Below, piece by piece: positions 1 through 64,000 of a stretch of 64,000 nucleotides of DNA. The stretch comes from an uncultured Bacteroidales bacterium. GTDB taxonomy: Bacteria > Bacteroidota > Bacteroidia > Bacteroidales > FEN-979. The stretch lies in NCBI GenBank assembly GCA_903877385.1, contig CAIRDP010000011.1, positions 1 through 64,000 of the forward strand, in the 5' to 3' direction. How positions within the stretch are numbered: position 1 is the first letter of the stretch; each line of letters opens with the position of its first letter. Made by a program: the position numbers and the translations under genes. The notes beneath the pieces were generated by a model. The model did no database searches. It had not been told where the DNA came from and worked only from the letters and a program-made list of their open reading frames with translations.

Positions 1-37
1 ATATGGCCCCCCTCTGGGAGTTGGAAAAAGAAAACGA

Positions 38-88
38 TTCGAAGGCAGCGGATCATGATCCGCTGCCTTCGAACACTCCCCGGAGTGT
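38..88. repeat. Two adjacent perfect inverted repeats, terminator-like
   Basis: Positions 38-73 form a perfect 36-bp palindrome centred between 55 and 56, with half-site TTCGAAGGCAGCGGATCA. It is followed at once by a second inverted repeat at 73-88 (ACACTCC, 2-nt gap, GGAGTGT). On the minus strand the first hairpin is followed by a T-rich run (complement of 22-36), as in an intrinsic terminator; on the plus strand there is no T-run. The simplest reading is the end of a transcription unit lying mostly left of the window. A protein-binding palindrome is also possible. Confidence 0.55.
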
Positions 89-411
89 CAAACAGTTAAC
101 CGTGGCTTAATTATTTTACAGAAAAAAAGTTGCACATCTCATTTTATACTGGATTTACTTCAGTTTAAACAAAGATAGGGTATAAATCCGATTAATGAAA
201 CCCGTTTACTTATCGCGGGAAAATTCTCATGAACGGGCGAGGCAGCCGAGGGAACGCATTGCTGCCATCGTTTATTGACGATAATATTGCGTTTATCCGG
301 GAAAAGGTTACGGAGAATAAATCGGGTTGAATTTTTCGATTTCTATCACCATATTTGTTATCAAAAGAGAGTCATGAGAAAGCTCAGAAACATCATTAAC
401 GAATAAGCTTT
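89..411. other. Intergenic stretch with no convincing gene
   Basis: This 320-bp stretch has no recognisable gene. The best open frame is a 33-codon ATG frame at 229-330 on the plus strand, ending in FIREKVTENKSG. It has no family resemblance I can see, and it may be chance or the remnant of a decayed gene. The right end holds the likely promoter of the next gene. Confidence 0.4.
326..357 (+). promoter_or_regulatory. Putative Bacteroidota-type promoter for the gene at 412
   Basis: GTTG at 326-329 is followed after 20 nt by CATATTTG at 350-357. The Bacteroidota housekeeping consensus is TTTG, about 19 nt, then TAnnTTTG. Each box here has one mismatch. It would give a leader of roughly 48 nt before the ATG at 412. 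Confidence 0.4.
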
Positions 412-693
412 ATGAACAGCAGATGCATCCAGATTGAAATCAGGAAAGACAATACCGAAACGGATCAGGCATTGATAGTAAGTCCTGGAAAAAACTTGGA
501 GATCCTGAAAATCAAATCCGAAAGCATCATTAAGAAAGTCAATATTCAAAATCTGATCGGAAAAGAGGAAATTGAAAAGCCGGTTAATGATCATGTTATC
601 ACCCTTGATTTTTCTTCCAATGGGAGCGATATGCATCTTATAACAATAACACTTGAACAGGATGAACAGACCCGTTCGATTTTAATTTTATAA
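412..693 (+). CDS. Hypothetical protein, 93 aa
   Basis: I do not recognise this 93-residue protein. It is charged and soluble, with no signal peptide or membrane segment, and reads as alternating beta-strand-like and helical stretches (IQIEI, LEILKIKSESIIKKV, VITLDF, HLITITL). The stop codon is 4 nt before the ATG of the next small gene, so the two are probably co-transcribed. A plausible promoter lies 55 nt upstream. The opposite strand also has an open frame here, but the spacing to the next gene and the promoter favour the plus strand. Confidence 0.6.
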   Translation: MNSRCIQIEIRKDNTETDQALIVSPGKNLEILKIKSESIIKKVNIQNLIGKEEIEKPVNDHVITLDFSSNGSDMHLITITLEQDEQTRSILIL

Positions 694-697
694 GTTT

Positions 698-1036
698 ATG
701 AATACGACACAAGTCCTGATTGACCCCGATATCATGGCCCTGCCTGAAACTGCGGCAGTATTCGCGATCTTTTCCTCCTCCATCTGTCGTTTTGTAGGGG
801 AAACCGAAAATTTAAAGCATGCCATGATGGACCTGCAAAAACCTGATTTGCCAAATATCCCTTTACGGCACCTGATGTTATCTAATAAAGTCAAGATCCT
901 TCAGTACCTTCTGCTTGAGGGTTCTACCAAAACGTTCAGGATAGTCAGGAAAGAAGAATGGATCAGTATATACGAGCCATCCGACAGCCTGCATTCATTA
1001 TCCAAGAGTAACAATCTGTCGCAGATTGCGGGATGA
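698..1036 (+). CDS. Hypothetical protein, 112 aa, possibly a degenerate GIY-YIG-like domain
   Basis: The function of this 112-residue protein is not known. Residues about 20-45 (AVFAIF...CRFVGETENLKHAM) weakly resemble the core of GIY-YIG nuclease domains, in which a GIY strand is followed by a YVG/T-x-NL segment. The Tyr residues of both motifs are replaced and the downstream catalytic Arg is not evident, so if the similarity is real the domain is probably inactive. The gene begins 4 nt after the preceding small gene and is likely co-transcribed with it. It ends at a hairpin-containing repeat (1031-1063). The match was made by eye and is only suggestive. Confidence 0.55.
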   Translation: MNTTQVLIDPDIMALPETAAVFAIFSSSICRFVGETENLKHAMMDLQKPDLPNIPLRHLMLSNKVKILQYLLLEGSTKTFRIVRKEEWISIYEPSDSLHSLSKSNNLSQIAG

Positions 1037-1063
1037 GGGCGCTTCGCGCCGATGCGGGATGCG
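1031..1063 (-). repeat. Short hairpin repeat, copy 1 (inverted relative to copy 2)
   Basis: It contains the hairpin GGCGCTTCGCGCC (1038-1050) flanked by GATGCGGGATGCGG. Its reverse complement is nearly the same as the sequence at 2062-2105, so one copy lies on each side of the polyprenyl synthase gene, in opposite orientation. It overlaps the 3' end of the gene at 698-1036. Confidence 0.5.
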
Positions 1064-1065
1064 GA

Positions 1066-2040
1066 TTATTTTTCTCTTTCGGTAGTATAGATCACCAGTT
1101 CATGCAATGCCCGGCGATAATCATTTTCGTGAAAACCCAAAAGGATCTCAAGAGCTTTGGAGCGGTAGTCCAGCATTTTTTCGCGGGCATACTGCAATCC
1201 ACCAGCTTTACTCACCTGTTCAATCAGTTCAGCGACCCTTGCATGATCGTTATGATGATTTTTAACTGTGCTGATGATATGCCGTTTTTCGGTCCGTCCT
1301 GATTTATTCAGCAGGTAAATCAGGGGAAGGGTCATTTTTTGTTCCCTGATATCTGCAGCTCCGGGCTTGCCTGTGGCATTATGCTTCTGGTAATCGAAAA
1401 GGTCGTCCTTGATCTGAAATGCGGTACCGGCAAACTCTCCGAATTGCCACATCTTATCCTGAATTTCGCGGTCATCGGTGGTGCTCGCACAGCCGGTAGC
1501 GCAGCAGGAAGCTATGAGCGAGGCCGTCTTCTTACGTATAATCTCAAAATAAACGTTTTCTTCAATATCCAGCCTGCGGGCCTTTTCAATCTGAAGGAGC
1601 TCGCCTTCGCTCATTTCCCTAACGGCATTCGAAACGATTTTCAGGAGGCGGAATTCATCTTTTTCAAGGGAGACCAGCAGTCCCTTCGAAAGCAGGTAAT
1701 CGCCCACCAGCACTGCTATTTTATTTTTCCACAGGGCATTGATGGAAAAGAAGCCCCGGCGAAGATTTGAATCGTCCACCACATCGTCGTGTACCAGGGT
1801 GGCGGTATGCAGCAGCTCGATCATGGAAGCGGCAGTATAGGTGCTTTCATTGATCTGCCCATGAAGCCCGGCCGAAAGGAAGACAAACATCGGGCGCATC
1901 TGTTTGCCTTTACGTTTCAAAATATATCTCGTGACCGTATCGAGCAGGGGCACCGAGCTCTTCATCGAAGCCATAAAGCTCTTCTCAAAGCTATCAAGCT
2001 CCTCCTTTATCGGTTTTTTTATTTCACTTAATCCGGTCAA
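1066..2040 (-). CDS. ispB: Polyprenyl (octaprenyl-type) diphosphate synthase
   Basis: This is a trans-isoprenyl diphosphate synthase of 324 aa, the normal length for the family. It condenses IPP onto an allylic diphosphate to build the long polyprenyl tail, in Bacteroidota typically that of menaquinone. The first Asp-rich motif DDVVDDSNLRRG lies near residues 89-100 (DDxxD followed by RRG), and the second (KDDLFDY) near 217-223. KGKQMRPMFVFLSAG near 43-57 is the family's N-terminal IPP-binding K/R motif. The protein is cytosolic, all-helical and without a signal peptide. It is transcribed divergently from the radical SAM gene. The chain length, and so the exact symbol, cannot be fixed from sequence; heptaprenyl synthase is the alternative. 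Confidence 0.9.
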   Translation of the reverse strand: MTGLSEIKKPIKEELDSFEKSFMASMKSSVPLLDTVTRYILKRKGKQMRPMFVFLSAGLHGQINESTYTAASMIELLHTATLVHDDVVDDSNLRRGFFSINALWKNKIAVLVGDYLLSKGLLVSLEKDEFRLLKIVSNAVREMSEGELLQIEKARRLDIEENVYFEIIRKKTASLIASCCATGCASTTDDREIQDKMWQFGEFAGTAFQIKDDLFDYQKHNATGKPGAADIREQKMTLPLIYLLNKSGRTEKRHIISTVKNHHNDHARVAELIEQVSKAGGLQYAREKMLDYRSKALEILLGFHENDYRRALHELVIYTTEREK

Positions 2041-2061
2041 TTTTCATGTTTTTTCATACTG

Positions 2062-2105
2062 CATCCTGCATCTGGCGCGAAGCGCCATCATCGGCGCGAA
2101 GCGCT
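2062..2105 (+). repeat. Short hairpin repeat, copy 2, with a tandem hairpin
   Basis: GGCGCGAAGCGCC at 2074-2086 is a perfect 5-bp-stem hairpin. A second near-copy, GGCGCGAAGCGCT, is at 2093-2105. Together with the CTGCATCCTGCATC lead-in, this matches the reverse complement of 1031-1063. It sits in the divergent intergenic region between the polyprenyl synthase and radical SAM genes. It is a REP-like extragenic element of unknown role. Confidence 0.5.
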
Positions 2106-2164
2106 TCATCCGGCCAATAAAAGTAATCATTTTCTGTGTTGCGTGGAATGTCGATAGAAAATAC

Positions 2165-2172
2165 GAATTTTG
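2165..2172 (+). promoter_or_regulatory. Possible -7 promoter element of the radical SAM gene
   Basis: GAATTTTG matches TAnnTTTG at 5 of its 6 fixed positions and lies 18 nt before the ATG at 2191. A GTTG at 2138-2141 could serve as the -33 box, but the 23-nt spacing is longer than usual. Confidence 0.25.
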
Positions 2173-2190
2173 CAATTCGAACCACATACC

Positions 2191-2967
2191 ATGCCATTCC
2201 TGTTTCATGACGTTATTTTCGGGCCTTTACGCAGCCGCCGTCTTGGCCTCTCCCTGGGGATCAACCTTCTTCCCCTTAACAATAAATACTGCTCGTTCAA
2301 TTGTATTTATTGTGAATGCGGATGGACCCCTGCCAAAGCCCGGGAAGGTATGGAGTTGCCCACACGTGAGGAGGTTGCCTCATTTCTGGAACAAAAACTC
2401 AAAGAACTTGTGCTGGAGGACTACCTGCCCGATGCGATCACCTTTGCAGGGAACGGGGAACCAACCCTTCATCCTGAGTTCGGCGGGATCGTGGACGACA
2501 CCATTAGGCTTCGAAACCAATATTCGCCCCATTCCAGGGTGACGGTGCTCAGCAATGCCAGCCGTATTCATGATCCCCTGGTATTTAAGGCCCTCCTGAA
2601 ACTCGATAATAATATCCTGAAGCTGGATGCGGGCACCGAAGAGACTTTCACTGCCATGAACAATCCTGTTGAGGACCTTGATTTTAACAAGATGATCAGC
2701 GGCCTTATGCAATTCAAAGGGAACCTGATCATTCAGACCATGTTCCTCAAAGGTTATGTGAACGGCAGGCTGATCGACAACACCACCGATCTTGAAGTTT
2801 CGGCCTGGATAGAGCAACTGCTGAAAATCCGACCCAAAGCAACCATGATTTACCCTATCGCAAGACATACCCCGGCTAAGGACCTGGAAAAGATCAGCAG
2901 GAGCACCCTGGAAGAAATTGCATTGGAGGCCGGGAAGGAAGGGATAGAGGTGAAAGTCTATGAATGA
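2191..2967 (+). CDS. Radical SAM protein
   Basis: This 258-residue radical SAM enzyme has the cluster motif CSFNCIYC (CxxxCxxC) near residues 32-39, which binds the [4Fe-4S] cluster that cleaves S-adenosylmethionine. The lead-in FGPLRSRRLGLSLGINLLP and the downstream GNGEPTLHPEF (GGEP-like SAM-contact motif) place it in the COG0731-type group of stand-alone Fe-S oxidoreductases, whose substrates are mostly unknown. I chose the ATG at 2191 over an in-frame TTG at 2170 because family members start a few residues before the FGP(V/L)xSRRLG motif. It ends 3 nt before the 25-residue-repeat gene, so the two are probably co-transcribed. Confidence 0.88.
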   Translation: MPFLFHDVIFGPLRSRRLGLSLGINLLPLNNKYCSFNCIYCECGWTPAKAREGMELPTREEVASFLEQKLKELVLEDYLPDAITFAGNGEPTLHPEFGGIVDDTIRLRNQYSPHSRVTVLSNASRIHDPLVFKALLKLDNNILKLDAGTEETFTAMNNPVEDLDFNKMISGLMQFKGNLIIQTMFLKGYVNGRLIDNTTDLEVSAWIEQLLKIRPKATMIYPIARHTPAKDLEKISRSTLEEIALEAGKEGIEVKVYE

Positions 2968-2970
2968 AAG

Positions 2971-3375
2971 ATGTACATGATAATCTATCCTCCAAAAATA
3001 TGGCTGGCCTTTGGCGAAACGATCAGGGGAAACAAAGAAATCCTTGAATGGCTGCTTAAAAACGGGTATCCCGAACTGGCGGTTTTATCGAGCGCGGTAA
3101 AGGGAAGCGAAGAAGCCACTGGATGGCTGATCAAAAACGGGTATCCCCAGATTGCCGCCCTTGACGCTGCCATTGATGAAGACGATAAAGCTTACCAGTG
3201 GCTTCACGCGAACAATTATGACTTTTTTATAGTTTTTGCAGATGCCTGTCACGGAGCAACCGCTGCAATACAGTGGTTCCGGCAGAACAAGCTCGAAGCC
3301 ATCCTGGTGATTGCCTTAAAGATCAAGGAACTCAGGGATAATACCACCTACGATTACCATAAGATGCATTTTTAA
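2971..3375 (+). CDS. Hypothetical protein of four tandem 25-residue helical repeats
   Basis: This 134-residue cytosolic protein is built almost entirely of four consecutive 25-residue repeats starting near residue 20. Repeat 1 begins GNKEILEWLLKNGYPELA, repeat 2 GSEEATGWLIKNGYPQIA, repeat 3 EDDKAYQWLHANNYDFFI and repeat 4 GATAAIQWFRQNKLEAIL. The pattern (x-x-x-x-A-x-x-W-L-x-x-N-G-Y) suggests two short helices per repeat, like a compact ankyrin or other alpha-solenoid, but it is not a standard ankyrin consensus. Such solenoids usually bind proteins; no catalytic motif is seen. It starts 3 nt after the radical SAM gene and may act with it. Confidence 0.7.
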   Translation: MYMIIYPPKIWLAFGETIRGNKEILEWLLKNGYPELAVLSSAVKGSEEATGWLIKNGYPQIAALDAAIDEDDKAYQWLHANNYDFFIVFADACHGATAAIQWFRQNKLEAILVIALKIKELRDNTTYDYHKMHF

Positions 3376-3397
3376 TTGTAATAAGCGAAGCACATCG

Positions 3398-5116
3398 CTA
3401 ATAGGTAATTCCTGTAATCCTGAATTCCGTGCGGCGGTTGGCCTGGTGTTCGGCTTCGGTACAACCAATACCGGCTTCGCAGTTGCAGTGATTGATCAAC
3501 TGTGATTTGCCGTAACCTCTGGCTGTCAGCCTTGAAGGATCTATGCCCTGTTTTATCAAATAATTCACCACCGATTCGGCCCTTCTCTGCGAAAGAAGTT
3601 CATTGTATTCAACAGAGCCCCGGCAGTCGGTATGGGATCCGATCTCAACACTTACAGGGTATTCCTTAAGGATGCTGATGAGGCTGTCGAGGGAATGCTC
3701 AGCGTCCTTGCGGATGTTCCATTTGTCGAAATCATAATAGATATTTTCAATGCGGTAGGTTTTCCCGACAGCCAGGGAAGGGGGAATGGGTTTTGGCAAT
3801 TCGGCAGCGATGGGAGGAGGCTTTGGGGGTTCAGCTTCAGGCGGCTTTACCACGAAACAATAAATATCATCACTGCCTGAACCTCCCGGCCGGTTTGAGC
3901 TGAAGGTCCCTGAAAGCCCTCCGGGCCATTGCATGAATGCAAAATCATCGCAGGATGAATTCAGTGGCTGCCCCAGGTTAACAGGCGGCTCCCATTTTCC
4001 CCCGGTCTTTTTTGCCAAAAAAATATCCAGCCCGCCAAAACCGGGATGACCGTCGGAGGCAAAATAAAGATCCCCGTTCTCAGCTAAAAAAGGGAACATC
4101 TCATTGCCTTCGGTATTTACCGGTTTCCCAAGGTTAACAGGTGAACTCCAGCCATTCGCCACGCGGGTGCATGAACAGATATCGGTGCCCCCGCATCCGC
4201 CTTCCATATCAGAAACAAAATAAAGTGTATTGCCATCAGCCGAAAGTGCAGGGTGCCCAACAGAATATTTATCGCTGTTGAGGAAAAAGGGTTCCGGCCT
4301 TGTCCATTTCCCGTCTTTTTTCACAGCATGATAGATTTTGAGCAGGTGGGTGCGGATAAGCCCTGAATCGTGACGACCTATGTCGTTCATTTCGATGGTC
4401 CTGTTTATAAAGACTTCATCCATTGTTTTATTAAAGCAGAGAGGCCCGTCGTGGTACGACTGGTTAAAAACCTGAGGGCCTTCGGAAGCTTTGCCGAATT
4501 CAAAGGAGTTGCTGCCGGATTGAAGAACCGGGGCAGTGTAAATCCTCAGGTAACTGTTGCCCGTCCAGCCGTAAGCCTGTTCCACGGTTCCGGCAATCCT
4601 GTCGCTTGCAAAAAACAACTGTCCCCCGGCAAGCGTGGCTGCAAAATCCGACTGGGGCGAATTGAGTTCCCCTGCATTCCTGATTTCAAAACCAGGTTTC
4701 CGTTTTTGCCAGGCCGTGGCCGAATCGCAAAAAGCCGCATTGATCCTGCCGCGGGGGTTCAGAGGTTCGAGTGAATCGAATTTTAAAAATGCTGCCTTAG
4801 CCCGGGTATAATCCCCGCAGGATCTCCGGCAGCAGGCCAGGTAAAACCAATCCATGGGGTCTTTGCTGCCGAGGCTGATGGTTTTCAAATACCAGTCCAT
4901 GGCTTCTTCCAGCCGATTCTGCCTGCGGTAACATTCGGCCAGCAACTGGGATGCCTCCCTGCGGCTGGAGGAATCAGCTTTTGCAAAAGATTTATCAAGC
5001 AGGATAATGGCATGGGCGTAATTATACAACAGCATCTCCTGCCGGGCCTGCCTGATCTGGCCTGAGAGATCGAGGCAGATCATAAGAGATAATATGGCAA
5101 GAAGAATATTTTTCAT
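3398..5116 (-). CDS. TPR / beta-propeller / OmpA-domain envelope protein (PorE-like architecture)
   Basis: This 572-residue protein has an N-terminal signal peptide (about 1-19). TPR-like helical repeats follow at about 25-125. A PD40/WD40-type beta-propeller runs from about 150 to 410, with repeated blade motifs such as HPALSADGNTLYFVSD and MFPFLAENGDLYFASDG. A proline-rich linker (about 425-445) leads to a C-terminal OmpA peptidoglycan-binding domain (about 455-572). That domain has IGSHTDCRGSVEYNELLSQR and a final NRRTEF, supplying the Asp and Arg that contact diaminopimelate in OmpA-like domains. The domain order matches PorE, a T9SS accessory protein that links the secretion machine to peptidoglycan. 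It is the last gene of the adhesin operon, 8 nt after the second PorP/SprF gene. I infer that it anchors the SprF/adhesin complex to the cell wall. Confidence 0.88.
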   Translation of the reverse strand: MKNILLAILSLMICLDLSGQIRQARQEMLLYNYAHAIILLDKSFAKADSSSRREASQLLAECYRRQNRLEEAMDWYLKTISLGSKDPMDWFYLACCRRSCGDYTRAKAAFLKFDSLEPLNPRGRINAAFCDSATAWQKRKPGFEIRNAGELNSPQSDFAATLAGGQLFFASDRIAGTVEQAYGWTGNSYLRIYTAPVLQSGSNSFEFGKASEGPQVFNQSYHDGPLCFNKTMDEVFINRTIEMNDIGRHDSGLIRTHLLKIYHAVKKDGKWTRPEPFFLNSDKYSVGHPALSADGNTLYFVSDMEGGCGGTDICSCTRVANGWSSPVNLGKPVNTEGNEMFPFLAENGDLYFASDGHPGFGGLDIFLAKKTGGKWEPPVNLGQPLNSSCDDFAFMQWPGGLSGTFSSNRPGGSGSDDIYCFVVKPPEAEPPKPPPIAAELPKPIPPSLAVGKTYRIENIYYDFDKWNIRKDAEHSLDSLISILKEYPVSVEIGSHTDCRGSVEYNELLSQRRAESVVNYLIKQGIDPSRLTARGYGKSQLINHCNCEAGIGCTEAEHQANRRTEFRITGITY

Positions 5117-5124
5117 ACTAATAT

Positions 5125-6081
5125 TTAAAAATATCTCGGGCTCAGCATCCGTGTTTTAAACAGTCCAATATCGTACCCGATCCGGATTTCATGCGAGCCC
5201 CGGTTATTTCCCCTGAGGGCATTGAACCATATGTCGTAGCTGTAGCCCAGCGACAGGCCTTTGTAAACCACCAGTTCCATCAGCAGGCAAAAGGCATTAT
5301 CGGTGCGGTATGAAGCGCCTAAAGTGATTATGTCGATGAAACGGATACGGGCGCTGAAGTCGGCCTGAAGGGGGGAATTTTTAACATATTTCAGAAGCAC
5401 CGAGGGCATTAATTGTACATTCCCCGAAAGCGGGATCATCCCTCCCCCTATAAAATAATAGGTTCTCAGCAGTCGGGTGAAGCTGTCCTGCCCGCCGGGG
5501 GCTGAACTTGAAACAAGCATCTGGTTTTGCAGAAGATGTTTTGCCGACACCCCTGCATAATAGTTTTTTGCATAATAATAGATCCCGAAATCAGCATCGG
5601 GGACGACCTTATTTACCGCCTGGCCCGAAAGTGCGGGATCTGCTGCATCCTTGGGATTAAGGGCATTCCAGTTGACATCGTAATACTTGATCCCGGCCGA
5701 GATGCCAAACGAGAGTTTTGAAGCCGGGAAAAGGATACGATAGGCAAAGGTACCCATCAGGTTGTAATCGACCGTAGGCCCAAGTTGGTCCATATACACA
5801 TACATCCCCAGCCCGAGGTGCTGGTTCGGCAAAGGAGTATGGGCGGTAAGACAAAGTGTTTTGGGCGCTCCCTGCACTCCCACCCACTGAAACCTGCCAA
5901 GCATGTCAATGGAAAGTCCATCATGGCTGCCGGCGTAAGCGGGGTTAAACTCAAGCTTGGTATACATATACTGTGTGAACAGCGCATCCTGCTGGGCGAA
6001 CAGAAGCGCCGGGAAAAAAACAAGAAACAGTATGAGCGCTTTTTTCAAGATTCCGTTATTATTAATTGCATTCAGCTTCAT
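5125..6081 (-). CDS. PorP/SprF family T9SS outer-membrane protein (second copy)
   Basis: This 318-residue protein has a signal peptide ending LLFAQ, followed by the family hallmark QQDALFTQYMYTKLEFNPAYAGS. The remainder looks like amphipathic strands of an outer-membrane barrel (GLGMYVYMDQLGP, SFGISAGIKYYDV, RIGYDIG). PorP/SprF proteins help T9SS cargo of type B reach or stay on the surface; SprF is needed for SprB secretion in Flavobacterium johnsoniae. I chose the ATG at 6081 because it overlaps the upstream stop as ATGA, a normal coupled start. A longer frame beginning at 6108 is possible but would overlap more. It is probably the partner of the 6078-9671 protein. Confidence 0.9.
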   Translation of the reverse strand: MKLNAINNNGILKKALILFLVFFPALLFAQQDALFTQYMYTKLEFNPAYAGSHDGLSIDMLGRFQWVGVQGAPKTLCLTAHTPLPNQHLGLGMYVYMDQLGPTVDYNLMGTFAYRILFPASKLSFGISAGIKYYDVNWNALNPKDAADPALSGQAVNKVVPDADFGIYYYAKNYYAGVSAKHLLQNQMLVSSSAPGGQDSFTRLLRTYYFIGGGMIPLSGNVQLMPSVLLKYVKNSPLQADFSARIRFIDIITLGASYRTDNAFCLLMELVVYKGLSLGYSYDIWFNALRGNNRGSHEIRIGYDIGLFKTRMLSPRYF

Positions 6082-9000
6082 TTTGAACTGTCGCGGATAA
6101 ACACCCATCCGCTGCGGCTGCCAAGGTCTTTAATGTTGAGTATATAATAGTAAGTGCCTTCGGGCAGGTGCTCGCCTTTATCGTTGGTCCCGTCCCAGGA
6201 TACTGCTGCATTATCGTACCGTTCAAAACTTCTCACCCTCACCCCCCATCGTGTGAAGATCTGAACCGAGTTATCAGGATAATTCTCTATGCAATCAATG
6301 ATGAATTTATCGTTAAGCCCGTCACCATTGGGTGTTATGACATTATGCACGAGGATGCACTCTTCGGTCGGAGGAGGTGGTGGTGGCGGGGGTGGAGGCG
6401 GAGGCGGAGACTTTTTCACCCTGACCCTCACACTGTCGGTACCTTTGCATATTGTTTTGTTGTCGCTTATCCTCAAAATAAAAACAGTATCGGCTGTAAG
6501 CATGGTTGTTTCGGGGCTGATCACTGCCGGATTAACAAGCAGGGTCGAAGGTTCCCAGCTGTAGGAATAGTCTCCTGAGCCGCCCAGGGCCGTTCCCGTA
6601 AGGGTGGTGGATGTGCTGTCGGGGATCAGCTGGTCGGGGCCGGCATCAACACTTATTCCGGTATAAACATTGATGGTAAGGCTGCTCACAATCGTTGAGT
6701 CCTGGCAGGGAGGATTACCTTTGACCTCAAGGCTCAGTATCACATTGCCGCTCTCGTCGGGGGCGGGGGTATAGGTGGGATTAAGGCCTGTTTCCCCTGT
6801 AAGAATGCCTTTCCCGTTGCCGGTCCAAAAGATTTGTGAATAATTAAGTGCACTGGCATCACTTACCGTGAAAGGGGTTCCGCCACAAATGACTCCTCCT
6901 GTTCCCGCCGAAGCCGAAGGTCCTTTGCCCAGGGTCAGTACCATTGAATCTTCAGCAGCTTCGCAGGGAGCCAGCGGTGATGCAAACAGGAACAGCACGA
7001 CCTGCCCATTCAGGATGTCATCCGCCGAAGGCGAATATACAGGATGCAATACATAGCTATCGCTGAAAGTGCCGCTGCCGCTGGTAGTCCATTGCAATCC
7101 ATTATAATTGACTGCGGATGAGGTGCTGAGAAGATAGCTGGCTCCCCCGCAAATACTACCGTTGTTCCCTGCATCGGCTCGGGGTTTTGCATTATATACC
7201 AGGGTGAGCTCAGAGCTGTCGTCGGCACAGGGAGAAAAAGCATGTGCCACAAGAGTTAAGCGCAGCAAGCCCGTATCTGCTGCAGCCGGATAATAAACAG
7301 GGTCCAGGGCAGCAGGATCCGAGAAAGTTCCCTGCCCTCCTGAATGCCATTGCAGGCTGCTGTAATTCACCGCGGTCGTTCCTTTTATTGTAAATGGAGA
7401 ACCCTCGCAAAGTGTATCGCCAGGTCCGGCATTAACGCTTACAGCCTGATGCAGAGTAAGGAGAAAAGGCGGTGAGGACGCTCCCGGGCCGCAACCGTTT
7501 TCAGTGTAAACGCTGAATGTTCCGGAAGATGTGCCAGGGGGGATGTCAACAATAATTGCATGGGTCCCAAGACCTGTTTCAACAAGTATTCCCGGCGGAA
7601 TTCTCCAGGTATAGGTATCAGCTCCGCTCACCGGGGCAATGCTGTACTGAACCCCGTATATTCCGCTGCATAAAGGTGAAGGTCCGGCAATCGGCCCTGC
7701 AGGACCGGGAGTACCTGTAACATTGACATCGATGGTACCGTAGCCCCCCGGTAAACAGCCGTCCTCGTTTGTGAATGTAACACTAACCGTATTATTGCCA
7801 AGGGCGATCCAGTTTATAAAAACCGAGCTGCTGCCCTGGCCCGAGATGATAAGGCCCCCGGGGCTCACAACCCAATGGTAATTGAGCATTCCCGGCTGAG
7901 TAGTATAATTATGCAAACCCGAATTCTCACATACGTAGGCAGGACCGCTCACTTCGGGAAGCACCACAGGCTTGATCGTAGCGACTACCGGCGTGCGGGA
8001 GGGGCTGTAGCAGGCTCCCGAACTGTCCCTGGCCTGGGCATAATAGGTCTTTGTTGCGTAAAGGAAAGGGGTAATAAAGCTTGTGCTGCCGCTGAGCAGA
8101 AGAGTACCTCCGCTTATGGAGTCGTACCAGTCGGCAGTGCCTCCTGCCTGAACTATGGCACGCAATAAAACTTCCCCGGGGCCGCAACGGCTTGAATCAA
8201 TCCCTACGGCATCGGGGATTCCTGTATGAAATACCGCGGTGAACAAGGCCGAACTGGTACTGCTGTACCACCAGGTGTTGATCATTTTATCGTGACAGTC
8301 GGCCTGGTTATATCCCCAGGGATGACAGCCCGGGTAGCCGGGCATAGTTCCGGGAGTGCAGCCGCTGAGGTTCACCGACTGGGGGGCAACAGGACACAAG
8401 CCCGAGATTAAAAGCTGCGAATCATCCCAGTAGGTATCGGGGACCATGGTGGAGCTGCCGGCCGGCCTTATCAGAGAAATAACGTAACCGTCGGGGTTTC
8501 TTTCCTGGTCCCAGATGGGCAGGTTGGTAAGCCCGTTCACGTAATTCAGGGTAACGGTGACCATTGTAAGATCAGGCACCTGGTTTCCCTGTCCGTCGAG
8601 TCCGCTCCAGGGTATATCATTGGTTCCGGCCGCAACCGGGACATAGAAATCAAGCGTGGTTGCGGGCGCCCCGTAAGGAAGGGAGATGGTTACTTCAAGA
8701 GTTCCTGCCTTGTTTACGTTTACCACGATCTGTTTCTCAGGACTGCATGGAGGATAGGCAGGATCTTCGATCATATAGGGTGAACCTGTGATCTGCCCGT
8801 AAACTCCGTTGGGATATACCGGGATGTCGGGGTTATTAAGGAACACCTTGTACTTTGCAATACCCGGAAATGTAGTATACGTATTCAGGTTGACGGACCT
8901 CCTGTCGTTGATGAAATTCCCTGTATTGAAACATCCCCAGGGGTTACAGAAGATCGTGACAGCGCCCACATGGGCATTGCTGAAAGCCAGTTTCGTCACT

Positions 9001-9671
9001 ATCCCGTCATCGGAATACACAAAAAACTTCCCGTTGAAAGGCTGAAAAACGATATTGCCAAGATCAGCATAGAGCTGCCAGGCCGAAGACCATACCCTTC
9101 CGTTCAAAGTATCGGACGGCAGGGCAGGCGTATGTGCACCTGTTACTACCTGGAAATCCCAGAGATTGATTGTAAGATCTGAGTAGGGAAAAGAAAACTC
9201 AAAATAATAATCCCCGGTATCGGCTGCATTTAGTATCCTGTACGAAAGAGGCGAATACCCGCTGGACATGGGGAAAGGGCCCTGTACCGCCTGTTTGTAA
9301 TACCTTATAAAACCTGTCTGACCCACGGCATAGGGGCATGTTCCGGTCATAACAATATCGCCATTGGGTTTTCTCAGGTTATAAGTAACGCCTGAATAAG
9401 GCGTCTCCAGCCCGAAAAGAATAGTCTCACCGGCATTCTGGATATGAATATTCAGCCTGTAATTAGAGGCACAGTTGACCTTTGCGAAATCGGTATAAGC
9501 GCTTCCCGAGTTATAAATATATAATCCTGAAGCTGACACATTGGAATCGGGCATTAACTGTTTAATGCCTTCTGAGAATCCCTTCAAACCCGGGAACAGG
9601 AAAAGAAAAAGTAAGAGGAACGGCAGTTTATGCCTGGTCCTAATAAAATTCGGGACATTCCAGATGATCAT
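6078..9671 (-). CDS. Large T9SS type-B secreted protein with Ig-like modules and polyproline linker
   Basis: This surface protein has 1197 aa from the chosen ATG; upstream in-frame ATGs at 9689 and 9746 would lengthen it. A hydrophobic signal segment (LPFLLLFLFLFPGL) is followed by a ~450-residue N-terminal region I do not recognise. Ig-like modules come next, including three of the same AG-x-x-x-x-I/L-C type found in the giant neighbour (about 770-1025 in this numbering) and a PKD-like module. A run of exactly 13 prolines is encoded at 6369-6407. It ends in a gliding-motility-type C-terminal domain (HNVITPNGDGLNDKFII...VQIFTRWG...WDGTNDKG...PEGTYYYIL), the T9SS type-B sorting signal. It starts inside the end of the upstream PorP/SprF gene (32-nt overlap) and its stop overlaps the next start. 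I infer a surface adhesin or filament component. Confidence 0.88.
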   Translation of the reverse strand: MIIWNVPNFIRTRHKLPFLLLFLFLFPGLKGFSEGIKQLMPDSNVSASGLYIYNSGSAYTDFAKVNCASNYRLNIHIQNAGETILFGLETPYSGVTYNLRKPNGDIVMTGTCPYAVGQTGFIRYYKQAVQGPFPMSSGYSPLSYRILNAADTGDYYFEFSFPYSDLTINLWDFQVVTGAHTPALPSDTLNGRVWSSAWQLYADLGNIVFQPFNGKFFVYSDDGIVTKLAFSNAHVGAVTIFCNPWGCFNTGNFINDRRSVNLNTYTTFPGIAKYKVFLNNPDIPVYPNGVYGQITGSPYMIEDPAYPPCSPEKQIVVNVNKAGTLEVTISLPYGAPATTLDFYVPVAAGTNDIPWSGLDGQGNQVPDLTMVTVTLNYVNGLTNLPIWDQERNPDGYVISLIRPAGSSTMVPDTYWDDSQLLISGLCPVAPQSVNLSGCTPGTMPGYPGCHPWGYNQADCHDKMINTWWYSSTSSALFTAVFHTGIPDAVGIDSSRCGPGEVLLRAIVQAGGTADWYDSISGGTLLLSGSTSFITPFLYATKTYYAQARDSSGACYSPSRTPVVATIKPVVLPEVSGPAYVCENSGLHNYTTQPGMLNYHWVVSPGGLIISGQGSSSVFINWIALGNNTVSVTFTNEDGCLPGGYGTIDVNVTGTPGPAGPIAGPSPLCSGIYGVQYSIAPVSGADTYTWRIPPGILVETGLGTHAIIVDIPPGTSSGTFSVYTENGCGPGASSPPFLLTLHQAVSVNAGPGDTLCEGSPFTIKGTTAVNYSSLQWHSGGQGTFSDPAALDPVYYPAAADTGLLRLTLVAHAFSPCADDSSELTLVYNAKPRADAGNNGSICGGASYLLSTSSAVNYNGLQWTTSGSGTFSDSYVLHPVYSPSADDILNGQVVLFLFASPLAPCEAAEDSMVLTLGKGPSASAGTGGVICGGTPFTVSDASALNYSQIFWTGNGKGILTGETGLNPTYTPAPDESGNVILSLEVKGNPPCQDSTIVSSLTINVYTGISVDAGPDQLIPDSTSTTLTGTALGGSGDYSYSWEPSTLLVNPAVISPETTMLTADTVFILRISDNKTICKGTDSVRVRVKKSPPPPPPPPPPPPPTEECILVHNVITPNGDGLNDKFIIDCIENYPDNSVQIFTRWGVRVRSFERYDNAAVSWDGTNDKGEHLPEGTYYYILNIKDLGSRSGWVFIRDSSK

Positions 9672-10737
9672 ACCCTTTTTTACCGCCATAGCTGGATGAG
9701 GTGTTGCTCCTTCCGAAAAGTTGGATGTTGTTGAATTCCAAGGCAATGCTTATTTCATGGGCCCCACCCGTCCCCATCATTGCCCCTGAGATCGGAATAT
9801 CATAACTGTACATGAAGCGAACGCTCATACCTTCGGCAAATTTATAGTTATATCCTGCAAGTAAGGCAAAAACATTGGAAACCGCGCCGGTCATAGTGGT
9901 TTTATACCATCCGCCCAGATAGACATTAAATTTCATCGCGTTAAGTCCGACTTCAAGGGTATTAAAACGCCCCTGGCTGATAAACATCACCCCCGGATTT
10001 AACTTTAAGGCGTCGCTAAACCCGGCGGAACTCAAACTTGAGGTTGAGCCGCTCTCTCCGATTTGAAAAACGCCGTCAACATTCACAATCCACTTTCGTG
10101 GCAGTGGTGAACTGGATGTTTGTAAAAATGATTCATCCGGTTGAAATAAATGATCCACAGCAAACCCAAAGTTCCCTGTGAAGGAACCTGATTCATTCGA
10201 GGTTTTCAAAATACCACCGGCAGCAAAATCTGGAAAGGTTTTTTTATTCGCATCGGGGTGAATTAACGCAGTCTGATAAATGTTGCCGTATTTTTCATTA
10301 AGCTGGTCGGTAACGACGAAATCATTCCAGTTGATGGTCTTCTGCATAAGGCTTGCCTTGACTCCTACCTGTGCGACCATGAACTCGGTAATCGGCACCC
10401 TCACTGCAATATCCAATGCCAGTTCCAGGTCATGAATAAAACCCACACCTTCATTGTCCGAATTAACCATCAGCCCGATACCTCCGGCTCCCGGCAGGTT
10501 CCTGTCGCCAAGATCTGCCGAGAAATAATACGATTTGTAATTGACTGGCAGGTTTGGCCATTGATCCCTGTAATCAAACCTCGCCCTCAGTCCTGGCGAA
10601 CTCCCGGTATTTGCCGGATTGTAATAAATCGGCGTACTGAAATACTGAGTATATAACGGGTCCTGTGCCAAAACACGATCAGCGGCGCAAATGCAGATAC
10701 CCCCGATAATCATGTACAAAACAATCTTTCTTTTCAT
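9640..10737 (-). CDS. PorP/SprF family T9SS outer-membrane protein (first copy)
   Basis: This 365-residue protein has a signal peptide cleaved near VLAQ and then the family motif QDPLYTQYFSTPIYYNPANTGS, with the barrel-like strands typical of PorP/SprF (GGIGLMVNSDNEG, VAQVGVKASLMQKTINW, VRFMYSYDIPIS). It lies 17 nt downstream of the giant adhesin gene, the same order as sprB-sprF, in which SprF is required for SprB to appear on the surface. I infer that it is the dedicated partner of the 8901-residue protein. Its C-terminal coding region overlaps the next gene by 32 nt, which suggests translational coupling. It is about 45 residues longer than the second copy and clearly diverged from it. Confidence 0.92.
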   Translation of the reverse strand: MKRKIVLYMIIGGICICAADRVLAQDPLYTQYFSTPIYYNPANTGSSPGLRARFDYRDQWPNLPVNYKSYYFSADLGDRNLPGAGGIGLMVNSDNEGVGFIHDLELALDIAVRVPITEFMVAQVGVKASLMQKTINWNDFVVTDQLNEKYGNIYQTALIHPDANKKTFPDFAAGGILKTSNESGSFTGNFGFAVDHLFQPDESFLQTSSSPLPRKWIVNVDGVFQIGESGSTSSLSSAGFSDALKLNPGVMFISQGRFNTLEVGLNAMKFNVYLGGWYKTTMTGAVSNVFALLAGYNYKFAEGMSVRFMYSYDIPISGAMMGTGGAHEISIALEFNNIQLFGRSNTSSSYGGKKGYDHLECPEFY

Positions 10738-10754
10738 TTTGTCAAGAATATGAT

Positions 10755-13700
10755 TTATCTCACCAAAGTTACCGTTCCCATTGTCGAAGTTGATCCTTTA
10801 CCTGTATTGGAACCTTCCCAGACCTTGCCGTCCTTGAACATGGCGGAGATCTTCCAAGTATAAGTTCCCTGTGGCATCAGGTTCCCGTTTACAGTTCCGT
10901 CCCATCCTTCAAGTGGTCTGCCAAAATCATCAAGTGCCGATGATTCCCATAATTTATGACCTGCAATATCATATACCGCGATATTATAGCTGGCAAGGTT
11001 AATGCCTGCAGGTTTAAAGAACCTCACCTGGTAAACCATATCGGTCGGGGCAAAAAGGTTAGGAACATACAGTCCATGGAATATAAACTCGTATTTCAAA
11101 CTGGTTGAGTCCTCGCAGGAATTCGTGCTTGTAACGGCCAGTGTGATAACATAGCTTCCATCCTGATCATATGCGACCTCAGGATTCTCTTCCACGGAAG
11201 TCTTCCCATTCCCAAAATCCCAGTTATAAGTGATGGCATTCTGGGATTTATTGGTGAACTGTAACTTCCCTGAAATACCGTCAACATTATCCCTGTATGT
11301 AAATGCACTCAGAGGTGATTGCAGCACATTGACTGAATCTCTTAGCGTGTCCTTGCAACCATAGTAATCTTTAACCATCAGGGAAGTAAAATATTTACCG
11401 GCCTGATGATACTTATGGGAAGGATTCCGCTGAGTCGAGGAGTCCTGATTATTAACAGGGTCCCCAAACGCCCAGTTCCAGTTAGTGATTATCGTATCTC
11501 CTGCTTTACTTTTATCGGTAAAGAAGACCTCTTGCCGTGAACATGAAACAGGGCTCAGGAATAATGCCTGAGGAAGCTTGTAAACCTTCACATCCCGCTT
11601 CAGAGTATCCCGGCAGCCAAGGCTGTTCTGCACAACAAGCATGGAATGATATTTACCATACCTGGGATACTTGTATGCAGGATTGACAAGGTTGCTTGTG
11701 TCGGTAATCCCGGGACCGGAATCACCGAATTTCCAATAATTCCTTACTATAGAATAGCCATTGCTGTCGGAAAGATTGATGAATTTCGTGGAATCGCCGA
11801 GACAAACAGCAGGGGCAGTAAACGCAGCGATTGGTGTGGATTTTACATGGATGGTCAGGCGGTTCGTATCGGTGATCGTTATATTGTTATTCGTCATTGA
11901 AACGACCAGTGTTACCGTGTAGGTTCCCACAGTGTCGAACTGGTGCCTGATAGTCCTTGTAAACTTGGTGTAATTGGTATCAAGCCCGTCTCCAAAATTC
12001 CAGTACCATCGTTTTATTAAACTAACGGGACCTGAACTGTCATTGAACATCACCTTTTCGCGTTCACACTTCAAGGTGTCAATTTCGGTAATTAATGCAG
12101 TGAGGCATGAAACGAGCACGGTCTTGGAGCTCACATCGCTGCATCCGTTTGAATTAATCGTTTTAAGTTGTACTGTAAATGACCCGTAATCAAGGTACTT
12201 GTGAATAACAGTAAGCGGAACCGGCTTGGTTTGAATTGTAGTATCTCCGTCTCCAAAGATCCAGATAAGCGAATCAATTGCAGCAGCATTCCCAACCGAC
12301 AGGTTATGGAAGGTAACCGTGCTGTCGCAGTATGGAATGGTATCGAATGAGAAATGAGAGACCGGGTGCTGAAATACAATAACCGGGTTATAAATGCTGT
12401 CCCTGCAATTATCAGAATTATAGGCATTTAAAGTCACTGTGTAAATACCCGGGCTTGTAAACAGGTGGGTGGGGTTGTAGGATGTGGATTGATTATTAAC
12501 ACCGCTGTTTGGATCCCCGAAGTTCCAGTGCAGGTCATGCAGGGTATCACCCTGGGCAAGGTTAACTGCATGAAACTGTGTAATCTTCCCAAAACAAACA
12601 GAGTCGGAGGTAAATGTGAAGTCGAGGCTGGGAACAACATTAACAGACTGGTTTATAGTATCCATGCACCCGTTTGAGTCGGTAATGACAAGTCTTACAA
12701 GATAGGTTGTATCAGTAACTGGAAAGATATAGGTCGGATCCTGGGATGAAGAGTTGGCCCCCGGTTCAAAAGTCCAGAGCCATGAAACTATGGGTGCACC
12801 TGTAGTCGTTGAATGGTCGAAGAAAGCCACTTTACCCTTCGGGCAGTGTTTGCTGAAGTAGGTAAAACTGGCAGACGGTCTCACAAAAACACTTACCGAC
12901 ATCGAGAAATCCGCCGAGCAGTTCTGGGTGTTCGTTACTGTCAGCACAACAATATATATTCCAAAGTTCGTATACACATGCGAAGGGTTCTGAAGGTTTG
13001 AAGTGTCGCCGTCTCCAAAATCCCAATGCCATCTGTTGATCGCACCGAACTGGGTCGAAGAAAGGTCATGGAACTGGGTGGCTGAACCGCTGCAGGCATT
13101 ATCATAGTTAAATAAAGCTACCGGCGGAGTTTTCACAAGGACCTGACCCGTGGTATCACTCTGACAGTTATACGAATTCTGCACAACCAATGAAACATTA
13201 TACACTCCTTCGGAGGAATAAGTATGCGTGGGATTTTGCATGGCCGAGGTAGTTCCGTCCCCGAAGTCCCAGTTCCATGAAATCAGTGTTCCTGAATGCG
13301 CCACAGACTGGTCGGTAAAATGGGTTAACTCTCCCCTGCATACAGTATCGGCCTTGTAATGTGCCGATGGTTTCTTGTTTATATCTACAGATTTGGAGAC
13401 AGTATCGTTACAGTTATTAATGTTCGTAACGCTAAGAACAACCTGGTAAGTTCCGCCCGCTGAATAAATATGCGAGGGATTTGGCAAGGCAGAGTAGTTA
13501 TTAACTCCCGAACCGGGATCCCCAAAATTCCAATACCAGCTGATGATCGGCCCTCCACCGTTCAGCTGTGAAAGATCCTGGAAGCTCACAGGTGATGACT
13601 GGCAGCGTGTTGCAGCAAAGGTAAAATTTGCTACAGGGCTTGCCCCGACAGAGACCTGGTGTGTAACCGAATTGGCACAGCTGTCGCTTGTTTTGATAGC

Positions 13701-16700
13701 CAGGACAACATTATAACTGCCCCCGTTCAGATAAATATGAGAAACATTTTGATTACCCGGGAAGTGTATAATGGTATCGTGGCCGTCACCAAAGGTCCAA
13801 TGCCAGGTCACAATGTATCCCTGGGGAGTGAAACTCAGATCATTATATGTAACCGGAGCCCCTGCACAATTAACAGCTGCATATGAGAATGCAGCAACAG
13901 GCAGGGCGTTTACCTTAACCTGTTTGGAAACCGAATTTGTGCAACCGCTTATATTGGTTACCGTAAGGCTTGCATTCAAAGTTCCCGAAGTCAAATACAG
14001 ATGCTGGGCGTTCTGGGTATGTACATGAGGTGAACCATCTCCGAAATCCCAATCCCAGGTGGTAATTGTTCCGGTGGATGTCGACTGGTCGGTAAAACTG
14101 GTCGCCGAACCAAAACAAGCAGTATCGGCATGGAAGTTCGCGACCGGCTTTTGTCCGATTACAATAGGTTTTATCACTGTATCCCGGCAGGATACTGCAT
14201 TTATCACAATCAGTTGAACATTGAAGTTCCCTGATGAAGTAAACGAATGAACCGGATTTTGAAGACTTGAAAGGTTTGCTGTCCCTGAAAGAGGATCTCC
14301 GAAATTCCATAGCCACTGATCAATAATTGCTCCCCCGTTAGTCTGGCTCTGGTCGTTGAATTGAACCGGGCTTCCTTCGCATTGGACTGCAGAATGACCG
14401 AAATCGGCAATCGGCGATGAGCCTATCACAATCGTATGAACTATGGTTTTTTGACAGCTATCCGAAGTTTTAACAGTTAAGCTCACCGAATAAACTCCTC
14501 CTGAAGAATATGAATGAGGTACGAGATTGCTTGAAGGATTCGTAATTATGGTATCATGTCCATCGCCGAATAGCCACGTCCGCCTTACAATAAACCCATG
14601 TAAAGCGTGCGATTCGTCGGTGAATTCAACCGGAGTGTTTGAGCAATTCTGGGTTGAAGCGGTAAATTCCGCAACAGGAGGTGGATATACAACAACCGTT
14701 TTAGTAACCGATTGGCTGCATCCGTTACTGTTTATTACAGTCAGAACTACCTGGTAAGAACCGGCATATGAATAAGGATGCGTTACCGTAGGCGGAGCGG
14801 GAGAGTATAGGATGATCTGGTTACCATCTCCGAAATCCCATTCCCAGGAAACAATTGATGGGGCATTGGGCAGCGAAAGGTCAGTAAACGTTGTTGCAGC
14901 GCCCTCACAGGCATTGTCGTTCGAAAAGTTTGTCACCGGGGAATCATTGATTGTAACGGTCTGAATAACAGTATCCTTGCAATTCAGATCATTTGTGATA
15001 ATAAGCCGTACGCTAAATGGTCCTGCAGCTGTAAAACTATGGGTCGGGTTCTGCAAAGCTGAAGTGTTTGAGGATCCTGAAGTCGGATCTCCAAAATTCC
15101 AGCTCCAGGCAACGATGTTTACGCCTCCTGTAGCTTGCGAGAGATCAGTAAATGCAATATCCTGGCCTTTGCAAAGCAGTGAAGGATAACTAAAGTTTGC
15201 AAGCGGTTTCGGATTGCTGATCACGGTATGCTCCTTAAAAGAAGTACAACCATGGTCTGTTATCACTGTCAGGCGAACCACATGCTGCAGGCTGGTGCCT
15301 GTAAAGATGTGGGAAACATCCGGCGAATTTGGGAATAATATAGTTTGGGTTGTACCGTCCCCGAAATCCCATATATATGTTGTTATGATCCCGAACTGGT
15401 TAGTGGACAGGTCGGTGTAGTATACCGGGGATCCGAAGCAGTTAGGGGCATTGGATGAAAAATCGGCCAGGGGAGGTATAACTACCTGTATTGGTTTGGT
15501 TAAGGAATGAGTGCACCCATGGCTGTTTGTTACCGTCAATGACACCTGGAATGTCCCGCTGGAACCATATGTATGAGTCGGATTCTGCAGGCTTGAATGT
15601 GTGCTTCCATCGCCAAAATCCCAGTTCCAGCTAATAATTGTTCCGGTGGGTGTAGAATTGTCCGTAAATGTTGTAACGGATCCCAGGCAGGCTGAATCGG
15701 CCGTAAAGTTTGCTACCGGCAGGCTGAAGATCTCTATTACCTTACTGGTTGTATTTGTGCAGCTGTTGATGTTTGTAACAGTCAGCAGCACCGTATGGAA
15801 CCCGGCAGTAGTAAAACTATGGGAGGGGTTCGGCTGTGATGAAGTATTGCTGGCCCCGGAACCTGGATCGCCAAAATTCCATTGCCATAAGGATATCGGT
15901 CCTGCCCCATTGGTCTGACTCTGGTCGGTAAACTGAACCGGCAGGCCCACACATAGAGTTGTTCCATAGGTATAATCAGCTATTGGTCCTGAAGTGACAG
16001 TAACTGTATGAGTAACACTTGACGAGCAGTTTTCAGATGTCAAAACTGTAAGTTTTACAATATATGTGCCCAGCAGGGTGTATGAATGAAGTATATTAGC
16101 CGGGCCCGGATAATTAATTGTGACAGGCGTGGTGCCATCGCCAAAATCCCAGGTCCATGTTAATATGTAGCCGAATGAGGTTGAGGACTGATCGGTGAAA
16201 TCAACCGGGGCTCCAACGCAATTCTGGACACTCGAAATAAATGCGGCATTTGGCAAAGAACTCACCTGGACCGATTTCACAACGGTATCAGTACATCCGT
16301 TACTGTTTATAATGATAAGTGTAGCGTTAAAGATGCCGGCCCCCGGGTATGTATGGCTTGGATTCTGAAGTGCCGAATGCGTACTTCCATCCCCAAAATC
16401 CCAATCCCAGCTGGCTATGGCATTAGCATTGGCAACTGATTGATCAGTAAATTGGGTGGGGCTTCCTGAACAGGAAGGTGTTGCAGTAAAATCAGCAAGC
16501 GGAAGTGCATAACTTTGGACTACATGCGTTATTGTACTTGAACAGTTGTTGACATTAGTAATAGTCAGTGCTACTGTATGGGCTCCTGAAGAAACAAAGA
16601 TATGAACAGGGCTTGGGAGAGTGGAAGTATTTCCCGATCCTGAAGCCGGATCCCCGAAACTCCACTGCCATGAATTAATAGCTCCTCCCCCTTTTTGCAG

Positions 16701-19700
16701 GCTCTGATCAATAAACTGGACTGATTGTCCCACACAGAGATTGTTTGAGAACTGGAATTCCGCATCAGGACTTATATCAACTGTAACCAGGTAAGGATTT
16801 GAAACTGTACCTGAGCCACAGGAATTTGTTCCCTGAACTGTTATAAAACCACTGGAGGCCCCTGAAGAATAAGCAACCAGGATACTGCTGGTATTTGAGC
16901 CTGCAAGAATACTCGCACCTGCAGGTAAGGTCCAGTTATAGCCTGTTGCCCCGGCAATAGTTTGTACCGAATAGGAAAGCCCAGACTGGCCCTGGCAAAC
17001 GACAGGTGTACCGGTAATCTGACCGGCTGGTGTAGGAAGCAAGTTTACTGTAACCGGGAAAGGTGTGGATGACAATCCATTCCCGCATAAGTTCGTCCCG
17101 GCGACTGTAATGTTCCCATCGATTGAACCAATGGCAAAATCCACGGTTATGACATTTGAATTTGCCCCTGCAACAATGGTTGCACCTACGGGTAATGTCC
17201 ATGTATAGGAAGTGGCATTTAAAATCGGCGATACTGAATATACAACTCCTGTTTCTCCTTCACAAACCACAGATTGACCGGATATCAGACCTGCCCCCGA
17301 AGGAAGAATATTCACCGTAACGGCAAAGGAAGCAGAAGGGGTCCCTGTGCCGCAGGCATTGGTTCCCTGTACAGTGATAGTTCCTGATGTTGCTGTTGCC
17401 GAAAAATCCACTGTTATACTGTTCGTGTTTGCGCCTGAGGCAATGGTGGCCCCAATGGGTAAACTCCAGTTGTATCCGCTTGCATTTGGGATGACTGCAA
17501 TGGTATAACTCACCCCGGTTTGGCCCTGGCATACTGAAGCCAGGCCTGTGATGGTTCCCGCTGGGAACGGGAGGGTATTTACAGTGACTGTAAACGGCGC
17601 TGAAGCCGGACCCGATCCGCAGGTATTGGTTCCCTGCACTGTTATTGCGCCACCTGAGGCCGATGCAGAGAAATCAACCGTTATAACATTCGTATTGGCC
17701 CCTGCCACTATACTTGCTCCAACAGGCAAGGTCCAGTCATAACCAATGGCATTGCTGATCACAGGCACCATGTACGTAAGCCCGGTCTGACCCTGGCATA
17801 CTAAAGACGAGCCTACTATGCTCCCTGCCTGCGAAGGCAGGATCTCTACTGTTACCGGCAGGGAAGATGATTGTCCGTCGCCGCACAGATTATTCCCGTT
17901 TACCGTTACAAGGCCGGAAGTCGCTGCCAAAGAATAACTTACTATGATGCTTTGAGTACCCTGTCCCGAGATTATCACAGCCCCCGTTGGTACGGTCCAA
18001 ACATAAGAAGTCGCATTCAAAACAGCTGCCACCAGGTACATGACATTGATCTGGCCCTGGCAAACTGTGGCCAGGCCCGTTATAGTTCCTGCTGCTGAAG
18101 GAAGACTGTTCACTGTAACAGTAAAAGGTGCAGATGTAAGCCCTGTACCGCAGGCATTTGTGCCCTGGACAGTAATAGTCCCGGATGAAGCTGAAGCCGA
18201 AAAATCAACCGTTATGCTGTTCGTGTTTGTGCCTGTGGCAATCGATGCCCCTGGGGGTAAAGTCCAGTTGTATCCCGTTGCATTGGGGATAGCCGGGATG
18301 GAATAACTTACCCCTGTCTGGCCCTGGCATACCGAAGCCAGGCCCGTTATGGTTCCTGCTGCGAACGGGAGGGTGTTGACTGTTACTGTAAATGGTGCTG
18401 AAGCCGGACCTGGTCCGCAGATATTGGTTCCCTGAACCGTTATTGGGCCGCTGGAAGCCGATGCGGAAAAATCAACAGTTATGCTGTTGGTGTTGGCACC
18501 TGAAACTATAGTTGCCCCTGCAGGCAAAGTCCAGTTATAACCACTGGCATTACCTATTACAGGAACCGTATACATTACCCCGGCCTGGCCCTGGCATACC
18601 GCTGATAAACCCACAATGCTTCCTGCCGGTAATGGCAGGATCTCGACGGTTACCGGGAGGGAGGATGATTGTCCGTCACCGCAGATATTATTACCGTTAA
18701 CCGTAATCAGTCCCGAAGTTGCAGCTGAGGAATAACTTACTATTATGCTTTGAGTGCCCTGCCCCGATATTATGCTAGCCCCGGATGGTACAGTCCAAAC
18801 ATAGGATGTAGCGTTCAAAACAGGGGTGACCAGATACAAAACATTGGCCTGGCCCTGGCATACCGTAGCCAAACCTGTGATGGTTCCGGCGTCGGAAGGA
18901 AGGAGGTTCACGGTGACGGTAAAAGGAGCAGATGTAAGCCCTGTACCGCAGGCATTTGTTCCCACGACTGTGATTATCCCGGATGAAGCGGTTGCCGAAA
19001 AATCCACCGTTATGCTGTTCGTGTTTGCACCTGTGGCAATCGTTGCCCCTGAAGGTAAAGTCCAGTTGTATCCCGTTGCATTGGGGATAGCCGCAATGGA
19101 ATAACTTACCCCTGTCTGGCCCTGGCATACCGAAGCCAAACCAGTGATGGTTCCCGCTGCGAACGGGAGGGTGTTAACTGTCACTGCAAATGGTGCTGAA
19201 GCCGGACCCGATCCGCAGGTATTTGTTCCCTGTACAGTTATTGATCCGCTCACAGCTGATACAGAGAAATTGACTATTATGCTGTTGGTGTTGGCACCTG
19301 CAACTATACTTGCCCCTGCAGGTAAAGTCCAGTTATAACCACTGGCATTTCCAATTACAGGAACCGTGTATATTACCCCGGCCTGGCCCTGGCATACCGC
19401 TGATAAACCAACAATGCTTCCTGCCGGCAATGGCAGGATCTCGACGGTTACCGGGAGAGAGGATGACTGTCCGTCGCCGCAGATATTATTGCCGTTAACC
19501 GTTATCAGGCCCGAAGCAGCGGCCGAAGAATAACTTACAATGATGCTTTGAGTGCCCTGTCCTGAAATTATACTGGCTCCCGATGGCACAGTCCATAGAT
19601 ACGATGTTGCATTTAAAACAGGTGTAACCGAATACAAAACATTGGTCTGGCCCTGGCAAACCAAAGCCAGGCCCGATATTGTTCCTGCCGCTGAAGGCAG

Positions 19701-22700
19701 AGGGCTCACCGTTACTGCAAACGGAGAGGATGAACTCCCTGTACCGCAGGTATTGGTCCCCAGCACAGTTATGGTGCCTGATGAAGCGGTTGCCGAAAAA
19801 TCCACCATTATGCTGTTTGTGTTTGCCCCAGAGGCAATCGTTGCCCCTGAAGGTAAACTCCAGTTATATCCCGTTGCATTGGGGATGGCAGCGATGGAAT
19901 AGCTTACCCCGGCCTGGCCCTGGCATACCGAAGCCGGGCCTGTGATGGAGCCTGCTGCCAATGGAAGTGTGTTTACTGTCACAGCAAACGGAGCGGAAGC
20001 CTGGCCTGCTCCGCATGCATTGGTTCCTTCAACAATTATCACTCCACTGGTGGCCGAGGCAGAGAAATCAACCGTTATGCTGTTGGTGTTGGCTCCTGTT
20101 GCTATAGTCGCCCCTGAGGGTAAACTCCAGCTATAGCCGGTTACATTGCCGATTGCCGGTACTGTATATATTACCGCGCTCTGTCCGGCGCAAACGGATG
20201 AACTGCCTGTAATGCTTCCTGCAGCTGAGGGAAGAGGATTAACCGTGACAGCAAATGCGATTGAAGGAAGACCGTTCCCGCAGGCATTTGTACCTGTTAC
20301 GGTAATTGTTCCGGATGCAGCAAGGGCCGAGAAATTGACGGTAATAACATTCGTATTTGCCCCTGAAACTATACCTGCTCCTGTTGGTAAGGACCAGGCA
20401 TAAGCTGTGGCACCTGTTATGGCAGGAACTGAATAGACAGCTCCTGATTGGCCCTGGCATACGATGGAGGGACCCGAAATTGTTCCTGCAGGCGATGGCA
20501 ATGGATTTACCGTGACCGCGTATGGAGGTGACACGGTCCCTGATCCGCAGGAATTAGTCCCCTGTACTGTAATGTTGCCGCTTACCGCTGAAGTTGTAAA
20601 ATTAACCGTGATATTGTTAGTATTGACACCCGAGGCAATGACTGCCCCCGCCGGCAAAGTCCAGTTGTAGCCGCTTGCATTGGGTATCGCTGCAACTGAA
20701 TAACTAACACCGTTCTGGCCCTGGCAAACTATGGATGTACCTGCAATATTTCCTGCAGCACCTGCTAAAGGTGTAACTGTCACATGGAATGGAGCAGAAA
20801 TGCCACCCGATCCGCATGAATTCGTTGCAAAAACGGTAATATCTCCCGAAACAGCAGTAGCTCCAAAATCAACAGTAATGATATTCGTATTATTCCCTGA
20901 TACAATAGTGGCGCCGGAAGGCAGGGTCCAGACATAATTCGTTGCATTGGCAATATCCGGCACTGAATAAACAATGCCGTTCTGACCCTGGCATACCGGC
21001 GTTGTTCCGGTAATTGTTCCGGCATTACCCGGAGCTCCATCAACATGCAATGTCATCATATCAACCGCCGGTCCTGTACATGGCGGGATGCCTGTCCCGG
21101 TAAGAGTAAGAACCGCGCTGCCTGCGCCCAGATCTGTAATACTGGGGAAATATGTCGGGCTGAGTGTCCCGTTATTTATAAAAGTTCCGGTTCCTGACGT
21201 AGTCCAGGCAAGATTCAGATAATTGCCTGCCGATGCTCCTGATACCGTGAACGCTGAGGGATAGCATACCGAAGCATCCGGCCCTGCATTGACTGTCACG
21301 TTCTGGTTTATGGTAAGCACCATTACATCGCTGGTATTTCCCGTACATGGGGCGATGTTATATGCAATCATGGTAAGATCGACCGACCCGGCTGCGATGT
21401 CAGCCGCACTTGGAATATACGTCGGATGGATGGTGTTGACATTCAGGAAAGTCCCGGTTCCTGTGGTCATCCAGAGGATATTGGCAAAGTTGCCTGCTGA
21501 TGCACCGCTGACAAGAAAGTCGGCCCCCGAACAAATTGCAGCATCAGGACCTGCATTGGCAACTGATGTTTTGACAATGGTCAATACCATATTATCGGTA
21601 ATTGTACTGCTGCATGGAGGCAGACCGTTGGCAGTCAGGGTAAGGGTGACAGAACCCTGTGCAATATCAATAGCACTGGGGGTATACGTTGGATTAATGG
21701 AAGTGGCATTGGTAAAAGTGCCGGTACCTGAACTTGTCCATTGTAAATTCAAATAGTTTGTAGCGGTTGCCCCTGTGACCAGATAGGGAACATTTTCACA
21801 GGTGGAGGCATCAGATCCTGCACTGGCTGTTAACAAAGGAGGTAAGCTTAAAACCATCGCATCCACCGCAGTTCCTGTACAGGGGAGAATCCCCGTAACA
21901 GTCATAACAAGGGTAACGCTGCCAGCGTTCATATCGGCAACACTCGGAGTAAAGGCTGGTGATAGTGTATTGCCGTTTGTAAATGTTCCTGTTCCGCTGC
22001 CGGACCACGAAATCAGTGAATAATTTGCAGCCGAAGCACCGGTGATAGTGTAAACCGAAGAACATGCGGTTGCGTCCGGTCCCGCATTTGAGGCCGGTAA
22101 AGGCTGGATGGTAGTGACGACCGCTGCTGAAGGCAAACTTTGACAGCCTGAAGCATCAGAAACTGTAACTGTAAAGCTTCCGGCAGTATTGACCGTTATC
22201 GTTTGTGTTGTTTCCGTTGTGGACCAGAGATAACCACCACCCGATGGAGCAGGACTTGACGTAAGATCCACGCTCCCGCCCTGGCAGAGATTAATCGGGC
22301 CTGTAGGTGTAATGGATGGTGTGGGGGGTAACTGGTTAACAGTAACGGTGATTATATTCGATGACAGGCTGGTACAATTGTGTGAATCGGTAACCACAAC
22401 ACTGTATGCTCCCTGGGCAGTTACGATGATTGAGGGGGTGGTTTCACCATCCGACCAAAGGTAGGTATAACCGCCAACGACGGGCGTTGATAATGTCACA
22501 CTTCCCCCGGCACAGAAAGTGATGGGTCCTCCGGCTGTAACAACCGGGGCAGGAGGCAATGGATTGATGATGACCAGGATTGTATTTGAAGGATAACTTA
22601 CGCATCCATTGGCATCTGTAATAACAACATTATAGCTGCCTGCTGTGCTTACAGTAATATCTTTTGCAGTTGCTCCATTCGACCATAAATAAGTGTATCC

Positions 22701-25700
22701 TGCACCGGCCGGTGCCGACAATACAACATTTCCTCCTGCACAGAAAGTGGTAGGCCCGCCGGCAGTAATTACCGGGGTGATCTTAAGATATACGGTGACA
22801 TTGATCACATTGGATGCAAAACTTCCGCAGCCGAATGCATCAGAAAGAACCACACTGTAGCTTCCCGAAGAAGTAACGACAATACTTTGCGTTATCTGGC
22901 CGCCTGGTGACCATAAGTAATTATACCCTGAGGGGGAAGCAGTAAGAGTTACCGATCCTCCTTCGCAGAATGTAACAGGGCCTCCTGCTGCAATTGCGGG
23001 AGTCGGTGGCATCGGATGCACGACAATTGCGAGGGTGGATGTGGTGCTGCCGCCGCAGCTGTTTACTCCTGTAACAGTAACATTACCGGAAACTGCAGTC
23101 AGTCCATAGTCAACAATTATGGAAGCTGTGTTTGACCCGCTTACTATAGTTGATCCCACAGGAACCGTCCAGTTATAGCCGGTAGCCCCGCTTATTGGGG
23201 TTATCGAATATACAACCCCATTCGTTCCCTGGCAAATTACCTGGAGACCGCTGATACTTCCCGGAGCCCCCGGTACCCCGTTAACCTGAACAAAGAAAGG
23301 CGACGAGATAGTGCCTGAACCGCATGCATTCACAGGGTATACCGTAATGTTACCCGAAACTGCAGATGGCCCGAAATTGACTGTTATGGAATTGGTGTTG
23401 CTGCCCGATACAATGCTTGCACCGGAAGGCACCGACCAAACATATCCTGATGCTGAAGTTACAACAGGAATGGAATAGGTTACCCCGTTTTGTCCCTGGC
23501 AAACAGTAGCCGTTCCTGTTATAGTTCCGGCAGGTCCCGGAGGGCTGTCGATTCCAAGGATCATGATATCGCTTGCCGATGCTGAGCATGGTGATATCCC
23601 TTGTCCTGTAATAGTGAGAACCACGCTTCCCGATCCAAGGTCGGAGGCGCTTGGAAAATATGTCGGGTGCAATGTTGTTGTGTTGATAAAGGTTCCTGTC
23701 CCGGTTGTAGACCAGGAAATATTAAGATAATTACTTGCCGTGGCAGCGGTTACAGTGAATGGGGCAGGATAGCAAACGCCCTCATCGGGGCCTGCATCAA
23801 CTGCCACGTTCTGGTTAATGGTCAGTATCATGACATCGCTTGTATTTCCGGTACACGGAGCCATGTTATAGGCGGTTAAATTAAGATTGACTGATCCAAG
23901 GGCAATATCCGATGTACTGGGGATATATGTCGGATTAAGGGTGTTGAAATTCTGGAATGTCCCTGTTCCGCTGGTTTGCCATAGCAAAGCCGAGTAATTG
24001 GATGCTGAGGCGCCTGATATTGTATAGTTGCTTCCTGCACATATGGTGGCAGAAGGTCCTGCATCGCAGACGGCCAGTTTTGTAATAGTGAGGGCCATAG
24101 CATCCACGGCAACCGAATTGCATGGAGAAAACCCCTGGACTGTCAGGGTCAATGTAACCAATCCGCTGGCAATATCAGCAACACTCGGTGTATAAGTAGG
24201 AGTTAATGTGCCTGCATTGGCAAAACTACCCGATCCTGAGCTTGTCCACTGGAAACTGCTGTAGTTTGCAGCAGTGGCTCCCGATATCTGATAAGATGAA
24301 CCCTGGCAGATATCGGCGTCGTTTCCTGCATTTGCCGTTGGCAAAGCCGGCAAAGTGAGGAGCATCTGATCCGATACCGTTCCTGTACATGGCGCAATAC
24401 TGTTTGCATTTAACCAGAGGGTGACACTTCCGGCATTACGATCTGCTGCACTTGGAGTATAGGTGGGCGAAAGTGTATTACCGCCGGAGAATGTTCCTGT
24501 TCCGGTGCTGGTCCATGAAATAAGGCTGTAATTACTTGCCGAAGCCCCAGTGATTGTATATGTTAAGCTGCAGGCCGTAGCATCCGGTCCGGCATTGGCC
24601 GTTGGAGATGATGTAATTGAAAGGACCATGGCATCAGAAACAGTGCTTCCGCATGGAGATATTCCTGTAACGTTGAGAGTAAGGGTCACCGATCCGGCTG
24701 TTATGTCGCTGAAGCTCGGGAAGTAAGTCGGATTCAGAAGTGAACTGTTGGTAAAAGTACCGCTTCCGCTTGTGGTCCAATGCACCGATGAATAATGCGT
24801 GGCCTGGGCGCCGGATAAGGTATAATTATTCCCTGCACAGATTGTGGCGTTACCCCCGGCATATGAGGTGGCTGCTGGCAGAATGGTCAGAACCAGGCCG
24901 TCTGTGACTTCCCCGGTACAGGGAGCAGGTGAAACTGCATGCAGGGTAAGTATAACGCTTCCTGCAGTAATATCAGCCACACTTGGATCATAGGTTGGGG
25001 TTAGCGTGGTTCCGTTGAGGAAGGTTCCTGTTCCGGAGGTTGTCCAATAAATAGTTGTATAATTACCTGCACTTGCAGTAGGAATATAAAACGGATTCCC
25101 TGCACAAACCAGTGCATCGGGTCCGGCATTCGCCTGGGCAGGATGCGTTATGGTCAACACCATTGCATCGGTGGCAACAGCTGTACATGGAACCACTCCT
25201 GTGGCGCTGAGAGTAAGGATAACTGATCCCGCTGCAATATCTGCAGAACTGGGAGTGTATGACGGATTAAGCCAGGTCGTGTTTGAAAAAGTTCCTGTAC
25301 CGGAACTTGACCAGCTTAAGGTGGAATAGTTACCGGCTGTTGCTGCAGTAATATCTAAAATACTTCCTTCACATAGGTTTATATCCGGTCCGGCATTCGC
25401 TGTTGCAACAGGAGCTATGGTCAGAACCATGGCATCAGTAACGACCCCGTTACAGGGTGGCAGACCTGTTGCTGAAAGAGTAAGGACTACACTTCCATTT
25501 GCCCTGTCGCTGGCACTGGGGAAATAGGTAGGATGCAGCAGCGCGCTGTTCGAGAATGAACCGCTTCCGCTGGAAGTCCAGTTCACCGAGGCATAGTTTG
25601 TTGCAGAAGAGCCCGATATCGGATAATTATCCCCAGAGCAGATTATGGCATTGCCGCCGGCCTGTACAGTTGCTGCAGGCAGGATTGTCAAGGTCATTCC

Positions 25701-28700
25701 CGCCACAACCTCGCCTATGCAAGGAGCCAGAGCCAATGCGTGTAAACTAAGAATGACGCTTCCAGCCGTATTATCTGCCGCACTGGGAGTGTATGTCGGA
25801 TTCAGGGTGGTGGAATTCGTAAAAGAGCCTGTTCCTGAACTGGTCCAGTACAGGGAGGCATAATTGCTGCATGTGGCGCCGTTTACTGTAAAATTACCCC
25901 CGCAGATACTTGTATTGGGCCCGGCATAAGGAAGCGGGTTTGGAACAAGCTGAATAACCATCTGGTCGGTGGCGACTGAAGTACAGGGAGCATTGCTTGT
26001 TGCTGACAAAGTCAGGGTTACCGAACCCGATATTAAATCGAGTGGACTGGGAGAGTATGTCGGGCTAAGCGTAGTTGCGTTTGAGAGGGTCCCGTTTCCG
26101 TTATGGGTCCAGACCAGGCTTATAAAGTTTGAAGCGGTAGCATTATTGACCGTATAATTATTCAATCCGCAGATTGATGCATCTGACCCTGCGTTGGCAG
26201 TTGCTTTGGGAATAATGGTCAGGGTTATGGCATCGGCAGCCTGGGAAGTGCAAGGCAGAATCCCGCTGGCTGTGAGTGTCAGGGTGACAGAACCGCTTAA
26301 AATATCTGCGGGGCTAGGGGTGTATGTGGGGGTGAGTGTTGTGGCATTCGTCAAAGTCCCTGATCCGCTGGAAGTCCATTGTAATGTTGAATAATTTGTG
26401 GCGCTTGCTCCTGTGAGGGTATAACTGCCTTCGCAAATGCTTATATCAGGCCCTGCGTTGGCTGTGGGTATACCAATAATATTCAGCACCATAAAATCAC
26501 TTACAGGAGAAGTACAGGGTGAAAGAGGCTGGGCAGTCAGGGTCAAGGTGGCATGTCCGAGTGTAATATCAGCAGGCCCGGGATTATACGTTGGGTTGAG
26601 TGCTCCGCTGTTGGTGAATGTTCCGTCGCCTGATGTACTCCAGAGAATACTCGAGTAATGGCTGGCCGTGGCTTGTGAGAGCAGGTATCCTCCGGTCGAA
26701 CAAATGCTTGCGTCAGGACCTGCATTCGTTATGGGTTTGGAAATCAGGGTAAGGGTCATCTGATCGCTGGCATTGACCCCGCATGGGGTGATTGCCACAG
26801 CAGTAAGCGTGATGATCACGCTTCCGGCTGCTATATCAGAAGAGCTGGGTGTATACGTCGGGGTGAATGTATTGCCGTTGGCAAAAGTCCCGGTTCCATT
26901 GGTCGTCCAGTTAAACGATGCATAATGTGTTGCACTTCCGCTCAGGGTATGGCTCCCTCCTTCACAAATGGTAGCATCTGAACCTGCATTGGAGGTTGGC
27001 TGGGACTGAATGGTAATGATCATCTGGTCCGTAGCATTGGATGCGCACGGCGCCGTTGCATAGGCTGTTAATGTAAGGGTTACAGAGCCGGCTGAAATGT
27101 CGGCTGCGCTCGGGGTATAAGTAGGCGTAAGCGTAGCAGGGTTTGTCAATGAGCCTGTCCCGGATGTCGTCCACAGGAAACTTGACTGGTTGGCAACACT
27201 GGCTCCGCTGACAGTATAGCTGCCTCCTCCGCATATTGCTGCATCAGGACCTGCATCAGCAATGGGTGACGACACCAGATGAAGTACCATTGAAGCGGTA
27301 GCAGGAGTATTACAGGGGGCAATTCCGTTGGCATGAAGTGTGAGGGTAACCAGGCCGGTTGCATAATCAGCGACGCTTGGGTGATATGCAGGGGTAAGTG
27401 TTCCGTTACCTGTAAAAGAACCTGTCCCGGATGAGGTCCAGTTAAGGTTAAGGTAATTCGCAGCTGAAGCACCGACGATCGTATATGGGTTTGGCTGGCA
27501 TATCGTGGCATCAGGACCGGCATCGGCTGATGGTGCATACTGCAGCAATAAAACTTTTGAAGATGTAACCTGCCCTATACAGGGGGAATTGGCATATGCG
27601 GTTAAGGTCAGGGTAACCGAACCGATAGTATAATCAGCAGAACTTGGCAAATACGTGGGCGTGAGAGTACTTTCATTTGTCAAAGTACCATTACCGGTTG
27701 TTGTCCATAGCAAACCAGAATAATATGAGGCTGTGGCATCTCCTACAGTATATGAACTTCCTTCGCACAATCCTGCGCTCGCACCGGCTGAAGCAAGGGG
27801 AGAATGTGTTATTGTAAGGATCGTACTGCTGCTGGCATCTGTGCAGGGAGGATTACCGGATGCATGTAAAGTAAGGGTCACCGATCCTGTTGCAATATCA
27901 GCAGCACTTGGGGTATAGGTGGGAGTCAATGTTGTTCCGCTGGTGAACCCCCCGGTTCCCGAGCTTGTCCAGTTGAGAGCTGAATAGTTGGAGGCCGTAG
28001 CAGCTGAAACAGTATAAGTGTTTATCTGGCAGATATTCGCAGGAGGTCCTGCATACGCTGTAGCTCCGGATATAAATGTAAGGATGAAATTATCTGTTGC
28101 TGTTCCGCTGCAGGGTGTATTTGCCTGGGCAGTAAGTGTAAGCTGCACATGGCCTGCCACAATATCTGCAGGGCTTGCAGTATAAACTGGAAGGAGGATA
28201 TCGGGGTTTGAGAATGTTCCCGTTCCGCTTGTCGTCCATTGTACCGCTGAGGTATTCAGAGCCGTAGCAAGGGTAATGCTGAAATTTGAACCTGCACAGG
28301 TAGTTGAATTCGGGCCGGCATCAATTACCGGCAGCGGAATAATATACAGCACCATCTGGTCGCTGGCATCAGTGCATGGTGAAATTGCAGTGGAATGCAG
28401 GGTAAGGGTGACAGAACCTGCAAGCAGATCTGCAGCGCTTGGTGTATAAGTGGGCGTAAGGGTCCCTGCACCTGAAAGGGTTCCTGTTCCTGTGGAGGTC
28501 CAGTTTACGGCAGTGTAATTCGTTGCCGAGGCGCTGTTGATGGTATAGCTTCCATTTTCACATACCGAAGCATCAGGTCCTGCATTTGCTGTTGCCGGGC
28601 CAATGACATGTAAAACAAAAAAGTCGGAAGGTGTCGTTGAGCAACCTGATCCTCCGCTGGCAGTAAGCGTAAGTGTTACCGATCCTGCCGCTATGTCAGA

Positions 28701-31700
28701 AGCACTAGGAGTATAGGTTGGGTGTAGTATTGTACTGTTGGAAAAAATACCCGTCCCGGTACTTGACCATAACAGGCTGGCAAAATTGCTCGCCGAAGAT
28801 CCGATTATGCTGAAACTGTTGCTGCCGCATGTCGTTCCGTCAGGCCCGGCATCTACTACCGGCATAGGGGTAACATGCAGAACCATATTGTCGGTAACCG
28901 TGGCAATACAGGGTAAGATACTTGTAACTGTGGCTGTAAGGGTTACTGTAACATCCGTAACGCTGGGCGTATAAGTAGGCGAAAGCGTATTTCCGTTAGC
29001 CAAAATTCCGGTTCCTGAAGCACTCCAGTTTATTGTGGCATAATTGTGGGCATTTGCATCGAGTACGGTATAGCTCCCGGGCTGGCAAACATAGGCATCG
29101 GCCCCTGCATAAACGTCGGCAACCGGATTAAAATAAAGGGTCATGCTTGAAGTGACAGGCATGAGACAAGGGGCAGCAGGAGTAACACTCAAAGTAAGCA
29201 TTACGCTTCCCGAAATAATATCGGCAGCACCCGGCGTATAGGTTGGGGTCAATGTACCTCCTCCTGAAAATGTTCCTGTCCCTGAAGTTGTCCAGGCCAG
29301 GGAAGTATAATTGGTGGCGCTTGCTCCACTGACGGTGAATGTTGCATTTGCACAGATTGTGGCCGACGGACCGGCATTGGCTGTTGCCGAGGGTGTGATC
29401 GTAAGGACACGGGTACTGGTCACATTGCCTGAACAAGGTGCAACGGGATATGCAGTCAGGGTGAGGGTTGCTCCCCCGTTAAGGATATCAAGGGCACTCG
29501 GGGTATACACAGTGGCCAGTTGCGTTGCATTTGAAAAAGTCCCGGTACCGCTTGACGACCAGAGCGTGGATGCCGCATGGGTAACACTGGCACCAATCGT
29601 AAGGAAGGTGCTGCCCTGGCAAATGAGACCTGCCGGACCGGCGATGACAACGGGTTTCGACTGTATGGTCAGGGTTTGCTGGCTTGTGACGGTATTGGTA
29701 CAAGGTAATATGCCGGTTGCACTCAGGGTTAAAATGACCGATCCGGCAGTTATATCAGCAGCGCTTGGGGTATAGGTTGGTGCCAGCAAGGTAGGATTGG
29801 CGAAAGTACCCGAACCCGAAGTGCTCCATAAAAGAGCAGAATAATTGCTTGCCGTGGCATCGTTGACCGTATAGGTCTGGTTTTCACAGATCAGGGAATT
29901 GGTGCCGGCATATGCTGTCGGGAAGGGATGAATGGTTAGGATGGATGAAGATGTGGCTGGTGTTCCGCAAGGGTTGTTGGGGCTGGCGGTAAGGGTGAGG
30001 GTTACTGAACCTGCTGCAATGTCAGCCACACTCGGGGTGTAAATGGGCGCAATTATGTTGTTATAATTAAACGTTCCTGTTCCGGAAGTTGACCAGAGAA
30101 GTGAGAGATAATGCTGGGCGGTGGCTCCCGTGATATTATAGGTTCCCTGGCATATTGTGGCACCAGGTCCTGCATAAGCTGAAGGAGCTCTCGTAATAGT
30201 CACGGTAATGTTGTCGGACCTGGAACCTACACATGGGGCTGTAGCATCCGCGGTAAGCGTAAGTATAACGGAACCATTAAGGATATCAGTTGCCGTGGGT
30301 GTATACGTGGTATACAGCACATTGGCATTGGAAAAGGTTCCGGATCCGCTGGTAGTCCATGTGAGTGAAGTCGAATTCTGCACAGTTGCCGTATTCGTTG
30401 TGTAAGTATTTCCTTCGCAAATGGAAGCGTTGGTCCCGGCATTCACCACCGGCATTTTCGAAAGAGTCAAAAGCATCGTACTTGTGGCTGTACCGGCACA
30501 GGGAGGGTTACTGTTCGCAGTAAGGGTAAGATGCACTGAACCTGCTGCAATATCAGCCGATCCCGGTGTATACACCGGGTTGATAATGTTAACATTGGAG
30601 AAGGAACCGTTTCCTGATGTCGTCCACGTAATGGAAGAGTAGGAAGAGGCTGAGGCTGTTGTTACCTGGAAAGTTGTATTTTCACAAATATTCGCATCCG
30701 ATCCTGCATTTGCCGATGGGGCAGAAATTATCGTCAGCAGCATCGCATCTAAGGCCGTATGGGAGGTACAGGGTGAAACCCCGTCCCCTGTAAGAGTGAG
30801 TGTGACATTTCCAGTTGCAATATCAACTCCGCTAGGAGTGTAAATAGGCATGAGGGAGCCGGATGCAGGAGAAAAAGTTCCAGTTCCGGATGTAGACCAG
30901 GCAATGCTTGAATTGTATTGTGCCGTTGCGCCAATAACGGGGAAGGTTGCCCCGGAACAAATAGTGGCATCCGGTCCTGCATACATCACAGGATCATGGG
31001 TAATATGTAAAATCATCTGGCTAGTGGCAGTCGAAGAAAGGCAGGCAGCCTGTCCGATGGCTGTCATGGTGAGGGTGACAAACCCGATGGAAATATCACT
31101 GAGCGAAGGTGTATAGGTAGGGAACAGGGTGTTTCCATTGGAGAATGTACCCGTACCGTTCGTTGACCAGTTGAGGCTTGAATAGTTTGTAGCCGTGGAA
31201 CCCGAAATTGTATGAGTAAGCCCCTGGCAGATGGTTGCATCCAGACCGGCATAAGCAGTTGGCGGAGCCGTAATATGAATGGTCATTGCGTCTGTATTGG
31301 GGGTCAGGCAAGGCGACAGGGGTTCTGCAGTCATTGTAAGCACAACCGACCCGGCGACCACATCAGCATCGGATGGAATATACGTTGGCGACAGGGTGGT
31401 AGCATTCAATAATGTACCCGTTCCAGAACTTACCCATGAAACGGATAAAGCATGCTGGGCTGTTGCATCAGGCACGGTATAAGCTGTTTTGTTGCATACA
31501 CTTGCGTCGGCCCCGGCATAGGCAATCGGATTCGAGGTGATGGTGAGTGTCATTGAATTTGACACAGAGGAGCATGGCGGATGAACCGCGGTAATTGTAA
31601 GAATGACCGCTCCGTTGGTTATATCGCTTGCGCTGGGAGTGTAAACAGGATTAATAGTATTCGGATTATTGAATGAACCGGTTCCTGAAGATGACCAGGT

Positions 31701-34700
31701 AAGGTTGGAATAACCGGAAGCGTTGGCGCTTGATAAAGTATGGGTGCTGCCCTGGCAAATAGTGGCATCCAGCCCTGCATTAGCCTGAAGGTTTATAACG
31801 TCGTACCTTACTTCATCGGTTGCTGAACCTGAACAGGGGGAATTTGCGCTGGCATGCAGTGTCAGATAGACATAACCGGCCGTAAGGTCAGCAGAACCGG
31901 GGGTATAAACCGGAGCCAGGGTATTAGGGTTGGAGAATGTTCCGTTTCCCGCCGTGGTCCAGTTTAAAATATTGTAATTGCTGGCTGTTGCTCCCGTGAC
32001 TGTATTGGGCCCGGCACACATGGTTCCGTCGGGTCCCGCATAAACCGTTGGATTCTGGTTGATTGTAAGGGTAAAAGCATCGGTTGCGGTGGCACAGGGG
32101 GCAAACCCGTTCACGGTCAGGGTAAAAGTTATTGTTCCTGTAGTTCCATCTCCTGAGCTGGGAGTGTAGGTCGGAGTAAGGGTGTTCGCATTGATTACCC
32201 CCCCCGAACCAGTAGTTGACCAGGTTACCAGGGAATAATTTGAAGCGCCGGCTCCGGTAAAAGTATATGCGGAACCAACGCAGGCAGCCTGGGGCGGCCC
32301 TGCCTCAGCTGTTGGTGGAGCGGCAATGTGGAGGGTCATGGTACTCGTTGCGTTGGAAACGCAGGGAGTATTTGCATAGGCTGTAAGGGTAAGGGTTACC
32401 GAACCGCTGGCAATATCCGTAACGCTGGGGATATAAACAGGTGAAAGGGAATTACCGTTAGTGAAGGAGCCGGTTCCTGAAGTCGTCCACTGAAGTGAAA
32501 GATAATGAGTTGCCGTGGCACCAGCCACTGAAAAATTTGAGCCCCCGCATATTGTTCCATCAGGCCCGGCATAAGCCGCAGGGGGTGCAACAACAGTGAG
32601 CTTCATCTGGTCGGAAACCGGTGTTAAACAAGGCGCTGTGCCTGTGACAGCTAAAGTCAGGATGACCGAACCGTTTGAAATATCTGTAGCTCCCGGTGTA
32701 TACGTGGGTTGTAAAAGGTTAGGATTGACAAATGTCCCATCGCCTGCTGTTGTCCAGTGGACCGAGGTATAGCTGGAAGCGTTTGCGTCGGTAATAGTAT
32801 AAGTAATTCCCTGGCAGATGGATGCATCAGCACCGGCATTGGCGGTGGGCATTGCTGTAACTGTTACAGCAAAGGGTGCCGAGATAAGGCCCGACCCACA
32901 GGTATTGGTTCCCTGCACGGTAATAATACCACTGGCCGCCCCGGCAGAAAAATCAACTGTGACGTTGTTGGTTCCGGCACCCGATACGATCGCTGCCCCG
33001 GTAGGCAGGGTCCATGAGTACCCGGTAGCATTCAGGATAACCGGTACGGAATAGGAAACGCCGGTTTGTCCCTGGCAAACTGCAGATGTTCCTGTAATTG
33101 AACCGGCGGCTGCCGGAAGGGGATTAACTGTTAGTGCGTAGGCCGGAGATACTGCCCCGCTGCCGCAAATGTTAACACCCTGTACGCTGACATTCCCGCT
33201 CGCTGCGCTGGAAGTGAAAGTGACCGTGACACTATTCGAGTTCGCCCCTGTAATAATAGTTGCACCGGTTGGAAAACTCCAGTTATAGGATGTGGCATTC
33301 AATATCGTCATAACTGAATATGCAACTGTTTGTCCCTGGCAAACGACCGCAGTCCCTGTAATGCTTCCTGCAGCTGCCGGCAAAGCGCCTACTGTTACCG
33401 CAAAGTTCGGCGAGATCATACCGTTGCCGCAGGTGTTTGTCCCCTGGACGGTAAAATTCCCGCTGGTTGCAACAGCCGAAAAATCAACCGTGATACTATT
33501 GGTTCCGGCACCCGAAACAATTGCGGCACCGGTAGGCAAGGTCCATGTATAGGAAGAAGCATTCGTTATAAGGGGTACAGTATAGATTACACCATTCTGG
33601 CCCTGGCAAACCGGTGTTGCCCCTGTAATGGTACCGGCATTGCCGGGAAGAGGATTTACCGTCACGGGAAAAGCGGGTGAACTGCTTCCCGCTCCACAGG
33701 AATTTGTTCCATATACTATAACATTCCCGCCTGCAGCTGAAGCTGAAAAATTAACAAGTATACTGTTGGTGTTTCCACCTGAAGCAACAGAAGCTCCAAC
33801 AGGTAAAGTCCAAACGTATCCTGTTGCATTGGTTACCGGGGCAACTGAATAAGTGACCCCCGACTGGCCCTGGCAAACCGGGCTGGTTCCTGTGATTGTT
33901 CCTGCCACAGCAACCGTTTGGTTGACCGTTAAAGTAAAATCAGGGGAGGGAGCACCGTTCCCGCAGGAATTGGTTCCATAAACTGAAATAAAACCACTGG
34001 CGGCTGTGGGTAAAAAATTAACCGTGATGCTGTTTGTGTTGGATCCTGAAACTATATTTGCTCCCGAAGGCAATGTCCAGTTATATCCGCTTGCATTCGC
34101 AATAGTCGGAACAGTATAGACCACGCCGTTTTGTCCCTGGCAGACCGGCGAAAGTCCCGAGATGCTGCCTGCAGGGCCAGGAAGTGAATTTACCGTAACA
34201 GAATAGGCTGGAGAAACAGTACCCGAACCGCATGAGTTGGTACCATATACCGTGATTGACCCTGAGGCGGCCGTTACCGGGAAATTTACCGTGATGGAGC
34301 TGGTTCCTGAACCGCTGGCAATGACAGCACCTACCGGTAAGGACCAGGTATACGATGTGGCGCTGGAAATGCCAGGAACGCTGTAAGCGACACCCGACAT
34401 TCCCTGGCAAACCGAGCTGCTTCCAGTAATGGACCCTGCTGCTGAGGGCAACTGATCTACGTTAACCAGAAGAGGAGCTGAAACACCTCCCGAACCACAG
34501 GCGTTATTCCCCTGAACAGTTACATTGCCGGTGGAAGCAGAAGAAGAATAACTGACCGTAATAATATTTGTGCCCGAACCCCCGCTTATGTTTGCTTGTG
34601 GTGGCAGGGTCCAGACATAATTACTTGCATAAGCTATACCAGGCACTGAATAAATCACATTATTCTGCCCCTGGCAAACAGTTGCAGGTCCTGTTATGCT

Positions 34701-37460
34701 TCCTGCAGTTGCGGGAAGCGAATTCACAGTGACTACATGGGGAGCAGATACCATGCCGTCGCCACATGAATTTGTTCCCTGAACTGTAATACTGCCGCTG
34801 GAAGCCGAGGCTGAAAAATCAACCAGGATAGTATTTGTGTTTGAACCTGATACAATGGTCGCACCGCTCGGAACAGTCCAGGCGTAGCCCGTTGCATAGC
34901 TAATCGGCAGTACCGAGAAACTGACACCGGTCTGACCCTCGCAAACGGAGAAGAGCCCTGTAATGGTTCCGGGTGCCGAAGGCAATGGATCAACAGTAAC
35001 ATTAAAGGCCGATGAAGTTCCCCCGCTTCCACAAGCATTGCTTCCATAAACTGTAATAATTCCACTTACAGCAGCAGCCGAAAAATTGATCGTGATACTA
35101 TTGGTATGATCCCCGCTTGCTATACTGGCGCCGGTTGGCAAACTCCAGATATAATCGGTTGCATTATTGATCACCGGAACTGAATATGCCACTGCCGAAG
35201 CTCCCTGGCAAACTGTGGCTGAGCCGGTAATTGTAGCGGCATCCGATGGCAGGGGGTGTACCGTTACCAGGTAGGGAGATGAAGTTGTGCCGGTTCCACA
35301 GATGTTCAATCCTGTAACAGTGAATGATCCGCTTAATGCCGTATTTACAAAATTTACAAGGATGCTGGCGGTATTGCTGCCCGAAATGATGGTTGCCCCG
35401 GTAGGGACAGTCCAGTTATAAGAAGTTGCATTGGCAATGGCAGGAACAGTGTACTGAATGTTTTGAGAGCCTGCACAAAGTGAGGCAGTGCCTGTGATCG
35501 TCCCTGCTGCTCCGGGCAAAGAACTGACTGTGATCAGGTAAACCGCGGATATTGTTCCATTTCCGCAGGAATTTGTGCCATAAACGCTGAGGTTGCCTGA
35601 AGTTGCAGAGGCCGAAAAAGACATGGTCAGGCTGCCGGATGACCCGGTTAAGGTTGCGCCGGTGCCGGTATATGCCCAGATATAGGATGTAGCATTGGCT
35701 ATTGATGGAACACTGTAAGCTACGCCTGATTGCCCCTGGCAAACCGTGGAAGTGCCTGAAATCGTTCCGGCTGCAGCAGGCAGGGGATTTACTGTAACAG
35801 CATAGTTTCCTGATACCGTTCCGTTGCCGCAGGAATTTGAACCGTAAACACTCAGGTTCCCGGAAGTCGCGTTGGGGGCATACGTGATAGTTATACTGTT
35901 GGATAAACCTGTGATGGTTGCACCTGTGCCGGTATATGCCCAGGTATATGATGTTGCATTGGAGATTGAAGGAACACTGTAGGCCACAGTTGTTTGTCCC
36001 TGGCAAACTGAAGCAGTTCCCGAGATCGCCCCGGCTGCCGCAGGCAGGGGATTTACAGTAATAGGATAGTTGCCTGATACCGTGCCATTCCCGCAGGAAT
36101 TTGCCCCGAATACAGTGAGGTTTCCGGAAGTCGCATTGGAAGCAAAGGCGATGCTTATATTATTTGTGCTGCCATTAGAAACAGTGATCCCTGTGCCCGT
36201 ATATGCCCAGTTATAGGATGTGGCATTGGTAATGGAGGGTACCGAATACGCCACATTGCTTTGCCCCTGGCAAACCGCAGGTGTTCCCGAGATTGCCCCT
36301 GCAGCAAGAGGTAAAGGATTTACAGTTACAGGATAATTTGCTGAAACAATACCGTTTCCGCAGGAATTTATTCCGTATACGGTCAGGTTTCCCGAGCTTG
36401 CATTGGAAGCGAACGTGATGGAAATATTGGATGTAGACCCGTTAGTTATTGTTGCGCCTGTGCCTGTATAAACCCAACTATAGGTTGAAGCATTGGCTAT
36501 GGTAACCGAATAACTAACATTAATCTGGCCGGCACATACAGAGGAGGAGCCTGTGATGGAGGAGGGTGTGCCGGGAAGAGAAGTTACAACTAGGGGAAAA
36601 GGGTCTGAAACTGCCCCGTTGCCGCATGAATTTGTTCCGTATACCGAAACATTCCCGCCTACGGCTGAATTTGTGAAATTAACTGTGACAGTTCTCGTAT
36701 TTGAACCTCCTGTAATATTTGTCCCGCTAGGGAAAGCCCAGATATAGCCGGTCGCATTGGCAATAGCAGCCACCGAGTAAACCACACTATTCTGGCCCTG
36801 GCATACCGGGGAGGATCCTGAAATAGAGCCGGCAGCTGCCGGGAGCGGATTAACGATTACTGTGAAAGGAGCAGAAACCGTACCTGTACCGCATGAATTG
36901 CTGCCCTGAACTGTAACAGAGCCAGAAACAGCAGAGGTCGAGTAAGTTACAGTGATGTTATTTGTACTATAACCGCTGGTAATACTGGCCCCGGTGGGTA
37001 ATGTCCAGTTATATCCGCTGGCATTTGCAATGGCTGGTACCGAATATGTTACTCCACTTTGTCCCTGGCATACCGTAGAAGAACCGCTGATAGTTCCGGG
37101 AGTTCCTGGAAGGAGTGTTATTGTTAATGTCATGTGGGCTGATACCGTAGTAGTAGGGCATGCAGCATTGGTTGCAGTAAGCGTTATAGTTGCATGGCCG
37201 AGAGCAATATCTGCCGCCGAAGGGGTATATGTTGGGTTCAGTGTCGTGGCTGAAGGAGAAAAAGTGCCAGGACCGGGGGAGCTGGTCCAAAGCAATGAGG
37301 CCCCACTGGTCACAGTAACTCCACTGAAAGTGTATGATGTTCCCTGGCAAATCGTTGCATCTGTCAACCCGGTAATAACAATTGGACATTGTGCTGCCGC
37401 CTGAAACCCATTAATTAAAAAGAAGGTTGTGAGGGCTAAAAAGTATAAACGTTTCTTCAT
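10755..37460 (-). CDS. Giant 8901-residue T9SS surface adhesin with about 100 Ig-like/PKD modules
   Basis: One uninterrupted 26.7-kb frame encodes a protein of roughly 0.9 MDa, larger than Flavobacterium SprB (about 6500 aa). A signal peptide (1-24, ending QAAAQ) is followed by about 100 modules that I counted by eye: 40 of type B (AG-x-x-x-x-I-C...PTYTPS-x-x-D), 34 of type A (ITG-x-x-x-VCQGQ...N-S-CG-x-G), 4 of type C (GGP-x-x-FC-x-GG) and 22 PKD (W-x-FGDG/P). The order is B1; A x16 (122-1541); B x35 (1542-4644); A x2; C x4 (4822-5125); B x4; A x16 (5481-6898); PKD x22 (6899-8795). The last ~106 residues (GLYVPNLFAP...YDIAGHKLWES...GWDGT...MPQGTYTWKI) are a gliding-motility/type-B T9SS sorting domain. 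Nearly every module carries two Cys, probably one disulfide each. No catalytic domain was seen. It heads the adhesin operon, with a PorP/SprF partner 17 nt downstream. The role as adhesin or gliding filament is inferred. Confidence 0.92.
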   Translation of the reverse strand: MKKRLYFLALTTFFLINGFQAAAQCPIVITGLTDATICQGTSYTFSGVTVTSGASLLWTSSPGPGTFSPSATTLNPTYTPSAADIALGHATITLTATNAACPTTTVSAHMTLTITLLPGTPGTISGSSTVCQGQSGVTYSVPAIANASGYNWTLPTGASITSGYSTNNITVTYSTSAVSGSVTVQGSNSCGTGTVSAPFTVIVNPLPAAAGSISGSSPVCQGQNSVVYSVAAIANATGYIWAFPSGTNITGGSNTRTVTVNFTNSAVGGNVSVYGTNSCGNGAVSDPFPLVVTSLPGTPSSITGSSSVCAGQINVSYSVTIANASTYSWVYTGTGATITNGSTSNISITFASNASSGNLTVYGINSCGNGIVSANYPVTVNPLPLAAGAISGTPAVCQGQSNVAYSVPSITNATSYNWAYTGTGITVSNGSTNNISIAFASNATSGNLTVFGANSCGNGTVSGNYPITVNPLPAAAGAISGTASVCQGQTTVAYSVPSISNATSYTWAYTGTGATITGLSNSITITYAPNATSGNLSVYGSNSCGNGTVSGNYAVTVNPLPAAAGTISGTSTVCQGQSGVAYSVPSIANATSYIWAYTGTGATLTGSSGSLTMSFSASATSGNLSVYGTNSCGNGTISAVYLITVSSLPGAAGTITGTASLCAGSQNIQYTVPAIANATSYNWTVPTGATIISGSNTASILVNFVNTALSGSFTVTGLNICGTGTTSSPYLVTVHPLPSDAATITGSATVCQGASAVAYSVPVINNATDYIWSLPTGASIASGDHTNSITINFSAAAVSGIITVYGSNACGSGGTSSAFNVTVDPLPSAPGTITGLFSVCEGQTGVSFSVLPISYATGYAWTVPSGATIVSGSNTNTILVDFSASASSGSITVQGTNSCGDGMVSAPHVVTVNSLPATAGSITGPATVCQGQNNVIYSVPGIAYASNYVWTLPPQANISGGSGTNIITVSYSSSASTGNVTVQGNNACGSGGVSAPLLVNVDQLPSAAGSITGSSSVCQGMSGVAYSVPGISSATSYTWSLPVGAVIASGSGTSSITVNFPVTAASGSITVYGTNSCGSGTVSPAYSVTVNSLPGPAGSISGLSPVCQGQNGVVYTVPTIANASGYNWTLPSGANIVSGSNTNSITVNFLPTAASGFISVYGTNSCGNGAPSPDFTLTVNQTVAVAGTITGTSPVCQGQSGVTYSVAPVTNATGYVWTLPVGASVASGGNTNSILVNFSASAAGGNVIVYGTNSCGAGSSSPAFPVTVNPLPGNAGTITGATPVCQGQNGVIYTVPLITNASSYTWTLPTGAAIVSGAGTNSITVDFSAVATSGNFTVQGTNTCGNGMISPNFAVTVGALPAAAGSITGTAVVCQGQTVAYSVMTILNATSYNWSFPTGATIITGANSNSVTVTFTSSAASGNVSVQGVNICGSGAVSPAYALTVNPLPAAAGSITGTSAVCQGQTGVSYSVPVILNATGYSWTLPTGAAIVSGAGTNNVTVDFSAGAASGIITVQGTNTCGSGLISAPFAVTVTAMPTANAGADASICQGITYTITDANASSYTSVHWTTAGDGTFVNPNLLQPTYTPGATDISNGSVILTLAVTGTAPCLTPVSDQMKLTVVAPPAAYAGPDGTICGGSNFSVAGATATHYLSLQWTTSGTGSFTNGNSLSPVYIPSVTDIASGSVTLTLTAYANTPCVSNATSTMTLHIAAPPTAEAGPPQAACVGSAYTFTGAGASNYSLVTWSTTGSGGVINANTLTPTYTPSSGDGTTGTITFTLTVNGFAPCATATDAFTLTINQNPTVYAGPDGTMCAGPNTVTGATASNYNILNWTTAGNGTFSNPNTLAPVYTPGSADLTAGYVYLTLHASANSPCSGSATDEVRYDVINLQANAGLDATICQGSTHTLSSANASGYSNLTWSSSGTGSFNNPNTINPVYTPSASDITNGAVILTITAVHPPCSSVSNSMTLTITSNPIAYAGADASVCNKTAYTVPDATAQHALSVSWVSSGTGTLLNATTLSPTYIPSDADVVAGSVVLTMTAEPLSPCLTPNTDAMTIHITAPPTAYAGLDATICQGLTHTISGSTATNYSSLNWSTNGTGTFSNGNTLFPTYTPSLSDISIGFVTLTMTAIGQAACLSSTATSQMILHITHDPVMYAGPDATICSGATFPVIGATAQYNSSIAWSTSGTGTFSPASGSLMPIYTPSGVDIATGNVTLTLTGDGVSPCTSHTALDAMLLTIISAPSANAGSDANICENTTFQVTTASASSYSSITWTTSGNGSFSNVNIINPVYTPGSADIAAGSVHLTLTANSNPPCAGTATSTMLLTLSKMPVVNAGTNASICEGNTYTTNTATVQNSTSLTWTTSGSGTFSNANVLYTTYTPTATDILNGSVILTLTADATAPCVGSRSDNITVTITRAPSAYAGPGATICQGTYNITGATAQHYLSLLWSTSGTGTFNYNNIIAPIYTPSVADIAAGSVTLTLTASPNNPCGTPATSSSILTIHPFPTAYAGTNSLICENQTYTVNDATASNYSALLWSTSGSGTFANPTLLAPTYTPSAADITAGSVILTLSATGILPCTNTVTSQQTLTIQSKPVVIAGPAGLICQGSTFLTIGASVTHAASTLWSSSGTGTFSNATQLATVYTPSALDILNGGATLTLTAYPVAPCSGNVTSTRVLTITPSATANAGPSATICANATFTVSGASATNYTSLAWTTSGTGTFSGGGTLTPTYTPGAADIISGSVMLTLSVTPAAPCLMPVTSSMTLYFNPVADVYAGADAYVCQPGSYTVLDANAHNYATINWSASGTGILANGNTLSPTYTPSVTDVTVTLTATVTSILPCIATVTDNMVLHVTPMPVVDAGPDGTTCGSNSFSIIGSSASNFASLLWSSTGTGIFSNSTILHPTYTPSASDIAAGSVTLTLTASGGSGCSTTPSDFFVLHVIGPATANAGPDASVCENGSYTINSASATNYTAVNWTSTGTGTLSGAGTLTPTYTPSAADLLAGSVTLTLHSTAISPCTDASDQMVLYIIPLPVIDAGPNSTTCAGSNFSITLATALNTSAVQWTTSGTGTFSNPDILLPVYTASPADIVAGHVQLTLTAQANTPCSGTATDNFILTFISGATAYAGPPANICQINTYTVSAATASNYSALNWTSSGTGGFTSGTTLTPTYTPSAADIATGSVTLTLHASGNPPCTDASSSTILTITHSPLASAGASAGLCEGSSYTVGDATASYYSGLLWTTTGNGTLTNESTLTPTYLPSSADYTIGSVTLTLTAYANSPCIGQVTSSKVLLLQYAPSADAGPDATICQPNPYTIVGASAANYLNLNWTSSGTGSFTGNGTLTPAYHPSVADYATGLVTLTLHANGIAPCNTPATASMVLHLVSSPIADAGPDAAICGGGSYTVSGASVANQSSFLWTTSGTGSLTNPATLTPTYTPSAADISAGSVTLTLTAYATAPCASNATDQMIITIQSQPTSNAGSDATICEGGSHTLSGSATHYASFNWTTNGTGTFANGNTFTPTYTPSSSDIAAGSVIITLTAVAITPCGVNASDQMTLTLISKPITNAGPDASICSTGGYLLSQATASHYSSILWSTSGDGTFTNSGALNPTYNPGPADITLGHATLTLTAQPLSPCTSPVSDFMVLNIIGIPTANAGPDISICEGSYTLTGASATNYSTLQWTSSGSGTLTNATTLTPTYTPSPADILSGSVTLTLTASGILPCTSQAADAITLTIIPKATANAGSDASICGLNNYTVNNATASNFISLVWTHNGNGTLSNATTLSPTYSPSPLDLISGSVTLTLSATSNAPCTSVATDQMVIQLVPNPLPYAGPNTSICGGNFTVNGATCSNYASLYWTSSGTGSFTNSTTLNPTYTPSAADNTAGSVILSLHALALAPCIGEVVAGMTLTILPAATVQAGGNAIICSGDNYPISGSSATNYASVNWTSSGSGSFSNSALLHPTYFPSASDRANGSVVLTLSATGLPPCNGVVTDAMVLTIAPVATANAGPDINLCEGSILDITAATAGNYSTLSWSSSGTGTFSNTTWLNPSYTPSSADIAAGSVILTLSATGVVPCTAVATDAMVLTITHPAQANAGPDALVCAGNPFYIPTASAGNYTTIYWTTSGTGTFLNGTTLTPTYDPSVADITAGSVILTLHAVSPAPCTGEVTDGLVLTILPAATSYAGGNATICAGNNYTLSGAQATHYSSVHWTTSGSGTFTNSSLLNPTYFPSFSDITAGSVTLTLNVTGISPCGSTVSDAMVLSITSSPTANAGPDATACSLTYTITGASASNYSLISWTSTGTGTFSGGNTLSPTYTPSAADRNAGSVTLWLNANSIAPCTGTVSDQMLLTLPALPTANAGNDADICQGSSYQISGATAANYSSFQWTSSGSGSFANAGTLTPTYTPSVADIASGLVTLTLTVQGFSPCNSVAVDAMALTITKLAVCDAGPSATICAGSNYTISGASASNYSALLWQTSGTGTFQNFNTLNPTYIPSTSDIALGSVNLNLTAYNMAPCTGNTSDVMILTINQNVAVDAGPDEGVCYPAPFTVTAATASNYLNISWSTTGTGTFINTTTLHPTYFPSASDLGSGSVVLTITGQGISPCSASASDIMILGIDSPPGPAGTITGTATVCQGQNGVTYSIPVVTSASGYVWSVPSGASIVSGSNTNSITVNFGPSAVSGNITVYPVNACGSGTISSPFFVQVNGVPGAPGSISGLQVICQGTNGVVYSITPISGATGYNWTVPVGSTIVSGSNTASIIVDYGLTAVSGNVTVTGVNSCGGSTTSTLAIVVHPMPPTPAIAAGGPVTFCEGGSVTLTASPSGYNYLWSPGGQITQSIVVTSSGSYSVVLSDAFGCGSFASNVINVTVYLKITPVITAGGPTTFCAGGNVVLSAPAGAGYTYLWSNGATAKDITVSTAGSYNVVITDANGCVSYPSNTILVIINPLPPAPVVTAGGPITFCAGGSVTLSTPVVGGYTYLWSDGETTPSIIVTAQGAYSVVVTDSHNCTSLSSNIITVTVNQLPPTPSITPTGPINLCQGGSVDLTSSPAPSGGGYLWSTTETTQTITVNTAGSFTVTVSDASGCQSLPSAAVVTTIQPLPASNAGPDATACSSVYTITGASAANYSLISWSGSGTGTFTNGNTLSPAFTPSVADMNAGSVTLVMTVTGILPCTGTAVDAMVLSLPPLLTASAGSDASTCENVPYLVTGATATNYLNLQWTSSGTGTFTNATSINPTYTPSAIDIAQGSVTLTLTANGLPPCSSTITDNMVLTIVKTSVANAGPDAAICSGADFLVSGASAGNFANILWMTTGTGTFLNVNTIHPTYIPSAADIAAGSVDLTMIAYNIAPCTGNTSDVMVLTINQNVTVNAGPDASVCYPSAFTVSGASAGNYLNLAWTTSGTGTFINNGTLSPTYFPSITDLGAGSAVLTLTGTGIPPCTGPAVDMMTLHVDGAPGNAGTITGTTPVCQGQNGIVYSVPDIANATNYVWTLPSGATIVSGNNTNIITVDFGATAVSGDITVFATNSCGSGGISAPFHVTVTPLAGAAGNIAGTSIVCQGQNGVSYSVAAIPNASGYNWTLPAGAVIASGVNTNNITVNFTTSAVSGNITVQGTNSCGSGTVSPPYAVTVNPLPSPAGTISGPSIVCQGQSGAVYSVPAITGATAYAWSLPTGAGIVSGANTNVITVNFSALAASGTITVTGTNACGNGLPSIAFAVTVNPLPSAAGSITGSSSVCAGQSAVIYTVPAIGNVTGYSWSLPSGATIATGANTNSITVDFSASATSGVIIVEGTNACGAGQASAPFAVTVNTLPLAAGSITGPASVCQGQAGVSYSIAAIPNATGYNWSLPSGATIASGANTNSIMVDFSATASSGTITVLGTNTCGTGSSSSPFAVTVSPLPSAAGTISGLALVCQGQTNVLYSVTPVLNATSYLWTVPSGASIISGQGTQSIIVSYSSAAASGLITVNGNNICGDGQSSSLPVTVEILPLPAGSIVGLSAVCQGQAGVIYTVPVIGNASGYNWTLPAGASIVAGANTNSIIVNFSVSAVSGSITVQGTNTCGSGPASAPFAVTVNTLPFAAGTITGLASVCQGQTGVSYSIAAIPNATGYNWTLPSGATIATGANTNSITVDFSATASSGIITVVGTNACGTGLTSAPFTVTVNLLPSDAGTITGLATVCQGQANVLYLVTPVLNATSYVWTVPSGASIISGQGTQSIIVSYSSAATSGLITVNGNNICGDGQSSSLPVTVEILPLPAGSIVGLSAVCQGQAGVMYTVPVIGNASGYNWTLPAGATIVSGANTNSITVDFSASASSGPITVQGTNICGPGPASAPFTVTVNTLPFAAGTITGLASVCQGQTGVSYSIPAIPNATGYNWTLPPGASIATGTNTNSITVDFSASASSGTITVQGTNACGTGLTSAPFTVTVNSLPSAAGTITGLATVCQGQINVMYLVAAVLNATSYVWTVPTGAVIISGQGTQSIIVSYSLAATSGLVTVNGNNLCGDGQSSSLPVTVEILPSQAGSIVGSSLVCQGQTGLTYMVPVISNAIGYDWTLPVGASIVAGANTNVITVDFSASASGGAITVQGTNTCGSGPASAPFTVTVNTLPFPAGTITGLASVCQGQTGVSYTIAVIPNASGYNWSLPIGATIASGANTNSITVDFSATATSGTITVQGTNACGTGTPSASFAVTVNILPSGAGLISGQSVVCEGETGVVYSVSPILNATSYTWTLPVGATIVAGANSNVITVDFAIGSIDGNITVAGTNLCGNGLSSTPFPVTVNLLPTPAGQITGTPVVCQGQSGLSYSVQTIAGATGYNWTLPAGASILAGSNTSSILVAYSSGASSGFITVQGTNSCGSGTVSNPYLVTVDISPDAEFQFSNNLCVGQSVQFIDQSLQKGGGAINSWQWSFGDPASGSGNTSTLPSPVHIFVSSGAHTVALTITNVNNCSSTITHVVQSYALPLADFTATPSCSGSPTQFTDQSVANANAIASWDWDFGDGSTHSALQNPSHTYPGAGIFNATLIIINSNGCTDTVVKSVQVSSLPNAAFISSVQNCVGAPVDFTDQSSTSFGYILTWTWDFGDGTTPVTINYPGPANILHSYTLLGTYIVKLTVLTSENCSSSVTHTVTVTSGPIADYTYGTTLCVGLPVQFTDQSQTNGAGPISLWQWNFGDPGSGASNTSSQPNPSHSFTTAGFHTVLLTVTNINSCTNTTSKVIEIFSLPVANFTADSACLGSVTTFTDNSTPTGTIISWNWDFGDGSTHSSLQNPTHTYGSSGTFQVSLTVTNSHGCTHSLTKPIQVVIPPLADFSSNAPNCFGSPVYYTDLSTNQFGIITTYIWDFGDGTTQTILFPNSPDVSHIFTGTSLQHVVRLTVITDHGCTSFKEHTVISNPKPLANFSYPSLLCKGQDIAFTDLSQATGGVNIVAWSWNFGDPTSGSSNTSALQNPTHSFTAAGPFSVRLIITNDLNCKDTVIQTVTINDSPVTNFSNDNACEGAATTFTDLSLPNAPSIVSWEWDFGDGNQIILYSPAPPTVTHPYSYAGSYQVVLTVINSNGCSQSVTKTVVVYPPPVAEFTASTQNCSNTPVEFTDESHALHGFIVRRTWLFGDGHDTIITNPSSNLVPHSYSSGGVYSVSLTVKTSDSCQKTIVHTIVIGSSPIADFGHSAVQCEGSPVQFNDQSQTNGGAIIDQWLWNFGDPLSGTANLSSLQNPVHSFTSSGNFNVQLIVINAVSCRDTVIKPIVIGQKPVANFHADTACFGSATSFTDQSTSTGTITTWDWDFGDGSPHVHTQNAQHLYLTSGTLNASLTVTNISGCTNSVSKQVKVNALPVAAFSYAAVNCAGAPVTYNDLSFTPQGYIVTWHWTFGDGHDTIIHFPGNQNVSHIYLNGGSYNVVLAIKTSDSCANSVTHQVSVGASPVANFTFAATRCQSSPVSFQDLSQLNGGGPIISWYWNFGDPGSGVNNYSALPNPSHIYSAGGTYQVVLSVTNINNCNDTVSKSVDINKKPSAHYKADTVCRGELTHFTDQSVAHSGTLISWNWDFGDGTTSAMQNPTHTYSSEGVYNVSLVVQNSYNCQSDTTGQVLVKTPPVALFNYDNACSGSATQFHDLSSTQFGAINRWHWDFGDGDTSNLQNPSHVYTNFGIYIVVLTVTNTQNCSADFSMSVSVFVRPSASFTYFSKHCPKGKVAFFDHSTTTGAPIVSWLWTFEPGANSSSQDPTYIFPVTDTTYLVRLVITDSNGCMDTINQSVNVVPSLDFTFTSDSVCFGKITQFHAVNLAQGDTLHDLHWNFGDPNSGVNNQSTSYNPTHLFTSPGIYTVTLNAYNSDNCRDSIYNPVIVFQHPVSHFSFDTIPYCDSTVTFHNLSVGNAAAIDSLIWIFGDGDTTIQTKPVPLTVIHKYLDYGSFTVQLKTINSNGCSDVSSKTVLVSCLTALITEIDTLKCEREKVMFNDSSGPVSLIKRWYWNFGDGLDTNYTKFTRTIRHQFDTVGTYTVTLVVSMTNNNITITDTNRLTIHVKSTPIAAFTAPAVCLGDSTKFINLSDSNGYSIVRNYWKFGDSGPGITDTSNLVNPAYKYPRYGKYHSMLVVQNSLGCRDTLKRDVKVYKLPQALFLSPVSCSRQEVFFTDKSKAGDTIITNWNWAFGDPVNNQDSSTQRNPSHKYHQAGKYFTSLMVKDYYGCKDTLRDSVNVLQSPLSAFTYRDNVDGISGKLQFTNKSQNAITYNWDFGNGKTSVEENPEVAYDQDGSYVITLAVTSTNSCEDSTSLKYEFIFHGLYVPNLFAPTDMVYQVRFFKPAGINLASYNIAVYDIAGHKLWESSALDDFGRPLEGWDGTVNGNLMPQGTYTWKISAMFKDGKVWEGSNTGKGSTSTMGTVTLVR
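11076..16766 (-). repeat. PKD-domain array (22 modules) with a fading three-module period
   Basis: This encodes residues 6899-8795 as 22 PKD modules averaging 86 residues, each with W-x-FGDG or W-x-FGDP, a NPxHxY-like strand and a xLTVTNxxGC end. Modules 1, 4, 7, 10 and 13 carry FGDPxSG; the two following each of them carry FGDG. The FGDP-type starts are 783, 780, 792 and 777 bp apart, so the three-module period is old and has drifted in length. Modules 16-22 are irregular. Confidence 0.9.
16767..21020 (-). repeat. Type-A Ig-like array 2 (16 modules) containing a higher-order repeat
   Basis: This encodes residues 5481-6898 as 16 tandem type-A modules. The middle of the array has a three-module superstructure (see 17559-19952). 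The outer modules are diverged and follow no such period. Confidence 0.88.
17559..19952 (-). repeat. Three tandem 798-bp higher-order repeats within the giant gene
   Basis: The start of equivalent type-A modules (GTITGLAS/GSITGPAS followed by VCQGQ) falls at 19952, 19154, 18356 and 17558, exactly 798 bp apart each time. An internal marker, TGCTTTGAGT and close variants encoding the SGQGTQSI region, recurs at 19544, 18746 and 17948, again 798 bp apart. Each unit is three modules (89+88+89 residues), distinguished by the middle one ending ILPLPAGSIVGLSAVCQGQ. The unchanged length and high nucleotide identity indicate recent unequal crossing-over or slipped-strand duplication. Confidence 0.9.
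22086..22997 (-). repeat. Type-C Ig-like array (4 modules of 76 aa)
   Basis: This encodes residues 4822-5125 as four 76-residue modules with the pattern TAGGPxTFCxGGSVxL, YLWSxG, SIxVxxxGSYSVxVxDxxGC. It is a separate Ig-like family that interrupts the A and B modules. Two type-A modules (4645-4821) precede it and four type-B modules (5126-5480) follow it. Confidence 0.88.
23529..32837 (-). repeat. Type-B Ig-like array 1 (35 modules, about 89 aa each)
   Basis: This encodes residues 1542-4644 as 35 tandem modules averaging 88.7 residues. Each starts AGPDASIC-like, has a conserved WTTSGTGTFSN core, then LxPTYTPSAADIAAGSVTLTL and a second Cys in a PC pair. Some modules lost or gained one or two residues. 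Nucleotide sequences have diverged considerably between copies, so this array is older than the 798-bp repeats at 17559-19952. Confidence 0.9.
32838..37097 (-). repeat. Type-A Ig-like array 1 (16 modules, about 89 aa each)
   Basis: This encodes residues 122-1541 of the giant protein as 16 tandem modules averaging 88.75 residues. Each starts near ITG/ISG followed by VCQGQ, has a central YNWTLPTGA-like strand and a SITVNFS-like strand, and ends with NSCGxG and VTVNPLPAAAG. Modules 3-6 form a subfamily with the variant core WAYTGTGA, a sign of local duplication. Confidence 0.9.
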
Positions 37461-37506
37461 TTTCCGTAAGTTTTACAGAATAAAACACGTCACTTATTAT
37501 GACAAG

Positions 37507-37531
37507 AAAAACCCGTATGATACAGGTTCTT
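37507..37531. promoter_or_regulatory. 25-bp imperfect palindrome upstream of the giant adhesin gene
   Basis: The core AACCCGTATGATACAGGTT (37510-37528) has 9-nt arms with one mismatch around a single central base, and it extends outward to 37507-37531 with one more mismatch pair. It lies about 50 bp upstream of the giant gene's ATG, where an operator or a leader structure would be expected. No convincing TTTG / TAnnTTTG promoter pair was found next to it. Confidence 0.4.
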
Positions 37532-37961
37532 CTCAAAAAATCCATAAAGAGATTCTCTCAAAATTAGCTAATTATTATTCATTATTATACTATTGTATGG
37601 GTAAAAAGTTTCAAAATTCTATACTTTTTATTCAGAATAAGTCCATTATATTGTTTTAATTACCTGTCAATGTGTATTTACAATAATTTCATAACCTAAC
37701 TACCCAATATACATGATATGGCATGTAAGGTAATTGATAGATTGGGATCTGTTTAGGAGCTGTTTCCGGACAGGAAATCATACTGAAGGATAGTGAAATT
37801 TACAGGAGAAATTACACTGGTATTAAGCCATAGACACAGCCATGACCATGGTTTGCCCCGGCAGGTCTTAAAATTTCCTTAGAAAATAAGGGTATGAACA
37901 CGGCAAGCCCCGGCCCATGGTTCAGCCGTATTGGCTTCGATTTTACCCTTAGCGCCAAAAC
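37532..37961. other. AT-rich intergenic leader of the adhesin operon
   Basis: About 430 bp without a gene, markedly AT-rich between about 37550 and 37740. It contains an 8-bp inverted pair, AATTACCT (37658-37665) and AGGTAATT (37728-37735), and two related GC-rich segments around GCCCCGGC near 37855 and 37908. The operon promoter must lie here or within the palindrome region, but I could not place it with confidence. Confidence 0.4.
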
Positions 37962-38004
37962 AAAAAAATCGGGAAAGCAACCGGTTTCAACCGTCACCTT
38001 CCCG
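37962..38004 (-). terminator. Intrinsic terminator of the ribonucleotide reductase gene
   Basis: Reading the minus strand, CGGGAAGG...GCTTTCCCG forms a long imperfect stem (arms at 37998-38004 and 37970-37976, with further wobble pairs inside and a GAAA loop). It is followed immediately by a run of T (complement of 37962-37969). It begins 21 nt past the stop codon of the reductase gene. Confidence 0.75.
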
Positions 38005-38024
38005 CTTTTTCAGGATGGATTAAT

Positions 38025-40730
38025 TTACCCGCACTTCGAATACCCGCAGCTCTTGCATACAAGGCAACCTTCCTGGTATACCAGGCCGTTTGTGTCGCTG
38101 CATTTGGGACAGGCACCGGCAACGGCATGGGTGCCGTCGGGGATGAATTTCTTGAGCGCCCTTTCCACTCCGTTCTTCCAGGTATTGATGGAATCTACCT
38201 CGAAATGGAGTTTTGAAATGATGTTGACCACGAAAGGCAGGGGCATGCCATGGCGCAGGATACCGGAAATGAGTTTGGCATAGTTCCAGTATTCCTTGTT
38301 GAATGAACGGGAGAGGGCTTCGATGGTGATCTTGTACCCCTGACGGTCTTCAAACTGGAAATCGTACCTTGAGGTCATTCCATCAGGACGGGTCTTTACG
38401 ATCCATCCTTTAAGCACCCATTGAGGGATCCAGAAATCCTCGGCATGGCCGGTGAACACTTCATAAGGACGGCCGTTGTATAATCCGACTACGGCAATCC
38501 ATTTTTCATATTCGTTCTGGAAACGCACGATCTCTGCTTCGAGGCGCTCGGGACGGTGAGGGGCCTTGGTTTCCTGGAAATCGGTTACCTCTTCCTTCTT
38601 TTCCTTGGCTTCGTTATTCACAAGTACACCCGAACGTGATCCGTCACGGTACACGGTCATCCCCTTGCAACCTGCTTTCCATGCGTTTTCATAAATGCTG
38701 CCGATCATTTCCTCCTTGGCATCGGCAGGAACATTTACGGTGACACTGATGGAATGGTCAACCCACTTCTGCACTGCGCCCTGCATTTTGACTTTGGCCA
38801 CCCAGTCAACATCATTGGCCGTGGCGCGGAAGAAAGGAGATTTCTTGATCATCTCTTTCAGGTCCTTGTCGTCCATGCGGGAGACTTCGTCAACATTATA
38901 ATTATTGATCTCGAGCCAGGTTACGAATTTATGGTGGAACACATTGTATTCTTCCCAGGTATCCCCTATTTCATCCCTGAACGTGATCTTCACGTTCTTG
39001 TCGTTGGGGTTGACTTTGCGGCGGCGCTTGTAAGTCACTGCAAACACAGGTTCCAGCCCTGAGGTTGTCTGTGTAAGTATGCTCACCGAACCTGTAGGGG
39101 CGATGGTAAGCATGGCTACGTTGCGGCGGCCATATTCAACCATGTCCTCGTAAACATCCGGAGCCGATTCCTTCAGCCTGAGGATAAAGGGATTATTCTT
39201 CTCCCTTTCGGTATCATAAATCGGGAAAGGCCCCCGCTCCCGGGCCATTGTCACTGATGAGCGGTAAGCTTCAATAGCCAGGAGCTTATGGACCTCCACT
39301 GAAAAATCCGTGGCTTCATCTGAGCCATAGCGGGTTCCCAGGGCAGCCAGCATATCGCCTTCGGCGGTGATGCCAAAACCCGTTCTCCGGCCCTGAATGG
39401 CTTTCTTCTTGATATTCAGCCACATCGCCCGTTCCCTGGCTTTGATATCCTCGGGTTCGGGGTCAGATTCAATTTTATCAATAATACGATCCACTTTCTC
39501 AAGTTCCAAGTCGATAATGTCGTCCATTATCCTCTGGGCTTTGTGAACATGGTCGATGAACAGTTCCGAATTAAAACTGGCATCCGTTGTGAAAGGCTTG
39601 TCAACGTAATTGTACAGGTTGATCGCCAGGAGGCGGCAACTGTCGTAAGTACAAAGGGGGATTTCGCCGCAGGGATTGGTGCTTACCGTTTTAAAGCCAA
39701 GGTCGGAGTAACAATCGGGAATGGACTCGCGGAGGATGGTATCCCAGAATAATATTCCCGGTTCTGCGGATTTCCATGCGTTGTGTACGATCTTTGACCA
39801 GAGGTCCCGGGCGCGGATTTTGCGAACCACCGTTGGGTTCTTCGATTCCACGGGGAACTGCTGGGCAAACTCGCTGTCGTCGATCACGGCTTTCATGAAA
39901 TCATCGGTGATCTTGACCGAGATATTGGCCCCGGTAACTTTCCCGGCTTCCAGTTTGGCATCAATGAAATGCTCGGCATCGGGATGCTTGATGGAAATAC
40001 TGAGCATCAAAGCGCCCCGCCTTCCTTCCTGGGCCACCTCACGGGTCGAGTTGGAATAACGCTCCATAAACGGAACGATTCCCGTTGAGGTAAGTGCAGA
40101 ATTCTTTACGATGGAATTTTTAGGGCGGATGTGCGAAAGGTCATGCCCAACCCCTCCCCTGCGTTTCATCAGCTGAACCTGCTCCTCATCAACCTTCATA
40201 ATGCCGCCATAACTGTCGCTCTGGCCCTCATTTCCGATTACGAAACAATTTGAAAGAGATCCGATCTGGAAATTATTCCCTATACCGGCCATTGGACTTC
40301 CCTGGGGCACGATAAACTTAAAATCCCTGATCAGTTCGAAAATTTCTTCTTCGCCCAGGGGATTGGGATATTTCTTTTCAATCCTGCCCAATTCCCGTGC
40401 AATCCTCCAATGCATATCATCCGGAGTCAGCTCCAAAAGCTGGCTGTCGGAATTCTTCAATGCATATTTATTGACCCACACATTCGCGGCCAGACTGTCG
40501 CCTTTGAAATATACTGTAGATTTTTCTATCGCCTCATTATGAGAATATTTCTTAGGATGGTCTGATTTTTTCACCTCCAGCTCCTCCTTTTTCTTTTCCT
40601 CTGTTTTATTTTTCATCTCCAAATCAGCAGGCGCCATCTTAGGACGAATTCGCTTTGCCAGTACTTCAGTATAATGCGATGCCTTCAGATCCTGCTCTGA
40701 TTTGACGATGGGAGTAATTTCCATGTTCAA
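38025..40730 (-). CDS. nrdJ: Adenosylcobalamin-dependent (class II) ribonucleoside-diphosphate reductase
   Basis: This 901-residue class II ribonucleotide reductase makes deoxyribonucleotides from ribonucleotides, using vitamin B12 to generate the active-site thiyl radical, so it works with or without oxygen. Diagnostic segments are GSLSNCFVIG (first redox Cys), RRGGVGHDLSHIRP, ALMLSISIKHPDAEHF, NPCGEIPLCTYDSC (the N-x-C-x-E radical site with a redox Cys nearby), and APTGSVSILTQTTSG. The C-terminus has a Cys-rich zinc-ribbon-like tail (CPKCSDTNG...CLVCKSCGYSKCG), common in NrdJ. No B12 riboswitch was recognised in the 200 bp upstream. It is a single-gene unit with its own terminator. Confidence 0.95.
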   Translation of the reverse strand: MNMEITPIVKSEQDLKASHYTEVLAKRIRPKMAPADLEMKNKTEEKKKEELEVKKSDHPKKYSHNEAIEKSTVYFKGDSLAANVWVNKYALKNSDSQLLELTPDDMHWRIARELGRIEKKYPNPLGEEEIFELIRDFKFIVPQGSPMAGIGNNFQIGSLSNCFVIGNEGQSDSYGGIMKVDEEQVQLMKRRGGVGHDLSHIRPKNSIVKNSALTSTGIVPFMERYSNSTREVAQEGRRGALMLSISIKHPDAEHFIDAKLEAGKVTGANISVKITDDFMKAVIDDSEFAQQFPVESKNPTVVRKIRARDLWSKIVHNAWKSAEPGILFWDTILRESIPDCYSDLGFKTVSTNPCGEIPLCTYDSCRLLAINLYNYVDKPFTTDASFNSELFIDHVHKAQRIMDDIIDLELEKVDRIIDKIESDPEPEDIKARERAMWLNIKKKAIQGRRTGFGITAEGDMLAALGTRYGSDEATDFSVEVHKLLAIEAYRSSVTMARERGPFPIYDTEREKNNPFILRLKESAPDVYEDMVEYGRRNVAMLTIAPTGSVSILTQTTSGLEPVFAVTYKRRRKVNPNDKNVKITFRDEIGDTWEEYNVFHHKFVTWLEINNYNVDEVSRMDDKDLKEMIKKSPFFRATANDVDWVAKVKMQGAVQKWVDHSISVTVNVPADAKEEMIGSIYENAWKAGCKGMTVYRDGSRSGVLVNNEAKEKKEEVTDFQETKAPHRPERLEAEIVRFQNEYEKWIAVVGLYNGRPYEVFTGHAEDFWIPQWVLKGWIVKTRPDGMTSRYDFQFEDRQGYKITIEALSRSFNKEYWNYAKLISGILRHGMPLPFVVNIISKLHFEVDSINTWKNGVERALKKFIPDGTHAVAGACPKCSDTNGLVYQEGCLVCKSCGYSKCG

Positions 40731-40814
40731 ACAGGTTTAATTATTAATACTAAGTTTTATAATTTATTGTCCTACCGGAAGATAATTCTTTGGGCCGGGG
40801 CGTTTTTCGAAGAG

Positions 40815-40846
40815 GCAATATACAACGAAGTAAAAGGGCGAGCCAA
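40815..40846 (-). promoter_or_regulatory. Possible promoter of the ribonucleotide reductase gene
   Basis: On the minus strand, TTGG (complement of 40843-40846) is followed after 20 nt by TATATTGC (complement of 40815-40822), a loose match to TTTG / TAnnTTTG. It would give a leader of about 80 nt. Confidence 0.35.
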
Positions 40847-40931
40847 TATAGTTATTAACAGAAAAAGGGTAGGGTGTGTTAAATTACTGAAAGCAACCCA
40901 ATTAGCATTTAATAATTCATAAAATGCTGAT

Positions 40932-41375
40932 TCATTGTTCGTTGTGCCGCCATACCAGTTTCTTCCCGAAACCCAGACGGTTATCTGTCATTTTGATGAT
41001 TTCCGGCTGAAGTCCCCATAAATGGAGCCGGGCCAGCCGTGCGATAGGGAAAGCTTTAAGGTAAGCCGACTTCGCTGTTTTCAGCTCATTCCCGGTAAGC
41101 TCCCTCATCAAACCGGCAAACTGTATGCCCCTGATCTTACCTGCCATCCTTGTTTCCAGGGCTATTGCGCCCGCGGCATAATAATTATCTGCCACGACCA
41201 CATCTGTTATGTGTTTCGTATCGTGGTCTGATGTAAATATGAACAAATTCAGGTCTTCCAGGTATACATAATAGCATGTTGCACACCAGGGGCGGTTATC
41301 ACGCGATACGGCAAGCGTAAAGATGTGATGCTCCTCTATAAATTCGAGTACCCTTCTTTCTATCCCTTGTTCCAT
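40932..41375 (-). CDS. YhbP/UPF0306-like pyridoxamine-phosphate-oxidase-fold protein
   Basis: This 147-residue protein starts with VLEFIEEHHIFTLAVSRDNRPWCATCYYVYLEDLNLFIFTSD, the first strands of the FMN-binding split barrel. It continues with TKHITDVVVADNYYAAGAIALETRMAGKIRGIQFAG, as in the YhbP (UPF0306) family. Those proteins resemble PNP oxidases but have no established reaction. Its ATG overlaps the stop of the upstream gene by one base (TAATG), so the two are translationally coupled. It is cytosolic, with no signal peptide. Confidence 0.8.
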   Translation of the reverse strand: MEQGIERRVLEFIEEHHIFTLAVSRDNRPWCATCYYVYLEDLNLFIFTSDHDTKHITDVVVADNYYAAGAIALETRMAGKIRGIQFAGLMRELTGNELKTAKSAYLKAFPIARLARLHLWGLQPEIIKMTDNRLGFGKKLVWRHNEQ

Positions 41376-44300
41376 TAGAAGTCGAGGCTAAGTGAAAGAT
41401 AAAAAACCGCCGGGAGCACTCTCCCGTCCTCAACACCCCAGGCGACATCGCCTCTCAGAAAATAGCCCAGCAACCTGGCCCGAAGTCCAAACCCGAAGCC
41501 CTCGACAATGGGGTCCTTTATCGTTTCGACTTTAATATACAGGGCTTTGCGGTAAATATAATTGGTAAACAGCTGGTTGTTTGCCGACCAGGGGGTGGTT
41601 CCTGTCCAGGCGGTACCGGCATCCCCAAAAGCCACGACCTGGAAATTGTTCAGGAAGTCGGAACGTATGGGGCGATTGAAAAAGTACCGGAATACAGGCA
41701 TCCTGAGTTCCGAATTAAACACAAAGAAGCTGTTGCCGTTTCGTATATTCTGGTTAAAACCCCTCATATTGGTTGCGAGGGTCTGGAACACATAATTCTG
41801 ATCCTGGGCCACCGGGGTGTTCGTGTTAAAACTGGGGAACAGCCAGTTATCCTCACCTCCCAGGTAATAGATGAGCTTTCCGCTGCCAAAAGAGGTGCTG
41901 GCCGCGAAACGGTTCGCCCAGATGAGGGTACGGTGTATTCTCTGATAATTCCTGATATCCACCCCTAAAACGAAGCAGTCGATGCTCCTGTCCTGGGCCA
42001 GTTGGTAAGCTTCTCCGAACAATTTATACCTTGTCCCCTGGTAAAGATTAAGCCCCAGGCTGCGGGTATTGTCATAGGTAAGCTCGCCTTTAAGGCTCAG
42101 CCAGAGTTTGTCAAGGTCGGGGGTGGCAAGGGTTGCAAGATCGGTCGAAAGATAGACCCCCCTGTCATACCTGGCGGTAAGGGTTCCCTTAATATTCATG
42201 ACCGGGGTGAAAGGATACGTAAGCACATAATAAAGTTCATTGATGCGATGCCGGATAATGGAATAGTCAGTCGCTTCTTCCACCGATTGCCGGTGGAAAA
42301 TGATCTGGTGGTCGAGGCGCTTTTTGAAAATTGAATAGCTGAGCATATACTCGTTATTGACCAGGTTGAAGTTGAGCCTTACCCCTCCCGATATCCTGTA
42401 ATCCTCCATCAGGTCTGTAACACCAACCATGAAGAGCGCATTGAACCCGGGATTGATATAAATGGGCGAACTGGCATTTGAAAAAGGCTGGTAGGCCCAG
42501 TTCAGGTAGGTGAAATCAATCTGGGTCACCATCTGGTCAATGGAATATTCCACATTATAATTCAATTGCTTGGCATTTTTAAATTTGTTCAGACTGTCTT
42601 TTTTCATGGGGGCCGGGCGGCCGAAAATACCTTTTTTCGAGGTGTCGGATAATGCCATGGCCATCATCTGCAGCTGTTGCAGGCTTACCGAGTCCTTTTC
42701 AGGGGATTTCTTAGGAGGCGAAGGCTTCACTTTCACTGTTGTAAATCTCGGGTGGCCGGGTTCAGGAAGCGTATTGGGTTTAAGCAGCTTCAATATGGTA
42801 TCATTCAGATCGGGCCTGGCCTGGGGCCGGGGTGGCCTGGGATTTGGCTTCAGCTTGAAGAATGCAGGGGACAGGCTAAGAGGTTCCAGCAACTGCGGCT
42901 TTACAAGATCCCGGATATACATCCTGTAGTTCTTATTCTGGAAGACCACTTCGCCGTATCTCCCGCCGGGACCAGACAGGTCTGTTTCAAGGATGTTCCT
43001 GGAATAATTGGTTACAGGAAAAGATGTAGTGAAGTAGCGGTAATGCGTGCTTGTATCGATAAAGGAAACCACACTGTCGTACCGGGCAAGGAACCTGTTA
43101 TAAACCCCGTTCTGGTTGCTCAGATAGGTATAATAATTTCCCATCCACACATTGGGCTGGATCTCGTTTACCTCGGGTGTATTTGTGATCCTGCGCAATA
43201 TGGGTGAGTGCGATTTGTAATCAAGCACGAAGATGTCGTTATTGTATTTTATCTTGCTGATGTCGACCACCGGGTCAAATTTAAGGGTGTCGCCTGGCCG
43301 GTTTGAAGCGAAGATGACCTTGGTTGAACCGTCGATGAACCTTGGGTTCAGGTCATTGTAAATATCTTTAGTAAGCTGTTCATGCGATCCGGCAGCTATG
43401 TTGTAAACATAGATGTCGCTCTGCCCCTTCTGTACTGCCGACATCAGCAGTAAACTGCCGTCACCCGAATACGACATGTCGAGCACCTTGTCAAACTCAT
43501 ACAATATGACATGCTCACGGCTCTTATCCTCGGTATTATAAAAATAAAGGTAATCTTCACCCTTGCGCTCGGTAAGAATAGCAAGGTTCTTCGCATTGGG
43601 ATGCCAGGCCAGAACAGGATAGGTGAGATCGGGTTTCTCGGCAAGCCTGTAGCCCCCCCGGTAAATCCTTTTCTTTTTGCCTGTCTCCAGGTCAAGCAGG
43701 AAGATCTTGTAAATACCAAGGTCCCAGGTGCAATAGGCCAGCTTATCACCGTCGGGGCTGATCTTAAGCTGGCGGAATATCCTGCCCTGCTTGTTTTTCT
43801 TATTCAGAGGCTCTCCCGGCGGACTTTCCCTCTGGGCCAGCTGTTTTGAATAAAGCCCCCGGTAATAAGCCGTCCATTGTTCTACCACGGTATTGTAAGG
43901 CACGCCAAGTACATTCTGGAAACCTTTCTCAATACTCCGCGTAAGGCGGGTCATGTATACAATGTTGGGGATAGCCGCATCCCCGTAATTCATTGCAATA
44001 AACTGCCAGATTGAATGTCCGGCATAGGCTGCATCAAGTCCGCTGAGGCTGTTGATCTTGATATGTTTCTTGTTAAGGACGGCATCCATCACCATATTAT
44101 CCAGTTCTGAATCCCATGGCCTTGACATATAGGATATGAGGCCGTTCATGTACCAGTCGGGCATAGTAAACAAGGCATTGTTTTTGATCTGCGCCCCTAT
44201 CCCGGTTCCGTAGGTCATCTGGTTAAGCAGGACCTGGGTGATCCCAGCCCTGATCTGCTGGTCGAAGTGACTGTAATCCCCATCGAAATAAATCAGCACC

Positions 44301-44713
44301 TTGCCTCCTATGATACGCGTAACACCTCCTGTATTATAGGAATCCCAGTCGCCATAAAGCCCTATATTGCTTTGCTTGAGATCGCTCAGGTTGTTGAAAA
44401 TGATGAACTGTATCTTTTGTTCCAGAACCGTCTGCAAGTTCAGTTCAATTTCCTTGATATGCTTTTCGGAATATTCGGCACAGTACTGGGCAAGTTCTTT
44501 CCCGTTGAGATAGTAGTATGTATCGAATTTATCGAATTTAAAGTACAGCCAGAGGAAATCATTATACTGCACCCTCGATTTGCCGAAAGTCATCTGGGAA
44601 CCGCTGTAGAACTGCCCGAAAGAGGAAATGCTGATAAAAAAAAACAAAACAAAACCACATCTCACCAGGAGGCGCCATAAAAATCCCTCACGAGTTGCAT
44701 CTGCAGCCGGCAT
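41375..44713 (-). CDS. Degenerate peptidase / beta-propeller / outer-membrane barrel fusion protein
   Basis: This is a 1112-residue envelope protein. A signal peptide (about 1-33, ending SSFGQ) is followed by a region (about 40-300) resembling the gluzincin peptidase domain of Bacteroidota propeller proteins. The position where HExxH would be expected (ITQVLLNQM near 165) lacks it, so it is probably inactive. A TolB-like beta-propeller (about 310-620) has blades such as RQLKISPDGDKLAYCTW and YDLNPRFIDGSTKVIFASNRPGD. A proline-rich linker (about 640-720) leads to an Omp85/surface-antigen-like barrel (about 730-1112) ending GFGFGLRARLLGYFLRGDVAWGVE...LSLDF, with a terminal aromatic residue. Its stop overlaps the next gene's start. 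I infer an outer-membrane protein with a large periplasmic part; the function is unknown. Confidence 0.82.
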   Translation of the reverse strand: MPAADATREGFLWRLLVRCGFVLFFFISISSFGQFYSGSQMTFGKSRVQYNDFLWLYFKFDKFDTYYYLNGKELAQYCAEYSEKHIKEIELNLQTVLEQKIQFIIFNNLSDLKQSNIGLYGDWDSYNTGGVTRIIGGKVLIYFDGDYSHFDQQIRAGITQVLLNQMTYGTGIGAQIKNNALFTMPDWYMNGLISYMSRPWDSELDNMVMDAVLNKKHIKINSLSGLDAAYAGHSIWQFIAMNYGDAAIPNIVYMTRLTRSIEKGFQNVLGVPYNTVVEQWTAYYRGLYSKQLAQRESPPGEPLNKKNKQGRIFRQLKISPDGDKLAYCTWDLGIYKIFLLDLETGKKKRIYRGGYRLAEKPDLTYPVLAWHPNAKNLAILTERKGEDYLYFYNTEDKSREHVILYEFDKVLDMSYSGDGSLLLMSAVQKGQSDIYVYNIAAGSHEQLTKDIYNDLNPRFIDGSTKVIFASNRPGDTLKFDPVVDISKIKYNNDIFVLDYKSHSPILRRITNTPEVNEIQPNVWMGNYYTYLSNQNGVYNRFLARYDSVVSFIDTSTHYRYFTTSFPVTNYSRNILETDLSGPGGRYGEVVFQNKNYRMYIRDLVKPQLLEPLSLSPAFFKLKPNPRPPRPQARPDLNDTILKLLKPNTLPEPGHPRFTTVKVKPSPPKKSPEKDSVSLQQLQMMAMALSDTSKKGIFGRPAPMKKDSLNKFKNAKQLNYNVEYSIDQMVTQIDFTYLNWAYQPFSNASSPIYINPGFNALFMVGVTDLMEDYRISGGVRLNFNLVNNEYMLSYSIFKKRLDHQIIFHRQSVEEATDYSIIRHRINELYYVLTYPFTPVMNIKGTLTARYDRGVYLSTDLATLATPDLDKLWLSLKGELTYDNTRSLGLNLYQGTRYKLFGEAYQLAQDRSIDCFVLGVDIRNYQRIHRTLIWANRFAASTSFGSGKLIYYLGGEDNWLFPSFNTNTPVAQDQNYVFQTLATNMRGFNQNIRNGNSFFVFNSELRMPVFRYFFNRPIRSDFLNNFQVVAFGDAGTAWTGTTPWSANNQLFTNYIYRKALYIKVETIKDPIVEGFGFGLRARLLGYFLRGDVAWGVEDGRVLPAVFYLSLSLDF

Positions 44714-44789
44714 AAAAATTGATCAGAAAATTAATCGGGTCGCTAAGTTACAATTAATTTATATGCAGGGGGCAATGGCGGCTATTTCC

Positions 44790-44797
44790 TATATTTG
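44790..44797 (+). promoter_or_regulatory. -7 promoter element of the MBL-GT9-tatD-ansA gene group
   Basis: TATATTTG is a perfect match to the TAnnTTTG box and lies 18 nt before the ATG at 44815, giving a leader of about 12-15 nt. No clear TTTG was found at the -33 spacing. Confidence 0.5.
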
Positions 44798-44814
44798 CAG
44801 CGGATTTGATAATT

Positions 44815-45453
44815 ATGATACAGATAGAATGCTTTACCTTCAACACATTCGGGGTTAATACATACGTATTGTACGACGAGACCCTGGAGGCTGTAATTGT
44901 TGATGCTGCCTGCTACGAGCCTTTTGAGAAACAGGGGTTGGCCGATTTTATTCAGGACTCCAGGCTTAAGATTGTCAGGAACACCAACACCCACAGCCAT
45001 ATTGACCATATACTTGGCAACCAGTTTATTCTTGACAAATACGGAATAAGCCCTGAGTACCACAAAGCCGGGCATCCGTTTGTTACTGAAGCGAAAGAAA
45101 TCGGGCTCAATTTCGGGTACACCCTGGATGCAGTTCCATGGGCAACCGCCTATATAAATGACAATGACGAGATCCGTTTTGGCCATTCGGTAATCAAGGT
45201 TTTATATACCCCAGGCCATGCCGACGGCAGCGTATGCTTTTACAGTGAGGCCGATGGCTTCGTGATCACCGGGGATGTGCTTTTCAGGGATACCATCGGG
45301 CGCACCGACCTGCCCTCGGGTGACCTTGAAAAGCTTATGGAAAGCATTAAAACCAGGCTCTTCACCCTGCCCGAAAACACGGTGGTTTACCCCGGGCACG
45401 GGCCTGAAACCACCATCGGGTATGAGATGGCGAATAATCCGTTTATCAGATGA
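44815..45453 (+). CDS. MBL-fold metal-dependent hydrolase (glyoxalase II-like)
   Basis: This 212-residue metallo-beta-lactamase-fold hydrolase has all metal ligands in order: THSHIDH near residue 60 (THxHxDH), GHADGSVCFY near 135 (His), TGDVLFRDTIGRTDLP near 155 (bridging Asp) and YPGHGPET near 190 (His). The C-terminal layout fits the small glyoxalase II-like thioesterase/hydrolase group that is widespread in bacteria; the substrate is unknown. I chose ATG 44815 over an in-frame TTG at 44806 because it sits just downstream of a good promoter box. The stop overlaps the next start (ATGA). Confidence 0.9.
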   Translation: MIQIECFTFNTFGVNTYVLYDETLEAVIVDAACYEPFEKQGLADFIQDSRLKIVRNTNTHSHIDHILGNQFILDKYGISPEYHKAGHPFVTEAKEIGLNFGYTLDAVPWATAYINDNDEIRFGHSVIKVLYTPGHADGSVCFYSEADGFVITGDVLFRDTIGRTDLPSGDLEKLMESIKTRLFTLPENTVVYPGHGPETTIGYEMANNPFIR

Positions 45454-46406
45454 ATATCCTCCTCATCCGCTTCTCGTCCATAGGCGACATCGTGCTCACC
45501 ACGCCGGTCATCAGGGCTCTGAAACAGCAGTTGGGGGGTGCCAAGATCCATTTCATTACAAAAAAGCAGTTTGAGCCTGTTTTGAGCTCCAATCCTTACA
45601 TAGACAAGCTCTGGCTGTACGACGGGAATTTCAGGGAGCTGCTTCCGAAACTCAGGGCCTGTCGTTTTGATTTCATCGTTGACCTCCATAAAAACTTCCG
45701 CTCACGTTACCTTAGGCTGATGCTGGGCAGGCCTTCGGGAACCTACACCAAGCTGAATCTCAGGAAATGGCTTATCGTTAATTTTAAATGGGATTTTCTG
45801 CCACGTAACCATATCGTGGACCGTTATTTCGGGGCTGTTCAGAAACTCGGAGTGAAGAACGACGGCCGCGGGCTTGATTATTTTATTTTGCCGTCGGATG
45901 AGGTTGTAGCGGATTACCCTGAGTTTATTGCCATCGTCATAGGCGGAAAGCATAACACCAAGATCCTGCCGGCCGCGAAAGTGGCTGAGGTGATCGGGAA
46001 ACTAAACAAGCCTGTAATCCTTCTTGGCGGCAGGGAAGACCATGCAAGGGGAGAAGAAATATCAGGAATGACTTCAAAACCCACAGTCAATGCGTGCGGG
46101 CGCTATGGCCTGAACCAGTCGGCATCACTGCTGAGGCAGTCATCCGCAGTCCTTACAAATGATACGGGACTTATGCATATTGCGGCGGCATTTCACAAAA
46201 AGATGGTTTCGGTATGGGGGAATACGATTCCGGCATTCGGCATGTATCCTTACCTGCCCGATGGTGCCGGGGATTCCTACCTGGCCGAAGTTTGCAAGCT
46301 TTCATGCCGCCCATGCAGCAAGCTTGGTTTCGGGGAATGCCCCAGGCAGCATTTTCGTTGTATGATGGATCTTTCTGCGGATGACATAGCGGCTCACCTT
46401 GAGTAA
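45450..46406 (+). CDS. Glycosyltransferase family 9 (ADP-heptose:LPS heptosyltransferase-like)
   Basis: This 318-residue GT9 enzyme begins MNILLIRFSSIGDIVLTTPVIRAL and has the family's nucleotide-sugar site TNDTGLMHIAAAFHKKMVSVWGNT near 230-255, followed by FGMYPY. Family members transfer heptose from ADP-heptose to the inner core of lipopolysaccharide at the inner face of the cytoplasmic membrane; the exact acceptor cannot be read here. The C-terminal Cys residues (CKLSCRPCSKLGFGECP) are common in Bacteroidota members. It overlaps the MBL gene by 4 nt and tatD by 8 nt, so it lies within a tight operon. Confidence 0.9.
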   Translation: MNILLIRFSSIGDIVLTTPVIRALKQQLGGAKIHFITKKQFEPVLSSNPYIDKLWLYDGNFRELLPKLRACRFDFIVDLHKNFRSRYLRLMLGRPSGTYTKLNLRKWLIVNFKWDFLPRNHIVDRYFGAVQKLGVKNDGRGLDYFILPSDEVVADYPEFIAIVIGGKHNTKILPAAKVAEVIGKLNKPVILLGGREDHARGEEISGMTSKPTVNACGRYGLNQSASLLRQSSAVLTNDTGLMHIAAAFHKKMVSVWGNTIPAFGMYPYLPDGAGDSYLAEVCKLSCRPCSKLGFGECPRQHFRCMMDLSADDIAAHLE

Positions 46407-47187
46407 TCCCGTTTTTACCGACACTCATGCGCACCTCTACCTGGAGGAGTTTGATGCCGACAGGGATCAGGCGGTTAGCCGTGCCCTGGAGGCGGGTGTG
46501 AAGTACATTTTTTTGCCGAATATCGATTCTAAATCTATAGGGCTGATGCAAGATGCAGTATGCAGGTGGCCGCAGGTATGTTTCCCTATGATGGGACTGC
46601 ATCCTACCTCGGTGAAGGCAAATTTCATTGAAGAGATTACGACAGTGAAGCAATACCTGGCCGATAAAAATTACCACTTCTGTGGTGTTGGTGAAATCGG
46701 TATTGACCTTTACTGGGACCGGACTTATGAAAAGGAGCAGGAGGAAGCATTTAATCTGCAGCTCGACCTGGCACTCGGTCACGGGCTGCCCGTTGTCATC
46801 CACACCCGTAATTCCATGGAAGTCACCCTGGAGATAATGGAAGGCAGGAACGATAAGGGTTTAAGAGGAGTGTTCCATTGTTTCAGCGGGGATGTGGCCC
46901 AGGCTGAACGGGCCGTTAAAATAGGATTCTATCTTGGAATCGGAGGAGTGGTAACTTATAAAAAATCAGGTCTGGCAGCCGTGGTTGCAGCAATGCCTAC
47001 CGAAACCCTGCTGCTGGAAACCGATGCGCCTTTTCTGCCTCCCGTCCCTTACAGGGGAAAACGCAATGAATCATCATATATTCCGTTAATAGCTGCTAAG
47101 ATTGCCGAAATAAAAGGAGTATCTTTGGAAGAGGTGGCCAGGGTCACTACAGACCATGCGGTTAAACTATTTATCGAAAAACCCTGA
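46399..47187 (+). CDS. tatD: TatD family metal-dependent DNase
   Basis: This 262-residue TIM-barrel hydrolase has the TatD metal ligands in order: FTDTHAHLYL (DxHxH), a GLHPTSV loop, GEIGIDLYWD (Glu), VIHTRNS (His), GVFHCFSGD (His) and LLETDAPFLPP (Asp). The family has 3'-5' DNase activity in several bacteria. The start is TTG at 46399: the only in-frame ATG upstream is followed directly by a TAG, and starting further down would lose the DTHAH metal site. It overlaps the end of the glycosyltransferase gene by 8 nt. Confidence 0.92.
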   Translation: MSNPVFTDTHAHLYLEEFDADRDQAVSRALEAGVKYIFLPNIDSKSIGLMQDAVCRWPQVCFPMMGLHPTSVKANFIEEITTVKQYLADKNYHFCGVGEIGIDLYWDRTYEKEQEEAFNLQLDLALGHGLPVVIHTRNSMEVTLEIMEGRNDKGLRGVFHCFSGDVAQAERAVKIGFYLGIGGVVTYKKSGLAAVVAAMPTETLLLETDAPFLPPVPYRGKRNESSYIPLIAAKIAEIKGVSLEEVARVTTDHAVKLFIEKP

Positions 47188-47225
47188 TAATGTACAATGT
47201 ACCATGTACAATTTAATTTATATTT

Positions 47226-48254
47226 ATGATCGGACAAACAAGCATCCTCGTAATTTATACAGGCGGCACTATCGGGATGGTGCAGGACCCGAAAACCGGC
47301 TCATTGAAGCCGCTTTCGTTTGAAAATCTTTACAAGTACCTGCCGGTATTGGAAAATTTCAATTCCCAGATTGATTTTCACACCTTTCAGCCCCTTCTGG
47401 ATTCTTCAAACATGAACCCCTCATTCTGGGTAAAACTTACCACTGTCATTGAGGAGAATTATGAAAATTACGATGGTTTCGTGGTGATGCACGGTTCCGA
47501 CACTATGGCGTATACCGCATCTGCCCTGAGTTTTATGCTCGAAAACCTGAACAAACCTGTAATTTTCACAGGTTCGCAGCTGCCGATCGGGATGGTGCGC
47601 ACCGACGGAAGGGAGAATTTCATCAATGCGATTGAAATGGCTATCGCAAAAGAAGTTGACACCCCGGTTGTTCCCGAGGTGGGTATTTGTTTTGAGAACA
47701 AACTGTTCAGGGGGAATCGAACTACCAAGCTGAACACCGAAAATTTCGGCGCTTTCATTTCGGCCAACTATCCTCTTTTAGCCGAGGTTGGAGTGAAGAT
47801 AAAATATAACAGGGACAATATTCTCAAGCCCAATTTCAAGCGGCTGAAAGTGTTCAGGGAACTTGACGAGAACATTGCCATTTTAAAGCTGTTCCCCGGG
47901 ATATCGAAATGTGCGGTGGAGGCCATACTCAATACCTGCGGGCTCAAGGCGGTGATCCTCGAAACCTTCGGGGCCGGCAACGCCCCTACCTTGCCCTGGT
48001 TCCTTGATGCACTGAAAGCAACCTCCGACAGGGATGTAATCATAGTCAACGTGACCCAATGCAAGGGGGGCACGGTGGAGATGGGCAAATATGAAACCAG
48101 CGCCGAGTTAAGCAGGATAGGGGTTATAAGCGGGTATGATATAACCACCGAGTCGGCAGTGACCAAGCTGATGTACCTTTTAGGCTGTAAATTCTCTACC
48201 CAGGCCGTGAAGCAATTGCTTCAAACGAGCCTGAGGGGAGAGATGACTGTGTGA
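47226..48254 (+). CDS. ansA: L-asparaginase, type I (cytosolic)
   Basis: This 342-residue asparaginase hydrolyses asparagine to aspartate and ammonia. The first catalytic Thr is in IYTGGTIGMVQD near residue 15, and the second conserved box is DGFVVMHGSDTMAYTASAL near 85-103 (HGSDTM). The length and the absence of a signal peptide indicate the cytosolic type I (AnsA) form rather than periplasmic type II. It lies 38 bp after tatD; the gap holds a GTACA-rich imperfect palindrome near 47190-47211. It converges on the next gene, leaving 14 bp between the two stop codons. Confidence 0.93.
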   Translation: MIGQTSILVIYTGGTIGMVQDPKTGSLKPLSFENLYKYLPVLENFNSQIDFHTFQPLLDSSNMNPSFWVKLTTVIEENYENYDGFVVMHGSDTMAYTASALSFMLENLNKPVIFTGSQLPIGMVRTDGRENFINAIEMAIAKEVDTPVVPEVGICFENKLFRGNRTTKLNTENFGAFISANYPLLAEVGVKIKYNRDNILKPNFKRLKVFRELDENIAILKLFPGISKCAVEAILNTCGLKAVILETFGAGNAPTLPWFLDALKATSDRDVIIVNVTQCKGGTVEMGKYETSAELSRIGVISGYDITTESAVTKLMYLLGCKFSTQAVKQLLQTSLRGEMTV

Positions 48255-48268
48255 AAATAAATTCCCGT

Positions 48269-51200
48269 TTATTGATTCATAATCAGTTTTTGTGTCACTT
48301 CGGTATTATCCATTTTAATTTTTACCAGGTAAGATCCTTTCTGAACATTTGAAAGGTCAAACTGTAGGTCCGATTTTTCGTGACATACTCTTGATACTAC
48401 CGTTCTTCCGCTTAAATCCATGATAATTACTTCAAGCGAGTTGTACTTCAATTCGCCGATTTCAATCCTGAAGGCGCCTTTGGACGGATTGGGGATTAAT
48501 TGAATTGAACCTACGGAAGTTTCGTGGATTGAGACGGTTGATTGGTTTTGGGTTACAGTGACAATTTGTGAAGGGATTCCTGTTACGGTCACAGTCACAG
48601 CTGCCACCCTGCCGGCATGATATGGATTTTGCGTAAAATTGGCATTGATGGTGCCGTTCCCTACTCCTGAAGCGGTAACAGTAAGCCATGAAGAATCACT
48701 GACTGCAATCCATGGGGAATTCGAAGTAACTGCAAATGTTGTACTGCCTGAGGGGTACTGCACATTACGGTTTGCCGGACTGACCGTTAAGGTTGGTATG
48801 GTTCCTGCCTGGGTCACGGTAACCACAATGGGTGCAAGGTATGGAGACACCACCGTAATATTAGCAATACGGTCGGTGGTTGCGGTATTTTCAGTATAGT
48901 TTGCCGTGATCGTTCCGTTGCCTGTACCGGATGAATTAACGGTGCACCATGTTTGATCAGAAGAAGTGCTCCAGCTGGTATTTGAGTTCACGCTGAAATT
49001 GGTGAACGACGGAGGCGATGCAGGTACAGTCTGGTTTGCTGGCTGAACCGTTAGCAAGGGCGCTGCCGCATCCTGGATAAGAGTCACTGAAACCGGTGAA
49101 AGACCGCTTGCAGTTACAGTGATGGTGGCAGTACGGGAAACCATGTCGGGATTCACAGTATATGCAGCTGAGATGTTCCCGTTCCCTGTTGAGGAAGGCG
49201 GGGTCACAGTGCACCAGCTTGCATTGCAGCTGGTTGTCCACGAAGTATTCGAAGTGACCGTGTATGTCGCAGTCCCGGCCGGTGAATAGGAAACAGCCTG
49301 CTGTGAAGGGAGAACAGTGAGTGAAGGAGCTGCGGCCTGGGTTACAGTTACCACGACAGGGGCCAGGGATGCTACAGTTACGGTAATATTCGCAATCCTG
49401 GGGCTGGTTAAATTACTCACTGCATAGGATGCTGTAATAGTTCCGTTTCCTGTTCCGGAAGGAGCCACGGTGCACCAGGTCTGATCAGAGACGACTGTCC
49501 AGCTGGTGTTGGAAGTTACTGTAAACAAGGTTGTGCCAGCGGGGGTATAAGGTACATTCTGATTTGCGGGAGTCACGGAAAGAGTTGGAGTAGCGCCTGC
49601 CTGGGTAACAGTTACTGTTGCAGTTGGAGCGCCGGAAGCTGTCACTGTTATGGTTGCAACTCTTGATGTGATCAGCAGGTTCTGGGTATATGCTGCACTG
49701 ATGGTTCCGTTTCCTGTGCCGGAAGGTGTAACGGTGCACCAGCTTTGATTGCTGATTGCATTCCAGGAGGTATTGGATGTTACAGTGAATGTTGTTGTTC
49801 CTGCCGGCGTTGCGGGTACGTTTTGATTTGACGGGCTTACCGAAAGTGTATTGGTGGAAGTTCCGTTAACTGAAACATCATCAAATGCCCATGAATAACC
49901 ATAAGCCCCGGTATAATTCCAGCGGAAATTCACCTGGGATTTGCCTGCTGCGCCTGGAATAACCATACTGAAAGCAGCGGGATTAGTGGCAGATGTTGTT
50001 GTGAATGTTTGCAATGTAGTCCAGGTAATTCCGCCATCACTGCTATATGAAAGGGTTCCTGATGTACCTGAATATGCTTTAAAATAATGGTTGAACTGGA
50101 GAGTGACATTTGTAAAGGCAGAACAGTCAATTACCGGGCTTACAAGATCGGCATTCTGCGAATTACCGGCTCCATATCCGCCACTGTTAAGAAAAGCATA
50201 ATTTCCATTGAGGTTTGGATTTGGGGTTTGGTTGGTAATAACGCCAAACTGCCATATCTGCCCGTTACCCTGGTGGTCGACCTGGCTCCAGCAAGAGGGC
50301 ATGCTTGTGGTTGCAAAACCTTCACTGAACGGCAGAGTAGAAGCTACACATTGAGTCGTGAAAGTGAGATCAGCGCCATAAAATGTACCGTTTGAATTTG
50401 TGGCATACGCTCTTACGTGGTAAAGGGTATTCGCTGTGAGGCCTGTTATTAAGCTTACAAAACTTCCAAGGCCTGAGCCATCTGTGGTGTGATTACCTGA
50501 AACAAGCGGGTTGACTGAAGTTCCCCAACAAACACCGCGGGCTGTGACTGAAGCCCCTCCGTCGGCAGTCACATTACCCCCTGAAGTAGCAGTGGTCATG
50601 GTGATTGCCGTTGCCGCAACGGTTGTCACCGCGGCTGCACAAGGGATGAAGGTAACATCGTTGCCATACGTGGTACCGTCAACGCTCACGGCAACAAGGC
50701 GGAAATGATAAGTTGTTCCGCTTGTAAGGCCTGTGATAGTTGCAGAAACGTTACTGATTGCGTAAGCAGAACCTGCTGAATTGGTGGCAGTACTGTTTCC
50801 ATAAGCCGTTGATAAACCCCAATCGAAATGATAGGTCGTTGCTGCTCCGTTGGGGTTAACAGTCCCGTTAAGGGTAGCGCCTGTACAGGTAATTCCCGTA
50901 GCTGCCGTGGTAGTTACAGTTGGCGGAATGCTCCATTTAAAAGAGGCAATCCTTGTTTTCCAATTGGCATTGGAAGTTGTTGCAAAATACTCATTGGTAT
51001 ACCAGTAAGTACCCCTGGCAACCGGGTCGCAAGTCAGGGAGGAATAATCGCCCCAACGGTGGTTGGTACCATCGGTTGATGAACCTCCTCCATTGATAAT
51101 CCCTTTCTCGGCAATGGTCATCTGGTTCAGCGGGTCATTTTTCATGCGCCCTGTATATCGTATGGACGGGTATGTGCTTGTTCCTGAAACAGAATAACCC

Positions 51201-52492
51201 AGGGCCATATTCCCGCTTGAATCCATGGCAATACTTCCCATCCAGCGGCTGTTATTATCGGCCGGTGCATACGTTGACTGCTGGTAAATAGTCCAGGCTC
51301 CTGAAGTCTTTCTTAACTCATACCACCGGATCCCCGCAATCGTGGTTGTAATATCAACCGTATTGTTGCAAACCATCGATGAGTATCCCGCGAATGCACG
51401 GTACTGAAGCCTGTACATCATACGGTCATTGAGCGGATCAACCTTAACGCTTGTATTGGGCTGCCTGATCCCGGTGATATTCGCCGTATATGTATTCACA
51501 GGAAGCGTAAGGAAATTGCCATAGGTTGAATTGGCCGGTGTAACCCAGTCAACATGAAATTCATATATCCCGAGATGGGCCGAAGCTCCTGCTATAGAAT
51601 AAAGGTAATAATTGGGAGGATTACCTGTTGGGAAAGGCCCGTCACAATCGGCAGGGAGCCATCCGAAAGCTTCATTGGATGACGGTTTTGTAAACATAAT
51701 CATCGTTGCCGAAGGGCTTCCGGCCAGCATGAGTGTGCGGTTATAGGCAACGGCTCCTATGCCGGCATAAGTGCCTGTACCCGAAGCAAACATATGCATC
51801 GACATATAATATGCATCAGGCCATACGCCGAATTTTGGATAATCATCCATATTCGTAAAGGAATATTGATAACGGTACCAGCTACCCGTTGGATCACCTG
51901 TTGTAGATATGGCAATCATCTGGTAGAAAGGCCCATTGGGGTAATTAGGCAGGGAGAATTGAGAAAAAAGCCATCGGTCGGCCTGTTCATCATACAAGGC
52001 CACGGCATCACCGTCATTTGAATTGTTCGGCAAGCCTGCAAAAACCGAATTATTGGCCAAAGGGCCAAGCAGCAGGGTGCCTGTTTTGCTGTATATGGAA
52101 TAATGGCAATTTACAACCTGGAAATAATGATTTGGCCCAACATCTCCATGGGTATCAGGAGGGGTATATCCTTCGGTATTGGTGTTTCCATCAAAGTTCA
52201 CGATTGTCGTATCGGTCATAACCATTCCAGGCATTGACTGAAGGGCAGGATCTGTTAATCCTCCGGGCGCCTGCCCTTGTACCCTTGGCCTGATATTGAA
52301 CCTGTTCTTGACGATTCCATCCTTCCAGGAAGTTTCAGCTTTCTTTGGAAGAGCATTAATCATATCCCTTAAAGGTGGTGAAACATCAAAGTAAACTGGT
52401 TTCTGAACAATTGGCCCGGAGATGTTTTCCTGCGCAAAAATGCTATTAATGCTGAATAACAGTACTAATAGGAATAAAGCAATCTTTCTCAT
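48269..52492 (-). CDS. T9SS type-A secreted protein with FN3, MAM-like and five BACON modules
   Basis: This 1407-residue secreted protein has a signal peptide (1-20, IFAQ). A ~500-residue N-terminal domain (GYTPPDTHGDVGPNHYFQVVN... DYPKFGVWPDAYYMSMHMF) occurs in many Bacteroidota exoproteins but has no named function known to me. Two FN3-like modules follow (about 521-711), then a MAM/cleaved-adhesin-like jelly roll (about 712-876, ending WAFDDVSV) and five BACON modules (about 878-1318), each with TFTVTSNTSWxxxSxxxWCTV and ending VTVTQAG. The last ~85 residues (IQLIPNPSKGAFRIEI... YLVKIKM) are a type-A T9SS sorting domain. BACON modules are thought to bind carbohydrate or mucin. I infer an extracellular binding protein, not a proven enzyme. 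Confidence 0.88.
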   Translation of the reverse strand: MRKIALFLLVLLFSINSIFAQENISGPIVQKPVYFDVSPPLRDMINALPKKAETSWKDGIVKNRFNIRPRVQGQAPGGLTDPALQSMPGMVMTDTTIVNFDGNTNTEGYTPPDTHGDVGPNHYFQVVNCHYSIYSKTGTLLLGPLANNSVFAGLPNNSNDGDAVALYDEQADRWLFSQFSLPNYPNGPFYQMIAISTTGDPTGSWYRYQYSFTNMDDYPKFGVWPDAYYMSMHMFASGTGTYAGIGAVAYNRTLMLAGSPSATMIMFTKPSSNEAFGWLPADCDGPFPTGNPPNYYLYSIAGASAHLGIYEFHVDWVTPANSTYGNFLTLPVNTYTANITGIRQPNTSVKVDPLNDRMMYRLQYRAFAGYSSMVCNNTVDITTTIAGIRWYELRKTSGAWTIYQQSTYAPADNNSRWMGSIAMDSSGNMALGYSVSGTSTYPSIRYTGRMKNDPLNQMTIAEKGIINGGGSSTDGTNHRWGDYSSLTCDPVARGTYWYTNEYFATTSNANWKTRIASFKWSIPPTVTTTAATGITCTGATLNGTVNPNGAATTYHFDWGLSTAYGNSTATNSAGSAYAISNVSATITGLTSGTTYHFRLVAVSVDGTTYGNDVTFIPCAAAVTTVAATAITMTTATSGGNVTADGGASVTARGVCWGTSVNPLVSGNHTTDGSGLGSFVSLITGLTANTLYHVRAYATNSNGTFYGADLTFTTQCVASTLPFSEGFATTSMPSCWSQVDHQGNGQIWQFGVITNQTPNPNLNGNYAFLNSGGYGAGNSQNADLVSPVIDCSAFTNVTLQFNHYFKAYSGTSGTLSYSSDGGITWTTLQTFTTTSATNPAAFSMVIPGAAGKSQVNFRWNYTGAYGYSWAFDDVSVNGTSTNTLSVSPSNQNVPATPAGTTTFTVTSNTSWNAISNQSWCTVTPSGTGNGTISAAYTQNLLITSRVATITVTASGAPTATVTVTQAGATPTLSVTPANQNVPYTPAGTTLFTVTSNTSWTVVSDQTWCTVAPSGTGNGTITASYAVSNLTSPRIANITVTVASLAPVVVTVTQAAAPSLTVLPSQQAVSYSPAGTATYTVTSNTSWTTSCNASWCTVTPPSSTGNGNISAAYTVNPDMVSRTATITVTASGLSPVSVTLIQDAAAPLLTVQPANQTVPASPPSFTNFSVNSNTSWSTSSDQTWCTVNSSGTGNGTITANYTENTATTDRIANITVVSPYLAPIVVTVTQAGTIPTLTVSPANRNVQYPSGSTTFAVTSNSPWIAVSDSSWLTVTASGVGNGTINANFTQNPYHAGRVAAVTVTVTGIPSQIVTVTQNQSTVSIHETSVGSIQLIPNPSKGAFRIEIGELKYNSLEVIIMDLSGRTVVSRVCHEKSDLQFDLSNVQKGSYLVKIKMDNTEVTQKLIMNQ

Positions 52493-52560
52493 AGTTTGAG
52501 GTATGTTTGTTATTTTATTTATTTTCTGAAGGACTAAACATATTATTGACGGAGACGAAT

Positions 52561-55500
52561 TTATGGATTAACAATTACTTTCCTGATAATTCTCTGGCTG
52601 GCATTTCTTATGACCAAAGTATAAATACCTGAAGAAACTTCACCCAGCTTGATCATCAGGTCAGTGGGTCCCTGCACTATGACATCATTCCTGGTGAATA
52701 CAATGACGCCCAGGCTATTGCTGATGCTGATATCGAATGAGCCGGTTTCAGGAGTGTTCATCTTCAATGTGAATGCCCCCTTATTCGGCACGGGATAGAC
52801 TACGAAGCCGGAAGAATTCGGTTCATTAATTCCGGTTATCGTCATATAAATATTGTTAGAAGTATCCGATCCGCAACCGTTCTGGATTACCTGGTCCCAA
52901 TACCAACCCGTGTAAAACGCGATCAGTTTTTGGCCAGTGCCGGTAGCTATCGCACTGCCTTCATAATACCATTGGTTGCCGTCGGGGACATCGCTGATCA
53001 GTGTATCGCCATGAACGGTCACAACCGGGGTATGAGGCAACAGCCTTATAAACACAGGGAAGGCGGAAGATTCGGTACCGTCACCGCAATGGTTGGTTCC
53101 ATGCACCGAAATGCTGCCAGGGCCTGCACCCATGCCAAAATCAACAGTTATTTCAGGAGTATTGTTTCCTGTAGCTATTGTTGCGCCTGCAGGCAAGCTC
53201 CAAACATATCCTGTTGCATTGGTCACAGGGGCAACAGAGTAAGCAACACCCTGCTGTCCGGCACAAACTGTATCCTGGCCTGAGACAGGGCCTGCTGCAA
53301 GAGGCAACTGGCCTACAGTCACATAAAAAGGAGCCGATACAGGTCCGTTCCCGCAGAGGCTGTTACCGTAAACTGTAATGTTTCCCGACTGGGCTGATTG
53401 GCTGAAGTCAACAAGAATGGAATTCGTTCCTGCCCCGGAGCTGATCGTTGCTCCCGCCGGCAGTGACCAAACATACGTGACCGCATTGGGTATAGGCGGC
53501 ACTGAGTATGCAACTCCGCTGTTTCCAAGGCATACGGATTGCGAACCTGAAATTGATCCGGCCTGGCCCGGCATTGCATTTACATTTACATTAAACACTG
53601 TGGGGACAAGAGCAGAACAATTGGAGCTGTTATCATAATTGACTGCTACCCATTGGGGGCCGGGGGCGTTCCAGACTACCTGGGCAACAGCTGTGCCCTG
53701 CCCGGCAGTGATCGTACCGCCCGAAGAAACAGTCCAGTTATACGATGAATTCCCCGTTTGGGTAGTGTATTCATAAAATCCCGAGTTGATACACATGCTG
53801 CTTATACCCGTTATGGTTGGAACAGGGGCAGCAGAAACAGTAACCGGAAGGGTTCCCGGTGCTCCTGCAGTGCAACCTGTTACAGGATTAGTATAAACGA
53901 CTCCCACGGTTTTTGCTCCCGCCAATGACCAGTTTATTGAAACAACCTCAGGGTTTGCCGTGGCTGTAATGCTGCCATTGGGCGAAACACTCCATACATA
54001 AGAGGAATTACCGGCCTGGGTACCGTAAGTATTATCTGAATACTGGCATACCAGGGAGGAGCCTGAAGTAATAGTAGGAACCGGCTGACTGTTTACTGTA
54101 ACAACCTTGGTTGAAGTCGGGCTTGGAGCGCCGCAATCGCTTACAGCCTGAACCGAAACATTGCCTGAAACTGCATTATTCGCGATACTTACCGTGATAA
54201 CGTTTGAATGAGGATAGGATGTGATGGTAAAACCTGCAGGGAAAGTCCAGTTATACATAAAACCATTAGGAACAGTACTTACAGAATAAACATATCCTGA
54301 CCCGTTTTGGCATACTCCGGAGGGGCCTGTAATGGCTCCGGGGTTAACCGGGATTACGCAATTTGTATAGAAGTTCATATCTGCACCATATACAGTTCCT
54401 GCAGGGTTTACTGCTTTCGCCCTGTAATGGTATGTGCTGTTGATAGTAAGTCCCGTAATAGTGGCATTGAAATTCTGGATTGTGTTGCCCGTCATGGTTC
54501 CTGAAATAGTCGCGACTGAACCATAAGCTGTGGTGAGTCCATATTCGAACGATACCGTTGTACTTCCATTCTTCGGATTGACGGTTCCGTTTAAGGTTGC
54601 GGATGTAGGGAGTACAGGGAGTGCAGCTACCGTGGTAACGATGGGTGGTACCGCCGTGCTGAAGATCATATCCGAGCCATATATTGCTGAGCTTCCGCTG
54701 TTTCCTTTAGCCCTGTAATGATAGGTATTATTGACGACAAGTCCTGAAACATCGGCAGTGATCGGCGTCAGAGTGTTTCCCGTGACTGTTCCCGCACTGA
54801 TTGAATTGCCGTAAGCGGTAGTCATGCCATACTCAAAACCGGATAAAATAATCAGGTTGTTGGCATTAACCGATCCGTTAAGCGTTACGGAAGTACATGT
54901 TGCATTTGTAGCAGCTGCAGTGGTTACGGTTTGAGCAGGTGAGAACTGGTAACCGCCTATATCGGGAGGATCCGTCCTGGATGCTCCGGAGAAATCTGTT
55001 GGAACGGCAGCAAGGAAAAACCCTTTATTGGCAAACGCTGAATTTGTAGGGTGAAGGTCGGTACCCACAAATGTCGGGTTTAGATTCTGGGAGTTGTTAT
55101 TTCCCCCGAAACCTGTTTGTATATCGGCAAGGGTGGCCCTGTTGCTGCCTAAATAGCCAAGATTAGGCCCTGATGAAAAATAATCGTTATAGTCAATCTT
55201 GGAAAATGCCGTGATGTCTGAATTACTAAGAATTGCATACCGGTTTGTACCCACGGTTGCATCAATAAAGAAAATATTATTTCTGATATCCAGGGTTGTT
55301 ATGCCCGCCACAGATATCAGCAGGCAAGCAGGCAAGCCAGTGGCCAGGGTCTGATTCGTGGATAAGCGAATGGTGTTGTGGTAGAGGTTGTATCCACCAC
55401 CTGATCCGATGACGATTCCGTATCCATTGCGTTGGGTAAGGGAATTAAATCCGGCGGAGGACACATCATAAATCAGGTTGTTACTGGCTATGATATTTGA

Positions 55501-57612
55501 TGTAGCAGAAGATGAAGTTAATGCAAGCCCGATGCAGGAATAACCGGTTGCGTTGGTGTTTTTAACATTATAAATTAAATTATTATTGATCCCTAACCCT
55601 GTACTGGCGCCCTGTACTTCGATTCCCGTAGCAGTAGCGCTGGCCCTGGAGGTAGTGAGCACCGAAACGGTATTCCCCGAAACAGAAGAATTAACTGCAT
55701 TGACCTGTAAAATTCCCCAAAAAGCATTGGTAGCTGCAGTAGAAGCATTTTGCGTGAGGCCTGATACTGTGTTGTTCGTAATATTCGTATTGGAGCTGTA
55801 GGTGAGTATTCCTGCGAAACCACCGCCATTACCTGTATTGGCGAGTGTTTGGATAGTATTTCCGGTGATGTTGATACTGGTTGGAGCCGTGATCGTATTT
55901 ACATAAATCCCATTAAGAACGGCAGCCGCATTGTTAGATGTAAGCGAAATAGAGGTAAGGTTATTTCCCGAAACCGTTGCGTTATTGATTCCATCGGCAA
56001 TCCATATCCCCATCACGTTTTCGGCGTTGGCATTGGCTATATTGCCTATATTGTTGTTGGAAACTATAACATTTTCAACTCCAATAACATAGACACCGGC
56101 ATCACGGATTGAGTTGGCGCCTGCGGTATTCATATCATTGCCTGAAATCAATAAGCCGCTGCCATTCCCTGCGGCTTTCACTGCAGAACAGGATATGCCG
56201 ATCAGCGCTTTCTGAACACTGTTGTTCAAAAAGGAAATATTATTGAAATATCCTTTGTTTCCCATGGTGGTTCCATCGGAGAGAACAACAGCTGATGAAG
56301 TATTCACTCCATTGATTATAATGGAATTCTTTACAGCGATGTTAGTGATGGGCGTTGTTCCAGTGGAACCTATCCAAACAACATCGGTTGAGCTTGCTGA
56401 AGTGTTGGTAATGGTAAGATCCCTGGTCGTGCCACCGGCAGAGTTTGATCCATCAATAAAAGTATTGCAGTTTAAAATCCTGATGAGCGCACCGGCCATG
56501 CTTCCCGAGACAGAAGCTGTGACACCTGTGTTCGGCTTGATGGTAAGCGTGTTGGTAGCGCTGGATCCGGGAAGGACCGGAATCACGATAGGCCAGGTCT
56601 CGGATGCTGAGCTGTAATCGGAATTCAAAAGGAATGTGACAGGGCAGTTTAAGAAATGACCTTTAAGATCATTCACGGCTGTATACAGGTTTGGATAGTC
56701 AGCGCCTGAAGTTCCCACTGTTTTTGTGCCACAAATCGGTGTTGCGGGCAAGGTAGACTGGGAACCTGAAAGATATGTGGATTCAAGGTCTGCATAAGCA
56801 ACTATCCTGAAATAATAGGTCTGACTGGCCCAAAGCCCGGTCTGAACCTGGGAATATATGGTTCCCCATGTTCCGACTGTTGTTGAGATGATATCTGCAC
56901 CGTTCTGGGAATAATTAACCCCGTCGGTTGAACGATAAACCCTGAACCCGACTTCATTGGTTGACCCGTCCATCCATGATATTGTCATACTTCCGCTTGT
57001 TACGGCAGAAGCCGAGAATAACAAAGGGGGTAATGGAATAACCGGGTTCAGAACCCTCACTTCATCAATGCCTATATCGGTATAACCGTAGTCGGAAGTT
57101 GCCGTAAATTTAATTTTCGTGGTAGCAGAATTGCCTGGAAGAAAAACAAAAAATTCCTGCCAGGTGGATGTCGTTGTAAGCGTTAACAGGGAAGCCGACC
57201 AGGTTGTACCTCCGTCGTTAGAAGAATAAACATCCAGGACATCAGATCCATCGGTATTGATGTAATAAAATTTAACTACAACAGCACCTGCCGAATATGC
57301 CGAAAGATTCATGACTGGAGTGATCAGATCGCCGGTTGTTCCTGCATTTGCATAATACGTGTGAAACCTTGCCGAGGCGGTAGTGCCGTTTGCTCCCGTG
57401 GGGGTGTAGGCAGCAGTAGTGCCGCTGGTCCATCCGGTAGTATAGCTATTCTTATGCCATACATTATTGGCAGGAGTTGTGGTCCCGCTCCAGGCAGGAC
57501 TGAGTGTAGGAGGCAAAGTCCATGTTGCTTCGAAATTTTGGGTAAAGATGATCTGTCCAAAAGTAAAAACACTTGTCAGCAGGACAAAGGATAAGAGTAA
57601 AAGTCTTTTCAT
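52561..57612 (-). CDS. T9SS type-A secreted parallel beta-helix protein with Ig-like modules
   Basis: This 1683-residue protein has a signal peptide (1-19) and a MAM/cleaved-adhesin-like jelly roll (20-190, with TDIGIDEVRV). An FN3 domain (about 195-290) is followed by a long right-handed parallel beta-helix (about 295-860, rich in ISGNDM, VSNNNIGNI and NITNNTVSGL turns). Two FN3-like modules (about 893-1085) and about six Ig-like modules (1086-1595) follow, two of them the VC-x-G type-A kind of the giant protein. A type-A T9SS sorting domain (VYPVPNKGAFTLKM... GIYTLVI) ends it. Beta-helix proteins of this layout often bind or cleave polysaccharides, but no catalytic residues could be assigned. 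It is followed 68 bp later by the BACON protein gene, perhaps co-transcribed. Confidence 0.88.
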   Translation of the reverse strand: MKRLLLLSFVLLTSVFTFGQIIFTQNFEATWTLPPTLSPAWSGTTTPANNVWHKNSYTTGWTSGTTAAYTPTGANGTTASARFHTYYANAGTTGDLITPVMNLSAYSAGAVVVKFYYINTDGSDVLDVYSSNDGGTTWSASLLTLTTTSTWQEFFVFLPGNSATTKIKFTATSDYGYTDIGIDEVRVLNPVIPLPPLLFSASAVTSGSMTISWMDGSTNEVGFRVYRSTDGVNYSQNGADIISTTVGTWGTIYSQVQTGLWASQTYYFRIVAYADLESTYLSGSQSTLPATPICGTKTVGTSGADYPNLYTAVNDLKGHFLNCPVTFLLNSDYSSASETWPIVIPVLPGSSATNTLTIKPNTGVTASVSGSMAGALIRILNCNTFIDGSNSAGGTTRDLTITNTSASSTDVVWIGSTGTTPITNIAVKNSIIINGVNTSSAVVLSDGTTMGNKGYFNNISFLNNSVQKALIGISCSAVKAAGNGSGLLISGNDMNTAGANSIRDAGVYVIGVENVIVSNNNIGNIANANAENVMGIWIADGINNATVSGNNLTSISLTSNNAAAVLNGIYVNTITAPTSINITGNTIQTLANTGNGGGFAGILTYSSNTNITNNTVSGLTQNASTAATNAFWGILQVNAVNSSVSGNTVSVLTTSRASATATGIEVQGASTGLGINNNLIYNVKNTNATGYSCIGLALTSSSATSNIIASNNLIYDVSSAGFNSLTQRNGYGIVIGSGGGYNLYHNTIRLSTNQTLATGLPACLLISVAGITTLDIRNNIFFIDATVGTNRYAILSNSDITAFSKIDYNDYFSSGPNLGYLGSNRATLADIQTGFGGNNNSQNLNPTFVGTDLHPTNSAFANKGFFLAAVPTDFSGASRTDPPDIGGYQFSPAQTVTTAAATNATCTSVTLNGSVNANNLIILSGFEYGMTTAYGNSISAGTVTGNTLTPITADVSGLVVNNTYHYRAKGNSGSSAIYGSDMIFSTAVPPIVTTVAALPVLPTSATLNGTVNPKNGSTTVSFEYGLTTAYGSVATISGTMTGNTIQNFNATITGLTINSTYHYRAKAVNPAGTVYGADMNFYTNCVIPVNPGAITGPSGVCQNGSGYVYSVSTVPNGFMYNWTFPAGFTITSYPHSNVITVSIANNAVSGNVSVQAVSDCGAPSPTSTKVVTVNSQPVPTITSGSSLVCQYSDNTYGTQAGNSSYVWSVSPNGSITATANPEVVSINWSLAGAKTVGVVYTNPVTGCTAGAPGTLPVTVSAAPVPTITGISSMCINSGFYEYTTQTGNSSYNWTVSSGGTITAGQGTAVAQVVWNAPGPQWVAVNYDNSSNCSALVPTVFNVNVNAMPGQAGSISGSQSVCLGNSGVAYSVPPIPNAVTYVWSLPAGATISSGAGTNSILVDFSQSAQSGNITVYGNSLCGNGPVSAPFYVTVGQLPLAAGPVSGQDTVCAGQQGVAYSVAPVTNATGYVWSLPAGATIATGNNTPEITVDFGMGAGPGSISVHGTNHCGDGTESSAFPVFIRLLPHTPVVTVHGDTLISDVPDGNQWYYEGSAIATGTGQKLIAFYTGWYWDQVIQNGCGSDTSNNIYMTITGINEPNSSGFVVYPVPNKGAFTLKMNTPETGSFDISISNSLGVIVFTRNDVIVQGPTDLMIKLGEVSSGIYTLVIRNASQRIIRKVIVNP

Positions 57613-57766
57613 AAAACTTTGGTTTTGGTTTCTTTCGGTTTAATAAATCTGCATTAGCTCCCGGCTCAAAGTCCTGAGTAAGGGTTCTGCCCCAAGAAAC
57701 GGCAGCATTACCTGAAGAGAAAAAGTTAGGGAACATTGTTTCTCAGTACTTTACGGTAATTTGGAC

Positions 57767-57796
57767 AAATATAAGTATAATTGTACATGAGTCCAA
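57767..57796 (-). promoter_or_regulatory. Promoter of the beta-helix protein gene, inside an inverted repeat
   Basis: On the minus strand, TTGG (complement of 57793-57796) is followed after 18 nt by TATATTTG (complement of 57767-57774), a full match in the -7 box. The leader would be about 150 nt. The region also forms an inverted repeat, ATAAGTATA (57772-57780) with TATACTTAT (57798-57806), which overlaps both boxes and could be an operator. Confidence 0.55.
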
Positions 57797-57934
57797 TTAT
57801 ACTTATAATTATTTCATGGAAAAAACCCAGTTAAGTTTCATGTCAGGAAGCCACAAGATCCATTTTTGAGAAATCATGCCCCAGCCAGGTTGTTAAACAA
57901 TTGCTTTATCCAAGCCTGTGCAGTGAAATTCCGG

Positions 57935-57964
57935 TTTGATATCTCGGAATTTTTCGTACTTTTG
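57935..57964 (+). promoter_or_regulatory. Promoter of the tRNA-Ser gene
   Basis: TTTG at 57935-57938 and TACTTTTG at 57957-57964, separated by 18 nt, match the Bacteroidota sigma-factor consensus TTTG / TAnnTTTG at every fixed position. The predicted start is about 70 nt before the mature tRNA. Confidence 0.65.
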
Positions 57965-58043
57965 CACCCTTCAAAGCGAATCCGAGACTTTGAACTGGCA
58001 ATTAATTCGCTATTTCGCTTCTCGCTACCTCGCTTCTGAGCCT

Positions 58044-58131
58044 GGAGAGGTGTCCGAGTGGTCGAAGGAGCACGCCTGGAAAGTGTGTATGCGCCAAAAG
58101 TGCATCCTGGGTTCGAATCCCAGTCTCTCCG
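58044..58131 (+). tRNA. tRNA-Ser (anticodon GGA)
   Basis: This 88-nt class II tRNA has acceptor arms GGAGAGG and TCTCTCC, discriminator G at 58131, anticodon stem CACGC/GTGTG with loop CTGGAAA (anticodon GGA, reading UCC and UCU), a long variable arm and the T-loop GGTTCGAATCC. The 3' CCA is not encoded. A good promoter lies upstream. The downstream side borders the AT-rich cassette region. Confidence 0.93.
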
Positions 58132-58420
58132 CAAGTAAATTCTACAAAGCGTTGTAATTTAAACTATTATGACGCTTTATTTTTTATATACACCCAATGT
58201 CACACCCACTTTTAACTACTAAATGGCTTATTCTTCCCAGTCCTGATTCAGATTGCTCCCTTGGATCAAAATTTGCAAATGTGACCCCCGGTGGGTCTAT
58301 AAAAACACTTTGTGGTTCTGAAGAGAGGGGGCGCAACCTGGTGATTAAGTTCAGCCCCATCGACAAGCTGTAGATTCCTTTTATAATGGCGATGCCCATT
58401 ATAGCAACCCATTATAGCAA
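58132..58420. other. Non-coding stretch between tRNA-Ser and the cassette array
   Basis: No gene is recognised in this 290-bp stretch. Its right end has a hairpin, TATAATGG (about 58382-58389) with CCATTATA (58396-58403), and two tandem 13-bp copies of CCCATTATAGCAA (58395-58407 and 58408-58420) that run directly into the attC-like remnant. A 71-codon minus-strand frame exists but has no supporting features. Confidence 0.4.
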
Positions 58421-58461
58421 CAATACCTTGGTTTTGTTGCGGTTAGCGACATGTTAGGGGC
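58421..58461 (-). repeat. attC-like element, partial copy
   Basis: Read on the minus strand, it starts GCCCCTAAC, then ATGTC, then GCTAACCGCAACAAAACC, the same as one half of the complete element at 59206-59300. The second half (the GCTGCGTTTAG arm) is missing and is replaced by the 13-bp tandem repeats. It lies 12 bp past the end of the beta-barrel gene at 58474. Confidence 0.55.
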
Positions 58462-58473
58462 TGTATTAATTGA

Positions 58474-59187
58474 TTATTTTGAATTATTATCATTCTGTTT
58501 CTTCTTTGGGAAAGTATATGCTAACCCTGCACTTAACCCAATTTCAAAAAAACGAATATTATATGTTGCCCAGTTCGGTCGGATATTTGGAATTGAAATT
58601 GTACCTGATGCTTCTATAACCAAAATCAAGTGCTTATAAACTGGGATATCAATTCCAATTCCTAACAATGCTCCAAATTCCCAAGTATTGATATAATCCT
58701 TAGCACTACCGTTTACATAATGGGTGGGTTCAGGAGGCCAACTACCTATCCATTTAATTGAACCGGTCAAGGATGAATGGAACATGTATCCGAAATAGAT
58801 ACCGGGAGAAATAAAAAATTTAATATCAGAACCAAAAATGAATTGAGGCTGCAATAGGATTCTTATATAATCTGAGGAGATATCATATGAGTAAGTGTTT
58901 TGGCCTCCTGCGCTGCTTTCAACAGAATTTACATGAAAAAGCCTATGTGTGTATTGAAGTTCTCCAGCCATATTAAACCAACTTGGATTTCTTTGTCGAA
59001 GCATGAACGAGAAAAAATATGAAGGATGATTATTTGTATAATCATTTGTTCCCGCATCATACATGGGGTTAGGCTTTAAAATACTTAAGAAAATCAGACC
59101 TCCTTTCAATCCTAATTGTGTCTGTGAAATTGCAGGAGTGATGTTAAAAAAAAGAAAGATGAAATATAAGAAGAAGTTTTTTTTCAT
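58474..59187 (-). CDS. Small outer-membrane beta-barrel protein (cassette gene Y)
   Basis: This 237-residue protein has a signal peptide (1-21, ending AISQ), followed by strands typical of small Bacteroidota outer-membrane barrels (TQLGLKGGLIFLS, FNMAGELQYTHRLF, KFFISPGIYFGYMF, FEFGALLGIGIDIPV-like, FFEIGLSAGLAYTF). The function is unknown. The coding DNA is much more AT-rich than the flanking T9SS genes. The gene is framed by its own inverted repeat: GTTAGGGGCTGTATTAAT on the low-coordinate side and its complement with one mismatch (ending CCCCTAAC at 59214) on the other. This is the arrangement of a cassette between two attC-like sites. I infer a horizontally acquired cassette. Confidence 0.75.
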   Translation of the reverse strand: MKKNFFLYFIFLFFNITPAISQTQLGLKGGLIFLSILKPNPMYDAGTNDYTNNHPSYFFSFMLRQRNPSWFNMAGELQYTHRLFHVNSVESSAGGQNTYSYDISSDYIRILLQPQFIFGSDIKFFISPGIYFGYMFHSSLTGSIKWIGSWPPEPTHYVNGSAKDYINTWEFGALLGIGIDIPVYKHLILVIEASGTISIPNIRPNWATYNIRFFEIGLSAGLAYTFPKKKQNDNNSK

Positions 59188-59205
59188 GAAGGTAATATTA
59201 ATATA

Positions 59206-59300
59206 GCCCCTAACGCCGGGTCTAAACGCAGCAAAGGTAGAACCTTAGCTGATAGACAATACCTTGGTTTTGATGCGGTTAGCGACATGTTAGTTGCGGT
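59206..59300 (-). repeat. attC-like recombination site between two cassettes
   Basis: In minus orientation the ~95-bp element reads CAACTAAC (R''-like), ATGTC, GCTAACCGCATCAAAACC (L''-like), a central variable part, GCTGCGTTTAGA (L'-like), CCCGGC, then GTTAGGGGC (R'-like). The two halves are imperfect inverted repeats of each other, as in integron attC sites. The outer core boxes resemble but do not perfectly match RYYYAAC and GTTRRRY. A second full copy is at 60135-60223 and a partial one at 58421-58461. Confidence 0.6.
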
Positions 59301-59340
59301 GTAAATTTCTTGTTTTATAGTTTTAAGCTAAATTAATATT

Positions 59341-60072
59341 TCAATTATAATATTTTTTCATAACAGGTAATGAATAGCCAATAGTTACACCAAATACACT
59401 GTAATATGATTTTGTCCCATCCAGATTGTCTATAATAAAAGGCTGAATCATATGATCATATTTAAAATTCAAGTCCAAAAACCCCTTCCATAAAGGAATA
59501 AGAAGTCCAGTTCCGACAGTCGCTCCCCAATCAAAACGGTTTATGACAATGCCCTGAACATTAATATCAACAATATCTGAATTGGTTACTGTTTTTTCAG
59601 AAGTTTCATCGTACAATAAATAGGTAACATATTTTGTTGAAATGTAATATGCAAAATATCCCCCGGCTTCAAAATATATCGAAACTCTATTCTTCTTAGA
59701 CAATTTAAGTGAATACCTTATTGTTTGAGGAAATTGAAGAAAATAATTATGCCTCCATCCCGTCTGAGTTGCATCATATATCTTTCTGTTTGAAATGCTA
59801 TCAAAATGAGTAATGTTTCGATTGCCTTTATCCTCAAAAATTACCTCCGAATGGAAACACCAACTATCGGAAATTTTCAGATTCAGAGTTAGTCCACCAG
59901 TAATAAAAGACAAACTGCGAATACCCTCTATATCCATAGACTTTCCTGATTCATAAGCTGAATACATTGATATACTCGTTCCAATTTTCATTCCTAAAGT
60001 AATCAATTGACCAAAAGACACAAAGGATACCAAAATCAATATATTGGTTAAGAATATCCCTTTAAAATTCAT
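59341..60072 (-). CDS. Small outer-membrane beta-barrel protein (cassette gene X)
   Basis: This 243-residue protein runs from the chosen ATG; an upstream in-frame ATG at 60102 would put ten extra residues before the signal peptide (MNFKGIFLTNILILVSFVSFGQ). The rest is barrel-like, with strands such as ITLGMKIGTSISMYS, SFITGGLTLNLKI, VSIYFEAGGYFAYYIS, GATVGTGLLIPLW and FGVTIGYSLPV. The function is unknown; it belongs to the general PorT-like/outer-membrane barrel group. It is AT-rich compared with the flanking genes. Its bounding inverted repeat, GTTAGTTGCGGTGTAAATTT at the low side with its complement (one mismatch) at the high side, differs from that of gene Y, as expected for separately mobilised cassettes. 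Confidence 0.75.
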   Translation of the reverse strand: MNFKGIFLTNILILVSFVSFGQLITLGMKIGTSISMYSAYESGKSMDIEGIRSLSFITGGLTLNLKISDSWCFHSEVIFEDKGNRNITHFDSISNRKIYDATQTGWRHNYFLQFPQTIRYSLKLSKKNRVSIYFEAGGYFAYYISTKYVTYLLYDETSEKTVTNSDIVDINVQGIVINRFDWGATVGTGLLIPLWKGFLDLNFKYDHMIQPFIIDNLDGTKSYYSVFGVTIGYSLPVMKKYYN

Positions 60073-60134
60073 CTTTAATAGACATAGATTTTTGCATCTC
60101 ATTTAATATTTAGGGCACTGTATTAAAATTTACA

Positions 60135-60223
60135 TCGCAACTAACATATCGCTAACCGCAACAAAACTAACGTATTGTTGCTTCTCAAAGGCTTTGCCTT
60201 TGCTGCGTTTAGCGTTAGGGGGC
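60135..60223 (-). repeat. attC-like recombination site upstream of cassette gene X
   Basis: In minus orientation it reads GCCCCCTAAC, GCTAAACGCAGCAAAGG, a centre with the perfect hairpin CAAAGGC/GCCTTTG (60186-60202), CAATACGTTAGTTTTG, TTGCGGTTAGCG, ATAT, then GTTAGTTGCG. The arrangement is the same as at 59206-59300, with the two arm types in exchanged positions relative to the cores. The plus-strand end AGCGTTAGGGGGC closely resembles published attC R' ends. Confidence 0.6.
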
Positions 60224-60761
60224 GTTATTTTTCAATAATTTTAATTTTATGTTTAATGAACAGCAAATTAACAATTAAAGAGTTCGATTCAGTCTTATAA
60301 CAATCAATGCGTAAAGAATTAACCCTACTGTCGGATGTAATACGATTGCGTTTATTGTTCCAATTTGGGTCAGTAAATACAACTATTGTTATTAACTCTT
60401 TATCAAATATAAGACCTTATTCTCCATATCTGCAACTTTTATATGTTAAATTCTTTAGCAGCCCCCTAGATCTTATTGCTTTTAAGACCCCCATAGGCTT
60501 TATAAGATCATCGAATCCTACGGACTTTTAATACCGCTGATTCCCTTTCTCGTGACATGGGAATGGAGAAAATTGTCAAACTGCCCACTTTCCGCCAATT
60601 TTGGTTGAGCACCTTAACTTATTAACAATCTGGAAACTGAGATGATCCTGCTGCTTTAGCGAAGGCTGGTCAATATGAGCAGTTTCCCACGAAGTGCCCT
60701 GGTTTTGGGGTTTGACTCCTCCCAGACAACCTAAATGCAACAGGATTGTCTTTTATTTGTT
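60224..60761. other. Intergenic stretch, possibly a decayed cassette
   Basis: About 540 bp without a recognisable gene. A 74-codon plus-strand frame (60307-60531) has no domain, signal or promoter support and is probably spurious. If the attC-like reading is right, this is where the next cassette would lie, but its far boundary (a complement of GTTAGGGGGC) is not found; only a weak GCAGCCCCCTAG occurs near 60460. The segment 60570-60720 is GC-richer and may be a relic of another mobile sequence. Confidence 0.35.
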
Positions 60762-60769
60762 TATCTTTG
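60762..60769 (+). promoter_or_regulatory. -7 promoter element of the DNRLRE/FISUMP gene
   Basis: TATCTTTG is a full match to TAnnTTTG, 50 nt before the ATG at 60820. No TTTG is found at the usual -33 distance. Confidence 0.4.
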
Positions 60770-60819
60770 TCTTTATGTCGTTGAACACAAGGGGAAGGTA
60801 AAATGTTTTCTTCCATTTT

Positions 60820-63336
60820 ATGAAGTTTTCCTGCGCTACCTGTGCCGGACTCTTGCTTGTCATCTGCCTCCCGGTTTTCCTTGTCTCCCGCATTGCGGCT
60901 CAGACACAGACCCTGGTACTCCAGCCCGGGCCGTCTACCGGTATCGACGCCATGATCAGGAGCGATAGTGCCAATACCAACTACGGCACTTCGGCCGATT
61001 TTCCGGCAAACACATGGACGGCACAGGGGAATTTCTTTATTGAACGTAGCCTGGTTTTTTTCGATTTCACAGTCATTCCGGCGAACTCTGCGGTGATCAG
61101 CGCTGAACTGGATTTCTCGACAAACCAGAATTCCGGCAACTACCAGCTCGATGCGGGCCAGAATACTTCATACCTGCTGCGGGTGCTGAACCCTTGGAAC
61201 CAGATGACTGTTACCTGGAACAACCAGCCGGCCTTTTCGATGGCGAACCCAGTCATCCTCCCTCAATCAACTTCAGATACTCAGCATTACACTGTTGATG
61301 TCAGCACACATGTGGCAGATATGGTGGCAAACCCGTCAGCAAATTACGGATGGATGTTCAAGCTGCAAACAGAGGCTTTATACCGCTGCCTTGACTTTGC
61401 GTCAAGCAATAATCCAGTAGTTTCCTGGAGGCCGAAACTGACCGTGGTCTACTGCCCGGTTCCGGGTCCTGCCGGGATAATCTCAGGACCCGATACCGTT
61501 TGCCGTGGAGATAACGGGAAGGTTTATTCAGTAAGCCCGGTTCCCTATGCGACTTTTTATACCTGGAACCTGCCGGCCGGCATGACAGCGATTGGGGGGG
61601 CGAATACAAACTCCATCACCCTGAACTTCTCCCCAACATTAATATCAGGGGATATCACAGTATACGGATCCGACAGCTGCAATAATGGAACCCTGTCGCC
61701 ATCATTTCTTATCACGGCATTGCCCCGCGACACCGTTGGCGTTTCGATCACAGCTTCTTCCCTTAATGTCTGCCAGGGAACTCTTGTCCTTTTTACGGCT
61801 AACCCAACCAAAGGCGGGCCGTCGCCCTCGTACCAGTGGATTGTAAACGGGATCAGCGCAGGTACGAATAATGCAGTGTTCTCCTATACCCCGGCCAACG
61901 GGGATGTCATACAATGCATCCTTACCTCCGACCTTCCCTGCCCCATAGGGAACCCTGCCACTTCAAACTCCATTACAATGACAGTGAACAATCCCATGCC
62001 GGTGGATGTTTCGATCACAGCCTCTTCTGATACCGTCTGTGCCGGAACATCTGTCACCTTTACCGCCACGCCGGTAAACCCAGGTTCAAGCCCCTCGTTC
62101 CAATGGAAAGTGAACGGGGTGATAGCAGGGACCAATAACCCTGTATATTCATACACTCCTCTGAATGGAGATTTCATTACTTGCACCCTTACCTCGGATG
62201 CCGTTTGCCCTACCGGAAATCCGGCCACATCCGGTACTATTGTTATGACTGTGGATGTCATTCTCCCTGTAAGTATTACTATTTCAGCTTCAGCAAACCC
62301 TTTATGCCCCGCCACTAACGTCAATTATACTGCAACGCCTTTCAATGGAGGTGCTGCTCCCGTTTACCAGTGGAAGGTTAACGGGTTAAGCCAGGGTGCC
62401 AATTTTCCTGCTTATTCGTATATTCCCCAGGCCGGCGACAGCATCAGTTGCATACTTGCTTCAAACCTCGGCTGTGTTGCAAATAATCCTGCCTCATCCA
62501 ACAGGATCGTAATGACTTTCTTACCTGCTCCGACAGTCTCTTTTACACTTTGTTTTGACAGTATCACCACCGTCGCAGCCATGCCATTCAAGCTTAAAGG
62601 CGGAATTCCTCTCGGGGGAACCTATTCAGGACCGGGGGTTAATCCGGGCAGCGGAGTCTTTACTCCTTCAACCGCGGGTAACGGGACAAAGACACTTACT
62701 TATTCCTACACCAATGTTTCCTCATGCACCTCGGTAATGACCAGAAGCATCATTGTACAGGCAGCTCCCTCTTTCAATTGCGGGAACAATCTTACGGATA
62801 TCCGGGATAACAAAGTATATCCTACAGTCCAGATAGGTTCACAATGCTGGATGCAGAAAAACCTTAACTATGGTTCTTCGATCCCGGCTGGAACTGAGCA
62901 AACCGACAACTGCGTGAATGAAAAATACTGCTATAATGACGATCAGATCCAATGCGGTGCTTACGGAGGCCTGTATCAATGGGATGAACTGATGGCTTAC
63001 AGCAATATTCCCGGTTCAAAAGGCCTTTGTATGCCGGGATGGCATATTCCCACCCAGGCCGAATGGATGGTCCTTTTCAACAACAACCTTACCCAGGGAA
63101 TGGCCGGGAAGCCGCTCCAGGATTCAATCTTCAATGGGTTCAGGGCCAGGGAAAGCGGTGTCGGATATAGCAACATAGTATGGAAATTCCAGGGGTTTGC
63201 AACGATCTGCTGGTCCTCAAACTCTTTCGGTACAATCAAAGCCTTATCCCACGGAATGAACCTGCAGAATTTCGGGATATCCGATTACTACTCCAACCGC
63301 TCGAATGCATTCGCAGTAAGGTGCGTAAAAGACTGA
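60820..63336 (+). CDS. Secreted DNRLRE / Ig-like / FISUMP-domain protein
   Basis: This 838-residue protein has a signal peptide (1-27, ending RIAAQ). A DNRLRE-type carbohydrate-binding-like domain (about 28-205) has DAMIRSDSANTNYGTS and ERSLVFFDFTVIP, and the typical VTWNNQPAF and VDVSTHVADM. One type-A Ig-like module of the giant protein's kind (about 210-300, PAGIISGPDTVCRGDNG) is followed by three related Ig-like modules (about 300-570, PSYQWIVNGISAGTNN repeated) and one more (570-648). The C-terminal FISUMP domain (about 649-838) has DIRDNKVYPTVQIGSQCWMQKNLNY, YGGLYQWDELMAY and LCMPGWHIPTQAEWM. It has no T9SS sorting domain, unlike its neighbours, so its export and anchoring route is unclear. 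No enzyme motif was seen. Confidence 0.88.
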   Translation: MKFSCATCAGLLLVICLPVFLVSRIAAQTQTLVLQPGPSTGIDAMIRSDSANTNYGTSADFPANTWTAQGNFFIERSLVFFDFTVIPANSAVISAELDFSTNQNSGNYQLDAGQNTSYLLRVLNPWNQMTVTWNNQPAFSMANPVILPQSTSDTQHYTVDVSTHVADMVANPSANYGWMFKLQTEALYRCLDFASSNNPVVSWRPKLTVVYCPVPGPAGIISGPDTVCRGDNGKVYSVSPVPYATFYTWNLPAGMTAIGGANTNSITLNFSPTLISGDITVYGSDSCNNGTLSPSFLITALPRDTVGVSITASSLNVCQGTLVLFTANPTKGGPSPSYQWIVNGISAGTNNAVFSYTPANGDVIQCILTSDLPCPIGNPATSNSITMTVNNPMPVDVSITASSDTVCAGTSVTFTATPVNPGSSPSFQWKVNGVIAGTNNPVYSYTPLNGDFITCTLTSDAVCPTGNPATSGTIVMTVDVILPVSITISASANPLCPATNVNYTATPFNGGAAPVYQWKVNGLSQGANFPAYSYIPQAGDSISCILASNLGCVANNPASSNRIVMTFLPAPTVSFTLCFDSITTVAAMPFKLKGGIPLGGTYSGPGVNPGSGVFTPSTAGNGTKTLTYSYTNVSSCTSVMTRSIIVQAAPSFNCGNNLTDIRDNKVYPTVQIGSQCWMQKNLNYGSSIPAGTEQTDNCVNEKYCYNDDQIQCGAYGGLYQWDELMAYSNIPGSKGLCMPGWHIPTQAEWMVLFNNNLTQGMAGKPLQDSIFNGFRARESGVGYSNIVWKFQGFATICWSSNSFGTIKALSHGMNLQNFGISDYYSNRSNAFAVRCVKD

Positions 63337-63402
63337 ACGACCTCCCGGCAGGCAGCAATGAGATCATAAGGAAGTTTCAGGATCGCCCTGGTATGGTAAA
63401 CT

Positions 63403-64000
63403 TTACCGGCCTATCCTGGAATTTATCCACTCCCTGATAAAACAAAGGACAGTTTCTTTCCCGATTTCATTATGAAGTTCGTGGAAGAGACCGTCCCATG
63501 CCTTAAAAGTATGAACGGCGGTCACTTTGCCCGAGAATTCCCGGCTTGCCGAAAATGATGTCAGGGAATCATCGGTCCCCTGCATTAAAAGGAGAGGGCA
63601 TTCCAGCTTGGAAGCATTGGCCAGGGCATATTCGCCTGCATTTGAAATCTCAACAAAGGTCCTTACAGAAATTCGACTATGAACCAAGTCGTCGGCAATA
63701 TATAAGCTGGCAACTTCCTCATCATGGCTCAAAAAAGATGGATTTATTCCGTCGGCCTGGGTTAAAGAAGGGAATACCTTGTTTACCAGCTTTGCCATCA
63801 GTATCCTGAAAAGTGGCGGTTTTGACGCTAATCTCAGCCAGGGACTTGTAACAACAGCGCCAACCACATCCGGCTTTTGCCTGATTAGGTAATTCAATAC
63901 GAGGTTCCCGCCCATGCTGTGTCCATATAAAACAAGCGGCAATGCCGGATGCCGCATTTTGGCTTCGTTTATGAAAAGGCTGATATCATCCATGTTCCTT
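63403..64000 (-). CDS. Alpha/beta hydrolase (monoacylglycerol lipase / lysophospholipase-like), 5' end outside window
   Basis: This is the C-terminal ~199 residues of a serine hydrolase of the S33/MGL group. The nucleophile elbow YGHSMGG lies about 25 residues into the visible part, preceded by MDDISLFINEAKMRHPALPLVL as in full-length family members. The Asp is in LLMQGTDDSLTS and the His in DGLFHELHNE, completing the Ser-Asp-His triad. The frame stays open to the window edge, and the family's N-terminal strands and oxyanion region must lie beyond 64000. The enzyme would hydrolyse monoglycerides or lysophospholipids; the substrate is not determined. It converges on the FISUMP gene, with 66 bp between stops. 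Confidence 0.85.
   Translation of the reverse strand, partial: RNMDDISLFINEAKMRHPALPLVLYGHSMGGNLVLNYLIRQKPDVVGAVVTSPWLRLASKPPLFRILMAKLVNKVFPSLTQADGINPSFLSHDEEVASLYIADDLVHSRISVRTFVEISNAGEYALANASKLECPLLLMQGTDDSLTSFSASREFSGKVTAVHTFKAWDGLFHELHNEIGKETVLCFIREWINSRIGR

What the first reader, a model, noticed from the sequence alone, without database searches (positions are those of the whole stretch)
10755..37460. An 8901-residue, about 100-module T9SS surface protein
A single uninterrupted 26.7-kb frame has a signal peptide, a type-B T9SS C-terminal domain and, between them, only Ig-like and PKD modules (40 B, 34 A, 4 C, 22 PKD by my count). At about 4 nm per module an extended chain would be on the order of 400 nm. 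It exceeds SprB, the giant gliding adhesin, and has no obvious ligand-binding or catalytic head, so it looks like a pure fibre or stalk. The blocks are sorted by module type (A, B, A-C, B, A, PKD), which suggests distinct mechanical or spacing segments.
Basis: partly seen in the sequence, partly recalled or inferred. Interest (0 to 1): 0.85.

Follow-up and report, generated by a model that had tools for sequence, protein, structure and literature searches.

The report
Hundred-module gliding-type surface fibre
An uncultured bacterium encodes a single 8,901-residue surface fibre of 100 small modules, with a carrier protein bearing the kind of tail cysteine that ties gliding adhesins to a moving internal track in a studied species; a block of exactly 35 modules is kept in three genera while parts around it change or are swapped.

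Summary
One 8,901-aa frame (10755-37460, minus strand) has a signal peptide, exactly 100 Ig-like/PKD modules and a divergent type-B T9SS C-terminal domain. The longest exact repeat is 43 nt, so a collapsed assembly is unlikely.

It is more than a stalk of unknown use. A SprF-type carrier follows 17 nt downstream and ends in a conserved tail cysteine (36 of 37 homologs of at least 290 bits). GldK with its invariant cysteine, GldJ, GldB, GldD, GldH and SprA are encoded in the genome. The second SprF in the row lacks that cysteine and sits beside a PorE-like gene. Best reading: a SprB-like adhesin towed on the gliding track, with a single-cysteine variant of the link.

New: a block of exactly 35 modules is kept, mostly position for position, in three genera, while the first B block and the PKD stalk vary. 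The gene is a mosaic: at the same locus two congeners carry a different distal part on the same base. The distal 6,864 residues hold 18 Lys/Arg.

It is not a record (a relative has a 9,290-aa frame). The closest solved protein is the Aureispira grappling hook, the main rival.

The parts
10755..37460 (-). giant T9SS adhesin, 8,901 aa, about 895 kDa from residue 25 on
37389..37460 (-). signal peptide (residues about 1-24, by eye)
   Evidence: sequence; no predictor run
37107..37373 (-). single N-terminal A module (tip)
   Evidence: HMM; coordinates
32844..37106 (-). first B block, 16 PKD_6 modules; 1 Lys/Arg
23538..32843 (-). A35 block: 35 A modules, same number in three genera and mostly pairing position for position; AlphaFold2 model of an A-A pair has mean pLDDT 96.5
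22980..23537 (-). 2 B modules
22092..22979 (-). 4 C (Ig_7) modules
21030..22091 (-). 4 A modules; three of the four are closest within the protein to modules near the end of the A35 block (62-70%)
16797..21029 (-). second B block, 16 PKD_6 modules, no Lys/Arg; contains a 3-module higher-order repeat (best partners 88-92% identical in its core)
11109..16796 (-). PKD stalk, 22 PKD_4 modules
13404..13667 (-). 13th PKD module, in or near which the inferred recombination breakpoint lies: distal part resembles other-genus genes, proximal part the same genus
10758..11108 (-). divergent type-B T9SS C-terminal domain
9640..10737 (-). SprF1, PorP/SprF-family carrier, 365 aa
9655..9657 (-). codon of tail Cys361 of SprF1 (..LECPEFY)
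6078..9746 (-). second type-B cargo (about 1,200 aa; listed start TTG, true start probably 60-80 nt further in, by eye) with A-type modules
5125..6108 (-). SprF2, PorP/SprF-family carrier without a tail cysteine
3398..5116 (-). PorE-like TPR/PD40/OmpA protein (below the PorE model's cut-off)
38025..40730 (-). ribonucleotide reductase gene upstream; marks the same locus in two congeners

Best explanation
The protein is a T9SS type-B surface adhesin that works like SprB of Flavobacterium johnsoniae. It is exported through SprA, picked up at its C-terminal domain by the SprF carrier encoded 17 nt downstream, and held on the cell surface by it. The cysteine five residues from the carrier's C-terminus forms a disulfide with the invariant cysteine of GldK in the moving periplasmic track, so the fibre is towed along the cell and drives gliding when its outer part sticks. 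The last nine PKD modules, the C-terminal domain and SprF are the standard base; the outer 90 or so modules are an exchangeable fibre. Within it a rod of 35 A modules has a fixed length, each module stapled by one disulfide. Shown by sequence: the architecture, the SprF partner, the conserved tail cysteine, the GldK cysteine, the gliding gene set, the equal count and the mosaic. Inferred: export, the disulfide to GldK, movement, binding by the outer modules, intramodule disulfides, and that the rod length matters.
For: SprF1 is a PorP/SprF family member (187.5 bits, cut-off 90.55), 17 nt downstream. A Cys 4-6 residues from the C-terminus occurs in 36 of 37 distinct SprF1 homologs of at least 290 bits read from my loci (own included; exception L121, Ser) and in 40 of all 44 listed; SprF2 in the same window has none. 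Own GldK has two Cys 57 residues apart: Cys264 (20 of 24 sequences) and Cys321 (23 of 23 that reach the column); this fits the Cys285/Cys343 pair of F. johnsoniae, whose Cys343 bonds to SprF (PMC12635249; abstract, section 7, part 1 of section 10, passages). Own genome has SprA (2602.6 bits), GldJ (481.6 over its pieces), GldK (586.3), GldB (261.4), GldD (223.2), GldH (127.5), all above cut-off. The C-terminal domain is in 40 of 43 family genomes at E<=1e-20. The A block is exactly 35 in the three genes that have this arrangement; best partner in the same position 34/35, 32/35, 28/35. Mosaic. Two Cys in 97 of 100 modules.
Against: The F. johnsoniae SprF tail has a Cys-Xaa-Cys motif described as invariant in close homologs, and both cysteines were needed for gliding; SprF1 has one. 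PorG of P. gingivalis manages with one, but that is a different protein. The closest solved relative is the grappling hook GhpA (E 1.1e-105), and no SprB repeat (PF13573) reaches its cut-off. Of the gliding families, GldH (above cut-off) and GldB and GldK (below) also ring in the control Bacteroides ihuae, and GldJ and GldK weakly in other controls; only GldD and SprA ring in none of 14. The giant is accessory: of 8 genomes of its genus only 3 (own, G006, G007) have a C-terminal domain above 80% identity; four have only one match at E<=1e-20 and G005's second is a 394-aa frame, and these genomes could glide with other adhesins. No gliding of this family is documented in any call. The genome is a draft assembly and no reads were seen.
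Confidence: 0.6

Rival explanations
1. It is a grappling-hook protein like GhpA of Aureispira: several copies bundle into a thick filament that catches prey, and it is not towed for gliding.
For: GhpA (9flp, 5,898 aa) is the best PDB match of both halves of the protein (E 1.1e-105 for residues 4471-8901, 1.2e-70 for 1-4470). The best stretches lie in the B and C modules, and the CTD profile matches the GhpA C-terminus weakly (E 0.76). GhpA is T9SS-secreted and heptameric (PMC11205867 and PMC13319060, passages).
Against: The A-module profile does not match GhpA at E<=10; the printed part of the GhpA alignment shows only module-level similarity. The tail cysteine of SprF1 fits a track link. Oligomeric state was not testable, the carrier of GhpA was not examined, and no T6SS search was made.
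Confidence: 0.2
2. It is a static type-B adhesin or fibre, anchored to peptidoglycan through a PorP/PorE-type complex like PG1035 or Fjoh_3952, used for attachment or aggregation.
For: A PorE-like gene (3398-5116) lies in the same gene row; PorE-PorP-PG1035 complexes are reported (PMC9143113, abstract) and Fjoh_3952, with a PorE-like gene in its operon, is static (PMC12618676, passages).
Against: The PorE-like gene follows SprF2 and the 1,222-aa cargo, not SprF1; SprF2 lacks the tail Cys, while 36 of 37 SprF1 homologs of at least 290 bits keep it.
Confidence: 0.15
3. The 26.7-kb frame is an assembly chimera or a repeat artefact.
For: The genome is a 67-contig draft, and the gene has a mosaic history.
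Against: No exact direct repeat longer than 43 nt; the order A35-B2-C4-A4 recurs on one contig of another genus and A35-B2 in a third; the frame is open throughout.
Confidence: 0.03

Closest known systems
SprB/SprF of Flavobacterium johnsoniae (gliding adhesin and carrier)
   Same: Huge repetitive T9SS type-B cargo with a PorP/SprF carrier directly downstream; gliding genes and the GldK cysteine present
   Different: Different modules (no SprB repeat above cut-off); carrier tail has one cysteine instead of Cys-Xaa-Cys; 8,901 against 6,497 aa; a Bacteroidales lineage by the record titles of its relatives
GhpA, grappling hook protein A of Aureispira (PDB 9flp)
   Same: Giant T9SS-secreted chain of Ig-like modules, sequence-related over the B and C modules
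   Different: A-module profile does not match it; GhpA is a heptamer used in prey capture; no oligomer evidence here
PG1035-PorP-PorE and Fjoh_3952 type static adhesins
   Same: Type-B cargo with PorP/SprF carrier and a PorE-like gene nearby
   Different: The PorE-like gene lies next to SprF2, behind the second cargo; SprF1 has the tail cysteine that SprF2 lacks

Membership tests
SprB-type gliding adhesin | type-B T9SS C-terminal domain | tested here: inconclusive
   26.7 of 27 bits CHU_C and 24 of 35 bits TIGR04131 for the domain itself; of 35 aligned relatives 35 and 33 match at E<=0.01
SprB-type gliding adhesin | PorP/SprF carrier gene directly downstream | tested here: met
   TIGR03519 187.5 bits, 17 nt gap; that it carries this cargo is inferred
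SprB-type gliding adhesin | carrier tail Cys-Xaa-Cys | tested here: not met
   one tail cysteine only in SprF1; a tail Cys is kept in 36 of 37 homologs
SprB-type gliding adhesin | GldK cysteine that bonds SprF, and track protein GldJ | tested here: met
   GldK Cys321 in 23 of 23 (equated with Cys343 by spacing and invariance, not by alignment to F. johnsoniae); GldJ 481.6 bits
SprB-type gliding adhesin | SprB repeat (PF13573) | tested here: not met
   13.5 bits against a cut-off of 28 in the C-module stretch; absent at E<=0.001 from both halves
SprB-type gliding adhesin | moves helically on the cell surface, needed for gliding | not testable with these tools
   needs live cells
GhpA grappling hook | sequence-related Ig-like module chain | tested here: met
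   E 1.1e-105 and 1.2e-70 by phmmer
GhpA grappling hook | all module types shared | tested here: not met
   A-module profile does not match GhpA at E<=10
GhpA grappling hook | heptameric filament with distal hooks | not testable with these tools
   oligomer state not predicted
PorE-anchored static type-B adhesin | PorE-like protein encoded with the cargo and its carrier | tested here: inconclusive
   PorE-like gene is in the row but next to SprF2

The most novel reading that the evidence does not exclude
The gene is a motor-linked base carrying exchangeable fibres: whole outer fibres of about 90 modules are swapped between lineages by recombination inside the PKD stalk, and the rod of exactly 35 A modules is a length standard held by selection, so that fibre length itself, and not only its sticky parts, is a selected trait of a gliding machine.
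Probability: 0.35. Interest if true: 0.8.

Novelty: new variant of a known kind. Interest (0 to 1): 0.62.

Why it matters
Whether the length of a gliding adhesin is selected becomes testable: three genera keep exactly 35 A modules at 59-69% mean identity while the first B block varies from 11 to 19 and the PKD stalk from 22 to 28. The mosaic says that the base coupled to carrier and track can accept very different fibres, which would make the outer fibre the evolving, substrate-facing part. The conserved tail cysteine in these SprF proteins would extend the disulfide coupling reported in 2025 for gliding adhesins to another lineage, and asks how one cysteine suffices. The near absence of Lys/Arg in 6,864 residues warns that trypsin-based proteomics would mostly overlook such fibres.

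Tried and rejected
Assembly artefact: rejected, because no exact direct repeat exceeds 43 nt and relatives share the order. Record size: rejected, a 9,290-aa frame occurs in G048. Recent repeat inflation as the cause of the size: rejected for the A block (mean within-block identity 45-48%, maximum 66%), accepted in part for the second B block (3-module units, 88-92% in the core). O-glycosylation restricted to the stalk: the motif D[ST][AILVMT] occurs 27 times, 26 inside the PKD block as drawn and the last beginning at residue 8784 on its edge, none in the A, B and C blocks. Within HMM envelopes it is 0 against 18.1 expected in A modules and 17 against 8.9 in PKD modules, but G006's five A modules have 8 against 2.5, and modules are not independent, so I make no claim. 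PCC (polycystin) hit of NCBIfam: 168 bits against a cut-off of 1861. TSST-1 hits of the A profile: E 0.25 or worse, taken as chance. Rfam at gathering scores: only the tRNA. PADLOC on two neighbours: only weak MotB-type matches to the OmpA-like protein. Literature: the listings of the searches for SprB/SprF, giant T9SS or PKD fibres, giant genes, grappling hooks, adhesin mosaicism and Pfam names of these modules showed no title or abstract start describing this family; I opened six papers. The library lacks most subscription journals; the original GhpA paper was not seen, only passages of two papers that mention it.

Not done: no Foldseek match of the A-A model, no model of SprF1, no carrier check for GhpA, no T6SS search, no tree with support values (treekit documentation was printed, no tree built).

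Full report
What is there. The minus-strand frame 10755-37460 is a single open frame of 8,901 aa, in contig C11 of a 4.30-Mb, 67-contig draft genome (98.19% complete). The own record is unnamed. Two relatives can be tied to named records: G006 (same genus) has the contig length and gene place of 'uncultured Bacteroidales bacterium isolate D14_bin-1408', and G054:C12 (same family) has the contig length and first 7,000 bases of '..Loc090907-6m_bin-511'. My own module HMMs cut the protein into exactly 100 contiguous modules: A1 B16 A35 B2 C4 A4 B16 P22. B is PKD_6, C is Ig_7, P is PKD_4. A stretch of A modules matched no Pfam family above cut-off, and the A profile matched no PDB chain better than E 0.25. 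An AlphaFold2 model of an A-A pair from 37 window sequences is confident (mean pLDDT 96.5, pTM 0.75) and mainly beta-strand with one short helix per module; its fold could not be compared. Of 100 modules, 97 have exactly two cysteines, and every A module found in three long-form genes (40 of 40, 39 of 39, 36 of 36) has a pair 58-66 residues apart. I read this as one disulfide per module; it was not measured.

Composition. Between residues 25 and 6888 there are 18 Lys/Arg in 6,864 residues, against 85 in the 2,013 residues of the stalk and C-terminal domain. Two stretches of 1,625 and 1,363 residues have none. Of 30 predicted tryptic peptides of 7-35 aa, one lies in the outer part. Low Lys/Arg is shared by the outer parts of G012 (0.41%, longest free stretch 683), G054 (0.96%, 364) and by G029 (1.14%, 1,286), less so by the short form of G006 (3.66%, 170).

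Partners. SprF1 (9640-10737) starts 17 nt after the giant's stop. Behind it come a second type-B cargo with A-type modules, SprF2, and a PorE-like protein, all on the same strand with little or no space. SprF1 ends in ..LECPEFY. Of 37 distinct homologs of at least 290 bits in my loci, own included, 36 have a cysteine 4-6 residues from the end; the exception (L121) has serine. Of all 44 listed, seven weaker ones included, it is 40 of 44. An earlier count on fewer loci was 30 of 30. SprF2 has no cysteine in its tail. In F. johnsoniae the SprF tail Cys-Xaa-Cys is disulfide-bonded to GldK Cys343, and this couples the adhesin to the track (PMC12635249: abstract, section 7, part 1 of section 10, passages). 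The own GldK has Cys264 and Cys321 with nearly the same spacing (57 against 58), Cys321 in 23 of 23 sequences that cover the column; I equate them by spacing and invariance. GldJ, GldB, GldD, GldH and SprA are above cut-off in the own genome. Controls, 14 genomes each: GldD and SprA none; GldB below and GldH above cut-off in Bacteroides ihuae (not a glider, recalled); GldJ below cut-off in 2; GldK below cut-off in 4. In F. johnsoniae, type-B domains send their cargo either to the gliding machinery or to a static place, and a static one lies in an operon with a PorE-like gene (PMC12618676, passages). The window seems to hold one of each kind.

Relatives. The giant's C-terminal domain was searched in the own genome and 40 relatives (7 same genus, 17 same family, 16 other families of the order): matches in 36 of 41 at E<=0.001. 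In the 43 family genomes held it is in 40 at E<=1e-20. Of the 20 loci first read, nine hold a 2,723-2,995-aa protein made almost only of PKD modules (group I), among them an own paralog of 2,964 aa at C54. Others have a PKD stalk with very different outer parts (group II, the giant's kind). Frames up to 9,290 aa exist (G048). In the giant's genus only 3 of 8 genomes (own, G006, G007) have a C-terminal domain above 80% identity, so the giant's kind is accessory.

A fixed block. The junction core (residues 4465-5566) was sought in the 43 family genomes at E<=1e-150 (at most 17 candidates scored in each): a full match only in the own genome and in G012 of another genus (71%), a part in G054 of a third genus (63% over 426 residues). 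G012's gene lies on two contig ends that overlap by exactly 54 nt: B19 A35 B2 C4 A4 B5.. and ..B12 P25. G054's two pieces, A1 B11 A35 B2 C1 B5.. and ..P28, lie on contigs without overlap, so that they are one gene is inferred. The A block has exactly 35 modules in all three. Best-scoring partners are in the same position for 34 of 35 (own-G012, 69.1% mean identity), 32 of 35 (own-G054, 62.0%) and 28 of 35 (G012-G054, 58.9%); chance would give about 1 of 35. The first B blocks differ in number (16, 19, 11); own and G012 pair there only in part and with a shift, own and G054 not at all (every own module's best partner is the same G054 module). Against a universal rule, G029 of another family has A19 B2 C3 A4 P18 and other A-rich genes have other numbers.

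A mosaic. In the PKD block the own gene is closer to G012 for the first 12 modules (mean best-hit identity 61.7%, against 50.8% to same-genus G006) and closer to G006 for the last nine (69.1%, against 52.5% to G012); the change falls at module 13. The ratio of distances own-G012 to G012-G054 is 0.75 (0.70-0.81) in the A35 block and 1.41 (1.27-1.58) in the last nine PKD plus C-terminal domain (intervals from resampling modules). No tree with support values was built. In G006 and G007 the same locus is flanked by the same ribonucleotide reductase gene (95% over the 729 and 96% over the 340 residues held) and by SprF1 (81% and 77%), yet carries a frame of 4,467 or 4,489 aa with a different, non-orthologous outer part, and the core was not found elsewhere in these genomes (G007 is only 80% complete). 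I conclude that the outer fibre has been exchanged on a conserved base; which lineage was the donor is open.

Mechanism. The best reading is a gliding adhesin of the SprB kind towed through SprF1 and GldK. What is shown is genes, residues and conservation; the disulfide, movement and adhesion are inferred. The single cysteine is a real difference from SprF, where both were needed, so I do not file the pair as SprB/SprF itself. P. gingivalis PorG, with one tail cysteine, is described in the same paper as a partner of PorK, so a single cysteine can be the natural state of such a partner. The chief rival is the grappling hook GhpA, the closest solved protein. A static anchor comes third.

Limits. 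One draft genome and its relatives, mostly fragmented; no reads, no expression data, no signal-peptide predictor, no complex prediction. Structure comparison of the A module and a model of SprF1 could not be run because the queue was full.

Noticed in passing
6078-9746: A second type-B T9SS cargo (about 1,200 aa) directly behind SprF1 has the same kinds of module as the giant (A type, PKD_6, Ig_7) behind a roughly 500-aa N-terminal part without a Pfam match at E<=0.001.
   Followed up: partly
G000:C54:173000-188000 (L051): An own paralog of 2,964 aa, nearly all PKD modules, with its own SprF (tail ..MECPSFY); proteins of this size and make-up were in 9 of the 20 loci first read.
   Followed up: partly
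G000:C33 (L111:2606-3613): A third SprF-like gene sits beside GldJ and has two tail cysteines, 16 and 4 from the end (..AIKCPRF); the same pair occurs in L066, L069 and L073.
   Followed up: no
G048:C111 (L126, L127): A complete 9,290-aa frame with a related C-terminal domain and an A5-PKD18 base, but 6,721 residues outside it that my four module models do not match.
   Followed up: partly
G044:C193 (L128, L129): Two giant frames of 4,842 and 5,580 aa with related C-terminal domains lie in tandem.
   Followed up: no
whole genome: 135 matches to the type-A T9SS sorting domain at E<=0.001 in a 4.3-Mb genome, most of them over the cut-off.
   Followed up: no
41375-44713: A 1,112-aa protein with weak PD40/TolB-propeller matches lies upstream of the giant, beyond the ribonucleotide reductase gene.
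   Followed up: no
48269-57612: Two more large type-A T9SS proteins: 1,407 aa with BACON domains and 1,683 aa with PKD_6 modules.
   Followed up: no
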